From Conchocele bisecta (Eukaryota; Mollusca; Bivalvia; Lucinida; Thyasiridae), in contig CM055279.1 in the NCBI GenBank assembly GCA_029237695.1, positions 2,076,975 through 2,140,974 of the forward strand: a stretch of 64,000 bases of DNA, in the 5' to 3' direction. Below the pieces are notes generated by a model, which saw only the letters and a program-made list of their open reading frames with translations, was not told where the DNA came from and did not search any database. Each line of letters begins with the position of its first letter. The first letter of the stretch is position 1. This document shows, piece after piece, positions 1 to 64,000 of this stretch. The position numbers were made by a program, and so were the translations under genes.

Positions 1-226
1 TTAACATGCATGTGTATTGTGTTTTTATCAGGTAACCTGCCCTGCATTGACCGAATACGTGCTGACTGATAACATATTGTTGTATCAGGCATTGCCCTGA
101 TATAAACATCCGGGCTACAACGAAGTGAAAACTGAAGTTCCATTGGTCGGATGACGTCACGTGACGTTACCGAATGACGTCAGTGTAATGACGCAACGTA
201 AACAAGTCCGCGTTCTGTCCATATAA

Positions 227-425
227 TACGACGTCATCTAATGCAATTTTCGAGCATAAAACATTACCTGATAAATAGAATACCAGGCCAGTGTATTTTG
301 ATATCAAGTTTATCAGACTAGGTTCGGAAACGGTAGGAATTCCTCGGCAAGCCTCGGAATTCCTACGCGTTTCCTAGCCTTACCTGATAAACTTAATATC
401 AAAATACACTAGCCTGGTATTCTAT
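227..425. repeat. Fold-back element, copy 1
   Basis: Positions 275-425 form a near-perfect palindrome: left arm starts ATAGAATACCAGGC and right arm ends GCCTGGTATTCTAT, with inner arms GTAGGAATTC/GAATTCCTAC around a short centre. The 48 bp to its left (227-274) together with the palindrome recur in inverted orientation at 53441-53641, so the repeated unit is about 200 bp. No coding capacity. Probably a non-autonomous fold-back transposon. Confidence 0.75.
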
Positions 426-618
426 ATGTTTACGTACAAGCACTATTGTTCTAACGATAAAATACAAGGAAAGTTGTCGAAACATTATAATGTCAATGAC
501 CTACAGGTCACTTGATATTTTTTGTATCATTCTATTTTTGGCATTCTCTAGAAACTTCTTACTAGATCTAGCGAAGTTCTAGTAGATTACATTAGATAAT
601 TCGGGAATTTAGGGAATC

Positions 619-657
619 TTCGAGAACATTCCGGAACTTTCTAAACGGTATATATAG
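619..657 (+). promoter_or_regulatory. Heat-shock element array plus TATA box
   Basis: Five alternating inverted 5-bp modules (TTC at 619, GAA at 624, TTC at 629, GAA at 634, TTC at 639) make an uninterrupted heat-shock element, the binding site of trimeric HSF. A TATATATA box follows at about 649-656. Weaker GAA/TTC pairs lie upstream at about 548-580. This geometry is typical of inducible hsp promoters. No heat-shock protein coding sequence follows in the next 800 bp, so the promoter appears orphaned, separated from its gene by an intron, or part of a mobile element. Confidence 0.65.
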
Positions 658-1448
658 TGCTGTAGATTCAAGGTTAGAGAGAGTTGTAATCAAAATATAT
701 TCAAAAGGATTAAAGTGCATTCTATTGTGTATTTTACTTCTAAATAAGTGGACTTATACGAATTTTTTTTTTTTATTAAATGTTTTTTATTTTCTTTGCT
801 ACATGTACATGTACAAACACAAGATATACAAACAGTTCAATGAACAAAGTACATATATATATATGTCAGTTCATACGCATTGCTACATTTCAATGAACAG
901 TCTGAATAATAACGTATTGATGCTTGTCTACATGTAACATTGAGTTTTTAAAATAAATAATCAGGGTTTTATAGGACTTTTGGACTATAAGACTGTTATA
1001 GGTCGTGTATGTTTATGATACAAAAATAAGTTAAAAAAAGGGTATCAAAATGTTATAACAAAATAAAATATAGGAATGGACGTCTATTACATGTTCTGGG
1101 CTGATATAGGTATATTGATACACATAGCAGATGAATGTTTTACGTTTTATTTCCATAAAGTCACTCCATTTTGAATGGAAAATATCTAGTTTATCCTTAA
1201 TAGTGGCAATAGTCTCATTCTATTATTATTGTTTGCTTCAGATATATTTTAAAACGGCCTATCGATGGTTGCGTTCATCATATTTACACTTAAAAATAAA
1301 ATATTTTGCCAAAGAATTAAAAAGCTGATAAGCATTGTTTTATTTTTTCAATCGACTCACGTTACAAAATGATATATTTTCATATGTTAAATTACTATTG
1401 TAGTCTAGCCTACTTGTTTGCAATAGCAGGTTGATATCCGACCAAAAA
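658..1448. other. No recognisable gene
   Basis: AT-rich DNA downstream of the heat-shock-type promoter. Short open frames at 725-937 and 1131-1328 have low-complexity, Tyr/Phe-rich translations and no family resemblance. I see no splice-site-supported exon and no repeat structure beyond poly-T runs. Confidence 0.5.
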
Positions 1449-1575
1449 GGTTGTATGATCATTGTGGACTCCCATATACTACTTGGATTTTTCCCCCACT
1501 GTTCGGCGGGTGTGGATGAGAAGAGTGGAAAATGTTTTTCATCAACGACGAGCCCATATACTTCCTCGACTGGAT
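1449..1575. repeat. Left inverted repeat of copy A
   Basis: Reverse-complement match to 7125-7247, sharing GACTCCC-ATACTACTTGG and, further in, the segment CACTGTTCGGCGGG through CCTCGACTGGA. The outermost 35 bp (1449-1483) equal one arm of the fold-back element at 7214-7320, so at this side only half of that hairpin is present. Confidence 0.7.
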
Positions 1576-1883
1576 TATAGGAGCTCAAAAAAGCTTCAGC
1601 AACTACGTTTTCGCCAACCGGCATACGAAAGTTTGGGCAACTTCTTGGGTAGAGCTATATAGTGGCGTACACCTATACAGACACAAGTATAGAAAAAACG
1701 AGGAAATGCATGGTTGCCGAAAGATGCCGAGGTGGAACACATTTTTTCACCGATTAGTTTGGGACCATCTCGCCTCTCACGTGGCAAACACAACAGCAAG
1801 AAACATAGGTAGAAAACTCGAGCCATGTCACCATGTTAGAGATAAGCCCTCCCTATGTTATACTCAGTATATGTAATCACACT

Positions 1884-2129
1884 ATGGTTCTAGTTAATTG
1901 TGCGTGGTTGAAGTCAGGTAGTCACAAGAGGTGTCATCGTACCGGTATTTACGAGTATTGCAAGCATCACCGGGCATGGGTGAGAAGAGGGTCCGTTTCG
2001 CCTCGCCCCTGTAGGCATTGCGTGGTAGGGACCAGATCCGAGTCGCTGTTATGTCCACCATGCGGTGGCACTCGCGCTACTCATCGACTGGCTAGCAAGG
2101 AATTACGTGCTCGCAATATTATCGTTTAG
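1884..2129 (+). pseudogene. Cys/His-rich zinc-binding protein, copy A
   Basis: The translation from the ATG at 1884 has a C-x10-12-C...YC-KHH...CRHC...CPPC pattern, suggesting two zinc-binding sites, perhaps nucleic-acid binding. The family is not one I can name. An intact relative of 97 residues lies on the minus strand at 40737-41030, next to the other element end. Here a one-base deletion near residue 77 (the CGTGCTCGCAA site) changes the tail and stops the protein at about 82 residues, losing the basic C-terminal segment. It sits first inside the left inverted repeat, so it is a subterminal gene. Confidence 0.65.
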
Positions 2130-2153
2130 TAATAATTGAAATCAAAAAGTCAG

Positions 2154-2912
2154 TTAGATAGATAGAACCGATCTGATGCGTAGTTTTGATAAGTCACGGT
2201 GGTGTAACGGGGCTCGAAATAGTTTTATGTTCCGTATGGAGGGGCCGTCGGAACAGCTGGACTGTATGGTGGAGGGATCTCCTGCTGCCGCTGCAGACAC
2301 ACGAATAAGCATATCACGTCCCGAGGCGGGCGAGGAGATTTTTTCTCTCGTCGGCCCTCCCCTCCATGACGAGTTTTTTATGTCTTCGTCCGCGAGAATT
2401 TGTGGTCGGGCCTTGGACCGGATCGTGCCCTTTAACTCCTGGTACCTGGTCATCTCTTCGACGACCAGTTTGAACTCGCTATCTGATATATCGTTGTCGG
2501 CTATCGCTTTCGACACGATAACGTCGATACTGTTTTTCTTAGACCTCGCGAGAACCGCTATTCGGTCGTGCTTTCTACTCTTGGCCTCTAGTTTTCGACT
2601 CACGAGTCTGGCCGTCAGGCAAATCAGTCCCGCCCTCGCCGCTATCGTACTCAAGATCACCGCGACCTGCGCAGCGACGACTGTTGACAATAAAGATACA
2701 CTCCCCACTCCGCTTACAACGGAAGCTGAGGCTAACGCGGTGCTCACCCCCTCGACTATATTGACTGCTCGCCTATATTCTTTGGCATGACCAGTCCGCG
2801 TCTCTCCCTCATGCTATAGAATCTGTTGTATCTCGACGATCCTGGTCATCCTAAAGGATGCCGGGTCGGCCGTCCCTGAAGGTAAGTGTGGATATAGTTT
2901 CTCGTCATTCAT
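2154..2912 (-). pseudogene. Glycine-rich membrane-region protein, copy A
   Basis: Homologous to the proteins at 14650-15429, 23022-23666 and 38880-39483. Shared blocks are an N-terminal IVEIQQIL-type helix, a small-residue hydrophobic stretch with Gly, Ala, Ser and Val, and the signature RKHDRIAVLARSKKNSIDVI followed by an acidic-basic helix. The ATG at 2912 opens a frame broken by TAG after about 32 codons; the rest is open to 2154. The C-terminal about 70 residues differ from the other copies and look like frame-shifted readthrough. Function unknown; a virion or membrane-associated role is inferred from the hydrophobic segment and the structural neighbours. Confidence 0.65.
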
Positions 2913-2919
2913 CATAAAT

Positions 2920-2972
2920 CAAGTTCAATGAACAGTGTCACTACAGTGGCTGAACTCGATTGGGAACGTTTT
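2920..2972 (-). pseudogene. Residual 3' end of fibre-like gene, copy A
   Basis: About 50 bp match the last codons of the fibre-like gene of copy B (15426-15480), directly upstream of the glycine-rich gene as in other copies. The remaining about 1.5 kb of the fibre gene is deleted here, and AT-rich DNA joins this remnant to the penton-like gene. Confidence 0.5.
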
Positions 2973-3012
2973 GTATATGCTCATGATTAATATTTAAATA
3001 TATATATTATGT

Positions 3013-3680
3013 TTAATCGGTTATTTCGAGAACGATCGAAATCAGGTAATCGTTCTTTAACTCTCGCGCTTTATCATCAAGAATAGAGATTTTCAATTCG
3101 TGGATGTGACCAGATTCCAAACGTTTCATCTCGGGGGTTGGGAAGTCTAAGGTCAGGTCTCGCCGAAAAAACAGTCGCTGGCCTGCACGGTCTTAAGGAG
3201 AGTGCTGGGGGTCCGTCTAACGTGTTGTACGATGTGTTCAGCTGATTCAGGTGCACCATGAGAGTTTTCGTGAAGGCTAACCCCACTGGATCGTTGCCGA
3301 CGTGCTCGCCTGGGTCAAACCATTTTACTGTAAAACCGAGTCGTACGGCCAACGCCGGGGTGACCCTTACCCGGCTGCCGGGATCGACGGTCAAGGTTGT
3401 GAGTCCGGTGGCTTTTCGAGATTGCGAGGCTGGCTCGACCATCAAGCTCCGACGCGACAAAAGTTTGGAGCTCTCTCAAAACTCCAAAGACCGGGGGTCA
3501 GCTTTACTAATACTGGGGGCCGTTCTTCATGTAGGCGAACCCTTCGCCCACATCGACGTTGCGCCATCCGACCGTGAAGGTGATTGATCTGAGACCAACC
3601 CGGTGTTTCCCGCGGCAGTTGTCGATCGAATTCTGAAGTTCACAACTCTCTTTTTGAACATTAGTGATAGTAGCAAACAT
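3013..3680 (-). pseudogene. Penton-like minor capsid candidate, copy A
   Basis: Reads on the minus strand from the ATG at 3680 (MFATITNVQKESCEL) to the stop at 3013-3015. Collinear with the intact 228-residue protein at 25308-25994. Frame changes occur after about 50 residues (near 3507-3520) and again near 3080. The conserved blocks VGLRSITFTVGW, FTPGEYVG-like and LKNDY-ISIVLEI are visible. The beta-rich composition, single copy, and divergent arrangement with the structural gene (18 bp between start codons) fit a minor capsid or penton protein, but no catalytic motif proves this. Confidence 0.6.
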
Positions 3681-3697
3681 GATAATATCTTGTTCAA

Positions 3698-4988
3698 TGG
3701 ATACCAAGGCTTTTGGCTTTAACTCTAATGCAAAGTACGCGGTCGGCGGGGTCTACGCCGCTAAGGCGGGCGCTCCCCGGCTTGTGCACCCCACTATCCA
3801 AGTTAGCGGCTGAACAAGCTTTCAAACCAACTTCCCCGACATCTTTGAACAATATAGGCTGCCTAAGATTACTACCATGGAGGCTATGAACGGGTGGAAT
3901 GCAACGCCGATGCAGTTTTCGCAGAATCAGCTCAACTTCGCCGTATGGTGCGCAACAGCTGGATGCGGGGTTTCCTCTCATGACCATCTGGCCTCGCAGG
4001 ATCCCTTCTTGAGGGCCGTTTACAACTTTCACGCGTACTACACTATTCGGAGGATTCTCAAAGAACAGAAAATCTCTCTGCCGCAGGACGACGGCTGGAA
4101 TCCCATTTCCAACGCATACGAACGTAGGGCGTTCGAAAGACTGTGTAACGAATTTGGGGTCCCAAAAGACGCGGATTGGCACCAGAAAGAGTTCTGGTAC
4201 ACTTTCGGTTTAGGTGACGTTTACATGACGGGTATGGAGTTTGTGAAGCACCCAAAGGATCCACCACCACCAATAGAATTAAAGAATACCGACTTCGTGC
4301 CACCAGTACCATGGTCTTTCAAATCGGCCCACGTTGATTTCATTCAATAACCTGCGTGGGTAAATACCGCGTGGGGGTCATTTATGTTAGATAAAAGCAC
4401 TGGATTTACTCATGCCGGGTTACTCGCCTCAACGACTCCATTCGAACATACGTCTGGGCCATCCTCGGCGCACATGCGCAAGCGCGCAGTTCTATAATAG
4501 GAACCGGGACGGCATTTGATAGCCAGAAACAGTTCTTGACCAATGTCGAGGACGCCATCACATCTCCGGTGGACCTCCAGCAGTATCAAGACGTTTTGCA
4601 GTATGCCCGCACCTCAGTAGACTATGTATTTGGAATAGGTCTGTATATGGCGCCGAGCAATATGATACTACGAGACGACCCGGTTGACGGTTACAATAAT
4701 CAGATCGTAATCGCCACCGTCAAACAAAAGATCGGCCATAACGGGACCGTGAACGCGGATATCATCAAGCGCACCTCGCATGGAACCGATTTCATAAAAC
4801 CGCAAGCACCCACCCCAGTACAAAGCATCCCATCAAGTTCCTTCGGAACTAGTGTCTCATCAAGCTCCACCTCCGCTCCCGAGCATGTTGACACAGTATG
4901 ACTTGATGCACCAGCAAGTTCCTTCGGAACTAGTGCACACGAGGACGAAAAATTAGCGTGGCGCGCGGACTATTTGCGCTTTGGTTTT
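3698..4988 (+). pseudogene. Tail-anchored structural protein, copy A
   Basis: Starts MDTKAFGFNSNAKY at 3698. A stop follows within 35 codons, then the frame resumes at 3877 with the conserved block ATPMQF-QNQLNFAVWCATAGCGVS and continues to a stop at 4350. Further shifts precede VEDAITSPVDL (4536) and the conserved FGIGLYMAPSNMILRDDPV. The C-terminal linker holds two copies of the palindrome AGTTCCTTCGGAACT (4836-4850, 4917-4931). The hydrophobic tail seen in copy B (LALVVALVAIGLFALWF) is frame-shifted here. Family function is unknown; it is long and conserved in all copies, and its tail suggests insertion in a membrane or burial in the capsid interior. Confidence 0.65.
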
Positions 4989-6657
4989 AGGAACAGCTCT
5001 CGGGAGGCTAATAGTAGGAGACCGGCGATCGCCACGATTAAAGCCCAAGCATTCTCGGCGAACCATCCGGCCGTTTTTGATAATATAGATAGCAAGAAGG
5101 AGACGAGGCCCCCGGTCAACCCAGACAGCGCAGCAGCCGCCTTTCTGGCTAATTTAGCCAGGAGACTGGCGAGGGCTTTTAGTTGTTTTTTTACCCACTC
5201 CTTGGCTCCGCCGGATGGCGCGGGTGCTGGTGCGGGTGCAGCAGCCGCACCGCCACCACCAGTGAAAGCTAGAACTAGGGTCGATATAGTCATGCCGAGA
5301 GCTGTGAAGATGCTTGCTATCGTGATGCCCTGCTCTCTGAACAGAGTGCAAAGACACTCACCGAGTGTCGTGTCCTCGTGCAGGACCCTCGAGATTGTTT
5401 CGCGGATCCCACTTACTTGGGCGCGGAGAGCCTCACGGTTAGTCGAGGCAGCCTCCAAGCGAGCTTCTCTTTCATCTCGCAAAGACCGCAGTCGTTCAGT
5501 GATCCGCTCGGTAGATTCTCTATCGCCACGGGCTTCCTCCAGTTTTCTTTCTTCTAGCGCGATATGTTCATCCAGCGCCGTGAGTTTGGCGAGGTTAAGG
5601 ACCAGTTCGCCCCGGACTGTTTGCAGATCCTTATCGAGTCCCCGGAGGTCGCGAAGAAGTAACGGTTGGTCATACATCGTGCTGAGTATTTCGCTTTCGT
5701 TGATCTCCATTGTGCGAATAGCGTCGGTGGCTACACGAGGGACATCGCCGAGCTCGACAGTTTCTATCCCGGCGGTCGTATACGCCATCGTTTCGTCGGT
5801 AGACTGTACAGGGTTCATACCAATTATCCGGACAATCAGTTTATCGGACAAATGAAAATACCTGTTAATTAAGCGCATTCTTTTGATCCGATTTTGCAAC
5901 GAATGCATCTAAGTCATGCAGGTGCATGCTTTTTCCATGCCAGTGTGAAGAATATGTCGGCATGGTAAACATTTTAGTAACATTTGCTGAACACATTCCC
6001 AACTCTGTGCAGAAGTTGTTTACAATGTCAAAAGTCATGCGGGGGCTCAATCGAGTGCGCCCAATTACGTCATTGTTCTATAAATACAATACATTCTATA
6101 AATACGGTGTTTTCCAAGAAACGAAGGGTGACTGACATATCTGCAGAAATACGCAATGCTGTTTACACTGCTTTACAGGCGATAACATTATGATTTCAAC
6201 GTGAGAATAGAAGTTATAAGACGATTAGTATATATGTTTGTCCGGATAACTGATTGTCGATGCTAATTTTGGGGCAATTTTACGACTGATGATCTGACCC
6301 AATTTTAAGCGAGAAAGATGGCACAGTTTGCTAAATAGTTTACATGCGTTGAGAAAGCAAGAACCGACGATTGTTCCGTGAAAAGTTTATGCCCGTAGCT
6401 GCTATTTTAAGAAAAATATCGTTAAAAAACTGCCATTTTTGTCCGATAATCTGGAGGATCCCTGTAGGGCCTCTACTGCGCGGGCCGGCATAATTGTTTT
6501 ACCCCTCTTCCAATCTGTGAAGCCTAGTTCGCTCCTTACGATTTGGCCACCGCCCGGGTTTCCGGCAATAGTGCTCAGCGATAGGGGATTTCCGGTCCTC
6601 GTGTTGACTATTGGGAGATGTGATGCTGCTTTTAGTCGCAACCTGCCGGCCCGATCC
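4970..6657 (-). pseudogene. Coiled-coil membrane protein, copy A (interrupted)
   Basis: The 3' exon-like part 4970-5808 is open: a Glu/Arg-rich coiled coil (LDEHIALEERKLEEARGDRE), a transmembrane helix (GITIASIFTALGMTISTLVL), a Gly/Ala/Pro linker, amphipathic Lys-Ala-Leu helices and a second hydrophobic segment. The 5' part (6467-6657) encodes the LPIVNTRTG-PL and LGFTDWKRGKTI blocks. A 656-bp transposon (5809-6464) separates them. The first about 60 codons, including the acidic N-terminus, are missing because a deletion joins this gene to the middle of the capsid gene at about 6660. The gene ends tail-to-tail with, and overlaps, the structural gene. Confidence 0.7.
5809..6464. mobile_element. 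Pogo/Tigger-like non-autonomous transposon
   Basis: Begins CAGGGTTCATACC-ATTATCCGGAC and ends with the inverted counterpart (…GTCCGATAATCTGGAGGATCCCTG). It is flanked by TA on both sides (5807-5808 and 6465-6466). The unoccupied site is visible in copy C (gactgTAgggcc, near 28270), which proves a clean TA-target insertion. CAG-starting ends with an ATTATCCGGAC-type block and TA duplication are characteristic of pogo-type Tc1/mariner elements. No transposase frame is present. It inserted after copy A was in place. Confidence 0.8.
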
Positions 6658-6664
6658 AATTTGA

Positions 6665-7117
6665 ACCATGATAAAGATTTCTGGTAATGAGGTGATGTCG
6701 ATCGACGACAGCGACGTCTACCATTGCTACCAGCACCTGTGGAAGTCGGCGCAAGAGCTCGAAAATGCGGTCTATCAGGGTATTGACACTAGTAAAAATA
6801 AAAAAAGTAACCAGACTTAGAATCGGGGCTGGTAACGCGGCAGCGAATGTCGCGAGCGACAACGCGATCGCGACCGCTTACGGCAACCGCTTCTACATCC
6901 CGCTCGACTTTGAGTTGCTGGAAAGCCACATGCCATACTATCAGAGTGCTTTGGCGGACCGCCTCGAATACGAACGAACGTTCAACGACTAAGGCCGAGT
7001 TCTCATAGCCACCGAAATGACATCGACGTATTCGATCGACAATGTTTCGCTGGAGTACGACATGCTCACGATGCCCGAACTCGGGAGATTGATCAGAACC
7101 CAGTACGCCGGGCGCGT
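6665..7117 (+). pseudogene. MCP: Major capsid protein fragment, copy A
   Basis: Covers the middle of the capsid gene, from the MIKISGNEV block to QYAGRV, including the highly conserved FYIPLDFELLESHMPYYQ and ALADRLEYE segments. The start and the C-terminal half are deleted. A frameshift lies near 6780-6800, and a stop replaces Tyr in FNDY (6990-6992). The left junction (about 6660) runs into the coiled-coil membrane gene; the right junction (about 7118) runs into the inverted repeat. Confidence 0.75.
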
Positions 7118-7124
7118 GTCTCAT

Positions 7125-7247
7125 CCAGTCGAGGAAGTATATGGGCTCGTCGGTGATTAAAAAAAAATTCCACTCTTCTCATCCACACCCGCCGAACAGT
7201 GCGGGAAAATCCAAGTAGTATACGGGAGTCCACAATGATACCACCTC
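7125..7247. repeat. Right inverted repeat of copy A
   Basis: Reverse complement of 1449-1575. Its inner edge is cut at about 7118 by the deletion that removed the right two-thirds of the element. Its outer part overlaps the fold-back element 7214-7320. Confidence 0.7.
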
Positions 7248-7320
7248 CTGATGGAAGCCACCGCGCGTAGCGGGGGTCTTCCAGAGGGAGGTGGTATCAT
7301 TTTGACTCCCATATACTACT
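7214..7320. repeat. 107-bp fold-back MITE with Polinton-like tips
   Basis: Arms AGTAGTATACGGGAGTC...GACTCCCATATACTACT, continuing inwards as ATGATACCACCTC/GAGGTGGTATCAT, then GGAAG/CTTCC, around a loop containing CCGCGCGTAGCGGG. It has the same length and loop core as 41120-41227, but the arm sequence differs in a paired manner. The tips match the first bases of the composite element's own terminal repeat (AGTAGTATATA). Confidence 0.75.
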
Positions 7321-7768
7321 GCTTGAAAATGATGTAACTAAGAAAACAAAAGTTACATTTTTAAAATCGGTCCACAAATAAAAAAAATATATTAAAAAAC
7401 TCTATTTTTAGCCCCCATGTTAAATTCCCATAGGAAAATCGTTTTTTTCGCAATAAAATCAATATTTGATGGAATTTCATCAAATAATTTACTTTGGGAA
7501 GGGTGACTGTTTTGTTATTGATGAAAAAGTACTTACTTTTAAATATTTTTTAGATTTAATGTGTTTAATGGCCAAATGTTCGTCGGCAGCAAAACGTGGA
7601 ACAGACAGTAAATAGATATAAATTTTGACATAATGTTTTGTTTTCAATTGTGACAAATCAAAGTATTTGATTTGTAGTTAAGTGCAATATTTTCGTGAAA
7701 CCAACACATTTTCGAAAAAAATGACTTTTGATCTGTAAGTTGTTGCAGCTGAATAATCCCAGGAACCT
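7321..7768. other. No recognisable gene
   Basis: AT-rich, host-like DNA with homopolymer runs. I see no frame of interest on either strand and no clear repeat. Confidence 0.5.
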
Positions 7769-7770
7769 AT

Positions 7771-8040
7771 TTCACAAACATTGCAAAGTATACTCATCTA
7801 GCAAAGTATACTTTGAGGGAGAAATTTACAATTTTAGGATAAATTTATTAATTTTTATTATACTTAATTTATTACATTATCACAGCCAACATAAATTCAG
7901 TATAATAATTATGCATACTTGTAATCATCAAATATATGCAGTTGTTGGTTCTATATGACATAATGCATTTCGGGGAAAATAAATGATTAATCCTCAAAGT
8001 ATACTTTGCTAGATAAGTATACTTTGCAATGTTGGTGAAA
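7771..8040. mobile_element. 270-bp MITE with TA target duplication
   Basis: Inverted ends of about 48 bp start TTTCACAAACATTGCAAAGT on the left and end with the complement (…ACTTTGCAATGTTGGTGAAA). TA is present immediately outside both ends (7769-7770, 8041-8042). The interior is AT-rich and non-coding. The TA duplication suggests mobilisation by a Tc1/mariner-type transposase supplied elsewhere. Confidence 0.7.
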
Positions 8041-8246
8041 TACGCTACAGGAGCTTTTAGCTGGCTTAAAAAAGTGTCACCTTCTCGACTTGGCTCTAAT
8101 TATAATGTCGAAACCATCAAATCGTCAACGTTACAATTAGTGGTCAAACGTAAATTAGTTGATTTTTTTGTAAATTAATTTTTTTTTACCCGAAACTACA
8201 GTAGAAATTTTGGAAACTGAAAAGTGATTCTTTACGAATTAAGGAA

Positions 8247-8462
8247 ATGGAATTTCAGTTAAAAGTGAAACAAATGGATGAGAAAGAACGAGAAATGCAT
8301 ATTCGACAAATGGAAACTGAGCGAGAACGAGAGATAGAAAGGGAGATAATTGAGAAAGAACGAGAAATGCAGATTAAACAAATGGAAATGCAGCGAAAAA
8401 AATCGAAATCGAAGGACAAAAAATGGAAATTGAGTGAGAACGAGAGAAAGAAAGCGAGATAA
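8247..8462 (+). CDS. Short coiled-coil frame, doubtful
   Basis: A 71-codon frame made almost entirely of Glu, Lys, Arg, Met and Gln (EKEREMQIKQMEMQ repeats), predicting one charged helix. It may be a fragment of a Gag-like or other coiled-coil gene. It has no clear partner, and the purine-rich repeat could arise without selection. It lies outside the composite element. Confidence 0.25.
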   Translation: MEFQLKVKQMDEKEREMHIRQMETEREREIEREIIEKEREMQIKQMEMQRKKSKSKDKKWKLSENERKKAR

Positions 8463-8557
8463 CTGAGCGAGAAGTAAGACTTTAAGAGTTAGAGGTACAG
8501 GCTAAATTTAAAAGTGAAGATGACCAGTGTAGAACAAATTAAGAACATTTGACGTCA

Positions 8558-8648
8558 AGTAGTATGTATATAGAGTATGAGTTCATTACCGCGAATGATG
8601 GGAAACGAATTGGAGGGCGTTTAAGTTACCACCACTTCCAAAATGGGT
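8558..8648. repeat. Left terminal inverted repeat of composite element
   Basis: Aligns with the reverse complement of 41232-41319 over about 90 bp at roughly three bases in four, with a 4-bp indel near the tip. The shared core is GTATGAGTTC, TTACCGCGA, ACGAATT and GACCACCA/TACCACCA. Confidence 0.7.
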
Positions 8649-8981
8649 CATACTTTATATGGGGGTAAAAAAACAAATATGTATCACCACCGTCAATTTC
8701 ATTCAATATATTGGCGTTGAAAAATTGAATTCGGTGGAATTAAATTTTAAAAAGTCTAAAAGTTGATTAAACAATCCAATAATATTGGATGAGAAAAGAT
8801 GAGAAATTATGACAAATCTCTCAAAAAGTAGCCGAAACCATTACGGATTTTATATCGCTTATAAAAATCCGTCATGTTGAACAAACATAACGTCTCTTTA
8901 TAACTAATAATTAATTCCCAAGATTGGGAAAGTATATTTACTAGTATATAGAAAAAACATTATGACAGTTGCCATAAAAAT

Positions 8982-9583
8982 ATGAGACGGATACCGAGGA
9001 AACCGGATATACCTCACACACTGATTAGTGAGGCAGCGATTTCCCCAGCTCAAAGAGTACAAACACCTCCTAAAATTCGTCGTAATACGAATACAAAGGA
9101 GATAAAACCCCCTCCACGGGGATCCGCAAAACTTCGTGAATTACGGTCGGAGGCCTCCAAATTGGGAATAACATTCCCCCCAAATGTCCGGGCGAAAGGC
9201 CTGACTAAAATTATAACTGAGGCGAAGAATGAGGAATTTATGGAAAGACTGGCTTATGCGTATAAATCGAGAAAAACGGCTGATGGGGGGAGACTAAGAA
9301 CATTAACAATGTAACCCAACCCGCACTATACAAAAAAGCCAAATCTTTGGCTGATGAGGCGGTATTGAGTCTGCGCGGTAGAAATATTGTGGTACCACAA
9401 AAACGAATTCCTAAAACCGGCCTGTTAAGGAAAGTAATAAACGAAGGCGACGATATTCTGGACGATCACACACGGGCGGAGAGTACAATAGTGAAAGGAC
9501 GTCGCACAATAACTATTAGCCTAAAACTGCACACCCAAGTAGATATAACGGAACGAATACTGTCAGAGATCGCCCACTGCTAA
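8982..9583 (+). pseudogene. SAP-motif protein upstream of polymerase
   Basis: Two consecutive frames (8982-9314 and 9302-9583) read as one basic protein with a frame change near 9300. Residues about 47-77 of the first frame (KLRELRSEASKLGITFP) resemble a SAP DNA-binding helix pair. The second part is charged, with RGRNIVVPQKR and a beta-like segment. It may be a separate gene or the N-terminal extension of the polymerase that carries the priming protein; the sequence does not decide. It lies just inside the left terminal repeat. Confidence 0.5.
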
Positions 9584-9621
9584 CTGGGAGCTTCTACATA
9601 CGTTATTTATTTTCGTACAAA

Positions 9622-12600
9622 TTGGCTGACATCGAGCAGACCGACACACGAGGTAGACCGGAAACTATAATATTTCATAAACAACTGCGCGGGAGCCCCT
9701 GGTTGAGAGAATATGAGGACGCGAATGAATGGATTGCCGACCAGGAGGAAACTAGATTGAACATCGATAAAATAGCCTGCCCGAGCACGAAATGGACGTT
9801 TGTTAGGTGGGCCGGCGTTACGATTAAATTAATCCTTTCATCTAGCGCAGACGATGCGGGGATGCCTCGAAAATGACGGGGGCCCACTTCCCGAATGGTT
9901 GCGATATCGGAAGGGGATGAAACCGTTGGACAAATTTGACGACGAGCTTTGCCTGTTTAGATGTATCGTTCTTCACACGACTGATCTGCGAGCAGATCGC
10001 TGTCTCACAAAAACGCAAGATTTGGTGCACGAATATATCCATTTCTGTAAAAAATAATGGGTGGAAAAGACCAGCCGGCCCTGTAATACTTGACGATTTC
10101 AAAAAAGTGGAGGAATGTTTTAAACTCGGAATTGAGGTGTATGAACCAGTCGAAGAGGGAACATGGTATTTAAGAAAAGTGGCGGCTCATTACGAAGAAA
10201 TTGGTACGAAGAAAATGAAAATCGGTGTTTACAATAATCACGCGTTCCTGATCACCGACATGAACAAAACCGCCAACACCCTCTGCTGCTACGGGTGCAA
10301 CCAGCGATTCACACAATCCCATAGTTTAAAACGGCACGCGCTCACCTGCATGCGAGTGGAGACGAAGCTCACGTGCAAAAGTGCTCAGATCGACAGACCA
10401 GCATCCGCCTTCGAAAAGGCATTTTATCCCAGATCTCACGCGAGTAAGAAAGCGACCGGGTGGATAAAAACGTTCGAAGGGATCGGTAAACCCCATATAC
10501 ACACTGCACACTGCGGCCACGGAGGTGAGAGTTTGGTGGGGGGAGAGCCAGTCGACGGATTTTGTGAGGAAACTAACACGGTTTACCAATTTCACGGGTG
10601 TTATTGGCACGGGTGTCCTGAGTGCACCGATAAGGAGGCGAGGCGCGCAGCGAGGGCGGTTGTGGAAATGGAATACCAGCAGGACATACAGTGGAGTCAC
10701 GCGATCCATGCGTGGATAGACGAAGAATACAACAAATGGTGTCAAAAGCACCCCAACAGAGTGATGACCGACTCCTACGCCAAGTCCTGCCAAAAGAAAC
10801 AATTCTGCCTTTGCTATCACCGCCGGCTCCCCCACACAAAATCGCGAATCGGCAAAGAAGCAACCTGGGATTTAATCGAAGAAATGGTGATCATCAAAGA
10901 GAAGGCTGCCGAAAAGAAGGCGTTTTCAAGGTATAGAAACAAAAAACTATCGCGAGAGACGCTGCGATCGCGAAGGAGTTTACATTAGTTACTATTCGGG
11001 AGTGCCATTATAACGGCCTCTGGGATAATACACCGGATCTCCGAACAACCGTTTACCCGTATCAGATTGTGTACGATTTTGAAGCGTATTTGTCGAAAAC
11101 TAGCGAAGGTGATAGTCGATGCAGGAGTAAGAAAGGTAATCTCGAATTTGTAAACGAGCATGTGCCCATAAGCGTGAGTATCGGCGATAATTTATGTACT
11201 GAAATAACTTACATATGCGAAACGGATCCGGCCAAATTGGTTGCCCTATTTATGGAAAACATACAGGAAAGGGGGAAGGCGATACGAGAGGCTGTTGGTA
11301 AAATATATCTTCCTACCTGTATGGACAAACTTCACGCTACCCAACAGCGCGAGGTCACCCGATGGATTGATCAAGTTCCTGTAATTGGTTTCAACTCTAG
11401 TCGATACGATCTCAATCTGATCAAAAAACATTTCGTCGGGCTGTTGACCGATACGACATCGAAAGTTCTCGTCGGTAAGAAAACAAACACGAGGATATTC
11501 CTATTTACCCCAGAATTCCGATTTCTCGACGTAAAATTATATCTCAGTCCAGAGACCTCCTACGACAAATGGATAAAGGCGTACGACTGCGAGGGGCAAA
11601 AGTTGTTCTTTCCATACGAGTGGTTTGATTCTATCGAGAAACTGGATTACGAAGGGTTGCCCGGAATAAAATATTGGGACAATCAACTCAACCCGAAGGA
11701 AAAAATAACCGCGACGGAGTTGGCCGCATGCAATGAGATTTATAAAAATAAAAATATGAAAACGTTCAGAGAGTGGCTGTGATACTACAATGATTTGGAT
11801 GTGGATCCGTTTATGGAGGCGCTCGGTAAAATGTCCAATGTTTACGCGACGAGAGGCATTGACATGTTTAAAGATGCGGTTACTCTACCCGGGGTAGCGT
11901 TGCAGTACCTTCTTAGGGGGACAATAAAAGAACACGTAAAATCCTATCAAATTAAATAAAGCATAGTGGCTGCGGCCATATGTCCCCCGCTGTTCGCCCC
12001 TGAGGCTGAGACGTACGAAATGTTGAAAGCCGCTCTGGTCGGTGGACCGTCAATCGTATTCTCTCGCCACGCGGAAGTCGGGGTCACAAAAATTAGGCCA
12101 ACACCAGAAGGGGGCGGTAAAACATGAAAAGCGGTGGGGGGGACTAGACGCCAACGCGCTGTATCTATCTACATTAAATAAAGAGATGCCTTGTGATGAG
12201 GAAGATATACACCATAATGAAGAACCCCACGACCCCCAAGGAATATCACATTTTACCAGATGGTTCGGATTTGCCGAGGTGGATATAGAAGTTCCTTCCG
12301 CATTGAAAGAATTTTCGGAGATGTCTCCAATATTTATTAGCCGAGTAGTCGAGGAGGGAGAAGTACCCGATTACATGCTAAACTATTTAGACGACTCGGG
12401 AAGAAAACGCGGTAGCGGGAAGAAACTAGTAGGTGTGATGTCGGCCAAAAAAGTATTGCTGTACTTGGAACACGGGCTGAGAGTCTTCGGGATCCATCGG
12501 AGTATCACTTATGAGCGGGGTACGCCGTTTAGATGGTTTGTTAAGCAAGTTACTGACGCGCGGAGAACCAGCGACGAGGACGTGAGTAAAGCCCCTATTG

Positions 12601-13499
12601 CCGGCATAATGAAATTGTTAGGGAACTCGTGCTGCGGTAAAATGATAGAGTCTCCTGAGGGGCACCTGAATACGACATATACGAAGGACGAGAAATGTGT
12701 GGACAAGGCATTAAGATCTGCATACTTCCACGATCTGGAGGAGATCGGCGATGCGTACGAGATATCTTCTAGAAAAGTTAATGCGGTTATGACTAGACCA
12801 TTCCATTGCGGGATAGCCGTGTACCAACTGGCCAAGCTGAGAATGTTGGAATTCTATTACGATTTCTTAGACAAGTATGTAGACAGAACAGATTTTGAAT
12901 TAATACAAATGGATACGGACAGTCTGTACATGGCAGTAAGCGCGAAACCTCCGCAAGAAAATGAGAAATACGGCAGTTTCGATAGTATGGTAAAACCTCA
13001 TCTGCGCGGTGAGTATGAGAAAGATAAGAAAAATTGGTTGGCGTGGGATAAATGGAGTGACCGAGAGCCCGGGCTTTTCAAGGTAGAATTTCACGAAGAT
13101 CGTGCCATTGCGCTATCGAGCAAGTGCTATTTTGTGGAGAAGTTGGTGACCGCCAATCTACCAATTCCAGAATTGGATGGTACTTCCGGGGATATAGATG
13201 AGAACGTCAATCTACCAATTCCCGAATTGGATGGCCGATTAAAACATTCCGCAAAATGATTATCTGCCAGACAGAACACGCTAACCTGGAATCGGTATAA
13301 GAACGCGCTGAACTGGGGGCGAGAGGATGTCCATTCGGGAATTGAGGGTGGGAAAGATATGTGTGAAAACCGCGGATTCCGAATGCGGGACGTCGCGATG
13401 AAAACATATACGCAGAGGAAGTTGGGGCTATCGGCCTATTACGATAAAAGAAGAATCCTTCCAGACGGTATACACACGGAACCTCTTTATCATAATTAA
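9622..13499 (+). pseudogene. POLB: Protein-primed DNA polymerase B, segment P
   Basis: Replicates the element's DNA. Visible motifs in order: a C2H2-like finger (CYGCNQRF...HSLKRHALTC, about 10280-10350), an endonuclease-like VDGFCEETNTVYQFHGCYWHGC block, Exo I YDFEAY (11069), Exo II GFNSSRYDLNLIK (11390), Exo III YYNDLDVD (after a TGA at 11780), palm motif A DANALYLST (12150), motif B KLLGNSCCGK (12615) and motif C DTDS (12915). It is broken by frameshifts near 9870-9990, 10940 and 12120, stops at 11780 and 11957, and a TGA at 13257. Just after VEK, two palindromic 27-bp units add about 22 codons relative to copy C. Natural end HTEPLYHN at 13499. Confidence 0.85.
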
Positions 13500-14206
13500 T
13501 AATTTTAAGAAAATTAAAATCTAAAACAAATAAAGGGGGGTTATTTTGCAAAAATTAGCAAAATTTATAAAAATTAATAATCCAATATAATAATCTAATT
13601 AATGTTATAATTTCATTAAAATTAATTATAAATTGATTATTAATTATTGGATTATAACAGGATTTTTGGTACCCCGAGGGCGACCAACTGGTCTCTTCGG
13701 ACCGCTAAACCCCAATTCTCCTGCCCCAATAGCGGATTGGATCGGATCTCCGAATATCCAATCTGCTCCACCAATCAGCTCGGGAGCAGATTGGACAATT
13801 GGGTGGCTCTTTTGCCCACATATTGGTAAGCCGGCGAGATCCTATATGATATTTCCTTTTAACCCATGAGGAAGGCACATTTCCCCGAGCCCCGGCAATA
13901 TCTGACAGAGCGGTGCGATCAAGAACAGATTTAGGCATTTTCCGTTCCGTTCTCCAATATTCCAACACTTTCAATTCGCGAATTGAGGGTGTATATACTT
14001 ACGCAGATATTAATGTTCAATATGTATTCATAATTAATTTTAAGAAAATTATAAAATATCACAATTCCCTCCAATTATCCAACCCCAATCCATCAACACA
14101 CCAATCACGATTGGATAAATTGGCTGGTATTGGAGCTGCTCCCGAGCGGGGTGGTTTTGGAACTTTCCCCCCCCCCCCACTGTTATCCCAATAATCGATA
14201 AGGTGA
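13500..14206. other. Non-coding junction dense in short palindromes
   Basis: Lies between the end of segment P and the truncated start of copy B. It contains at least five mini-palindromes: 13726-13740, 13758-13794 (arms CCAATCTGCTCC/GGGAGCAGATTGG), 13971-13986 (TCAATTCGCGAATTGA), 14101-14114 (CCAATCACGATTGG), and AT-type copies near 13500-13515 and 14030-14050. No gene is recognisable. A poly-C run sits at about 14168. Confidence 0.6.
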
Positions 14207-14310
14207 AATGCACTCAGGCTACGCATCGACTGGTTAGCAAGGAATTACGTGCTCGCAAGCATTATCGTTTAGTAATAATTCAAATCAGAAAGTCAGTTAT
14301 AAAGATATAA
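14207..14310 (+). pseudogene. 3' fragment of zinc protein, copy B
   Basis: Matches the C-terminal about 33 codons of the zinc-binding protein (THRLVSKELRARKHYRLVI), ending at TAA 14308-14310. The zinc-ligand part is missing, so copy B begins inside this gene; the junction at about 14205 marks truncation of its left end. Confidence 0.65.
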
Positions 14311-14470
14311 CCGATATTTTCTCAGTGTTAAACAGCGTTCCTATCCGACCGCTGTTTGCCTATACAGTTTAACAGAGCGCTCAGCGAATGAACACGCCCG
14401 ATATTTTATCAACGTTAAACAGCGTTCCTATCCGATCGCTGCTTGCCTATAAAGTTTAACAGAGCGGTCG
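14311..14470. repeat. Subterminal direct repeats, 87-bp period
   Basis: Two units start CCGATATTTT at 14311 and 14398, each containing TTAAACAGCGTTCCTATCCG and GTTTAACAGAGCG. The motif GCGTTCCTATCCGACCGCT recurs in the equivalent place of segment D (39663-39864). Position near the element end suggests a replication or packaging signal, but this is only inferred. Confidence 0.6.
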
Positions 14471-14649
14471 GGCGGAACACCATTGATAATATATCGGCCA
14501 CCCCAAACAAAATAATATGCTGGGCATGTCTAACTGGACCACCTTTTTTAATCTATCAGCAGACGACAATGTTCCAATTACACGGTTATGTGTATATATA
14601 GCCGAGTGTATTTCGCCTTATCGAGACCACGGTGTGTATTGATTTAATT

Positions 14650-15429
14650 TTAAAACACACACACAACCACCAAGACAGTCGCCGGTGTATTTGTTTTGTG
14701 TATTGGTGTATGCAACACGCTATTGAGGCGATCTATATATATGAGATAGGTGACTGCGGCACGCGGTAACACGATTACTTCCTGGTACGGACAGTTTGCG
14801 GTTATAGAAATGCATGGTGGCCAGTGGGTGTTGTAACTTCCCACCCCCCCCCCCCCCAATTTATCTCTCAGTTGTGACTTAAATTTATCCCAATCAGTAT
14901 TCTCAATCTTGGGAAGGGTGGCGCGCGCCTTAGTTCTAATAGTATTTTTTAAATCCTCATATCGAGACATCTCCTCCACCACCAACTCAAATTCAGCGTC
15001 TGATATATTGTTATCGGCCAACGCTTTGGACACGATAACGTCGATGCTATTTTTCTTAGACCTTGCGAGAACCGATATTCTGTCGTGCTTTCTACTTTTA
15101 TTTTCGAATTTTCTTCCCACTACTCTAAACGCCATACATAACAACCCAGCCACAGCGGCTACCCCGCTCAAACCCCCTGCAATGGGAATTTCCACGACTG
15201 TAGACAATAATGCGGCTGTTCCGGCCCCACCCATTATAGAAATTGCTGCCAGCACGGCGTTCGCCCCCTCCACTATGTTTGCCACGCGTCTATAAGTTTT
15301 AGCATTCATTTTCCTTGTTTCCGCCTCTCGTTTTAGAATATCCTGCATCTCTACGATATTTTCCAACCTAAAATCTGAACTTCTTTCGCCAAAAACTTTT
15401 AGCGTGCTCGGAAGTGCTAATTCGTTCAT
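14650..15429 (-). CDS. Glycine-rich membrane-region protein, copy B
   Basis: Open frame of 259 codons from the ATG at 15427-15429. Order: N-terminal Leu/Ser segment, NIVEMQDILKREAETRKMNAK helix, a 40-residue small-residue hydrophobic stretch (ANAVLAAISIMGGAGTAALL...), a basic patch, the family signature KHDRISVLARSKKNSIDVIV, and a charged helix ending near DKFKSQLRDKL. The family normally ends soon after this. Here a 15-base poly-C tract (about 14843-14857) carries the frame on into an unrelated tail, so the natural C-terminus is probably lost. The start codon overlaps the fibre stop (ATGA). Confidence 0.6.
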   Translation of the reverse strand: MNELALPSTLKVFGERSSDFRLENIVEMQDILKREAETRKMNAKTYRRVANIVEGANAVLAAISIMGGAGTAALLSTVVEIPIAGGLSGVAAVAGLLCMAFRVVGRKFENKSRKHDRISVLARSKKNSIDVIVSKALADNNISDAEFELVVEEMSRYEDLKNTIRTKARATLPKIENTDWDKFKSQLRDKLGGGGVGSYNTHWPPCISITANCPYQEVIVLPRAAVTYLIYIDRLNSVLHTPIHKTNTPATVLVVVCVF

Positions 15430-15972
15430 ATATCGAGTTCAATCAACAATGTCACAGCAGTGGAATAACTCGCTGGGTCAGCGATTTTCGAAACAAAGTT
15501 AATAACACTACCTTCGAAAAGTCTAATTGGATTGTCACCGGCGAACGAAACCATCCCTGACCTCTGTCCAGCGAGTTTTGTGACTCCAATCGCCCGTTCT
15601 TCCCCATCCAGTACGAGATTTACGGTGACCACGGCCACAGAATTACCCTTAAAATTAATCGAGCAGACCGCCATTCGGAGAAGCGTACCTGGAGCTGTCA
15701 TGACGTATCCCCCATATCTATTGCTCGCGTTGGCGCCGAATGAATATTCATAGGCTTCCTTTTCCAACGCCCCCCTCTCCTCAGCCCAAACTGTGATGAT
15801 GGGTGTTCTGCGGTGTAATAACTTAAACTGCTCTACAGATGTGTCCGCCAATGCGGCAAGCTCCTCGATAGCGGTATGGGCCTCAACACGAACCTTTTCA
15901 GAGGTCTCCTCAAGTGCTTTTTGAGCGTCTCTACGAACTCGGTTTAGTTTATCGGAAACTTCCATAAACTCT
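15426..15972 (-). pseudogene. Fibre-like protein, C-terminal domain only, copy B
   Basis: Retains a short coiled-coil end and the complete globular domain: ITVWAEERGALEKEAYEYSF, GGYVMTAPGTLLRMAVCSI, DGEERAIGVTKLAG and SVINFVSK...LLIELDI. This beta-rich head with N-terminal coiled coil resembles trimeric fibre or tail-spike tips. The start and the whole repeat stalk are deleted; at about 15965 it is joined to the middle of the penton-like gene. Confidence 0.65.
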
Positions 15973-16392
15973 GTATAGATCCAGAGGCACCTCTCCAACA
16001 AATTTTTGGCCCCGAGGGGAAACAATCTTTTTAAGTGGTCGGCTGAAACCGAGGCGAATGCCTAATGGATCTGACATAGTTATCACAGCGCATTCGGGGG
16101 TAGTTAATGTTGCAAGTCCGGTAGCCTTCGATACTGTGAGGTTGGCTTCGTCGCCAAGCTCTGTGGAAACAAAGTCTGTGAGCTGTCTTGCTCCCCACAA
16201 CCCGTGCGGCAGCTTTACACTTAATGGTTGTCCATCCTTCACATAGTAAAACCCTTCGCGCTCCCCCAAGTTTCGCCACCCAATCGTGAAGGTGATTGAT
16301 ATGAGGCGTACCCGGCGTTTTCCGCAGCAGTTGCCGATTGACTTCTGAAGTTCACAACTCTCTTTTTGAACATTAGTGATAGTAGCAAACAT
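15973..16392 (-). pseudogene. Penton-like protein, N-terminal half, copy B
   Basis: From MFATITNVQKESCEL (start 16392) through SITFTIGWRNLG, FYYVKDGQ, LPHGLWGARQL and LGIRLGFSRPL, then cut at about 15975 where fibre sequence begins. One deletion therefore removed the penton C-terminus and the fibre N-terminus together. The start lies 17 bp from the divergent structural gene. Confidence 0.65.
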
Positions 16393-16409
16393 AATAAACT
16401 CCGATTAAA

Positions 16410-17833
16410 ATGTCGTTGGATACCAAGGCATTTAGCTTCAATTCAAAGGCAAAGTACGATGGGGGAGGTGTGTACTACTTAACGGTAGGAATCCATTACT
16501 TAATTAGAAAGCTAATAAACCCAACAATAAGAGTAAACGAAGACACAAGATTTTATACAACTTTTTCAAACATGTTTGATAATTATAGGCAGCCCAAAAT
16601 TACTACCCAAGAAACCATAAACGCGTGGAAAGCAACACCGATGCAATTTTGGCAGAACCAGTTAAATTTTGCTGTGTGGTGTGCTACAACCGGGTGTGGT
16701 GTCTCTTACATAAACCACATGGAGCATAATGAGAGCGCTTTCTGCGAAAGTGTTTATACTTTTCACGTCTACTACACGATCAGGAGAATCATACAAGAGA
16801 TGAGCGTGAAACAACCCTAAGAGGATAAATAGGACCCTCTATGCAGCCCGTACGACCACAAAGCCTACGAAAGACTGTGTAACAAATTTCAGATTTCTAA
16901 AAATACCGACTGAAAACAGAAAACAGTTACTAAAAGTGGTGGGTTAGGCGATGCATTTGTAAACAACAATATCGTAACCCGCAATGGGGGAAATTTCGAT
17001 TCAAACACTATGACATTCGGCGCGTATTCAGATCCACCAACTGACTGTAATTTTTCCGGGTGTAAATACATTCCATCTGAAGCTGTCATAATCCATATCG
17101 ACAACATAGAACAAAACGAACACGTTAGGATCGGCTGGGGGACTTTCATTTTGGATAGGGGGAAGGGGTTCACCAGGGCTGGAGTTACCCGCCTCAACGA
17201 ATCCATTCGCACATACGTCTGGGCCATCCTCGGCGCACAGGCGCAAGCGCGCAGTTCAATAATAGGAGACGGGACGGCGTTTGACGCGCAAAAACAGTTC
17301 TTGGCAAATGTCGAGGACGCAATAAACAAACCGGTGGACCTCCCGGATGCGATCAAGCGGTATCAAGACGTTTTGCAGAATGCCCACACCCCAGTAAACT
17401 ATGTATTTGGAATAGGTCTTTATATGGCGCCGAGCAATATGATACTACAAGACGACCCGGTTGACGTTTCGTAATCGCCACCGCCAATAAAAAAATCGGC
17501 CACAATGGAAAAGTGAACACGGGTATCATCAAGCTCCTCCCCAACACGGTCGGGAGCGGAGGTGTAAGTGGAACCTATTACATAAAACCGCAAAAACCCA
17601 CCCCAGTACGAAGCACACCATCAAGTTCCACCAGTTACCCCAATTCACGAATTGGAACTGGAGCTGTATCATCAAATACCACCGCTGTTCACCGAATTCA
17701 CGAATTGGAAGCACCAGAAAGTTCACCCAATTCACGAATTGGAACTGGAGCGGGAACTACAACCCACGAGGAGGAGAAATTAGCGCTCGTCGTCGCCCTC
17801 GTGGCGATCGGACTATTCGCGCTTTGGTTTTAG
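16410..17833 (+). pseudogene. Tail-anchored structural protein, copy B
   Basis: Begins MSLDTKAFSFNSKAKY. The ATPMQFWQNQLNFAVWCAT block is intact. Three in-frame stops follow within about 100 bp (16818, 16830, 16911), each explained by a C-to-T or G-to-A change of Gln or Trp codons. The frame continues to DDPVD, where a small deletion shifts it; 17513-17833 encodes the linker and tail. The linker holds three palindromes (17640-17655, 17693-17708, 17727-17742) read as PNSRIGTG or IHELEA. The tail LALVVALVAIGLFALWF is one membrane helix at the extreme C-terminus. Confidence 0.7.
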
Positions 17834-19138
17834 GAACTCTCGGGCGGAGAATAGTAGAAGACCGGCGATCGCCACGATTAAAGCCCAAGCATTCTCGGCG
17901 AGCCATCCGGCCGTTTTTGATACTACAGATAACAAGGAGGAGACGGACCCCCGATCAGCCCAGGCAGCGCGGCAGCCGCTTTTCTGGCTAATTTAGCCAG
18001 GAGACTGGCGAGGGCTTTTAGATGCTTTTTTGCCCATTCATTGGCTCCTCCGGATGGCGCGGGTGCTGGCGCGGGTGCAGCCGCCGCACCGCCTACGAGC
18101 ATCTCGATAACTAGACCTATGGTCGATATAGTCATGCCGAGAGCTATGAGGATGCTTACTATCGTGACGCCCTGCTCTCTGAACAGAGTTGAAGACGCTC
18201 ACCGAGTGTCGTCTCCTCGTGAAGAACCCTCGAGATTGTTTCGCTGATCCGACTTATTCGGGCGAGGAGACCATCACGGCAAGCCGATGCAGCCACCAAG
18301 CGAGCTGCTCTTTCATCCCGCAACGACCGCAGTCGTTCGGTGATCCGCTCGGTAGATTCTCTATCGCCACGGGCTTCCTCCAATTTTCTTTCTTTTGGCG
18401 CGATATGTTCATCCAGCGCCGGGAGTTTGGAGAGGTTAAGGACCAGTTCGCCCGGTCGGTTTGTAGAGCCTTATCGAGTCCCCGTAGTTCACGAAGAGGT
18501 AACGGTGGGTCATCGTTCTATCCTTGGTCGAGGTTGAGTATTCCGTCTATCTCGCTTTCGCTGATATCCATTGTGCGAATGGCGTCGGTGGCTAGACGAG
18601 GGAGCTCGCTGAGATCGGCAGTTTCTATCGCGGCGGCCGTCTTCGCCATCGTTTCGTCGGTAGAATGTAGGGTCTCTACAGCGCGGGCCGGCATAATTGT
18701 TTTACCCCGCTTCCAATCTGGGAATCCGAGTTCGTCCTTTACGATTTGGCCACCGCCCAGGTTTTTTCCGGCAATGGTTCACAGCGCTAGGGGTTTTCCG
18801 TTTCTTATATCAATGAGCCGGACATTTGGTGCTGATCGTAGTCGCAACCTACCACGCAGATCCAATTCGAACTTGGAGTAGTCGCGGCCGACAGATGGGA
18901 CCGCACCTTTTTCTGCCAAACTGTTGTAGTAGTCGTCTGCAGCTCCCTCGAGTAATTCCCGACTTTGACTAATGGTGCTGGTAGCGCCACCTATTTCCTC
19001 GCCGGCTGGAGTCTCTATGAAGGGCGTTTCATCATCGATGTCATCATTGATGTCATCGTCGTCGATGTCATCGTCTCGGCCGCGATCTAATTCTTCCATA
19101 TCGTAAGCAGCCTTTTTTAACGAAGTATTTAGGTTCAC
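17813..19138 (-). pseudogene. Coiled-coil membrane protein, copy B
   Basis: Same architecture as copy C: very acidic start (Asp-rich GAT/GAC repeat, 19020-19090), YNSLAEKGAVPSVGRDYSK block, coiled coil with REL and RSLRDER, TM helix, Ala/Pro linker and a second hydrophobic region. Frameshifts at several points (near 18770, 18400-18480, 18190 and 17940) break it. It overlaps the 3' end of the structural gene tail-to-tail by about 20 bp, and its start lies 5 bp from the divergent capsid gene. Confidence 0.7.
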
Positions 19139-19143
19139 TGAAA

Positions 19144-20437
19144 ATGTCTTCGAGTCAATACAGCCGCAAACTCAATCCATACCGCAGACTGCGGGAGCCC
19201 CTTGGGGCGAAAGGCGTGAGACAGAGCGTCGTTATTACGAACAACCCATCGACGATCGACCAGAACCAGCAGCTCTTGGCCCGCTTCCCCAACCTCGGAG
19301 CTAGCGACGTCATTGTGCCGGGGACTGTTCGTCTCGCTTTCACTATTTCGCTGACGTCGACAGACGTGGACTGATCCGTCATTCAGAACCTGGGTCGCGC
19401 CATCGTCAAGAAGACCATGATAAAGATTTCTGGAAATGAGGTGATTTCGATCGACGACAGCGACGTCTACCATTGTTACCAGCACCTGTGGAAGACGGCG
19501 CAAGAACGTGAAAACGCGGTCTATCATGGTATTGACACCAGCAAAAATAAGAACGTAACCAAACTTAGAATAGGGGCTGATAACAAGGTAGATAACGACG
19601 CGAGCGACAACGCGATCGTGGCCGCTTACGGCAACCGCTTCTACATCCCGCTCGACTTTGAGTTGCTGGAGAGTCACATGCCCTACTATCAGAGCGCTTT
19701 GGCTGACCGCCTCGAATACGAACTAACGTTCAACGACTACGGCCGAGTTCTCATAGCCACCGACATGGCATCGACGTATACGACAATGTTTCGTTGGAGT
19801 ACGACATGGTCACGATACCCGAACTCGCGCGATTGATCAGATCCCAGTACGCCGGTCGCGTTGCCATACTTTACGACCGAGTTCTTCCATCCACCGCAAG
19901 ATGACGAAAGACAAAAGCGACACATTGTGGAATATTAACGTCAATGTACCCGCCCGCTCGATGAAAGGTATACTGATGCTGTTCGAGGAGGGTCGGTTCG
20001 CGCTCGGGGCTAGAAAAAGCGACAAATTTTATAACCCCAAAATCACGAAGGTCGAGGTGACGATCGAGGGAGTTCCCAATCAACTCTACAGCCAGGGCCT
20101 TCGCACACACCAGCAGTGGAACGAAGCCAGAAAGCAGTTTGCTGCCGGCTCTAAGCGCTCCCCGGAGGTTGCCGTGGTTGCCAAAGACCTGCAGCTCTCG
20201 GACGTCTCCCTCGCGCAGTTCCTGACTACCAAATACGCGTTATGGCTAGACATGCGAGTCATCGACGACGACCAAATGCACGGTAGTGGACGCCAAGTTG
20301 AGAACGCTAGCGAGGGTGTGACGACACAGATAACCAAAGAGGCGGATGGAGCTGGGCCATTGAACGTGTACTTATATATAATCACAGACGCACAACTCAA
20401 CATCGAAGATGGTCGATACGTCTCAGCGCTCTACTAA
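19144..20437 (+). pseudogene. MCP: Major capsid protein, copy B
   Basis: Full length, about 430 codons. Starts MSSSQYSRKLNPYRRLREPLG. It contains the FYIPLDFELLESHMPYYQSAL segment and later VNVPARSMKGILMLFE and YNPKITKVEVTIEGVPNQLY, as expected for the double-jelly-roll capsid protein of Polinton-like viruses, which forms the pseudo-hexameric capsomers. Damage: CGA to TGA at 19372-19374 and a 4-bp deletion near 19780 (lost TCGA relative to copy C). The C-terminus DGRYVSALY is intact and overlaps the ATPase start. Confidence 0.85.
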
Positions 20438-21057
20438 ATCAAAAGATTTAAATAAAAATAAAGTTTGTGATGCCCACTCTGCCATAATATGTGGGCAGAC
20501 AGGGTGCGGCGGAAAAACGGTTTTCATCCTCGATTTGCTCGAGGGGTCCTATCGCCATATCTTTCGACACACTGTGTCCCACTGTGCGGCACAACGATAC
20601 TTATCAGCGGCGCCCGTGGATATGGACCGACCCTGAGGTATACGTTATCGACCCCGGTGATAGGCTTCACGATTGGCTGCGCGGCTTCTGCCAAAGATTC
20701 CAGGGCGAGCCCACCCTATACGTGATTGACGACTGCTCGGCCAAGGCGGCGATGACCAAAAAGGAGGACATGCTCTCCGAACTCGCATTTTCTGGCCGGC
20801 ATGCTGGGCAAAGCGTATGGATCTCCACTCAGAAGTAGAACGCCGTCCTCAAGGATCTGCGCGAGCAAACGAAATGGGTCGCCCTCTTTCACAGCAAGGA
20901 CCGAGACTCATTCGATGACTGTCTTCGAGAGAACGACGTTATCCCAACGCGCGAGGAGCGCCTGGAGGTTCGACAGATGCTTTCGGAAATTAAGCACGCC
21001 AAACTTCTGTTAAAGACTGATCAACCCACAAATTACGAAGTAATAAGTATTTGCTGA
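20409..21057 (+). pseudogene. ATP: Genome-packaging ATPase, copy B
   Basis: Packaging ATPase of the FtsK/HerA-like (A32-type) group. The Walker A loop carries an extra Gly (GQTGCGGKT) caused by a 3-bp insertion. A frameshift near 20570 precedes NDTYQRRPWIW; a TAC-to-TAG stop sits at about 20838. Walker B (LYVIDDC) and the ISTQ sensor are present. The start ATG lies inside the end of the capsid gene in another frame, as in copy C. Confidence 0.8.
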
Positions 21058-21145
21058 GCAATGCTTAACAATGCTTAGCACATACTTAACAATGCTTAAC
21101 AATGCTGAGCAAATGCTTAACAATGCTGAGCAATTGTTAAGCATC
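21058..21145. repeat. Degenerate TTAACAATGC microrepeat
   Basis: About seven imperfect copies of (A)TGCTTAACA / TGCTGAGCA between the ATPase and the next gene. A related array occupies the same place in copy C (30745-30900), so the position is old but the repeat content differs. Confidence 0.6.
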
Positions 21146-21268
21146 TGTTGCTCCGCTGCGAGCTTTGTTGCGAGCATAACGGTGATCATAAGTATCGGAT
21201 GGTGCGCTTGGCAATATATTAAACTTATGAGGCTAGTCAGAATAGTACTAATTATTAAAAATAAAATA

Positions 21269-21939
21269 ATGAACTGCGACGAACTTCTCGATCAGCTAAT
21301 GGAAGAGACAGTCGTGTCGACTGCCGACACGACTGGACCTGTTGGAACGACTGCCGACACGACATATTTCCTAAAAGATGGCACGGCTACCGATACGGTA
21401 TCTTTCCTGAAAGAAAATGAAAACGCGACGCGACGCTAGCGGCTAGCTGCGCTGGTTGCTGGGGGACAATCGGAGCAGTATCTCGGTAGGCGTCTCTCAG
21501 TTTGTCAGGTGGACAAGATGTCAGATGCGGAGATCGATAACATGTATGCGCGATACGAATCTAGGTTAGGTGCGGAGATGACGAAAACTCTTGGATCGGC
21601 GGCTATTCATCTGTACGCTACCGCTGTTAGTACACTTCTCCCTATACCAAACACCGCGGGGTTGATTGGCGATCTAGAGACTGACCCTTTTGTAGGACAC
21701 ACTCTTAGAACAGTCTGCTGCTCAATTTATCACAAGTTTGGAATGTACTTAGCTCCGCTGACAACCGCGTTGACCACGGCTAAGCACTGTCAATTTGGAC
21801 ATATATGCCCACGAACTATAAGCTCAGAAAATGATGACACAAGACGCACCTGCGAGAGTGACGCAACAGCAATCCCCGATTGCACTTTTATCCCCGATTG
21901 TACTTCCAACCGCACCAGCTCAGGAGCGGCAATTGGGTG
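21269..21939 (+). pseudogene. MNCDELL acidic protein, copy B
   Basis: From ATG 21269 (MNCDELLDQLMEE) through a variable Thr/Asp linker, then a TAG (21438) where copy C has Glu, then VAGGQSEQYLGR, VDKMSDAEIDNMYARYESRLGAEMTKTLG, a hydrophobic LYATAVSTLLPIP helix and FVGHTLRTVCCSIYHKFGMYLAPLT. Unknown function; it is conserved in both B and C. Upstream in the same frame lies a short hydrophobic peptide (CSAASFVASITVIISIGW). The tail carries the mini-palindrome 21869-21883. Confidence 0.6.
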
Positions 21940-22199
21940 AACCCTCAACACTGTTGAAACCGATTATACGACATAAAAACCCAAAAAGACAGGCAGCTGG
22001 GCGGGCAGCGGCTACCACCCGAAATGCTAAACAAGATAAAATACTCGCCGAGCTTCGGCGGCCAAACAGTCGTTGTTTGTTCCATCACCAGCTCTTGAGC
22101 CCCAATCGAAATTGGTGTTTGGGGCAGCAATCTCCGATTGCACCCCCAACAGTGTTGGAGCAAAACATCCGAAGTTGGAGGTGCAATCGGGGAGTGCTG
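21831..22199 (+). pseudogene. NPKRQAAGRAAA small basic protein, copy B, truncated
   Basis: Starts MMTQDAPARVTQ, overlapping the previous gene in another frame. The recognisable core is HKNPKRQAAGRAAATTR followed by a Lys-rich helix. It contains three QQSPIA/LSPIVLP-type peptides produced by palindromes 21869-21883 and 22127-22141, plus 22102-22115 and 22146-22158. At about 22200 the frame runs without a break into a fragment of an unrelated element gene, so the natural membrane-anchor end is lost and copy B stops here. Confidence 0.6.
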
Positions 22200-22355
22200 C
22201 AACTATACAAGAGGCAAATACAAACATTAAGACTGATAATGCATATCGGATATAAAACTAAGGTGTATTATATAAAATTGTTAAAACCCAACGATTCGTT
22301 TACGAATATACATTTCTACGATATCGCTTATAAAGATATATTGAACAAAAAATAG
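22200..22355 (+). pseudogene. C-terminal fragment of unknown subterminal gene, copy C
   Basis: Encodes LYKRQIQTLRLIM...YIKLLKPNDSFTNIHFYDIAYKDI, nearly identical to the end of the protein at 39872-40243. The rest of the gene is missing. It marks the truncated left edge of copy C, joined to copy B in frame. Confidence 0.65.
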
Positions 22356-22375
22356 CAAGAGCCTCCACTCGTGCA

Positions 22376-22430
22376 CAACACCCCAGCGACTGGGCAGATT
22401 TATAGCCGGCACCCAGCCACTGGGGTGTTG
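22376..22430. repeat. Hairpin, 19-bp arms
   Basis: CAACACCCCAG...CTGGGGTGTTG with inner CGACTGGG/CCCAGCCA. It lies in the non-coding left end of copy C. A possible transcription or replication signal; function unknown. Confidence 0.6.
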
Positions 22431-23021
22431 GGACCTTTCTTAAGCCCACGCATCTGTTGGCTCACAGTCTGGGTCGCCTTGAACCCCATTGCCAATTCCT
22501 CTATTAAGAGAAACCAGCGAAGTAAGGCGAGCCTATGTGTGAATTTGGTTTCAGAAATTGCAAAGCTCTTAGGCAGAAATCTTTTAGGCCGGCACCTTTG
22601 AGCTACGCAATTACATCGCCAAATACACAAATATGCATAGACTGCTACCATTAAACAGACGAGACGGACGTCATACGGATCAACAATATGGCATGCACGA
22701 GATGAGACCAATTGTTGTAAGGTCAACAAATGTATATATACTCATCAGTTTACTGTACAATATACAAATGGTGTGCAAATTTATAGCCGAGTGTATCAAT
22801 TACACGGGTTATGAACCATGTGTAAATTGATAGCCGAGTGTATCAATTTACACAGACAGTGTGTACACAGGCGATTACAGTGTAATCTTCGACTGAATTT
22901 GTTATGCGATTACGGCGTAATTCTCAGTGAAAAACTCATGTTGTATAGGTATGTAAATTTGTTTACTGCACCAATATAGAAAATTAATTTTAATTTTGTT
23001 TTAAAAATTTTAAAAATTATT
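22431..23021. other. Non-coding left-end region of copy C
   Basis: No gene seen. It contains repeats of TATAGCCGAGTGTATCAATT and TTACAC (about 22780-22860), which also occur singly at 14590-14620 and inverted at about 39843-39860, always between the unknown subterminal gene and the glycine-rich gene. Confidence 0.5.
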
Positions 23022-23666
23022 TTATAATGGTGCTGTAACATTTCCTCCGACTTTATTTCCAAGTTTTACCCTAAATTTATCCGAATCAGTACACTCAATT
23101 TTGGGCATGGTGGCGCGCGCCTTGATTCTTATATCATTTTTTAATTCTTCATATCTCCCCATTTCTTCCACCACGGATTCAAACTCTAAATTTGATATTT
23201 TCTTATCGGCCAACGCTTTGGACACCATAATGTCTATGCTATTTTTCTTAGACCTAGCGAGAACGGATATTCTATCATGTTTTCTAATTTTTTTCTCGAG
23301 TTTTCCACCCGCCGCCCTAATTACCATACAAAGTATTCCAGATAAAACGGTAATTCTACTCAAAACCCCTGCAAGTGGAACCGTTACAATTGTAGATAGC
23401 GTTGCAGCAGTCCCCGCACCACTCATTACAGATAAACTTGCCAGAACCGTACTAGATGCTTCAGCTATGTTCGCCGCGCGCTTATATTTGTTAGCGTGTC
23501 TTTTTCTATTTGCAAATTCTCTAACTAAAATATCCTGCATAGCGACGATATTATTCAAATCTGAACTTCTTTCGTTAATTGTACACAGTGTTGATGTAGT
23601 GGTATTGAGAGATGAATACAGTGTTGATGGATCGGTATTGACAATTGGAAGCGGTGATTCGTTCAT
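23022..23666 (-). CDS. Glycine-rich membrane-region protein, copy C
   Basis: Intact 214-residue frame from ATG 23664-23666. An N-terminal Ser/Thr-rich stretch contains a short internal duplication (PSTLYSSLN/TTSTLCT) absent in copy D. Then the NNIVAMQDILVRE helix, a hydrophobic small-residue region (about residues 65-105) able to form one or two membrane helices, the signature KHDRISVLARSKKNSIDIMV, and a final charged helix ending LGNKVGG. Unknown function; conserved in all four segments at the same place next to the fibre gene, which suggests a virion component. Confidence 0.65.
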   Translation of the reverse strand: MNESPLPIVNTDPSTLYSSLNTTTSTLCTINERSSDLNNIVAMQDILVREFANRKRHANKYKRAANIAEASSTVLASLSVMSGAGTAATLSTIVTVPLAGVLSRITVLSGILCMVIRAAGGKLEKKIRKHDRISVLARSKKNSIDIMVSKALADKKISNLEFESVVEEMGRYEELKNDIRIKARATMPKIECTDSDKFRVKLGNKVGGNVTAPL

Positions 23667-23686
23667 GATTTTCAATATATTAGTAT

Positions 23687-25274
23687 TTACAAAATAAGTT
23701 CAATTAACAATGAGACAATAGTGGAAGAACTCTCTGGGTCACCGATTTTCGTAACAAAGTTAATAACACTACCTTTGGAAAGTCTAATTCGATCATAACC
23801 GGAGAACGAAACCACCGTCGAACTATCTCCAGCGATTTTAGTGACTCCAACCCCCCGTTCTTCCCCATCTACTACAATATTTATCGCGACCGCGCCCACA
23901 TGTTTACCACTAGCATTAACCGAGCAGACCGCCATTTGGATAACTTCACCTGCAGCTGTCATAGTGTATCCCCCACATTTATTACTCGCTTTGGCACCGA
24001 ACGAATATTCATAGTGCCCCTCAACCAATGGGCCCCGCTTCTCAGCCCAAACTGTTATGGCACGTTTTAGCGTTTTCATTGTTCGCACTATTCCGGCAAG
24101 CGCACTGTTTGCGTTATATGCCTCAGTACGAATCTTATAAGAGGCCTCCTCAAGAGCTTTGGTCGCGGCTATACGATCATGTTTCAGTTCCTCGGAAATT
24201 TCGGTTATCTTTTCGTCTAGTTCGGCAACCGCCGCTTCTCTGCTGAGAGAGTGCTTTAAGACCAACACCTCATAAGCCTCCATAAGGTCCGCCTGGTGGT
24301 TTTCTCGGACTTTATCAATATCCGACCTGCTCTCTTTTTGAAATTCGGTTATTGTTTTATCTAGTTCAGTAACCGCCGCTTCTCTGTTGAAAGAGTCCTC
24401 TGAGAGCAACATAATATCCGCATGGTGGTCTTCTCGGGCTTTCTCAATACCCGTTCGGACTCCATCAAGATCCAACCGGGTCTCTTTTTGAAATTCGGTT
24501 ATTTTTTTGTCTAGTTCAGTAAGTGCCGCTTCTCTGTTGAGAGATTCCTCTGAGCGCAACGCCCCATAAGCCTCCGCAATGGCCTCCTTGTGGTCTTCTC
24601 GGACCCCCTCAACTCCCGACCTGGTCTATTTCAGAAATTCGGTTATCTTTTCGTCTAGTTCGGTAAGTGTCGCTTCTTTACTGAGAGAGTCCTCTAAGCG
24701 CAACGCATCATAAGCCTCCGCAATGGCCTCCGCAAGGTTCGACTGGTGGTCTTCTCGGACTTTATCAATACCCGACCGGGTTTCTTTTCGAAATTTGGTT
24801 ATTTTTTTTTTTTTTATCTAGTTCGGCAACCGCCGCTTCTCTGATGAGAGAGTCCTCTGAGCGCAACACCTCATAGACCTCCGTAAGGTCCGCCTGGTGG
24901 TCTTCTCGGGCTTTCTCAATACCCGACGTGGCCTCTTTTCGAAATTTGGTTATTTTTTTACCTAGTTCGTTTAGTTCCGTTTCTCTGATGAGAGAGTCCT
25001 CTGAGCGCAACACCTTATCAGCCGCCTGATCTTTCTCAATATCCGTTCGGACTCCCTCAATTTGTGCAGTCGCCGTCATCACTTCTACTCTAACATCTCA
25101 TATACTCCTGTGAATCCCGTTTGTGACCTTCGATATAGTTTTATTGATCAGGGCCTTGGTTTTTCCAGTAGTTAAAAAGTCGCCCTCTGTCGGGATGAAT
25201 CCACCTTCTGCCGGTTCCAAATTCTTTGAATTTGTCACCCAATCGGAAGAACTACCTGGTCCGTATATACTCAT
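23687..25274 (-). pseudogene. Fibre-like coiled-coil protein, copy C
   Basis: Starts MSIYGPGSSSDW (ATG 25272-25274) with the EGGFIPTEGDFL motif. The stalk is built of 48-residue coiled-coil units (EDSLIREAAVAELDKKI, FRKEARSG-EKAREDHQADL), and the head is 24190-23687 with WAEKRGPLVEGHYEYSFGAK and INFVTK...SLLIELIL. Stops and shifts occur near 25095, 24790 (a T-run) and 24600-24640. The head with the last two units is one open frame of 290 codons. By analogy with fibres it could be the receptor-binding spike; that is inference. Confidence 0.7.
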
Positions 25275-25307
25275 AATAAAATTAATTATAATATTGGGCA
25301 CCTATAC

Positions 25308-25994
25308 TCAATTGGAAATTTCGAGAACTACCGAAATCGGGTAATCGTTTTTCAACTTTCTCGCTTGATCATCGAGAATAGAGACCGTAAATTCGTGGAT
25401 ATGTCCCGATTCCAAAACTTTCATCTCGGGGTGTGGGAAGTCTAAGGTCACAGTCTCGCCATAGAAACAGTCGCTGGCGGGCACAGTTTTCAGTAATGTG
25501 CTGGGAGTGCCGTCTACCGTGTCGTACGATGTGTTCACCCGATCCAGGTGCACCCTGAGAGTTTTCGTGAAGGCGAAGTCCACCGGATTATCACCGACGT
25601 ACTCACCCGGGGTAAACACTCCTTTGTTTGAGGAGTATGTCTCTCTAAAACCGAGTTGAATACCCAACCCCGGGGAGACCACTACCTTATTATCAGTGCT
25701 GATGGTCATTGTTGCGAGCCCGGTAGCATTCGATACTGTGAGGTTGATTATACCGTCAAGCTCTGAGTTGACAAAATCATTGAGCTGTCTTATTCCCCAC
25801 AGTCCGTGAGGCAGCTTTACACCTAATTGTTGTTCATCCTTCACATAGTAAAACCGTTCGCTCTTCCCCACATTCTGCCATCCAACCGTGAAGGTGATTG
25901 ATCTGAGGCCCACCCGGCGTTTTCCGCAGCAGTTGTCGATTGATTTTTGAAGTTCACAACTCTCTTTTTGAACATTAGTGATAGTAGCAAACAT
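25308..25994 (-). CDS. Penton-like minor capsid candidate, copy C
   Basis: Intact, 228 residues, from MFATITNVQKESCELQ to VVLEISN. Features: a Cys/Gly/Lys N-terminal segment, then mostly beta-type blocks (SITFTVGWQNVG, FYYVKDEQQLGVKLPHGLWG, GVFTPGEYVGDNPVDFAFTKTLRVHLDRVN, LKNDYPISVVLEI). Length and composition fit the single jelly-roll penton protein expected alongside a double-jelly-roll capsid protein, but I cannot confirm the fold by eye. Start codons of this gene and the divergent structural gene are 14 bp apart, implying a shared promoter. Confidence 0.6.
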   Translation of the reverse strand: MFATITNVQKESCELQKSIDNCCGKRRVGLRSITFTVGWQNVGKSERFYYVKDEQQLGVKLPHGLWGIRQLNDFVNSELDGIINLTVSNATGLATMTISTDNKVVVSPGLGIQLGFRETYSSNKGVFTPGEYVGDNPVDFAFTKTLRVHLDRVNTSYDTVDGTPSTLLKTVPASDCFYGETVTLDFPHPEMKVLESGHIHEFTVSILDDQARKLKNDYPISVVLEISN

Positions 25995-26008
25995 AATAAT
26001 ATCTTTCA

Positions 26009-27446
26009 ATGGATACCAAAGCATTTAGCTTTAACTCTAATGCAAAGTACGCGGTCGGAGGTAAATACACGCAAAAAGACGTTGTTAACCACCTTGTACA
26101 CCCAACCGTAACGTTTAGACCGGACAGTGCTTTGTCACCAATTTCCCTTAACACGTTTGGAGAAATATAGGCTGCCCAAGATTAATACGATGGAGGCGGT
26201 AAACGGGTGGAAAGCAACACCGATGCAGCTTTGGCAGAACCAAATAAATTTCGCTGTATGGTGCGCAACAGCCGGGTGTGGAGTTTCACATAAAGACCAT
26301 CTGACATCCAAGAATGTCATGCTCCGAAGTGTCTACAACTTTCACGCGTATTATACTATTAGGAGGATTCGCAAATAACTAGGTATTTCACTACCTCAAG
26401 ACGACGCCTGGGATCCCATTTCCAACGCATACGACCGTATGGCATTTGAAAGACTGTGTAACGAATTTAACATTTCAAAAGACGCGGACTGGAGACAGAA
26501 AGCATTTCCTACCAGCACCGGCCTCGGGGACGTTCTCATTCGGGACCAGTCCGGGAATTGGACGCAGACTGATTTTAGACACGATCACTCCGGTGACCAC
26601 ATCGTCAGTCGGAACGTCGGGAATTTTGACACCGCGACGATGACATTCGGGCCGGAAGTGTCTGGAGGTCGGCACTGTGGCGTGTTTTCTTGCAAAATGT
26701 TACCTCCGAAACGGGCTCACGTCGATTACATACAGCAGGCTGCTGAGGTTCAGGACGCGTGGGGTACATTTATGTTAGATACGGGTCTAGGGTTCACGCA
26801 GGCCGGGGTTACTCGCGTCAACGACTCCATTCGCACGTACGTCTGGGCCATCCTCGGCGCACAGAAGCAAACTCGCAGTTCTATACTGGGCACGGGAACA
26901 GTGTTTGATGCACAAAAACAATTATTGGCACTTGTAGAGGACGCCATCTCAGCTAGGGTGGACCTGGAGAAGGCGATCCAGAATTATCAAGACGTTTTGC
27001 AGAATGCCAGCACCCCAGTAGACTATGTATTTGGAATAGGTCTTTATATGGCGCCGAGCAATATGATACTACGAGACGACCCGGTTGACGGTTACAATAA
27101 TCAGATCGTAATCGCCACGGCCAATCAGAAAATCGGCCACAACGGTAACGTGAACACGGATATGATCGAGTTCACCCAATCTGCGATTGGTGTTGATGTT
27201 GTAAATTCAATAAATTTGAAAAAGATTTCATAAAACCCCCAATTCACGAATTGGCCACCCCATCAAGTTCATTTGAACCCGTTGTTTCACCCACACCCCC
27301 AATTCACGAATTGAGTTCTCCCAATTCAATCGTCAACAGACCAATCGCGATTGGAGAAACACCAATCAATCGCAAATTCGTTGAAATTGGAATTAGGGCT
27401 CGTCGTCGCCCTCGTGGTGATAGGACCACTCGCGCTTTGGTTGTAG
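26009..27446 (+). pseudogene. Tail-anchored structural protein, copy C
   Basis: Starts MDTKAFSFNSNAKYAVGG. A frameshift near 26135 is followed by a stop; the ATPMQLWQNQINFAVWCAT block resumes in another frame; a GAA-to-TAA change sits at about 26376; the frame is then open from about 26439 to 27233 (DADWRQK, DRPVD-type blocks, AGVTRVNDSIRTYVWAILGAQ, FGIGLYMAPSNMILRDDP). The tail LGLVVALVVIGPLALWL survives at 27394-27446 in a different frame. The linker between holds four palindromes (27176-27190, 27239-27254, 27299-27314, 27341-27354), more than in B. Confidence 0.7.
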
Positions 27447-28726
27447 GAATCTCGATTGGTGGCAGAGAATAGTAGGAGACCGGCGATTGCCACGATTAAA
27501 GCCCAAATATTATTGGCGAGCCATCCGACCGTTTTTGATAATATAGATAACAAGTAAGAAACGATACTTCCGATCAGTCCAGGTAGTGCGGCAGCCGCCT
27601 TTCCAGCTAATTTAGCTAGAAGATTGGCGAGGGCTTTTAGTTGTTTTTTTACCCACTCATTGGCTCCACCGGATGGCGCGGGTGCTGGTGGTGGCGCGGG
27701 TGATGGCGCCGCACCACCAGTGAAAGCTAGAACTATGGTTGATATAGTCATGCCGACAGCTGCGAGGATGCTTGCTATCGTGACGCCCTGCTCTCTGAAC
27801 AGAGTGCGAAGACGCTCACCGAGTGTCGTGTCCTCGTGCAGAACCCTTGATATTGTTTCGCGGATCCGACTTATTTGTGTGCGGAGAGCCTCACGGTTAG
27901 CCGAGGCGGCTTCCAAGCGAGCTTCTCTTTCGTCCCGCAAAGACCGCAGTCGTTCGGCGATCCGCTCGGTAGATTCTCTATCATCACCGGCTTCCTCCAG
28001 TTTTCTTTCTTCTAGCGCGATATGTTCATCCAGCGCCGTGAGTTTGGAGAGGTTAACGACCAGTTCGCCCCGGACCGTTTGTAGAGCCACGGAGTTCGCG
28101 AAGAGGTAACGGTGGGTCATCGTTGAGTTGAGTATTTCCCCCAATTGCGATTGGACGCTGAACGTGGTCTCCATCGTGTTAATAACGTCGGTGGCTATTT
28201 GAGGGACCTCACTGAGCTCGACCGTTTCTATCGCGGTGGCCGTCTTCGCCATAGTTTCATCGGTAGACTGTAGGGCCTCTACAGCGCTGGCCGGTATAAT
28301 TGTTTTACCCCTCTTCCAATCCGTGAATCCTAGTTCGTTCCTTATGAATCGGCCACCGCCCGGGTTTACGGCAATGGTGCCCAGCGCTAGGGGTTTACCG
28401 GTCCTCGTGTTGACTATTGGGAGATTTGATGCTGCTTTTAGTCGCAATCTACCGTTCAGATCAAATTTGAACTTGGAGTAGTCGCGACCGACAGAGGGGA
28501 CCAGACCTTTTTCTGCCAAATTGTTGTAGTAGTCATTTACAGCTCCCTCGAGTAATTCCTGACTTTGACTAGTGGTAGCGCCACCTAATCCACCCAATTG
28601 TGATTGGATTGGAACTGGAGTCTCTATGGTGGGTGTCGCGAGGGAATCCTCGAAATTATCATCATCATCACCATCGAGGCAATCGTCTCTGCCGATTTTA
28701 TCCATGTTAATATCGTAATCATCCAT
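27326..28726 (-). CDS. Coiled-coil membrane protein, copy C
   Basis: Open frame of 466 codons, the best preserved of three. Acidic start (DGDDDDNFED), conserved YNNLAEKGLVPSVGRDYSKF, LPIVNTRTGKPLA, LGFTDWKRGKTIIP; a coiled coil about residues 220-300; TM helix TIASILAAVGMTISTIVLAF; linker APAPAPSGG; amphipathic KKQLKALANLLAKLAGKAAAALPG; a second hydrophobic pair WLANNIWALIVAIAGLLL. The last about 40 residues after LLLF differ from copies A and B (which end near FLKPKR) and read through the palindrome-filled linker of the opposite gene. Two palindromes give SQLG inserts at 28141 and 28594. A membrane-active structural protein is inferred. Confidence 0.7.
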   Translation of the reverse strand: MDDYDINMDKIGRDDCLDGDDDDNFEDSLATPTIETPVPIQSQLGGLGGATTSQSQELLEGAVNDYYNNLAEKGLVPSVGRDYSKFKFDLNGRLRLKAASNLPIVNTRTGKPLALGTIAVNPGGGRFIRNELGFTDWKRGKTIIPASAVEALQSTDETMAKTATAIETVELSEVPQIATDVINTMETTFSVQSQLGEILNSTMTHRYLFANSVALQTVRGELVVNLSKLTALDEHIALEERKLEEAGDDRESTERIAERLRSLRDEREARLEAASANREALRTQISRIRETISRVLHEDTTLGERLRTLFREQGVTIASILAAVGMTISTIVLAFTGGAAPSPAPPPAPAPSGGANEWVKKQLKALANLLAKLAGKAAAALPGLIGSIVSYLLSILSKTVGWLANNIWALIVAIAGLLLFSATNRDSYNQSASGPITTRATTSPNSNFNEFAIDWCFSNRDWSVDD

Positions 28727-28803
28727 TTTAATTTTTTCAAAAATTATTAATTATGTATTAAAGACAAAACCATACGGGTTTAATAGTTTCAATAAAATTA
28801 ATT

Positions 28804-30101
28804 ATGTCTTCGAGTCAATACGGTCGCAAACTCAATCCATACCGCAGACTACGTGAGCCCCTCGGGGCAAAAGGCGTGAGACAGAGTGTCGTTATTACGA
28901 ACAACCCATCGACGATCGACCAGAACCAGCAGCTCTTAGTCCGCTTCCCCAACCTCGGAACTCACGACGTCATTGTGCCGGGTACTGTTCGCCTCGCTTT
29001 CACTATTTCGCTAACGTCGACGGACGCGGACCGAACCGTCGTTCAGAACTGTCCGTGGGTCGCCATAGTCAAGAAGACTATGATAAAGATCTGGTAATGA
29101 GGTGATGTCGATCGACGACAGCGACGTCTACCATTGCTATCAGGACCTGTGGAAGACGGCACAGAGAGCGTGAAAACGCTGTCTATCAGGGTATTGACAC
29201 CAGCAAAAATAAGAACGTAACCAAACTTAGAATCGGGGCTGCTAACAAGGCAGATAACAACGCGAGTGACAACGCGGTCGCGAGCGCTTACGGCAACCGC
29301 TTCTACATCCCGCTCGACTTTGAGTTGCTGGAGAGCCACATGCCCTACTATCAGAGTGCTTTGGCTGACCGCCTCGAATACGAACTAACGTTCAACGACT
29401 ACGGCCGAGTTCTCATAACCACCGACATGTTATCGACGTATACGATCGACAATGTTTCGCTGGAGTACGACATGGTCACGCAGCCCGAACTCGCGCGATT
29501 GATCAGAACCCAGTACGCCGGGCGCGTTGCCATACTTTACGACCGAGTTCTTCGCCATCGCAAGATGACGAAAGACAAAGGCGACACATTGTGGAATATT
29601 AATGTCAACGTACCCGCCCGCTCGATGAAAGGTATACTGATGCTGTTTGAGGATGCTCGGTTCACGTTCGGTGCTAGAAAAAGCGACCAATTCTATAACC
29701 CCAAAATCACGAAGGTAGAGGTGACGATCGAGGGAGTCCCCAATCAACTCTACAGCGCGGGTCTTCGCGCGCACCAGCAGTGGGATGAAGTAAGAAAGCA
29801 GTTTGCTGCCGGCTCTAAGCGCTCTCCGGAGGTTGCAGCAGTTGCCAAAGACCTGCACCTCTCGGCCGTCTCCCTTGCGGAGTTCCTGAATACCAAATAC
29901 GCGTTATGGCTAGACATGCGAGCCAGCGACGATGACCAAATACACGGTAGCGGACGCCAAGTTGAGAACGCTAGTGAGGGTGTGACGATCCAGATAACCA
30001 AAGAGGCGGATGGAAATGGCGCATTGAACGTGTACTTATATATAATTACAGACGCACAACTCAACATCGAAGATGGCCGATACGTATCAGCGATCTACTG
30101 A
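28804..30101 (+). pseudogene. MCP: Major capsid protein, copy C
   Basis: Full length. Starts MSSSQYGRKLNPYRRLREPLG. A 2-bp loss at about 29090 (ATAAAGATCTGG against ATAAAGATTTCTGG) and an extra base near 29165 disrupt the N-terminal third. From 29325 the frame is open to DGRYVSAIY, holding ESHMPYYQSALADRLEYE, NINVNVPARSMKGILMLFE and KITKVEVTIEGVPNQLYS. This is the most complete double-jelly-roll-type capsid sequence in the window. The 3' end overlaps the ATPase by 29 bp. Confidence 0.85.
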
Positions 30102-30741
30102 TTTTAATAATTCTAAAGAATTAATTAGCAATCAATACCAATTCACGATTGGAGATGCTCACTCTGCCATAATATGTGGGCAGACAGGATGTGGAAAAAC
30201 GGTTTTCATCCTCGAGTTGCTCGAGGAGTCCTACCGCGATGCCTTTCGTCACATTGTGATCCTGTGTCCCACTGTGCGGCACAACGACACTTATCAGCGG
30301 CGCCCGTGGATATGGACAGTCCCTGAGGTATACGTTATTGACCCGGGTGATAGGCTTCACGATTGGTTGCGTGATTTATACCAAAGATTCCAGGGTGAGC
30401 CCACCCTATACGTGATTGACGACTGCTCGGCCAAGGCGGCGATGACCAAAACGAAGGACATGCTCTCCGAGCTCGCATTTTCTGGCCGCCATACGAGGCA
30501 AAGCGTATGGATCTCCACTCAAAAATACAACGCCGTCCTCAAGGATCTGCGCGAGCAAACGAAATGGGTCGCCCTCTTTCACTGCAAGGACCGAGACTCA
30601 TTCGATGACTGTCTTCGAGAGAATGACGTTATCCCAACGCGCGAGGAGCGCCTGGAGGTTCGACAGATGCTTTCGGAAACTAAGCACGCCAAGCTTTTGC
30701 TAAAGACTGATCAACCAACTGCTTACGAAGTTATCAATTAA
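30073..30741 (+). CDS. ATP: Genome-packaging ATPase, copy C
   Basis: Intact, 222 residues. Walker A GQTGCGKT at residues about 35-42, Walker B TLYVIDDC about 113-120, and the ISTQ polar motif about 150: the A32/FtsK-HerA-type motor that pumps DNA into the capsid in Polintons and related viruses. It starts inside the capsid gene in a different frame, implying coupled expression. Relative to copy B it has 7 more residues before DAHSAIICG; this stretch is made of a palindrome (30138-30152, read QFTIG) and a TTCTAAAGAA palindrome, a clear case of in-frame growth. Confidence 0.85.
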   Translation: MADTYQRSTDFNNSKELISNQYQFTIGDAHSAIICGQTGCGKTVFILELLEESYRDAFRHIVILCPTVRHNDTYQRRPWIWTVPEVYVIDPGDRLHDWLRDLYQRFQGEPTLYVIDDCSAKAAMTKTKDMLSELAFSGRHTRQSVWISTQKYNAVLKDLREQTKWVALFHCKDRDSFDDCLRENDVIPTREERLEVRQMLSETKHAKLLLKTDQPTAYEVIN

Positions 30742-30888
30742 TTTTATAATTAATTAGCAATTACTTAACGCTCGTTAGTAATTGCCGAGTAAATGCTTAA
30801 CAATTAATTTTAAGAAAATTAACAATTGCTGAACAATGCTGAACAAATGCTTAACAAATGTTGAACAAATGCTGAACAATGGTTAACA
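30742..30888. repeat. TTAACAAT/GCTGAACAA microrepeat with AT mini-palindrome
   Basis: Imperfect short repeats as in copy B (21058-21145), here interrupted at 30801-30824 by TTAATTTTAAGAAAATTAA. Confidence 0.55.
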
Positions 30889-31038
30889 ATGTTAACAATT
30901 TGGTGCTCCGCTGCGAGCTTTGTTGCGAGCATAATGGTGATCATAAGTATCGGGTGGTGTGCTTTTTTTATTTTTGTAATAAATAAATATGTTAAAGTGA
31001 TGAGACTTGTTAGAATAGTTAAATTAATTTTAAGAAAA

Positions 31039-31560
31039 ATGAACTGCGACGAACTTCTCGATCAGCTAATAGAAGAAACCTCAACTCCGACTGCCAACAT
31101 CCTGAAAGATAATGATCCGACAGAGCAATCGGAATCAACTCCAACGGCGGTTGGTATTGGGTTGAGTGCAACGACTCCGAATGAAAATGAAAATGCGGCG
31201 CGACGAGAGCGGCTAGCTGCGCTGGTTGCTGGGGGACAATCGGAGCATTATCTCGGTAGGCTTCTCTCAGTTTTTCAGGTGGATAAGATGTCAGATGCGG
31301 AGATCGATAAAATGTATACGCGATACGAATCTAGGTTAGGTGCGGAGATGACAAAAACTCTCGGATCGGCGGCTATTCATTTGTACGCAACCGCCGTTAG
31401 TATACTTCTTCCTATACCAAACACCACGGGGTTGATTGTCGATCTAGAGACTGACCCTTTTATAGGTCACACTCTTAGAACAGCCTGCTGCTCAATTTAT
31501 CACAAGTTTGGAATGTACTTAGCTCCGCTGACAACCGCGTTGACCACGGGTGAAAACTGA
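31039..31560 (+). CDS. MNCDELL acidic protein, copy C
   Basis: 173 residues from ATG 31039. MNCDELLDQLIEE, variable linker with mini-palindrome 31141-31154, RRERLAALVAGGQSEHYLG, VDKMSDAEIDKMYTRYESRLG, LYATAVSILLPIP hydrophobic helix, FIGHTLRTACCSIYHKFG. The frame is open upstream to 30889, adding a hydrophobic peptide (SAASFVASIMVIISIGWCA) that may be a separate small membrane protein; I favour the internal ATG because MNCDELL is conserved and follows an AT-type palindrome. Compared with B the stop (TGA 31558) seems premature by some residues. Unknown function. Confidence 0.6.
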   Translation: MNCDELLDQLIEETSTPTANILKDNDPTEQSESTPTAVGIGLSATTPNENENAARRERLAALVAGGQSEHYLGRLLSVFQVDKMSDAEIDKMYTRYESRLGAEMTKTLGSAAIHLYATAVSILLPIPNTTGLIVDLETDPFIGHTLRTACCSIYHKFGMYLAPLTTALTTGEN

Positions 31561-31612
31561 CAATTTGGACATATATGCCCACGAACTATAAGCCCTAATA
31601 TTAATATCATAA

Positions 31613-32017
31613 ATGATGACATAAGACACACCAGCAAGAGTGACGGAGTTGAACCCGATTGCTCCAACCCAATCGAACCCGAGTGTTACTCCGCCACTGG
31701 ATGACATACCGCATATAAAAAATCCCAAAAGACAGGCAGCTGGGCGGGCGGCGGCTGCCACCCGAAAAGATAAACAAGATAAAATACTCGCCGAGCTTCG
31801 AGAGGCTAAACAGTCGTTGCAATCGGGGACGGAGACAGCAAAACATCTGAAGACAGAGTTGAGTACAACAACACCCCCAATTCACGAATTGGAAGCACAC
31901 TCAACACCCAATACCAACTGCCGTTGGAGTTGGGCGAATCCGATTGAACCCAAATTCGTGAATTGGAGTTGGGTTGTTGGTGGTGGTCTGGCAGTTGTTG
32001 GTGCCCTGTGCGTGTGA
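31613..32017 (+). pseudogene. NPKRQAAGRAAA small basic protein, copy C
   Basis: Same start MMT as copy B, but codon 4 is TAA where B has CAA. The remainder is open: core HIKNPKRQAAGRAAAATRKDKQDKILAELREAK, a palindrome-rich linker (31877-31892 read PIHELEA; 31914-31927; 31950-31966) and a C-terminal membrane segment WVVGGGLAVVGALCV. A basic N-terminus with a tail anchor suggests a minor virion or DNA-associated protein; this is inference. Confidence 0.6.
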
Positions 32018-32141
32018 AAATACCCCTATTATCGAAAAAACAACCAGCCAGTGTACAGAAGAAAAGTTACGAAACACCAATCGCGATTGATGCGCCCCAT
32101 TTAAACATTGATCGCGACCCTTTTTATATGCAATAATTATA

Positions 32142-32375
32142 ATGGCTGAACAAGATGGTAAAATGTTAGTGAATGCGCTTTATCACGCCGTGGTGATATC
32201 GGGTTTCAGTATCGGGTATGCTCGACTATCAAAGATTGCCCTAGGAGGATCCGCTCCCAAATTGGACTTTACTGTGAGAGACGTAGGGCTCGCGACCTTA
32301 GATGTAGCGGCCGCAGTTTGGACCCGAGATTATCTAGTTAAAGCTGGAATTCTACCAGTTAATATATGGAAATAA
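32142..32375 (+). CDS. Small two-helix hydrophobic protein
   Basis: Intact 77 residues: MAEQDGKMLVNALYHAVVISGFSIGYARLSK, then LGGSAPKLDFTVRDVGLATLDVAAAVWTRDYLVKAGILP. Two moderately hydrophobic helices suggest a small membrane or capsid-lining protein. Its stop is immediately followed by the start of the next gene (TAAATG), an operon-like spacing. No named family known to me beyond recurrence in this element type. Confidence 0.65.
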   Translation: MAEQDGKMLVNALYHAVVISGFSIGYARLSKIALGGSAPKLDFTVRDVGLATLDVAAAVWTRDYLVKAGILPVNIWK

Positions 32376-32769
32376 ATGGCTTCAATCGCAGTAATAGTAG
32401 GTGGTGCGCTTGTAAACGCATTGGCGTTCAGCGGTAGCAACTTTATATTCTCTAAAATGAAAAGCTGTAGAACAACTCAATAGCGCAAAGGAAGCGTGGT
32501 CGAAAAAACTAACCGCCCATCTGGACTGGGTCAATGAAGAGCTTCGCCGCGAAAATCACGCCGCGCAAACTTTTCAGAACGTTGAAGAAGCCAACCGCGA
32601 GTACGCGCTGGCATATCCGCACAAAAGTCTCGCGCCGCTGGATCACGAGCCCCAACTTTCAGATTTCTATGTACCGTCAGAGGCCCAAAAAGACCGCGAG
32701 ATCGCGTTCATCGTCGTGGGAATGGGTGTGGTGGGTCTCGTCGGCTACTATATCCAATTTAGATTTTAA
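32376..32769 (+). pseudogene. MASIAVIVGGALVNALAFSG protein, frameshifted
   Basis: N-terminal hydrophobic segment (AVIVGGALVNALAFSG), then a one-base shift near 32460 produces a stop at 32481. The original frame continues as a charged helix (EAWSKKLTAHLDWVNEELRR), LSDFYVPSEAQKDREIAF and a C-terminal membrane helix (IAFIVVGMGVVGLVGYY), ending at 32769. The protein would have had membrane segments at both ends and about 130 residues. Unknown function. Confidence 0.6.
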
Positions 32770-32819
32770 ATTAATTAATTAATTTTTTTTTTTTTTTATA
32801 AAAATATATATATAGAACG

Positions 32820-33218
32820 ATGTTAGTTGACGAACTTTATTACGCTATGATCGATGTAGGCTACACTGCCCAAAAACATCGTATAGCTGGTGCAAAGAGT
32901 ATGATTCGTCTGGCCCGAGATTCTCTCGAGACGTGGCGCGAGGATGAAAAAGCGGCCACCCTTTTCGCAAAGCGGATGTTAGAATCCTCCACCAATACTG
33001 GGGATTGGACTCCTTCATCCAATCTCGATTGGGAGTTGAGGGATGAATTAGATTCCTCCGAGTTCCAGCTCAGGAGCGGGAACTTAACCAATCGCGATTG
33101 TACTTCCAACAAAGGTTTATTATTAACGACGCAGTTACCGGACGAACTGGCGAGGGCATGTTGGAGATTGTCCGATATATTAGAATACTTCGCATACGAT
33201 GAACACGCGCAAACTTGA
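32820..33218 (+). CDS. Unknown protein preceding integrase
   Basis: 132 residues: MLVDELYYAMIDVGYTAQKHRIAGAKSMIRLARDS, helical charged middle (TWREDEKAATLFAKRML), a palindrome-built linker (33019-33032 and 33088-33100) and LPDELARACWRLSDILEYF. It follows an A/T-rich stretch with TATA-like sequence (32790-32817). Its end overlaps the integrase start by 20 bp in another frame. I do not recognise the family. Confidence 0.55.
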   Translation: MLVDELYYAMIDVGYTAQKHRIAGAKSMIRLARDSLETWREDEKAATLFAKRMLESSTNTGDWTPSSNLDWELRDELDSSEFQLRSGNLTNRDCTSNKGLLLTTQLPDELARACWRLSDILEYFAYDEHAQT

Positions 33219-34221
33219 TACCAAACTAACGCGCAAGCTGTCGAATACATACTATAGCCCACGTGGCTACTGGAAGGGACTCGCGGCCATCAAGAACCTC
33301 GCGGCGGCGACCAAGGTTTCAGAAAACGCTGTCAAGGAATGGTTCAAGAATCAGGCCATCTGGCAGATCTATTTACCCGCGCCTCACAATATTCCGCGCC
33401 CGAAATTCGACGTGCCGGTGCCGAACCAAGTTCACCAAGCGGATCTCCTGTTTCTCCCTCACGATCACGTCGGTCACAAAACGTACAAGTACGCACTGAC
33501 AATCGTTGACGTAGCGAGTCGTTATAAGGGGGCTGAGCCGTTGGCCACTAAAGAGTCTAAGGAGGTGGCCGAGGCTCTTTCCCGAATATATAAGAGGAGT
33601 TCTCTCAAATGGCCGAATCTTCTCCAGGTCGATCCCGGCCGCGAGTTCATAGGCGCGGTCTCTCATCTATTGTCTAAGCACAAAGTTTCTATCAGACGCG
33701 GCCGCATCAACATCCACCGGGACCAGGGGATCGTGGAGCGGTTCAATCGAACCCTGGCTGAGAGACTGTTCGGACACCAATACGCTAAAGAACTTGTAGA
33801 CCCTCATTCGCGATCGACCGAGTGGGTGGCCAGACTGCCCGCCGTGGTCTCCGCACTGAACGGAGAGGTGACCAGATTGATAGGTAAGAAGCCCGTAGAT
33901 GCCATCAAGTCTAAAAAGGAGACGAGCAAGCCCTCTGCCGTCTCGCGCGGACGACCCGTTGGTTTAGAGGAGCAGCAATCGCCGATTGCGCTTCTATCGG
34001 ATGTTGACGTCCGGTACCTCTATCAACCGGGAGAGCTCGAAGGTGGTAGCCGCCGCGCGACTGATCCCGTGTGGTCTCTGAATGTATATCATCTGGATCG
34101 CTCTATTACCAAACCCGATGAGCCCATGCTCTATTATTTGGCTGATGGTCCATCTCGCGGTTTTGTTCGAGAAGAACTTCTTATGGTACCTTCTGACACC
34201 CAGCTGCCCCCGATTGCTTAA
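33199..34221 (+). CDS. INT: Retrovirus-like integrase (Polinton INT)
   Basis: Intact, 340 residues. An N-terminal helix-turn-helix-like region (YWKGLAAIKNLAAATKVSENAVKEWF) precedes the RNase H-fold core with the acidic triad D82 (QADLLFLP), D145 (QVDPGREF) and E180 (DQGIVERFN), giving D-x62-D-x34-E spacing typical of retroviral and Polinton integrases. The C-terminal RYLYQPGELEGGS...VWSLNVYHLDR part fits an SH3-like DNA-binding domain. Residues 259-267 (QQSPIALLS) are encoded by palindrome 33975-33989 and sit exactly between core and C-terminal domain. The stop overlaps the convergent polymerase stop. Catalyses element integration. Confidence 0.9.
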   Translation: MNTRKLDTKLTRKLSNTYYSPRGYWKGLAAIKNLAAATKVSENAVKEWFKNQAIWQIYLPAPHNIPRPKFDVPVPNQVHQADLLFLPHDHVGHKTYKYALTIVDVASRYKGAEPLATKESKEVAEALSRIYKRSSLKWPNLLQVDPGREFIGAVSHLLSKHKVSIRRGRINIHRDQGIVERFNRTLAERLFGHQYAKELVDPHSRSTEWVARLPAVVSALNGEVTRLIGKKPVDAIKSKKETSKPSAVSRGRPVGLEEQQSPIALLSDVDVRYLYQPGELEGGSRRATDPVWSLNVYHLDRSITKPDEPMLYYLADGPSRGFVREELLMVPSDTQLPPIA

Positions 34222-35532
34222 ATCAAGAGAGGTTCTGTATGTATTCCGTCTGGTAAACACGCGTCTTTTATCGTAGTACGCGAGAGTCTAATGTTTGTTG
34301 ACAGTACGTTTTTCATAACGCCGCTCTTTCATTTTAAACTCTATTTTGTGCTACATCTATAATGTGTTTTCCATCTTCTGTAGTTTCACTTAGTACTCAT
34401 TTATATCTATCCCAATTTAAATTGTTAGTTCTCTTGGACATTCCTTTCGCAGAGTTTTTATTAATTTGTTCCAAATTATCTTTAGAATTAAATTTTTCTA
34501 CGAAATAACACTTACTAGATAACGCTATCGCCCTATCTCCGCTGAATTCCATTTTGAAAAGTCCGGGCTCTCTTTCGCTCCATTTATCCCAAGCCAACCA
34601 TTTCTTTTTTTCTTTTTCAAACTCGTCTAGTAAGTTAGGTCTAATCAATTCCTCTATCGTTTTTCCACTAACTCCTATATACATACTATCTGTATCCATC
34701 TGTATTAATTCAATGTCTTCTCTTTTTACGTATTTGTCTAGAAATTCGTAGTAAAATTCCAACATTCTCAATTTAGCTAGTTGATAAACCGCTATTCCAC
34801 AGTGGAAGGGGCTCTTTATTGCACACCGGGATTTTCGGGAAGATATTTCGTACGCATCTCCTATCTCTTCCAAACCATCAAAGAATGCAGATCTTAACGC
34901 TTTGTCAACACAGGTTTCGTCTTGTGTATATGTCGTATTTAAATGTCTCTCTTTTGCCTCTATCATTTTTCCACAACACGAATTGCTAATAATTTCATTA
35001 TATCCGCTACTGGTTTTTCTTATTTGGTTCTACATCGCCTGTTCGTCTTGCGGCTGTAACTTCTTTTGCGAACCATTCGAAGGGTTTACCACTAATATAA
35101 TCTATGACACGATGAACTCCCGTTATTTCTAGGCCGTGTTTTAAATACCATTTCAATAGTGGCGCGTACAGCAGTACTTTGGTGGCCGACATAGATCCCA
35201 CCAATTTTCTTCCATTTCCTATAGTTCTTCCAGTATCTTCCAAATATTTTATCATGTGTTCTGGAACCTCATCAACATCTACTTCTCTGTTTATAAAAAG
35301 TGGAGACATTTCAGAAAAACTTATCTTTTAAGTTGTGTGGAACTTCTATATCCACCTCCGCAAACCCAAACCAGTCTCCAGATAAAACTCTTTTACAAAA
35401 CTTTTTAATAAATTTAGGATTATGTGGGGTATCTATATGGTGTATAGTTTCTCTCCCACACGGCATATCTTTATTTAACGTAGATAAATATAACGCGTTT
35501 GCATCATACCCCAAAATAGCCTTGCAAGGTTT
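34218..35532 (-). pseudogene. POLB: DNA polymerase B, C-terminal part, copy C
   Basis: Minus strand. Palm motif A DANALYLSTLNKDMPC (about 35500), KYLEDTGRT-GNGRKLVG, motif B region KLL..S.CCGK with frameshift (about 34985-35025), motif C DTDS (about 34690), KKWLAWDKWSEREPGLFK and a broken C-terminus ending HTEPLLI. Stops at 34397 and near 34320 also interrupt it. The sequence lacks the palindromic NLPIPELDG units of segment P. Cut by the assembly gap at 35533, so the exonuclease half is not visible. Confidence 0.8.
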
Positions 35533-36032
35533 NNNNNNNNNNNNNNNNNNNNNNNNNNNNNNNNNNNNNNNNNNNNNNNNNNNNNNNNNNNNNNNNNNNN
35601 NNNNNNNNNNNNNNNNNNNNNNNNNNNNNNNNNNNNNNNNNNNNNNNNNNNNNNNNNNNNNNNNNNNNNNNNNNNNNNNNNNNNNNNNNNNNNNNNNNNN
35701 NNNNNNNNNNNNNNNNNNNNNNNNNNNNNNNNNNNNNNNNNNNNNNNNNNNNNNNNNNNNNNNNNNNNNNNNNNNNNNNNNNNNNNNNNNNNNNNNNNNN
35801 NNNNNNNNNNNNNNNNNNNNNNNNNNNNNNNNNNNNNNNNNNNNNNNNNNNNNNNNNNNNNNNNNNNNNNNNNNNNNNNNNNNNNNNNNNNNNNNNNNNN
35901 NNNNNNNNNNNNNNNNNNNNNNNNNNNNNNNNNNNNNNNNNNNNNNNNNNNNNNNNNNNNNNNNNNNNNNNNNNNNNNNNNNNNNNNNNNNNNNNNNNNN
36001 NNNNNNNNNNNNNNNNNNNNNNNNNNNNNNNN
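35533..36032. other. Assembly gap (500 N)
   Basis: Exactly 500 N. The round number suggests a placeholder of unknown real size. Polymerase (-) enters from the left and structural gene (-) leaves on the right, which are not neighbours in the canonical order. Confidence 0.95.
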
Positions 36033-36450
36033 GTTACACAGTCTTTCATTCGCCATACGGTCGTATGCGTTGGAAATGGGATCCCAGGCGTCGTCTTGAG
36101 GTAGTGAAATACCTAGTTCTTTGAGAATCCTCCTAATAGTATAATACGCGTGAAAGTTGTAGACACTTCGGAGCATGACATTCTTGGATGTCAGATGGTC
36201 TTTATGTGAAACTCCACACCCGGCTGTTGCGCACCATACAGCGAAATTTATTTGGTTCTGCCAAAACTTCATCGGTGTTGCTTTCCACCAGTTTACCGCC
36301 TCCATCGTAGTAATCTTGGGCAGCCTATATTGTTCAAAGATGTTAGTGAAATTGGTGGCAAAGCCACTGTCCGGTCTAACCGTTACGGTTGGGTGTACAA
36401 GGCGGTTAACAACGTCTTTTTGCGTGTATTTACCTCCGACCGCGTTTAAG
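36033..36450 (-). pseudogene. Structural protein N-terminal fragment, segment D
   Basis: Minus strand, KYTQKDVVNRLVHPTVTVRPDS, IFEQYRLPKITTMEAV, KFWQNQINFAVWCATAGCGVS, YTIRRILKELGISLPQDD, running into the gap. The open frame is longer than in B or C at this point. The first about 15 codons are missing: at about 36450 the gene is joined to the middle of the penton-like gene. Confidence 0.65.
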
Positions 36451-36456
36451 GATCTC

Positions 36457-36825
36457 ACCGGGGTTGGGCTCACTGTTAGGATTTAAAATAACATACCCTT
36501 ACAACGATGACGGAGTGTTTGATCCTGGCGAGCACGTCGGCACGACCCCAGTAAACTTCGCCGTCACGAAAACTCTCGGGTGCACCTGGATCGGGTGAAC
36601 ACATCGTACAACACGGTAGACGGCACTCCCAGCACATTACTGAAAACCGTGCCCGCCAGCGACTGTTTCTTAGGTGAGACCCTGACTTTAGACTTCCCAC
36701 ACCCCGAGATGAAAGTTTTGGAATCGGGACACATCCACGAGTTGAAGATTTCTATTCTTGATGATAAAGGGCGAGAGTTGAAGAACGATTACCCGATTTC
36801 GGTCGTCCTAGAAATTTCAAATTAA
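36457..36825 (+). pseudogene. Penton-like protein C-terminal half, segment D
   Basis: Begins at SPGLG and continues GVFDPGEHVGTTPVNFAVTKTL; a one-base loss near 36580 shifts the frame; then LDRVNTSYNTVDGTPSTLLKTVPASDCF to VVLEISN (stop 36823-36825). The N-terminal about 125 residues and the shared start region with the structural gene are deleted. Confidence 0.65.
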
Positions 36826-36893
36826 TTAAATTCAAGAAAATTATTTAGAATTAAACCATGTTCGTAATATATATATTATCAACATTATTGAAA

Positions 36894-38859
36894 ATGAGTA
36901 TATACGGACCAGGTAGTTCTTCCGATTGGGTGCCAAATTCAAAGAATTTGGAACCGACAGAAGGGGGATTCATCCCGACAGAGGGCGACTTTTTAACTAC
37001 CCAAAAAACAAAGGCCTTGATCAATAGAACTATATCGGTGGCCACGGACGAGATTCACAAGAGTCTACTATCACAACTTAGAGAATATGCCCTGGCTGTG
37101 AATACACAAAGTCGTGAAGAAACGCATACGGAACTAAACGAACTAGGTGAAAAAATAACCAAATTTCGAAAAGAGGCCCGGTTGGGGATTGATAAAGTCA
37201 GAGAAGACCACCAGGCGGACCTTACGGAGGCTTATGATGCGTTGCTCTTAAAGGACACTCTCATCAGTGAAGCGACACTTACCGAACTAGACGGGAAAAT
37301 AACAAAATTTCGAAAAGAGACCAGGTCGGATATTGATAAAGTCCGAGAAGACCGCCAGGCGGCCCTTACGGAGGGTTATGATACGTTGCGCTTAGAGGAC
37401 TCTCTCATCAGAGAAGCGGCACTTACCGAACTAGACAAAAAAATAACCAAATTTCGAAAAGAGACCAGGTCGGGTATTGAGAAAGCCGAGAAGACCACCA
37501 GCGGACCTTACGGAGCTTATGGGTGCGTTGCGCTTAGAGGACTCTTCTCATCAGAGAAGCGACGTTGCCGAACTAGACGGAAAATAACCAAATGTCGAAA
37601 AGAGACCCGACCCGGTCGGTATTGATAAAGTCCGAGAAGAACCACCAGGCGAACCTTGCGGAGGCCATTGCGGAGGCTTATGATGCGTTGCGCTTAGAGA
37701 CTCTCTCAGCAAAGAAGCGACACTTACTGAACTAGACGGAAAAATAGCCGAATTTCTGAAAGAGACCAGGTCGGGGGTTGAGGGGGTCCGAGAAGACCAC
37801 AAGGGGGCTATTGCGGAGGCTTATGGGGCGTTGCGCTCAGAGGACTCTCTCAATAGAGAAGCGGCACTTACTGAACTAGACGAAAAAATAACCAAATTTC
37901 GAAAAGAGGCCCGGTTGGGGGTTGAGGGGGTCCGAACGGGTATTGAGAAAGCCCGAGAAGACCACCAGGCGGACCTTACGGAGGCTTATAGGGTGTTGCG
38001 CTCAGAGGACTCTCTCAGAGAAGCGGCGGTTGCTGAACTAGACGGAAATATAACCGAATTTCAAAAAGAGGCCCGGTCGGGTGTTGAGAAAGCCCGAGAA
38101 GACCATCAGGCAGCCCTTGCGAAGGCTTATGATGCGTTGCGCTCAGAGGACTCTCTCATCAGAGAAGCGGCGGTTGCTGAACTAGACGGGAAAATAACCG
38201 ATTTTCAAAAAGAGGCCCGGTTGGGTGTTGAAATAGCCCTAGAAGGTCACCAGGCGACCATTACGGAGGCTTATGATGCGTTGCGCTTAGAGGACTCTCT
38301 CAGTAGAGAAGCGACACTTACCGAACTAGACGGAAAGATAAGCGAAGTTTCCGATAAACTGAAACATGATCGTATAGCCGCGACCAAAGCTCTTGAGGAG
38401 GCCTCCTATAAGATTCGTACTGAGGCATATAACGCAAACAGTGCGCTTGCCGGAATAGTGCGAACAATGAAAACGCCAAAACGTGTCATAACAGTTTGGG
38501 CTGAGAAGCGGGGCCCATTGGTTGAGGGGCACTATGAATATTCGTTCGGTGCCAAAGCGAGTAATAAATGTGGGGGATACGCTATGACAGCTGCAGGTGA
38601 AGTTATCCAAATGGCGGTCTGCTCGGTTAATGGTATTGGTAAACCTGTGGGCGCGGTCGCGATAAATATTGTAGTAGATGGGGAAGAACGGGGGGTTGGA
38701 TTCACTAAAATCTCTGGAGATAGTTCGAAGGTTTTTTCGTTCTCCGGTTATGATCGAATTAGACTTTCCAAAGGTAGTGTTATTAACTTTGTTACGAAAA
38801 TCGGTGACACAGAGAGTTCTTCCACTATTGTCTCATTGTTAATTGAACTTATTTTGTAA
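36894..38859 (+). pseudogene. Fibre-like coiled-coil protein, segment D
   Basis: The longest fibre copy. MSIYGPGSSSDWVPNSKNL start at 36894. The stalk has about eight units with a 144-bp (48-residue) period: GAACTA marks at 37140, 37284, 37428 and, later, 38035, 38179, 38323. Each unit has heptad-type helix with EDSL and TELDGKI. Frameshifts lie at about 37480, 37530-37560 and 37690. The globular head (WAEKRGPLVEGHYEYSF to SLLIELIL) is intact in the open frame 37831-38859. Trimeric fibre with a receptor-type head is inferred from architecture only. Confidence 0.7.
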
Positions 38860-38879
38860 ATACTAATATATTGAAAATC

Positions 38880-39483
38880 ATGAACGAATCAATGCTTCCA
38901 ATTGTCAATACCACTCCATCAACACTGTGTACAATTAACGAAAGAAGTTCAGATTTTAGGTTGAATAATATCGTCGCTATGCAGGATATTTTAGTTAGAG
39001 AATATACAAATAGAAAAAGAAACGCTAAAAAATATATAGACGCGAGGTGAACATGGCTGAAGCATCTAGCATGGCTCTAGCGAGTGTTTCTGTGTTGTGT
39101 GGGGCGGGGACAGCTGCAACTATATCCACCATTATAACGGTTCCTGTAGCGGGGATTTTATGTGCGGTGTCGGCCGTTTCTGGTTGTTGTGTATGGTAAT
39201 TAGGGCGTCGGGTGGAAAACTCGAGAAAAAATGTAGAAAACATGATAGAATATCTGTTCTCGCTAGGTCGAAGAAAAATACCATCGACGTTATGGTGTCC
39301 AAAGCGTTGGCCGATAATAAAATATCAAATTTAGAGTTTGAATCCGTGGTGGAAGAAATGGGGAGATATGAAAAATTAAAAAATGATATTAGAATCAAAG
39401 CGCGCGGCACCATGCCCAAGATTGAGAGTACTGATTGGGATAAATTTAGGGTAAAACTTGGAGATAAAGTCGGAGGAAATTAA
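38880..39483 (+). pseudogene. Glycine-rich membrane-region protein, segment D
   Basis: MNESMLPIVNTTPSTLCTINERS start, NNIVAMQDILVRE helix, then an extra base near 39035 and further changes around 39160-39190 break the frame in the hydrophobic region. The family signature KHDRISVLARSKKNTIDVMV and the charged helix to LGDKVGGN are open (end 39483). Confidence 0.65.
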
Positions 39484-39662
39484 TATTTTTATTAAATAAT
39501 TAATTATATTGGTGCAGTAAACAATTTATTAATTAATTTTAGGAAAATTATTAACAATTTAAAAGGAAAAAAAAGAAAAGAAAAAAGGGTTAGCTCGGTG
39601 GGAGCTAAATCTTTTTATTTCTATCCCTATAAATGTGGTCGCTATGGTAAACAACTGCATGC

Positions 39663-39864
39663 CAACGGCGTTCCTATCCGACCGCTCGAGGTTGATAAAA
39701 TTGATAAATTCAGATTGCCAGTTTACATACCATCGATAAGGAAAAAATACACTCAAAGTGTGACAACGGCGTTCCTATCATACCGCTCGAGGTTGATGAA
39801 AAATAATTCCAGATAGCCCGTTTACATACCTTCGATAAGAAAAATACACTCGGCTATAAATTAA
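39663..39864. repeat. Subterminal direct repeats, 101-bp period
   Basis: Units start CAACGGCGTTCCTATC at 39663 and 39764; each includes ACCGCTCGAGGTTGATRAA, GTTTACATACC and AATACACTC. They correspond in place and core motif to 14311-14470 in copy B. Confidence 0.6.
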
Positions 39865-39871
39865 TTATTAT

Positions 39872-40243
39872 TTATTTTTTTCTGTTCAATAATAATTTTT
39901 CAATATCTTTATAAGCAATATCGTAGAAATGTACATTCGTAAACGAATCGTTGGGTTTTAACAATTTTATATAATACACCTTAGTTTCATATACGATACG
40001 CATTATCAGTCTTAATGTTTGTATTTGCCTCTTGTATAGTTGACATAATTGCCGGTATAATATTGTAAATGCAACGTTTTTATCGGAGCGTAATAAATTA
40101 CGTTGGTATTTCATGTATTCGATATCGCCTAGTGATCTCATTTTATATAATTTATATACAGGATCATAACCCCCGTAAGCTTCGTAAATTTCTTCAACAC
40201 AGTCATTAAAAACTTTCAATTCCAATTGAATTGTATTATCCAT
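39872..40243 (-). CDS. Unknown subterminal gene, first copy
   Basis: 123 codons from ATG 40241-40243 (the frame is open to 40288 but the paralogue also starts MDN). MDNTIQLELKVFNDCVEEIY, then YMKYQRNLLRSDKNVAFTILYRQLCQLYKRQIQTLRLI and YIKLLKPNDSFTNVHFYDIAYKDIE. Helical, lysine-rich, no recognised domain. A C-terminal fragment is also found at 22200-22355, showing this gene belongs to the element and not the host. Confidence 0.55.
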   Translation of the reverse strand: MDNTIQLELKVFNDCVEEIYEAYGGYDPVYKLYKMRSLGDIEYMKYQRNLLRSDKNVAFTILYRQLCQLYKRQIQTLRLIMRIVYETKVYYIKLLKPNDSFTNVHFYDIAYKDIEKLLLNRKK

Positions 40244-40289
40244 TTTCTCTAATAATATTGGTAGTTGTTTTTTCTGTTCAATTTCCAAT

Positions 40290-40620
40290 TAGAATTTTCA
40301 AATCCATTACAATATGATTGTAGAAACGCATATCCGTAAACGAATCGTTGATTTTAAAAGGTTTTATAAAATTAGTTTTTATGATGTTCCGTAGTTGTTT
40401 CTCCGATCCTCCTATTTAGTCGCTTCGTTTCACGAATTTGATCCTTGTACCGGCGACATAATTGCCGGTATAATATTGTAAATGCAACGCTTTTATCGGA
40501 GCGTAATAAATTACGATGATATTTCATGTATTCGATTTTGCATAGTGTTTTCAATTTATAGTAATATTTTTCACCAAAGACATTATAAAATTCCAATTCC
40601 CATTCTATTTTATTATCCAT
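40290..40620 (-). pseudogene. Unknown subterminal gene, tandem paralogue
   Basis: MDNKIEWELEFYNVFGEKYY and YMKYHRNLLRSDKSVAFTILYRQLC are open from 40620 to a stop at 40372; the C-terminal part (matching KPNDSFTN...IAYKD) lies in 40290-40371 out of frame. It is a tandem duplicate of 39872-40243 with the C-terminus damaged. Confidence 0.5.
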
Positions 40621-40736
40621 TTTGTTATATTTGTATTGTTTTTTTCTGTTCAATTTTCAATTTTATAAAATTAGTTTGATAATGTTTTTTACGGCGTTTA
40701 TATGTTGGAACACCGTGACTTATCAAAAACTACACA

Positions 40737-41030
40737 TCAGATCGATTCTATCTTTCTAACTGACTTTCCGATTTCAATTATTACTAAACGATAATACTTG
40801 CAAGCACGTAATCCCTTGTTAACCATTCGATGAGTAGCCTGAGTGCCACCGCATGGTGGACATAGCAATGACTCGGCTTTGGTCCCTACCCCACAATGCC
40901 GACATGGGCGAGGCGAAACGGAACCTCTTCGCATCCATGCACGGTGATGTTTGCAATATTCGTAAATACCGGTGCGATAACACCTCTCGTGACTACCTGT
41001 CTTCAACCACGCACACTTAACTAGAACCAT
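40737..41030 (-). CDS. Cys/His-rich zinc-binding protein, segment D
   Basis: 97 residues from ATG 41028-41030: MVLVKCAWLKTGSHERCY, YEYCKHHRAW, RPCRHCGVGTKAESLLCPPCGGT, then a basic tail LRACKYYRLVIIEIGKSVRKI. The eight or so Cys/His ligands suggest two zinc sites. It is the gene closest to the right terminal repeat. A start at 41096 is possible but upstream residues are not conserved in copy A. Confidence 0.65.
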   Translation of the reverse strand: MVLVKCAWLKTGSHERCYRTGIYEYCKHHRAWMRRGSVSPRPCRHCGVGTKAESLLCPPCGGTQATHRMVNKGLRACKYYRLVIIEIGKSVRKIESI

Positions 41031-41119
41031 TATGTTGTATATATATACTGAGTATAACATAGGGATTCTTATCTCTAATAGGGTGTATCTTCGCATGTCA
41101 TAAATATATGGTCACGCGG

Positions 41120-41227
41120 TAGTAGTATATAAGAGTCACAAATGATACCATCATGCGGTGGAAGGTGCCGCGCGTAGCCGGTGCCTTCCAGAGGTGATGG
41201 TATCATTGTGACTCTTATATACTACTA
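41120..41227. repeat. 108-bp fold-back MITE within the terminal repeat
   Basis: Arms TAGTAGTATATAAGAGTCAC and its complement, then ATGATACCATCA/TGATGGTATCAT and GGAAGG/CCTTCC, loop containing GCCGCGCGTAGCCGG. Sister of 7214-7320. It separates the outer 88 bp of the terminal repeat from the zinc gene. Confidence 0.75.
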
Positions 41228-41231
41228 CTGT

Positions 41232-41319
41232 TACCAGTTTTGGTGTTGGTGGTCACTCTAACACCCGCAAATTCGTCTCCCCTTAGTCGCGGTAACGAAC
41301 TCATACCCTATATACTACT
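41232..41319. repeat. Right terminal inverted repeat of composite element
   Basis: Reverse complement pairs with 8558-8648. The tip reads CCCTATATACTACT and is followed by CGTCA, the same five bases that precede the left tip. Confidence 0.7.
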
Positions 41320-41746
41320 CGTCATTACATGTAACTGACGACGAAAGTTGACGAATTCTATTCCACATTTGCTCTGAATATTTGATCAATATTCGACTTT
41401 ATTTACGGAAGATATGGTAAATATTGTAGGTATTTTTCACGAGGTATCTCACATCTTCTTAGGTACAAAATTACAGGGTTTGTCTCATGTATGGTCATCC
41501 GAACCGTAACTTACTAGTACATGTAATGTGAGCCATCATCAGATGACATTTTGTGTAGCTATTATATGTACATGTGCTCGTTATAGTTCATTTATTGCAT
41601 AAAATAGACTTTCACAGTGTAATAACACGTTGTAATAAAATTTAGTGTATTTTAGTGTAATAAATATGCAAATGAGGCCGGTACAAAAAGACACGCTAGG
41701 TGGTCATTACAGCTTCAACGTATTGTTCTGTGCTTAGGCAAGTATA

Positions 41747-41910
41747 AGTTAGATAATGTGTTCGAGTCGAATATGGTTAGTTAACAGCGCATGGGGGGAA
41801 TTTAGGGGGCCGGAAATCGTCGAGCCGCTAGGCAAGACGTATTTCGGCCGCCTTAAATTCCACCACGCGCTGTTAACTAACCATATTCAACGAGACGACA
41901 TTATCTAACT
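41747..41910. repeat. 164-bp fold-back element
   Basis: About 70-bp arms: AGTTAGATAATGT...GAATATGGTTAGTTAACAGCG and complement, extending through GGGAATTTAGG and CGGCC towards a loop with GCCGCTAGGC. Non-coding. No target duplication is evident. Confidence 0.7.
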
Positions 41911-44900
41911 AATTTATTGCACGGATACGTCGAAATCTTGAGATATAATTATATATGTTGTCGAATTTATTGTAAGTTTAATACAAATACTATAATTACA
42001 CAATTTAATTCCAGCCATTCCTCTTGGGTACCCCACTTTTATTTACATTTCCGCAGACATGTCCTCACGTCACGTGACCAGTTAAAAGTGACAAAAATAA
42101 AGCAGGCGTCTGTTATCTGGTTCACAATCTTACCGAAGCTGGATTACTACGTTTGCATGCAATCAGTGTATAGCCAACGCAGCATGCACACCTGCGCTGC
42201 TTTATCAGTGACTACAGTGTTCGTGGTTCTATAACAATTGTATCACTCCACGAGCTGTTAGTGTTATTGGCATTTTCATAGCACTAATAGTGTTTTTGTA
42301 TTTTCGTAACACAGCGCCATGAAACTTCATATTCGGGGTACCGATCCGAAAGTCGCCCAGTCACTTGTAGCCTGTCAGTCATGAATGGGTCATGTTATCA
42401 GGGCATGACTGGTTAAAGGTTACGCACCGATATTGCTCTACTTAATTGATTGCTGATATTTGCGCATGCGCAGGTTATCCTGACATGTAGAATAGGCGTT
42501 AATCTCAAGCATATAACACACGCTGGACAGTGTATCTCCGTGAATTAACACACGGGGGAAGTGGGCTAGACAGGTCCAGACAGTGATCTCCGGCAGTTAG
42601 CACACTGCGGAGATCAAAGGCTTTCGCCGCATCCGTACAATAATAAATATAATCTAACATTTGTGTTGATTTAATATGAGATTTATTCACCTCATTGACT
42701 GATTTCAGAAGAGACTAGGCTATGTTTAATAAATATCATATTATATCATCATTTGTGTAAGATCTTAATTTTGAATTTTTAATAAAATAATTTCGAGCGT
42801 ACGCTAGCGAGCGTTGAACTTCGTTTATTGAACATTCAAAATGTGAACAATAACGGTTTTATTGTTTGTCCCGCCCCTTCGCATGCAAGTGTTTCTGTTG
42901 CCGCGTCCCTGACCTCGCTTTTTAATTGCGATATTATTATGTGATAGGTTTGGCACAGAAGGGTGTGTGCATACGTGACAACATGTGAACTTCAGACAAC
43001 AAGGCGTGACCTCTTGCTCCAAATATAACTTTATACTTAATGCGAACAATTAATAATTAATGCAATACGTACATATGAAAGCGTTGTTATATTCGTTTAC
43101 ATTAGAGGAAAGGAATCCAATATACAATGCTTGCATTGGTCGAGAAACTAGGGCAAACAATAAGAGATGATATCACTAACGATAGGTGGTTTTCTTAGCA
43201 ACGTGATACATGTGCCTTTATTATACCTCATCGTAAATTCGCCGCTTTGCATTGGTCAATTCCGTACCACGTGGCATAAAGCAAACGGCCATGTGTACCC
43301 TGAGGGCAATAATGCCATGAGATAATATAATTGTCGACCGTTTCGCCCGAAGATACCCGAAGTCTGGTCACGGAAACTACCGAACATTAATTGGAGTACC
43401 TTATAGCTTATCGCGCATCGAAACCGAAAGCATCGAATGAGAGGAAAGCAGACGCTGACTGGTACACCCGTTTTATTACCTCTATAACAGTAAAACATTG
43501 TAAACCGGGCACCAGCTGCGCAGATGTAAACAAAGATGGCGGAAGTCAGTGGAAGCAAACTTTTTGCAGATGTTGCATTGTGTGCAATGTGAAATGTTAG
43601 TTATATTCGGTATAATAAAGTAAATGGTGCCCTTGGTTGAGGGGGATATTGTGGATTATTAATGGAAACACAGTACATATGAGCTCTGCTGTGCAATTTC
43701 CAACCATAGGGTCGGAATTTCACATTTTTACTTTTTGACAGTTTTTTGTAGCACAGACAATGTACTTTCCAAAAAACATTTTGTAAATATTCCATCTAGT
43801 TAAGTTGCTATGACGTCACAAACAACACACGTGTTGGCGTAAGTTTTTTACGCAAACGCAACGTCGTCGACGTCATCATAAATTGCAGAGAAAAATAACG
43901 GTTCAAATTTCTATGCACTGTCTATGCGGAATCACTTAATTTAATAGTTCATAAAATTGCATTATAAAATATCAGTACCTTTATTTGTGATGAAGTACAT
44001 ACACTGTATTATGTTCCAAAATTCACTTGTAGCATATGGTATCCAGTTCTCCAGATAATGAGTAAGTAGAAAACATAATTGAAAAATGGAATTTAAAATA
44101 AAGCAGAGCGTACAAATAAATGTGAGAAATGTAATTGTGCAAGTTACTATTAAACAAAGGGTAGTGTACGCAATTTGACATTAAACAAATGTACGGAGCC
44201 AGTTCGGGACATGAAAGCTTTGTCACAGTGGGCCAGATGTAGAGGCCGCGGGTGTGTGCGGGCGGTACGCGGCGGTCGCGGCTGTAAATGGAAATGACAA
44301 TTATCGCGTTTTCTACAATGTTTTACCATGAATAATCAGAATCCCAAATAAAAACGGATACATCAATATTAACACAAACTCCTGGAATTTTACTAAACTA
44401 AAATATATAGACACCATTTGACTAAACTAAACTATATAGACGCCAGCCACGTTGAACGTAAAAAAGAAAACGAAATGACCAAACCGGATACGAAATGGTA
44501 TGGGTACGAAATGTTATGGTTACGAATGGACCAGGTACCTGTAAAACTACATTATAAATCTATTGTTCTAGTGTTTAAAATAAAATAAATAAATTTGTAT
44601 ATTATAAACATTACATTTTCATAACATAACAATTAAGTAATTAAGATTTAAAATACATAGAAGATAAGTTGTTTTGTTCCTTTTTTATTTTAAATTTCAT
44701 TACGACCTACCGAGACCTCAATCTGTATTTTATAGAATTTTAACGATTCGGATGCTAGCAAGTTCGGACCAAACCTTTTCGGGACAACCTTGCTAGTTTT
44801 GACTATGCGTAATCAACATATACGTGGAAGTTCTTTATCACATATGATATCTGAACCTTTCACACGCTCACTGTTAATATATCATTAAGTTTGAACTTGG

Positions 44901-45366
44901 GACAAAACAATCAAACATAAATGAAAAGTCTTGCAGAGCATGAAGTTATTAGTTGATCAAATCAGGGTTCAATATATGTCCACATTTTAGTAGTTACGGA
45001 ATCTCAGGGAAAAGTGAGAGAAGTGTTGATTTCCTCCCCAACCAAATTCTCCCAGTTATATTTAGTATTTATATACTGAATATTAGTGTAGTACGTAAAT
45101 TCTTTAATATATCCATCAGAAATGTTTTTTAACAACTTACACCAATTTCCAAGTTAAGGACCATGACCTATTGGCTCATATATTGGCAATTTTCGACTTC
45201 CGTCAAGCATAAAGTTCAATGACCTTGAAATGACCTTGAACTTGGTTTAAAAAATGGCACCCGGATTTTTGGAAACCTTATACATTCAAGTTTATAAAAA
45301 TCACCGGGTACCATCAATTAACTCAAGGTGCCGGAATCTCATATATATACCTAAAATTGCCCCTGG
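41911..45366. other. Host-like DNA without recognisable gene
   Basis: AT-rich with short random frames on both strands; none shows domain-like composition. A 29-bp direct duplication (ACTAAACTAAA-TATATAGAC) lies at about 44395-44455. Several GACGTCA-type CRE-like palindromes occur around 43800-43880, with no gene attached. Confidence 0.45.
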
Positions 45367-45549
45367 CCTAACTTTAGTTTACCGAACTCTTGTAGATAAA
45401 ACGTTTATTTATAGCCAAATTGCAAACCGCCTAACTTTAGTTTACCGAACTCTTGTAGTTAAAACGTTTATTTATAGCCAAATGACAAACAGCCTAACTT
45501 TAATTTACCGAACTCTTGTAGTGAAAACGTTTATTTATAGCCAAATTGT
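45367..45549. repeat. 63-bp tandem repeat, three copies
   Basis: Units start CCTAACTTTAGTTTACCGAA at 45367, 45430 and 45493, with TTGTAG-TAAAACGTTTATTTATAGCC following. Because 63 is divisible by three, the frame 45254-45568 stays open and repeats a 21-residue peptide; I treat this as a repeat, not a gene. Confidence 0.75.
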
Positions 45550-46443
45550 GTTATTTCGCTATATTTAATGTTTTCAACAGAGATAATGGTGTAAAATGAA
45601 AAATTATCCGGTTGATGTAATTTGGAAGTGATACAACAAATTTCGCGTTTGTAGATTACAGAATATAGGAGAAAAGGGTGGTTACAAACTTTTTCACAAA
45701 TCGCGGATAACCAATATATTAGCCGATTTATAACTATATCGGCTAATAATAACGAATCTGTTACGGTGCGAAACGCTCTCGAAATTAAATATAGATCATC
45801 AGGAAGGAAACTATACCGACACCGGGTAATGAAAGAAGAACTGGCGATCCAGAGTAAACATGTCAATTTATTCATGAAATTGCTGCGTAGAACCATTTTT
45901 ATGAATTATTACTTGCGTCACATGTATATATGTCTTATAAACATGATAAAGTATAACATACTTAACTATAGATATATAATTTACCGACCATACGTATATA
46001 GACACCATTATTTCGACTTGACTTAAAACGCAAATTTGGAAATAACAATTCTCCATAACTCTTATGTAGTGCAATGTAACGAAATGTAATTAGAGTTATG
46101 TACTCAGAACAATTTCTAACCATGCAAGCAAAGATCCATATATCAGGCTGCGGAATAGACTGGCCAAATTACCATAAAGGGAACATAAATAAATGTAAGT
46201 AATAATTACCTCTTTGCAACTTTGAAGCATCACCTGCCCAAAAACGGTGGAAATTTTCACTTTAAAGGTACATGCCCACTTAGTAGGCACAAATTGTTCT
46301 TTATATGATTTAAATAAGTGTGTAATTGTGTCACTATTCCACCAGTTATACAACTTACGAGTGCCCGCTATGCAGATATAATCATTTAGTAATATTTGTT
46401 TTACTAATAGTGACGCGCGTTGGTATCAATGTTATTTTCATAT

Positions 46444-47098
46444 GCAAATGAGGCATGATATTTTTTAATTATTTATACTAATTAAATGCGTTACCTGAAC
46501 AAATAATATTACGACAGATTATAAAGTATGATCATTGCACATCGAAAAATAACTACAGAGAATAAATAGTGATGCGCGTTAACATTTTAAGGAAACACGA
46601 TTATCGCCCCTGATATCAGTGCAGCAATTTACTTCGGATATAAAATGTATAATAGTGCCAATCAATACGTGGGGTAATGGTAAATGGATGTTCATTTTGC
46701 CAGAAAATGTCTCAGATGATGTCTCTGATATAAAGAACATTTTGTGCGTACTGCGTGGGCATGTACCTGCCCACGTGCCAGGTTATAATATAGGGAGGCA
46801 TATTGTGTTCGTCCATACATTAGATATAACATTCTTCGGGCTAAATGAACAGTCATGAACCAATTCCGGACGATATAATTGGCATTTTTATACTTCGTAT
46901 ATCAAACATGAATTTTCACACTGATATCAGGGGCGATAACAGTGTTTCGTTAAAATGTTAACTGACATTACTATTTCTTCTCTGTAATGATTTTTTTATA
47001 TGTAATGATCATACTTATTAATCTGTCGAAAATATGATTTTTTCAGATGATTCATTTAATTAGTATAAATAATTAAAAAAATACCATGCCTCATTTGC
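46444..47098. mobile_element. 655-bp element with about 175-bp inverted repeats
   Basis: Left arm 46444-46618 starts GCAAATGAGGCATG-TATTTTTTAATTATTTATACTAATTAAATG; the right arm 46925-47098 is its complement. The central about 300 bp has a short hairpin (GTGGGCATGTACCTGCCCAC) and a weak 79-codon frame. No target duplication is clear. Confidence 0.7.
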
Positions 47099-50000
47099 TG
47101 ATGGATAATCACTCTTACGTGTAGATATGGCTTGTTTCTCGCTTTAAGTATGCAATTCAAGGATTTATGAGCGTGATGCATTGCCAGTTGTATCAGTCGG
47201 TGTGATCCAAATAATGTAAATTGATATCTTACATGCATGGTTTAGCCTTACTGTATTGTAGTTTACGTGTACCTGATGTTACAGCTTAGTGTTTAATTCG
47301 ACTAGAGCATTCCCTAACATGAACTGTGCATGATAAGTGGAAGCCGTCGCGGCCACTTCATGCATTGAAGAGAAGAAGACAATTTTCACCATGCATATTA
47401 CGTGTGATAATTATATGACCATCCATGGGATAATTGCATTTTGTGCATACTGCCTAATAGAATGACAATTGTTTATGTAAAGTACTATCAGATAAGGAAA
47501 TTAGATTTTATACTTCACTATGTACCCTCAAATGTTACCTAGTCATCATGTGAATAAAACTCCAGACAATTCTGGATACCGCATAGCTCTGACATAGCGG
47601 TAACAAGCTATCTATATCTACTGCATTTTAAAGGTGTCTGACATTCAAGTTGACTTCTACGAGGTGAAACAATATGTTTCAAGTAACACATAAACATTTA
47701 TATATGTAAGGGAATTTGTTTGCAATAGTGAAATTGTTGTATTTTACAGTGGCTGGTCAACTACAACTACAAGTACTGTACGTTTATTTTCAGAATTTAA
47801 AGAGGTACATGTACCTTCGTAATGCCAACAGAGACAGCAACACAAAAACACAACACATGATACATAGCGAACCATGACAACGGGTAAAGCGGTATACAGT
47901 CCCACCAAAAAACGGAATCGTATATAAACTGACAAATAATACAATAACAACGTTTTGTAATGTTGATAATGCACTGTATTACAGTTTTCATGGTGGTATT
48001 GTTATCTGCAGATATCTGGAGAATCTGAAGCATCTTATTGAAGAAGATCAATTCTGCTGATTAATTAACAAAGGTTTATGATTTGGGAGCGTGGAGAGAA
48101 CACATTACCATTTATAAGGATTGTCATGCTGAAATTAGTGGTAACACATGGTGTGCCCGCTATTTCCGCATACACATATTATTATATGTTTATAAATATT
48201 GTAGATGTCAGCCATCTTTGATTTTAAAATTATCATTAAATCAACTCTAAATTGCCACATACCATGTAACAATTAGCGAGGAAACCTCATACAATTTATA
48301 TTTTGACATTATCCGACTACAGAAACATTGCTTTTTTTTCCCACAGTTTCCAATATGGCGGATCTTGAATTTGAAGGCCTAGACCAAAATATACGCGTTT
48401 CAATGAGTATGTTGTACCGAAAACTACCGAAAACTGTAAAAAGACATCTTAATTTTAGTTTTTGTTCATCGGGTTACAGAGATATTTTATACTTTTCAAA
48501 ATTGAGTTGGCGGCCATTTTGAATGTAGCTCCAATTGTCCCAATTTTAAAATACGTTCTGTTAGTTTAATCAATAATACAAACTGAAGGATAATATTAGT
48601 CACACATTCCATAAAAATGACATGCTAATGGGAACTCTCTGCATTGTCAGCAATGGGCTAAATGAGAACGAATTTAATGAAACGTACTGTTTTGGTGGCC
48701 ATCTTGAATTTACGAAAAGTAACTTTCAGAAAAATGGTATCAGTATGTTTGTAAACAATTTCTCCGTCAAAAAATATACTTATTATCAGTATCGCTATTG
48801 AAATAGCTTAAATATCAACAATGATATGACATACAACATATATTCTTGTTTCTTAGGCATCTTTAATTTCAGACATGATTTTTCCCCATTAGTTCGGCAT
48901 TTTCAGAATCCCTATTTATATAGCTACCAAAATAGTTCATCATCAGACGGCTATCAATGCTGTTATAGATCATATACGGGCATTCATACACCCATGTCAA
49001 TCATAAATTTTGGATCAATATGACCTCTAAATGACCTAAAGAATTACACCTAAAGGTAAAATCTGCAGGGGTACCCACCTCTATCCAACAGCTTACATAT
49101 CATAGAAGTTGATCAGCATGGGTACCCATTTGTAACAAAAAATGCCATCAAAACTTTATTGGAGGCCTTTTATTGGCCTTGGCGGGCCGTCTACAACCGC
49201 TTCACTCACACTTGACTTTGTAAACTTAATTATGCAATGTTCTCCATCCTCCAAATTATTTCATTGGTGCGCAATGGACCCCATGATTGCCCACATGCCC
49301 ATTGGTTCAAGGTTAAATGTCTTAGAAGTTTGCGTTAAAGTTTTTATAAACTTTGCGTTAAAGATTTTACGTATGTTATATCTCCTCAACCGCTTCACTC
49401 ATTGACTTGAAACTTCATATGCATGTATATATATAATACTCGTATAAATATCACACATTTGCATGCGTATGTATGCATGTACATGTAACCTATTAGATAA
49501 CACATAGACCACAATTAATGCATAATTTTCCTCGCTATCCTCATTTTATACATGTTCCTAATTTATTTTGCTTATAATACATTTATTGTTATGTTTACCC
49601 TCATCATCTGATTGCCTACCACAATGAACATCAAATTTGACTATTACTTTCTTCATCTAAATTGCTTGGCCCAAATGATACTCTTTGTGTTGGTGGGTCG
49701 TTAAGCACCATTACCTTGCATTCTTGCCTCTACGCAGTGTTCTGTGTGTGTTGTGCGGTGTAGTCCGGGGACGGGGATGACGTAGTTACATTCTGTTCGA
49801 GAAAATACAGTTCGCATGTGTCTCAGAACATTGAGTATTTTTTTTTCTTCATATTTTAATTTCAATGTAAAACATTTAATGGAGATCAAGGTACATTCTC
49901 ACCCGCCTGTATACGGATAGCAGGAGCCGGGCCCGAGTAACCATTCAGCGTTTAGTTGACTTTTCAACGAAGTTTTTATATTACCAGTGCTAAACATGAA

Positions 50001-51826
50001 TGGATACGTTGGATACTACCTCAGCATTCGGTCTGGCAGTGTTGAGCTTTCCTATGTCTTCAATTTCTCCAATGTTGCGCACCATGATAAAGCGATCTGC
50101 GTTTTAGCTAAGTCCCTTCAGATCGGTACTGTCCAGCGTAAGTGAGACGTTCAAACACCACATATGCTTCCATCAAGGTGTGACACATTCATTTTGATAT
50201 ACACATTTATTTTTTGGTTTGTTCATACAATGTTACCTTATTTCACCAACTTGTTCATTAGCCATATTGTAAAACTGATCTTCTGCAGGAGAAGAATTCA
50301 CATAAGTGTAAAAGCTTGTTTTCTAATCCTGTTCTGAATTGTATGTATATATATATCACTTGCCACAACTTGAAATAAATATTGTTTAAACTAATATCAC
50401 ATAGTAACATACGCATAATATTGGTACATTGCATATATAAAGAGCAGATCATATTATCTTATACTATTGGTACGGTCGTACCATATCCAGGGGCATAGCA
50501 AACAATTATATTGTGTTGGTGCAACATGTATGTTTGGAGCCGATGTATGCAACCAAGTACAATTATTGTATTATATGTATTGATATCAGGATGTAACAAA
50601 ATTGAGGTTTACAGTTACCTGCCTCACTGTGCATGAGCTCTTCATGTAGTTAGCGATGTGGCCATACATAGGTTCTAGACTCGATACACGTAGCCGCCCA
50701 GACAATATGTGTTGTATTGTACCCAGCCACAGTGAGTCACGTCGGTGATTGCATCGTCACATGATTTATCAAGAGCATATTGTATTACATCACGAGACTA
50801 TGTCACGTGAGTTCATTTAATGTGGCATGTGACAGAAAATACTGTGATATACAAAAAAGCAGTCAACAGGTTTCATGTTTCAGTTTCTAATTTCACTAAT
50901 GCATCAGTTTTGATGTATTTACTTAAAATGTATAATTAATACATCGCATTGAATTTCTTAATATATGTTATCCCAGTAACAGTGTATGGTATGGTGATTT
51001 GTATTGTCACGTTTCTGTTCCTGATGACATTGATTGCAATGTAGAAGGTCGGGCAAAGCGGATCGGACAAAGCAGGTCACTATTCGTCAATGCGTACGCA
51101 CGTCAGTCCCTCCATACTTCCACAGTAATCCATTTTTGACAACGTTGCTAAACCTATTACTCAAACCTATTATACATTTATGTCATCCACCAAACTTCCA
51201 GCCACCACTTCCGTAAATCAAACACAGCACAAAACCACTCGGCCACCAAGGCCGACATGGCTTCAGCGATAAACTGTTGACTTTTATCGATCGGCTAGGG
51301 AAGCAACTATTCTCGGGATTGTAGTAATGTATAAACAACCTTGTGAAATCCGCCTGAAATCAAATTTTCAGACGAAATATTAATTAGTTAACAGTTTATT
51401 TTCACGTTGTAACAAAATCAATATACTCAACTAGTATGTGGTGGCAGAAACACTATGTAGGCTATGTATACATGGTTTACGTTCCTCACTGATCCAAATC
51501 CGTTTGTCAAACATCGAAACGATTCGGTAGGCATACTCAGTACTTAACGTAGTCGGTATTCATCGATTATATAGACTAGAGTAGAGACACAAGAGCTCAC
51601 GAATCATACAAAAATCAATAATCAAACTATATGTAAAGTTTCTACTTAGATCGAAATCGTCGACTCTCAGTTTCACAGCTAAGTTTGTCACATACATTGA
51701 CGTTAGACGTTAAGCGACTCAATTCTGAAACGTCGTCTGCTCCACATGGTGACGTCAGAAAACCAGGATTTCCGACGTAACGTTATTTTGAGCCTAACGT
51801 TGGAAATCGCACAGCGGCGCTCATAT
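47099..51826. other. Host-like DNA without recognisable gene
   Basis: Only short, low-complexity frames. No RNA gene, splice-supported exon or repeat array recognised by eye. Confidence 0.45.
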
Positions 51827-52028
51827 ACAGTGGAACCCTTCTAAACCGGAGACTCGGGAAAATATAGATGTTTACCTTAGATGTGTTCGCTGTTATGTAT
51901 CTCTGTTCATGATTGCAAAATACTAAAATGTGCCATGAAGTGTTCACATGTCTGATTTACAGTGGAACATCTCCAACCCGGGCACCCTGGTGACCTCCCA
52001 GGGTGTCCGGTTTGGAGAGGTACCACTG
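51827..52028. mobile_element. Pogo/Tigger-like TIR cluster
   Basis: TA-CAGTGGAACCCTTCTAAACCGG at 51825, a second TA-CAGTGGAACATCTCCAACCCGG at 51958, and the inverted end CCGGTTTGGAGAGGTACCACTG at 52008-52028. Such CAGTGGAACC-type ends are typical of pogo-related elements. The arrangement suggests two overlapping non-autonomous copies. Confidence 0.5.
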
Positions 52029-52039
52029 CAGTAAAGTTA

Positions 52040-52330
52040 CATCACGAGGACACACAAATGTGGCTGTGACTGGATAAATGGGGCTGACGGGTTTGTCAGC
52101 AGTGTAGCTCCAGATCAGAAATGTGCATCCGCACAGTCTGATCATGATCTGTACCGTTCGCCATTCCATAAATTAAAACATCCGTCATGCTTCCAACAAG
52201 CAATATTGATCGTTATCGGGATACAGGATCGCGTTATTTGGCCGGGAGCTATACTGATTACAAATCCCATAAGCCCCATTGATCCAATCACAGCCACATA
52301 CATCCTGACGATCTGTCATTCTGTAGCATA
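52040..52330. repeat. Fold-back repeat, bivalve type
   Basis: The left arm TGTGGCTGTGACTGGATAAATGGGGCT and the right arm AGCCCCATTGATCCAATCACAGCCACA are complementary with minor gaps. The centre has GCATCCGCACAGTCTGATC and TGCTTCCAACAAGCAATATT. Related sequence occurs in other orientation at 54895-55290. Similar inverted repeats are abundant in bivalve genomes (from memory). Confidence 0.6.
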
Positions 52331-52845
52331 CAATGTATGTTATATGCGTTAATGGCATCTGCTTATGAGCCAAGCTTCCCGTTTGTTTCCAAAATTACCT
52401 AAATAAGGAGCTAGTCCAACGAACAATTTATTTACGTCAGTTTTCAGTAAAAATGCGTATTCTTGTATACCGCTATATATATATAACGTTCTGGTGTTGC
52501 ACATTGTCTGGAACCTCTCTAAGACGAACAACGTAGTATTTCGATTCGGCTTATGTTTAAGGGTGTGAATTGTCTCGAACACCCGCCATACCCGGTACAA
52601 CAACGTAGTAGCATGGCAATCATACTTTATGGCACGCAATGGATTCTATAATTTAGTTACCCTATATCTGAGAGTTCCGGGTCGGCACCCGTGCCCAGAC
52701 TACCAAACGGCGCCCCAAGGCGACCCAGCGTGGGCCCGGCCAATTTGAGTGTATGTACCTAGGCGAGCAATATGTACACTGATTAGCCAGCCCCAACAGA
52801 CGGCCTATATTCAACCAGTGTAAATACTTTAAAACACTCGCCTAA

Positions 52846-54395
52846 AATATAATGAGCGGTGTGTTTAGGAACATGGGCAATTATGATGACAACTCAGGTA
52901 GTACGGGGCGCCATGCAGGACAGGTTAATTATGTGTACAAAATTGAGTTTTGTAACACTAAAAATCACAAAATTCAATTCTGTGTCACAAAATTCAATTC
53001 TGTGTCACAAAATTCAATTCTGTCAATTCTGTGTCACAAAATTCAATTTTGTAAGACAAAATTGAGTTTTGTGAAGAAAATTCAGTTTTGTGGGACAGAA
53101 TTCATTTTTGTCCACAAAAAATAGTTTGCGTAGGATAGTCTATGTCATCTCTACGTTGATTGGTTGAGATCGGTCTTAGTCCATTTTACTAGATGGTGGA
53201 GTACACTTGCAGGTTTAAATATTTCAATGCGAAAATATAACCCAATATATCAATATTATACTTCTTTATGGACAGTTATTTTGGTTATATTATGATTACA
53301 AATGAGTGGTCACACCATATAAGCATATATACTTTGAAGGAGAAATAAGAAAAATATTCAGAATTTTCCCTCAATTATGTAAACAGGGTCAAACATAAAG
53401 TAGCCGGGACATAGCTAGACCTGAGAGCATGCCCATATATAGAGAATACCAGGCTTAGTGTATTTGGATATCAAGTTTATCAGGCAAGGCTAGGAAACGC
53501 GTAGGAATTCCGAGGCTTGCCGAGGAATTCCTACCGTTTCCAAGCCGAGCCTGATAAACTTGATATTAAAATACACTAGCCTGGTATTCTATTTATCAGG
53601 TAACGTTTTATGCTCGAAAATGACATTAGATGACGTCGTATTCTAACAGTAGATCTAACCTTGTGAAACAAATGGTATTGGATCTGTGTCTACTAGTTGC
53701 GAAGTTACGTGTTCGCAACTATGTGTCTACATGCATTATTTACAGTATACACCATCTTAGTATCCATGGTATCTACACAAATACTACAAATGGTTTCCTC
53801 AAATGGCCCAATACACACATTCTGTTTATAAACACAGACAGCAGTCAGAACACAGGCCACAAGTCGTGTATTATTGATTTAACTGGGGCAGATGTACCTT
53901 GCGATACACAATACATGACGTCAGTACTCGCGGGAGATCTACATGTACATGAATTATGTGTACAATTATAACGCAAATGAGTTTAAATACGAATGAGTTT
54001 GTCAACGTTTGACTGTTTGGAGATAGTTGAAGCAAAATGGCAGAATGAGAAATGAATCATCGGCAGAATGAGAAATGAATCATCGACATTGAATGTGTAG
54101 ATCGGCGACCGTGACCCATTTCTCCAGTGCAGTTTCTGACCAATGGTAGTCCTTCTTACATGCGTGTGCAGAATTGACAGAATTGAATTTTGTGACACAG
54201 AATTGAATTTTGTGGCACAAAAGTGAATTTTGTGACACAGAATTGAATTTTGTGGCACAAAAATGAATTTTGTTGACAAAATTGAGCAGCCATGTCCCAC
54301 TTGGCGCCCCGTAGGTAGACCCTGATTATATAAACCAGCTGCGTAGATAATCGAGAGTCTGTAACCATTTTCTAAACACACCGCTCAATATAGTT
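52846..54395. repeat. Inverted pair flanking a fold-back element
   Basis: 52846-53110 and 54160-54395 are inverted relatives: TGAGCGGTGTGTTTAG at the outer ends, GGGGCGCCA inside, and blocks of the about 20-bp repeat TCACAAAATTCAATTCTGTG (52970-53060; complement at 54180-54280). Between them is non-repetitive DNA and the fold-back element 53441-53641. Confidence 0.65.
53441..53641. repeat. Fold-back element, copy 2
   Basis: Inverted relative of 227-425. Palindrome 53441-53592 followed by TTATCAGGTAACGTTTTATG...GACGTCGTA, matching 227-274 in reverse. Confidence 0.75.
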
Positions 54396-54603
54396 TAGGG
54401 AAGTGTTTTGAAAATGTTTGTGCTGATGTCTGCTGTCTAAATATTATTATGCACTCGATAATAGTTGATTTGAACTCTGGGAAACAAGCCATATCGTTAT
54501 ATATATATATGCAAGTCTAAATCAGATTGAGCTTCAATCGTCACAGGTATATCTATCATTATCCATATGTTTACTATGTCACAGGGCGAGAGAGATGCAT
54601 ATC

Positions 54604-54671
54604 CGACCCGAGGCTCGAATCCGGGACCTCAGTATCCGTACCATCGGTCTAACCGACTGAGATAACCGGGC
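54604..54671 (-). repeat. tRNA-derived SINE head
   Basis: Minus strand: GCCCGGTTATCTCAGTCGG (A-box-like) and GGATTCGAGCC (B-box-like), about 35 bp apart, giving a tRNA-like promoter. The anticodon arm does not pair well and there is no clean acceptor stem on the 3' side, so a SINE or tRNA pseudogene is favoured over a functional tRNA. Confidence 0.55.
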
Positions 54672-54894
54672 ACGAATACACACCTTCTCCCCATAGCGAG
54701 TTACGTACCGTGACAACTATAGACATCAGTGTTGCCCCTATGCCCAAGGTCAAGGTCGAATGCAAGTTTGGTATTTTTCCACTGAATTGACCATGCCTCG
54801 ATGTGCGTATATTGTGACATTCGCCACTATTGTTTCATTATAGCGGTCACATATCTGTTGGTATGTAAGTATATGGCATTTGCGATCAATGTAG

Positions 54895-55290
54895 ACCCAG
54901 ACCAGCCTGCGCATCCGCACAGTGTGTCAGGGTATACACTATTCGCCTTTCAGTAGGTGGAACATCCGTCGCGCTTCTGACACGCACTCTATATATTTAT
55001 TTATTTTTGGTGTGGGGGGGGGGGGGGGGGGGGGGGCATGGGGAAGGGGTGAGTGGTCACTAAGCATCGGGTCGGAAGATGGAAAATATGTGGCTGTATC
55101 TGGATAAATGAGGGTTATGGGATTTGTAATCAGTGTAGCTCCTGATCAAATTACAGACTCCTATAGACGGATAACATATTCTATATTGCTTGTTGGAAGC
55201 ATGACAAGAGTTTCATTTATGGAATGGCGAACAGTGCAGATCTGTATCTACACTGGTCTCAAAACCCATAAGCCACATTTCTCATAGTAA
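54895..55290. repeat. Dispersed inverted repeat, second copy
   Basis: Contains CCTGCGCATCCGCACAGT, GTGGCTGTATCTGGATAAATG, ATTGCTTGTTGGAAGCATG and ATGGAATGGCGAAC, matching 52040-52330 partly direct and partly inverted. A run of about 22 G is at 55015-55037. Confidence 0.55.
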
Positions 55291-55659
55291 CATATGTGTA
55301 TGAAGATACTTTTAAGGGGATGGGGTTCACTAAACATAGTAACATCATATACCGGTAATTAAATTCGAACACCCCCCCCCCCCCCCGCCCCTCTCAACAA
55401 AAAATCTAAACATCGGCTGCTACATGTATTATATATATTATAAATGCGAACATTTCGAATTTCTTAATCATACGAAGTTTAGTAAAATGGGTTCCTGCAC
55501 CTACTGTTGGCAGATCGGGAGGAAGAAGGCTGGATACAGATGCTACAATCCCCATATCTCAGGCACCCATGGCTGGATGTATAAGTATCCGATTCATGTG
55601 ACAGTGAATCATGCATGTGAGCCGGTCACGGACAAAAGGGACCTTAGCAAGTTTACGAC

Positions 55660-55715
55660 CAGCATAAGGCCAGATCAGGCTGCGCGTCCGCGCAGTCTGA
55701 TCTGGCCCTATGTTG
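55660..55715. repeat. Palindrome GGCCAGATCAGGCTGCGCG / complement
   Basis: Near-perfect 22-bp arms separated by 2 bases, inside repeat-derived DNA. The frame 55424-55768 across it is repeat-derived and not called a gene. Confidence 0.65.
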
Positions 55716-55959
55716 GTCGCGATTCCGGCAGACAAACACCGTGTACATGTATGCCTACGCATAGTTGATTTCAGCTCTGAACGAATAATCGTATGAGCTA
55801 CATTGGCGATTAATAGTGTATGGGCCCATTTCAGCAGTCAGTGTATACCATTACATGATAAACGAATCAGGTAGTCCCAGCTTTAGGTAAGAAAACACTA
55901 AAACCAGCAAGTTACAAGTATCCTATCATTGTCGTCAACGCCAGAGGAAGCGGGACTCA

Positions 55960-58900
55960 TACAGAGGCAATTTTCCATTTGGGATTACATGTACAATATC
56001 GACTGTCACAGAGAGGTGGCTGTTGTATGGAGGTTAGCTATAGAGACAACTTTCCATTTCGGATATATAAAATATCGACTGTTACAGAGAGGGGGTTGTT
56101 TTAGGGAGGTTACATATTGAGGACATTGCCGATATGCGACATAAAATATCGGCTGTCAAAAAGAGGGGGTTGTTTTAGGGAGGTGAAATATAGAGGCCAT
56201 TGTCCATATATGTGACATAAACTATCGGCTGTCACAGAGAGGGGGTTGTTTTAGGGAGGTTACATATAGAGGCCATTGTCCATGTGTGATATAAAATATC
56301 GGCTGTTACAGAGAGGGGGTTGTTTTAGGGAGGTGACATATAGAGGCCATTGTCCATGCGGGACATAAACTATCGGCTGTCACAGAGAGGGGGTTGTTTT
56401 AGGGAGGTTACATATAGAGGCCATTGTCAATGTGGGACATAAAATATCGGCTGTCACAGAGAGGGGGTTGTTTTAGGGAGGATACATATAGAGGCCATTG
56501 TCCATATGTGACATAAAATATCGGCTGTTACAGAGAGGTGGTTGTTTCAGGGAGGTGACATAGAGAGGCCATGGTCCACGTGTGACATAAAATATCGGCT
56601 GTCACAGAGAGGGGGTTGTTTTAGGGAGGTGACATATAGAGGCCATTGCCCATGTATGACATAAAATATCGGCTGTTACAGAGATGGGACTGTTTTAGGG
56701 AGGTTACATATATAGGCAATTGTCCATGTGTGACATAAAATATCGGCTGTTACAGAGAGGGTGTTATTTTAGGGAGGTTACATATAGAGGCCATTGTCCA
56801 TGTGTGACTTAACATATCGGCTGTGACAGAGAGGGGGTTGTTTTAGGGAGGTGACATATAGAGGCCATTGTCCATATGTGACATAAACTATCCATGTGGG
56901 ACATACAATATCGGCTGTTACAGAGAGGTGGTTGTTTTAGGGAGGTGACATAGAGAGGCCATGGTCCATGTGTGACATAAAATATCGGCTGTCACAGAGA
57001 GGGGCTTGTTTTAGGGAGGTTACATATAGAGGCCATTGTCCATGTGTGACATAAAATATCGGCTGTTACAGAGAGGGTGTTATTTTAGGGAGTTTACATA
57101 TAGAGGCCATTGTCCATGTGTGACTTAACATATCGGCTGTGACAGAGAGGGGGTTGTTTTAGGGAGGTGACATATAGAGGCCATTGTCCATATGTGACAT
57201 AAACTATCCATGTGGGACATACAATATCGGCTGTTACAGAGAGGTGGTTGTTTTAGGGAGGTTACATATATAGGCCATTGTCTATGGGTGACATACTTTA
57301 TCGGCTGTTACAGAGAGTTGGTTGTTTTAGGGAGGTGACATATAGAGGCCATTGTCCAGGTGTGGCATAAAATATCGGATGTTACAGAGAGGGGGTTGTT
57401 TTAGGGAGGTTACATATAGAGGCCATTGTCCATGTGTGACTTAAAATATCGGCTGTCACAGACAGGGTGTTGTTTTCGGGAGGTGACGTATAGAGGCCAT
57501 TGTACATATGTGACATAAACTATCGGCTGTCACAGAGAGGGTGTTGTTTTAGGGAGGTTACATATAGAGGCCATTGTCCATGTGTGACTTAAAATATCAG
57601 CTGTTACAGAGAGGGGGTTGTTTTAGGGAGGTTACATATAGAGGCCATTGTCCATGTGGGACACATAAAATATCGGCTGTTACAGATAGGGGGTTAATTT
57701 AGGGAGGTTGCATAACATATCGGTTGTTACAGAGAGGGGGTTGTTTTAGGGAGGTTACATATAGAGGCCATTGTCCATGTGGGACATAAAATATCGGCTA
57801 TTACAGAGAGGTGGTTGTTTTAGGGAGGTTACATATAGAGGCCATTGTCCATGTGTGACATAAAATATCGGCTGTTACAGAGAGGGGGTTGTTTTAGGGA
57901 GGTTACATATAGAGGCCATTGTCCATGTGTGACATAAAATATAGGCTGTTACAGGGAGGGTGTTTTTTTAAGGGAGGTTACATATAGAGGCCATTGTCCA
58001 TGTGGGACATAAAATATCGGCTGTTACAGAGAGGTTGTTGTTTTAGGGAGGTTACATATAGAGGCCATTGTCCATATGTGACATAAAATATCGGCTGTTA
58101 CAGAGAGGGAGTTGTTTTAGGGAGGTTTCATATATAGGCCATTGTCCATGTGGGACATAAAATATCGGCTGTTACAGTGAGTGGGTTGTTTTAGGGAGGT
58201 TACATATAGAGGCCATTGTCCATGTGGGACATAAAATATCGGCTGTTACAGAGAGGGGGTTGTTTTAGGGAGGTGACATATAGAGGCCATTGTCCATGTA
58301 TGACATAAAATATCGGCTGTTACAGATAGGGGGTTATTTTAGGGAGGTTACATATAGAGGCCATTGTCCATATGTGACATAAAATATCGGTTGTTAAAGA
58401 GAGGGGGTTGTTTTAGGGAGGTTACATATAGAGGCCATTGTCCATGTGGGACATAAAATATCGGCTGTTACAGATAGGGGGTTATTTTAGGGAGGTTACA
58501 TATATGGGCCATTGTCTATGTGTGACATAAAATATCGGCTGTTACAGAGAGGGGGTTGTTTTAGGGAGATTACATATAGAGGCAATTGTCCATGTGGGAC
58601 ATACTTTATCGGCTGTTACAGAGAGGTGGTTGTTTTAGGGAGGTGACATATAGAGGCCATTGTCGAGGTGTGGCATAAAATATCGGATGTTACAGAGAGG
58701 GTTTGTTTTAGGGAGGTTACATATAGAGGCCATTGTCCATGTGTGACTTAAAATATCGGCTGTCACAGACAGGGTGTTGTTTTCGGGAGGTGACATATAG
58801 AGGCCATTGTACATATGTGACATAAACTATCGGCTGTCACAGAGAGGGCGTTGTTTTAGGGAGGTTACATATAGAGGCCATTGTCCATGTGGGACATAAA

Positions 58901-61900
58901 ATATCGGCGGTTACAGAGAGGTGGTTGTTTTAGTGAGGTTACATATAGAGGCCATTGTCCATGTGTGACATAAAATATTGGCTGTTATAGAGAGGGGGTT
59001 GTTTTAGGGAGGTTACATATAGAGGTCATTGTCCATGTGTAACATAAAATATCGGCTATTACAGAGAGGTGGTTGTTTTAGGGAGGTGACATATAGAGGC
59101 CATTGTCCATGTGTGACATAAAATATTGGCTGTTACAGATAGGGGGTTATTTTAGGGAGGTTACATACAGAGGCCATTGTCCATATGTGACATAAAATAT
59201 CGGTTGTTACAGAGAGGGGGTTGTTTTAGGGAGGTTACATATAGAGGCCATTGTACATGTGGGACATAAAATATCGGCTGTTACAGAGAGGTGGTTGTTT
59301 TAGTGAGGTTACATATAGAGGCCATTGTCCATGTGTGACATAAAATATTGGCTGTTATAGAGAGGGGGTTGTTTTAGGGAGGTTACATATAGAGGCCATT
59401 GTCCATTTGGGACATAAAATATCGGCAATTACAGAGAGGTGGTTGTTTTAGGGAGGTGACATATAGAGGCCATTGTCCATGTTTGACATAACATATCGAC
59501 TGTTACAAACAGGGTGTTGTTTTATGGAGGTCACATATAGAGGCTATTGTCCATGTGTGACATAAAATATCGGCTGTTACAGACAGGGTGTTGTTTTAGG
59601 GAGGTTACATATAGAGGCCATTGTCCATATGTGACATATAATATCGGCTGTTCCAGAGATAGGGTTGTTTTTGGGAGGTTTCGGCTTGTTTTAGGGAGGT
59701 TACATATAGAGCCCATTGTCCATGTGAGACATAAAATATCGGCTGTTACAGAGAGGTGGTTGTTTTAGGGAGGTGACATATAGAGGCCATTGTCCATGTG
59801 TGACATAAAATATCGACTGTTACATACAGGGGTTTGTTTTAGGGAGGTTACATAAAGAGGCCATTGTCCATGTGGGACATAAAATATCGGCTGTTACAGA
59901 CAGGGGGTTGTTTTAGGGATGTTACATATAGAGGTCATTGTCCATGTGTGACATAAAATATCGGCTGTTACAGAGAGGGTGTTGTTTAGGGAGGTTACAT
60001 ATAGAGGCCATTGTCCATATGTGACATAAAATATCGGCTGTTACAGAGAGGGGGTTGTTTTTGGGAGGTTTCATATAGAGGCCATTGTCCATGTTGGACA
60101 TAAAATATTGGCTGTTACAGAGAAGGGGTTGTTTTAGGGAGGTTACATATAGAGGCTATTGTCCATGTGGGACATAAAATATCAGCTGTTACAGAGAGGT
60201 TGTTGTTGAAGGGAGGTTACATACAGAGGCCATTGTCCATATGTGACATAAAATAACGGCTGTTACAGAAAGGGGGTTGTTTTAGGGAGGTTACATATAG
60301 AGGCCATTGTCCATGTGGGACATAAAATATCAGCTGTTACAGAGAGGTTGTTGTTTAAGGGAGGTTACATATAGAGGTCATTGTCCATGTGGGACATAAA
60401 ATATCAGCTGTTACAGAGAGGTTGTTGTTTAAGGGATGTTACATATAGAGGCCATTGTCCATATGTGACATAAAATATCGGCTGCTACAGAAAGGGGTTG
60501 TTTGAGGGAGGTTACATATAGAGGCCATTGTCCATGTGGGACATAAACTATTGGCTGTCACAGAGAGGGTGTTGTTTCAGGGAGGTTACATATAGAGGCC
60601 ATTGTCCATATGTGACATAAAATATCGGCTGTTACAGAGAGGGTGTTGTTTTTGGGAAGTGACATAGAGAGGCCATTGTCCATGTGGGACATAAAATATC
60701 GGCTGTTACAGAGAGTGGGTTGTTTTAGGGAGGTTACATATAGAGGCCATTGTCCATATGTGACATAAAATATCGGCTGTTACAGAGAGGGTGTTGTTTT
60801 TGGGAAGTGACATAGAGAGGCCATTGTCCATGTGGGACATAAAATATCGGCTGTTACAGAGAGTGGGTTGTTTTAGGGAGGTTACATATAGAGGCCATTG
60901 TCAATGTGGGATATAAAATATCTGCTGTTACAGAGAGGTGGTTGTTTTATGGAGGATACATATAGTGTCCATTGTCCATGTGTGACATAAAATATCGGCT
61001 GTTACAGGTAGGGGGTTGTTTTAGGGAGGTTACATATAGAGGCTATTGTCCATGTGGGACACAAAATATCGGCTGTTACAGATAGGGGGTTGTTTTAGGG
61101 AGGTTACATATAGAGGCCATTGTCCATATGTTGAGATAAAATTTCGGCTGTTACAAAGAGGTGGTTGTTTTAGGGAGTTTTCATATAGAGGCCATTGTCC
61201 ATGTGTGACATATCCGGGTGTTCAGAGAGTATCGGGTGTTACAGAGAGGGTGTTGTTTTAGGGAGGTTACATATAGAGATCATTGTCCATATGTGACATA
61301 ACATATCAGCTGTTACAGAGAGGGGGTTGTTTTAGGGAGGTTTCATATAGAGGCCAATTGTCCATGTTGGACATAAAATATCGGCTGTTACAGAGAGGGG
61401 GTTGTTTTAGGGAGGTTACATATAGATGCCATTGTCCATGTGGGACATAAAATATCGGCTGTTACAGAGAGGTGGTTGTTTTATGGAGGATACATATAGA
61501 GGCCATTGTCCATGTGGGACATAACATATCGGCTGTTACAGAGAGGGGGTTGTTTTAGGGAGGTTACATATAGAGGCCATTGTCCATGTGCGACATAAAA
61601 TATCGGCTGTTACAGAGAGGGGGTTGTTTTATGGAGGTTACATATAGAGGCCATTGTCCATGTGTGACATAAAATATCGGCTGTTACAGAGAGGGTGTTG
61701 TTTTAGGGAGGTTTCATATAGAGTCCATTGTCCATGTATGACATAAAATATCGGCTGTTACAGGCAGGGTGTTGTTTTAGGGAGGCTACATATATAGGCC
61801 ATTGTCCATGTGGGACATAAAATATCGGCTGTTACAGAGAGGTGGTTGTTTTAGGGAGGTGACATATAGAGGCCATTGTCCATATGTGACATAAACTATC

Positions 61901-64000
61901 GGCTGTCACAGAGAGGTGGTTGTTTTAAGGGGGTTACATATAGATGCCATTGTCCATATATGACATAAAATGTCGACTGTTACAGAGAGGGGGTTGTTTT
62001 AGGGAGGTTACATACAGAGGCCATTGTCCATGTGCGACATAAAACATTGGCTGTTACAGAGAGGGTGTTGTTTTATGGAGGTTACATATAGAGGCCATTG
62101 TCCATGTGTGACATAAAATATCGGCTGTTTCAGGTAGGTGGTTGTTTTAGGGAGGTTACATATAGAGGCCATTGTCCATGTGTGACATAAAATATCGGCT
62201 GTTACAGAGAGGGGGTTGTTTTAGGGAGGTTTCATATAGAGGCCATTGTCCATGTGTGACATAAAATATCGGCTGCTACAGAGAGGGGGTTGTTTTAGGG
62301 AGGTTACATTTAGAGGCCATTATCCATGTGGGACATAAAATATCGGCTGTTACAGAGAGGTGGTTGTTTTAGGAAGGTTACATATAGAGGTCATTGTCCA
62401 TGTGGGACATAAAATATCGCCTGTTACAGAGAGGTGATTGTTTTAGGGAGGTTACATGTAGTGGCCATTGTCCATGTGTGACACAAAATATCGGCTGTTA
62501 CAGATAAGGAGTTGTTTTAGGGAGGTTTCATATAGAGGCCATTGTGCATGTGGGACATAACATATTGGCTGTTACAGGGAGGGGGTAGTTTTAGGGAGCT
62601 TACATAGAGAGGCCATTGTCCATGTGGTATATAAAATATCGGCTGTTACAGAGAGGTGGTTGTTTTAGGGAGGTGACATATAGAGGCCATTGTCCATATG
62701 TGACATAAACTATCGGCTGTCACAGAGAGGGGATTGTTTTAAGGAGGTTACATATAGATGCCATTGTCCATATATGACAAAAAATATCGGCTGTTACAGA
62801 GAGGGGGTTGTTTTAGGGAGGTTTCATATAGAGGCCATTGTCCATGTGGGACATAAAATATCGGCTGTTACAGAGAGGGGGCTGTTTTATGGAGGTTACA
62901 TATAGAGGCCATTGTCCATGTGGGATATAAAATATCTGCTGTTACAGAGAGGTTGTTGTTTTATGGAGGATACATATAGAGGCCATTGTCCATGTGTGAC
63001 ATAAAATATCGGCTGTTACAGATAGGGGGTTGTTTTACGAAGGTTATATATAGAGGCCATTGTCCATGTGGGATATAAAATATCTGCAGTTACAGAGAGG
63101 TGGTTGTTTTATGGAGGATACATATAGAGGCCATTGTCCACGTTGGATATAAAATATCTGCTGTTACAGAGAGGTGGCTGTTTCATGGAGGATACATATA
63201 GTGTCCATTGTCCATGTGTGACATAAAATATCGGCTGTTTACAGGTGGGGGGTGGTTTTATAGGTTACATATAGAGGCTTATGTGGGTCTGCGACACAAA
63301 ATATCGGCTGTTACAGATAGGGGGTTGTAGGGGTTGATATAGAGGTCATTGTCATATGAGGCATACATATAGATGTTACAGAGCAGGGGGGTGATGCGAG
63401 GAGGTTTCATATAGAGGCAATGTCCATGTTGGACATAAAATATCGGTCTGTTACAGAGATGGGGGTTGTTTTAGGGAGGGCCGGTACATATAGCGGCCAT
63501 TGTCCATGTGGGACCATAACATATCAGCTGTTCACAGAAGAGGTGGTTGTTTTGAGGGAGTTTTCATATCGAGCCATTGTCCTGTGGGACATAAAATATC
63601 GGCTGCTTATCAGAGAGGTGTTGAGGAGTTTACATATAGAGGCATGTCCATGTTGTGACATATATCGCTGTTACAGGTAAGGTTGTGTTTTAGGGAGGTT
63701 ACATATAGAGGCCATTGTCCATGAGATATAAAATACGGCCTGTACAGCGTTGTAGCTTTACGGAGGTTTAATAGATTCCCCATGACCATGTGTGACATTA
63801 AAAATATCGGCTGCTACAGAGAGGGGTTGTTTTAGAGGATTACATATAGCATGTCCATGTGTGATACACTCGCTTACAGTTAGGGGGTGTTTTAGGGCTG
63901 GAGGTACATATAGCGGTCATTTTGTTCCATGTGACATAAAATATATATCGCTTGTTACAGAGAGGGGGTGTTAGGGATGTTTTCATATAAAAGGAGCATT
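55960..64000. repeat. 74-bp satellite array, over 100 units
   Basis: The unit contains ACATATAGAGGCCATTGTCC, ATGTGGGACATAAAATATCGG, CTGTTACAGAGAGGGGG and TTGTTTTAGGGAGGT; spacing between equivalent sites is 74 bp (for example 56262 to 56336). Variants TTAC/GTGAC at the unit border and GGGG/GGTG after CAGAGA alternate. Higher-order duplications are visible (1,308-bp spacing 57361/58669; 148-bp spacing 60605/60753). From about 63230 to the end, indels become frequent. All frames within are repeat translations. Confidence 0.95.

Follow-up and report, generated by a model that had tools for sequence, protein, structure and literature searches.

The question raised by this locus is how short palindromes of one sequence family come to lie in many unrelated genes of an integrated, virus-like element, and what kind of entity, if any, is spreading. 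The window – 64,000 nucleotides of the Conchocele bisecta genome (contig CM055279.1, positions 2,076,975 to 2,140,974) – had been read beforehand from its letters alone, and that reading listed 26 palindromes of 13-17 bp. A palindrome or near-palindrome is present at all 26: those at 17693, 27299, 32077 and 33088 are one outer base off, that at 31950 has an extra A, and that at 13971 is perfect with ends T..A, not C..G. The pattern CCAAT(N3-8)ATTGG occurs 17 times in 8001-41000 (33 kb), against a mean of 0.28 and a maximum of 4 in 500 dinucleotide shuffles, and 0 times in the 22.9 kb of remaining window (1-8000 and 41001-55900). Against ten first-order simulations, palindromes of any kind with arms of at least 6 bases are raised 1.4-3.8-fold in 13 of the 16 4-kb bins (the other three are not raised), and the rich bins lie both inside and outside the virus. 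Since palindromes in general are raised across the window, a general excess is ruled out as the signal; the special signal is this sequence family. Several different palindromes are seen: CCAAT..ATTGG, TCAACANTGTTGA, CCAACNNNNGTTGG, GCAATCNNCGATTGC and CAAATTCTTTGAATTTG. A wider repeat bearing the 16-mer is likewise ruled out: copies have their gene context in common, the sites only short flanks.

The host element is a Polinton (Maverick), as indicated by an rve-type integrase, an A32-like packaging ATPase and a protein-primed PolB. Among Pfam profiles the ATPase matches Pox_A32 above the cut-off (7.3e-10), the integrase matches PF00665 (rve) with E 3.2e-07 at 31.0 bits, 1.6 bits under the cut-off of 32.6, and the PolB matches DNA_pol_B_2 at 0.039 only. 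Rather than one virus, the window contains partly collinear Polinton pieces, three or four in number; a Polinton marker gives 5,918 matches genome-wide. The genome-wide search for the core returned numbers far above controls: CCAATTCNCGAATTGG has 2960+2939 matches (reversed control 1+0) and CCAATCGCGATTGG is found at 6047 places (control 1). All 24 loci examined for these two motifs are Polinton-homologous; the Polinton copies with palindromes are integrated, on large contigs, and have CCAAT..ATTGG cores. Another Polinton lineage has a different palindrome, AGTTCCTTCGGAACT, in the same linker (199+187 matches, control 2+0). Virus-like Polintons, present in thousands of copies in one large genome, hold families of short palindromes that have spread to many places. 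Scans of other viruses in IMG/VR gave 32 and 69 stretches with one site each, for which reason no contig there is enriched, and we estimate the match numbers to be near chance. Among 69 candidate homologues of the 31640 gene none was significant, and we found no account of palindromes in Polintons among the titles and abstract openings of the papers listed from the open-licence PMC literature on these elements.

The features are as follows, with strand given for the genes.

13161..13176, palindrome CCAATTCCAGAATTGG, C-terminal part of the polB ORF, read PIPELD
13215..13230, palindrome CCAATTCCCGAATTGG, read PIPELD, 54 bp from 13161 with similar flanks
13726..13740, palindrome CCAATAGCGGATTGG, no clear gene
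13971..13986, perfect palindrome TCAATTCGCGAATTGA, no clear gene
14101..14114, palindrome CCAATCACGATTGG, no clear gene
17513..17833, plus strand, linker ORF with hydrophobic C-terminal segment; three palindromes in two frames (PNSRIG, RIHELE, PNSRIG)
17640..17655, palindrome CCAATTCACGAATTGG, codon offset 1
17693..17708, near-palindrome CGAATTCACGAATTGG, codon offset 0
17727..17742, palindrome CCAATTCACGAATTGG, codon offset 1
21869..21883, palindrome GCAATCCCCGATTGC, ORF 21831-22355, read QQSPIALL like the integrase insertion
22102..22115, palindrome CCAATCGAAATTGG, ORF 21831-22355
22127..22141, palindrome GCAATCTCCGATTGC, read QQSPIA
27176..27190, palindrome CCAATCTGCGATTGG; other aligned copies differ, some with TTCAACAGTGTTGA a few bases further
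27239..27254, palindrome CCAATTCACGAATTGG, homologue of the 17513 linker
27299..27314, CCAATTCACGAATTGA; other copies have CCAATTCGTAAATTGG or CCAATTAGTAAATTGG
27341..27354, palindrome CCAATCGCGATTGG; some other copies have TCAACAATGTTGA
28141..28154, palindrome CCAATTGCGATTGG, minus-strand ORF 27326-28726; absent from, for example, copies L022 and L027
28594..28607, palindrome CCAATTGTGATTGG; absent from the 14.6-23 kb piece and L021; L024 has CCAATTCACGAATTGG
30073..30741, plus strand, A32-like packaging ATPase, which helps to name the element as a Polinton
30138..30152, palindrome CCAATTCACGATTGG, right before the shared ATPase ATG; absent from the 14.6-23 kb piece, L021, L024 and L025
31141..31154, palindrome CCAACGGCGGTTGG, ORF 30889-31560; absent from L012, L014, L019 and L020
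31640..32017, plus strand, linker ORF with hydrophobic segment, whose palindromes vary much between copies
31877..31892, palindrome CCAATTCACGAATTGG, read PIHELE, identical in 16 sampled copies
31914..31927, palindrome CCAACTGCCGTTGG; the place is 12 bp longer than in eight copies that lack this palindrome
31950..31966, near-palindrome CCAAATTCGTGAATTGG; seven copies have CCAATTCACGAATTGG here
32077..32089, CCAATCGCGATTG; several copies have one more G, others TCAACAATGTTGA inside; absent from L024 and L025
33019..33032, palindrome CCAATCTCGATTGG, ORF 32820-33218
33088..33100, palindrome CCAATCGCGATTG, ORF 32820-33218
33199..34221, plus strand, integrase ORF (PF00665) with an in-frame palindromic insertion
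33975..33989, palindrome GCAATCGCCGATTGC, derived insertion adding four residues to the integrase

Counted by ORF, these sites fall in seven genes and at four places outside genes, in agreement with the earlier claim of at least seven unrelated genes and the spaces between. The genes are the polB ORF, the 17513/27140 linker gene, the 21831/31640 linker gene, the minus-strand ORF 27326-28726, ORFs 30889-31560 and 32820-33218, and the integrase; here 27140-27420 is a candidate frame, assigned as homologue of the 17513 linker. Counted outside genes are 13726, 13971, 14101 and 30138, the last lying within ORF 30073-30741 yet upstream of the ATG common to copies. The site at 32077 is downstream of the stop at 32015-32017 in the window's copy.

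Within genes the palindromes often leave the reading frame unbroken and often lie in protein linkers and gene ends. That the core is open in three frames holds: PNSRIG and RIHELE are read within one ORF, and in the 31640 gene – the one of the two linker genes for which frames were tabulated across copies – CCAATTCACGAATTGG takes frames 0, 1 and 2 in 14, 1 and 7 of 22 instances in sampled copies. Use of three frames rules out protein-level conservation as the cause. The integrase insertion at 33975, the one site compared across species, is found in none of 120 homologues (the best 120 listed, of 4524) and is therefore derived, not conserved protein sequence of distant homologues. It is carried by the window copy and by L015, and filled integrase sites give 410+411 = 821 matches genome-wide.

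Alignment of Polinton copies revealed nine sites with a clear filled allele and a clear empty one. From copy to copy a palindrome may be there or missing, or may be swapped for another, so that the same place carries different palindromes in different copies; the length step is often 12 bp, and at several sites a few bases appear, by eye, to have been replaced. There are individual cases of a palindrome inside a palindrome (31914, 32083, 27373 and, in L011, 31860). Taken overall, nesting is not in excess (27 of 149; the null gave 19.1 on average and at most 33), and general insertion into palindrome centres is rejected on that result.

A critical issue is whether the inserts have defined ends. 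Flanking direct repeats of at least 4 bases were found at 0 of 28 sites and repeats of 3 bases at 1 of 28 (four possible boundaries allowed); a 2-base duplication stays compatible. The 28 non-homologous sites compared for shared flanks were hand-picked, 24 from the window and 4 from other copies, with 13215 omitted as a near copy of 13161 and one allele taken from L024; the hand list stands in for a k-mer clustering of all sites, which merged neighbours. Among the 378 pairs, identical 6-mers follow the palindrome on the right in 9 and on the left in 6, where the null mean is 0.23 and 0 of 5000 trials reach either figure. Different genes are paired in 4 right-hand and 2 left-hand cases; the others (5 of 9, 4 of 6) lie within one gene or ORF type, and local duplication can explain them.

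Possible donors were sought for eight insertions elsewhere in a copy lacking the insertion (a ninth event, 28594, was not included, its anchor not being found). Three have an exact 15-base match and four in all a match of at least 12 bases, lengths that random stretches reach in 0.6-1.2% and 1.9-3.9% of cases, and four of the eight match 8-10 bases only; the test is partly circular because the palindromes were already known to recur. One example is ATCAGGTTCAACAGT, the insert at the 31860 site of L015, which L009 has in another gene 4.6 kb away, its own 31860 site being empty. The empty allele at 28594 already has AACTGGAG, which adjoins the palindromes at 17640 and 17727 on their right.

The same palindromes occur at many non-homologous sites, and some inserts are matched letter for letter elsewhere in the virus. 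Given common tracts that run past the palindrome, and with flanking duplications of at least 4 bases looked for and not found, templated copying fits better than a self-transposing element. On balance, and by a modest preference, we favour the view that palindromic micro-insertions multiply, inside one Polinton genome and from one to another, through ectopic templated copying of hairpin-prone stretches, guided by microhomology. Strand displacement is the mode of copying of protein-primed polymerases. A palindrome left single-stranded would fold into a hairpin of 5-6 bp that could stall or break copying; the freed end might then find a similar place elsewhere by pairing over a few bases, copy a short tract and return. 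Of the products that fall in genes, mainly those that keep the frame and lie in linkers or termini would survive, and neither a dedicated enzyme nor a fixed unit would be needed. Against templated copying stand the weak hairpins of the cores (six fold at -1.8 to -3.5 kcal/mol, and five of these are each equalled or bettered by 7 to 19 of 200 shuffles), the hand-picked sites, the partly circular donor test, the lack of a nesting excess and the fact that tandem duplication also adds copies.

The strongest alternative, which we nonetheless consider rather improbable, is that copying is merely the supplier and that the palindromes are retained by selection because they serve as binding sites (for instance of a dimeric DNA-binding protein or a CCAAT-box factor) or as nucleic-acid signals in packaging or RNA. 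To the eye, drift affects the centre and spares the outer CCAAT/ATTGG arms, and AGTTCCTTCGGAACT sits in the same linker of another lineage; but positions and sequences vary between copies, given sites are missing from some, and several different cores would have to fill one role.

The sequence-only reading proposed a proliferating mini-element of a eukaryotic DNA virus. Neither of the outcomes named beforehand as refuting that reading came about: the counts lie above the shuffled ones and, at the one site compared across species, the best 120 homologues listed lack the insertion. Of the proposal, the DNA-level family in several Polinton genes stands, with its variation from copy to copy and its derived state in the integrase; a single element with a defined unit is not supported. 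In its strict form – a micro-MITE with CAA...TTG ends moved by a Polinton or host transposase – we regard the idea as unlikely. High copy number, the common outer CAA..TTG bases (by eye), the derived in-frame insertion and the frequent 12-bp step all speak for it, but the fixed terminal repeats of a MITE are not seen, none of the 28 sites has a flanking direct repeat of at least 4 bases as a target site duplication, several cores are in use, bases are replaced at several sites (by eye) and common flanks extend past the palindrome. Least probable, and in our opinion quite unlikely, is ordinary local mutation – each palindrome made in situ by snap-back template switching, which is described as producing hairpins (PMC8794818), then multiplied by tandem duplication (six copies at 32-35 bp steps in L077; the similarly flanked 13161/13215 pair) and descent in thousands of Polinton copies – given that non-homologous sites in different genes share identical 14-16-mers and that the longest match of the 33975 insert is 5 bases within 150 bp and 6 within 500 bp.

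There are partial parallels with known systems. Rickettsia palindromic elements are described as repeats of palindromic form that lie between genes and also, fused in frame and apparently tolerated, inside protein genes (PMC2229807). The likeness that had been drawn to them survives in part: the Polinton palindromes too are intergenic and in frame within protein genes, and the integrase insertion is an in-frame palindrome in a conserved gene, absent from orthologues. However, the Rickettsia elements are given as 105-146 bp with terminal inverted repeats (PMC2229807), whereas those here are 13-17 bp without fixed ends or unit, use frames 0, 1 and 2, have several cores at the same places and belong to a eukaryotic DNA virus lineage. 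The GC clusters of yeast mitochondria (var1 and others) are likewise short, palindromic, in-frame and polymorphic, and fast loops, merging, shuffling and gene conversion are reported for them (PMC8811140). In the Polintons one site may hold different palindromes, and some are nested, as merging might leave them, but nesting overall is not in excess; and while the clusters are described as rich in GC and bounded by terminal repeats that are taken to be target duplications (PMC8811140), the Polinton palindromes are nuclear, CAA..TTG with A+T, and no flanking repeat of at least 4 bases was found. In Nematomorpha mitochondria inverted repeats are gained and lost in coding genes, as here, with parasitic upkeep by conversion considered possible; those palindromes are up to 284 bp long and, with few exceptions, perfect (PMC6649704), in contrast to a small set of short sequences recurring thousands of times. 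Template-switch hairpins are portrayed as replication errors that write a short inverted copy by briefly copying the complementary or nascent strand (PMC8794818), whereas the best templates here are other palindrome sites.

A further, tentative proposal, to which we give distinctly less credence than to templated copying itself, is that the virus carries an enzyme-free, self-spreading DNA parasite: hairpin-prone, linker-sized palindromes would draw templated copying into themselves and into microhomologous sites, different palindromes would vie with one another for the same slots across Polinton genomes, with fresh ones, AGTTCCTTCGGAACT among them, arising in other Polinton lineages. If the overall picture is right, a eukaryotic DNA virus lineage joins the short list of genomes in which palindromes invade protein genes. 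The mitochondrial work, too, leaves the spread of palindromes without a transposase as a question (PMC6649704). With 5,918 marker matches and filled and empty alleles side by side (410+411 filled integrase sites), this one genome is a natural experiment, and dating the insertions on a tree could decide how short palindromes spread without a transposase.

The palindromes listed in the sequence-only reading are present at all 26 positions, four with one outer base off and one with an extra base. The expectation that they outnumber chance also held: the region 8001-41000 has 17 copies of CCAAT(N3-8)ATTGG, where 500 dinucleotide shuffles averaged 0.28 with at most 4, and the other 22.9 kb examined has none. 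Genome-wide (1.89 Gb in 1196 contigs, the window being C15:2076975-2140974) there are 2960+2939 matches to CCAATTCNCGAATTGG, against 1+0 for its reversed control; CCAATCGCGATTGG is found at 6047 places (control, 1) and TTCAACANTGTTGAA at 296 (control, 8). A+T-rich palindromes such as TAATTTTAAGAAAATTA recur at 13480-13540, 14020-14060 and 30100-30140, between genes and near gene ends; these are possibly terminator- or polyadenylation-related.

The window contains three or four Polinton pieces, collinear in part. Their identity is based on an ATPase and an integrase, with a match to PolB, weak only, as third support; no capsid genes were recognised in these pieces.

Polinton pieces and marker genes in the window
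2.0-7.1 kb: Polinton piece
14.8-22.1 kb: Polinton piece, collinear with 23.0-31.8 kb (longest block 81.7% identity)
36-40 kb: Polinton piece, inverted
30073-30741: A32-like ATPase
33199-34221: rve integrase, slightly below the Pfam cut-off

Among the 120 best listed of 4524 integrase homologues, the closest animal-named relative is that of Elysia marginata (73% identical), and seven are named after bacterial MAGs (Sedimenticola, Thiodiazotropha), taxa that we take to be bivalve symbionts; these names prompt the guess of a mollusc host. Several other repeats accompany the pieces. One of 106 bp, its copies about 90% identical, lies at 2068-2172, 14210-14315 and 40741-40846, in each case at a possible Polinton end or close to it. 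Tandem repeats with a 144-bp unit stand in two pieces, in inverted orientation (24205-25033 and 37139-38341), and at matching places of two pieces (21052-21140, 30792-30890) short units of about 10-11 bp (CAATGCTTAA, AACAAATGCTG) are repeated in tandem. Adjoining the Polintons, a long array of a 74-bp satellite, strongly GC-skewed, extends over 55995-63849.

The association between palindromes and Polintons extends beyond the window. Twenty 10-kb loci on contig C1, hand-chosen from 98 listed sites of the 16-mer, were all homologous to the window's Polintons, the aligned part covering 46-99% of each locus; of the 115 CCAAT(N2-8)ATTGG sites in these loci, 108 fell within that part. Nine of ten unselected 4-kb stretches lacked this motif, one of the nine having 654 Polinton-aligned bases; the tenth (L032) proved to be Polinton over 3974 bases and carried five sites. 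Three CCAATCGCGATTGG loci distant from listed Polinton marks, and one additional 16-mer locus, were Polinton as well. A listed match to the ATPase marker is found within 3 kb of 71 of the 98 sites, versus 2.15 for random places, and 22 sites are more than 10 kb away from any such match, seven of these in five Polinton loci (L011, L012, L014, L017 and L020). With up to two mismatches allowed, the marker itself matches at 2956+2962 places (5,918 in 1.89 Gb; control, 0), which puts the number of 16-mers and of 14-mers each at roughly one per Polinton copy.

Copies differ in which palindromes they hold. When those of sampled copies were placed on the 25.0-34.4 kb piece, where an absent match may also be a mutated palindrome, some positions were occupied in only part of the copies and one place could hold different palindromes: seven copies have CCAATCGCGATTGG at 32083 where five have TCAACAATGTTGA, CCAATTCACGAATTGG alternates with two CCAATTG variants at 28600, and variety is comparable at 27325-27351, 31147, 31647-31713 and 31914-31923. 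Clear filled and empty alleles (with and without the palindrome) were found at nine sites, seven of which (28141, 28594, 31815, 31860, 31914, 32077 and 33975) show a difference of exactly 12 bp in at least one allele pair, the others being 30138 and 31141. Further length steps are 9, 15, 18 and 21 bp, and some copies have frame-breaking lengths, for example at 28141 and 32077. That the core can be read in three frames was likewise confirmed: in the linker gene at 31640, 22 instances of CCAATTCACGAATTGG, mostly from three homologous places, fall in frames 0, 1 and 2 in the ratio 14/1/7, one of the seven being a frame-shifted copy (L010), and in ORF 17513-17833 the same palindrome reads PNSRIG and RIHELE.

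The integrase provides the clearest single case. At 33975 a palindrome insertion turns EEQ-RLP-SD into EEQ-QSPIALL-SD. Distant homologues were expected to lack it, and the alignments of all 120 (the best listed of 4524) show four residues missing at this point; 13 of 15 copies read have the short form, the window and locus L015 being filled, and the filled form has 410+411 matches genome-wide at up to three mismatches. On these alignments and counts the insertion is derived, and it has multiplied along with the virus. The target CAGC-GG-CTT would have taken up a donor resembling CAGC-AATCCCCGATTGCA-CTT, a sequence present in a different gene at 21869 and likewise read QQSPIALL. This would be one consistent reconstruction; it leaves a difference of two bases, and CAAC rather than CAGC is what most empty copies have.

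Evidence on how the palindromes spread came from their flanks. Among 28 non-homologous sites, hand-picked and omitting 13215 as a near copy of 13161, the right-hand 6-mer was identical in 9 of 378 pairs and the left-hand in 6, against a null mean of 0.23, with neither count reached in 5000 trials. Read by hand, four of the nine and two of the six join different genes, among them AACTGGAG, which links 17640 and 17727 to locus L024 at 28594, and AAGCAC, which links 17693 and the 27373 site to 31877. The remaining pairs, within one gene or ORF, may be local duplications. The empty 28594 allele has AACTGGAG already, which is what microhomology-guided copying would need. For eight of nine insertions we sought an exact match elsewhere in an insertion-lacking copy, and found 15 bases in three, one of them solely within 150 bp, and at least 12 in four; random stretches had a match of 15 bases in 0.6-1.2% of cases and of 12 bases in 1.9-3.9%. 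Some circularity is built into this test, because the palindromes recur. No flanking direct repeats of at least four bases were found at the 28 sites, with the boundary tried at four places. Tandem duplication contributes further copies, as in locus L077 (342-523), where a single linker holds six 16-mers (CCAATTCACGAATTGG) with a period of 32-35 bp.

Some observations weigh against hairpin-driven copying or suit other explanations as well. The predicted hairpins are weak. The outer arms of the palindromes are, by eye, better conserved than their centres, as would also be expected of a binding site. A linker prone to palindromes of whatever sequence is suggested by a second Polinton lineage: the homologous linker holds its palindrome AGTTCCTTCGGAACT (199+187 matches, control 2+0; several in pairs tens of bases apart) twice, in the 2-7 kb piece (4836-4850, 4917-4931) as well as in loci L075 and L076; L074 has two copies of the complement, AGTTCCGAAGGAACT. 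Either a mutational process in a region tolerant of it or some demand on that region would fit. A local snap-back template is unlikely at 33975, because the longest match to the insert within 150 bp is five bases. Insertion preferring the centres of existing palindromes, suggested by several alignments, failed a general test. The family behaves like Rickettsia palindromic elements (PMC2229807), to which the sequence-only reading had likened it, and like yeast mitochondrial GC clusters (PMC8811140), and the coding palindromes of Nematomorpha (PMC6649704) resemble it; membership in either of the first two is excluded by size, ends or composition. Among the papers listed by literature searches on Polintons, none concerned palindromes in them.

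Ectopic, microhomology-guided templated copying of hairpin-prone stretches has, in our judgement, a slightly better than even prospect of being how the palindromes spread. The family itself is real and striking, a DNA-level phenomenon within a very large Polinton population.
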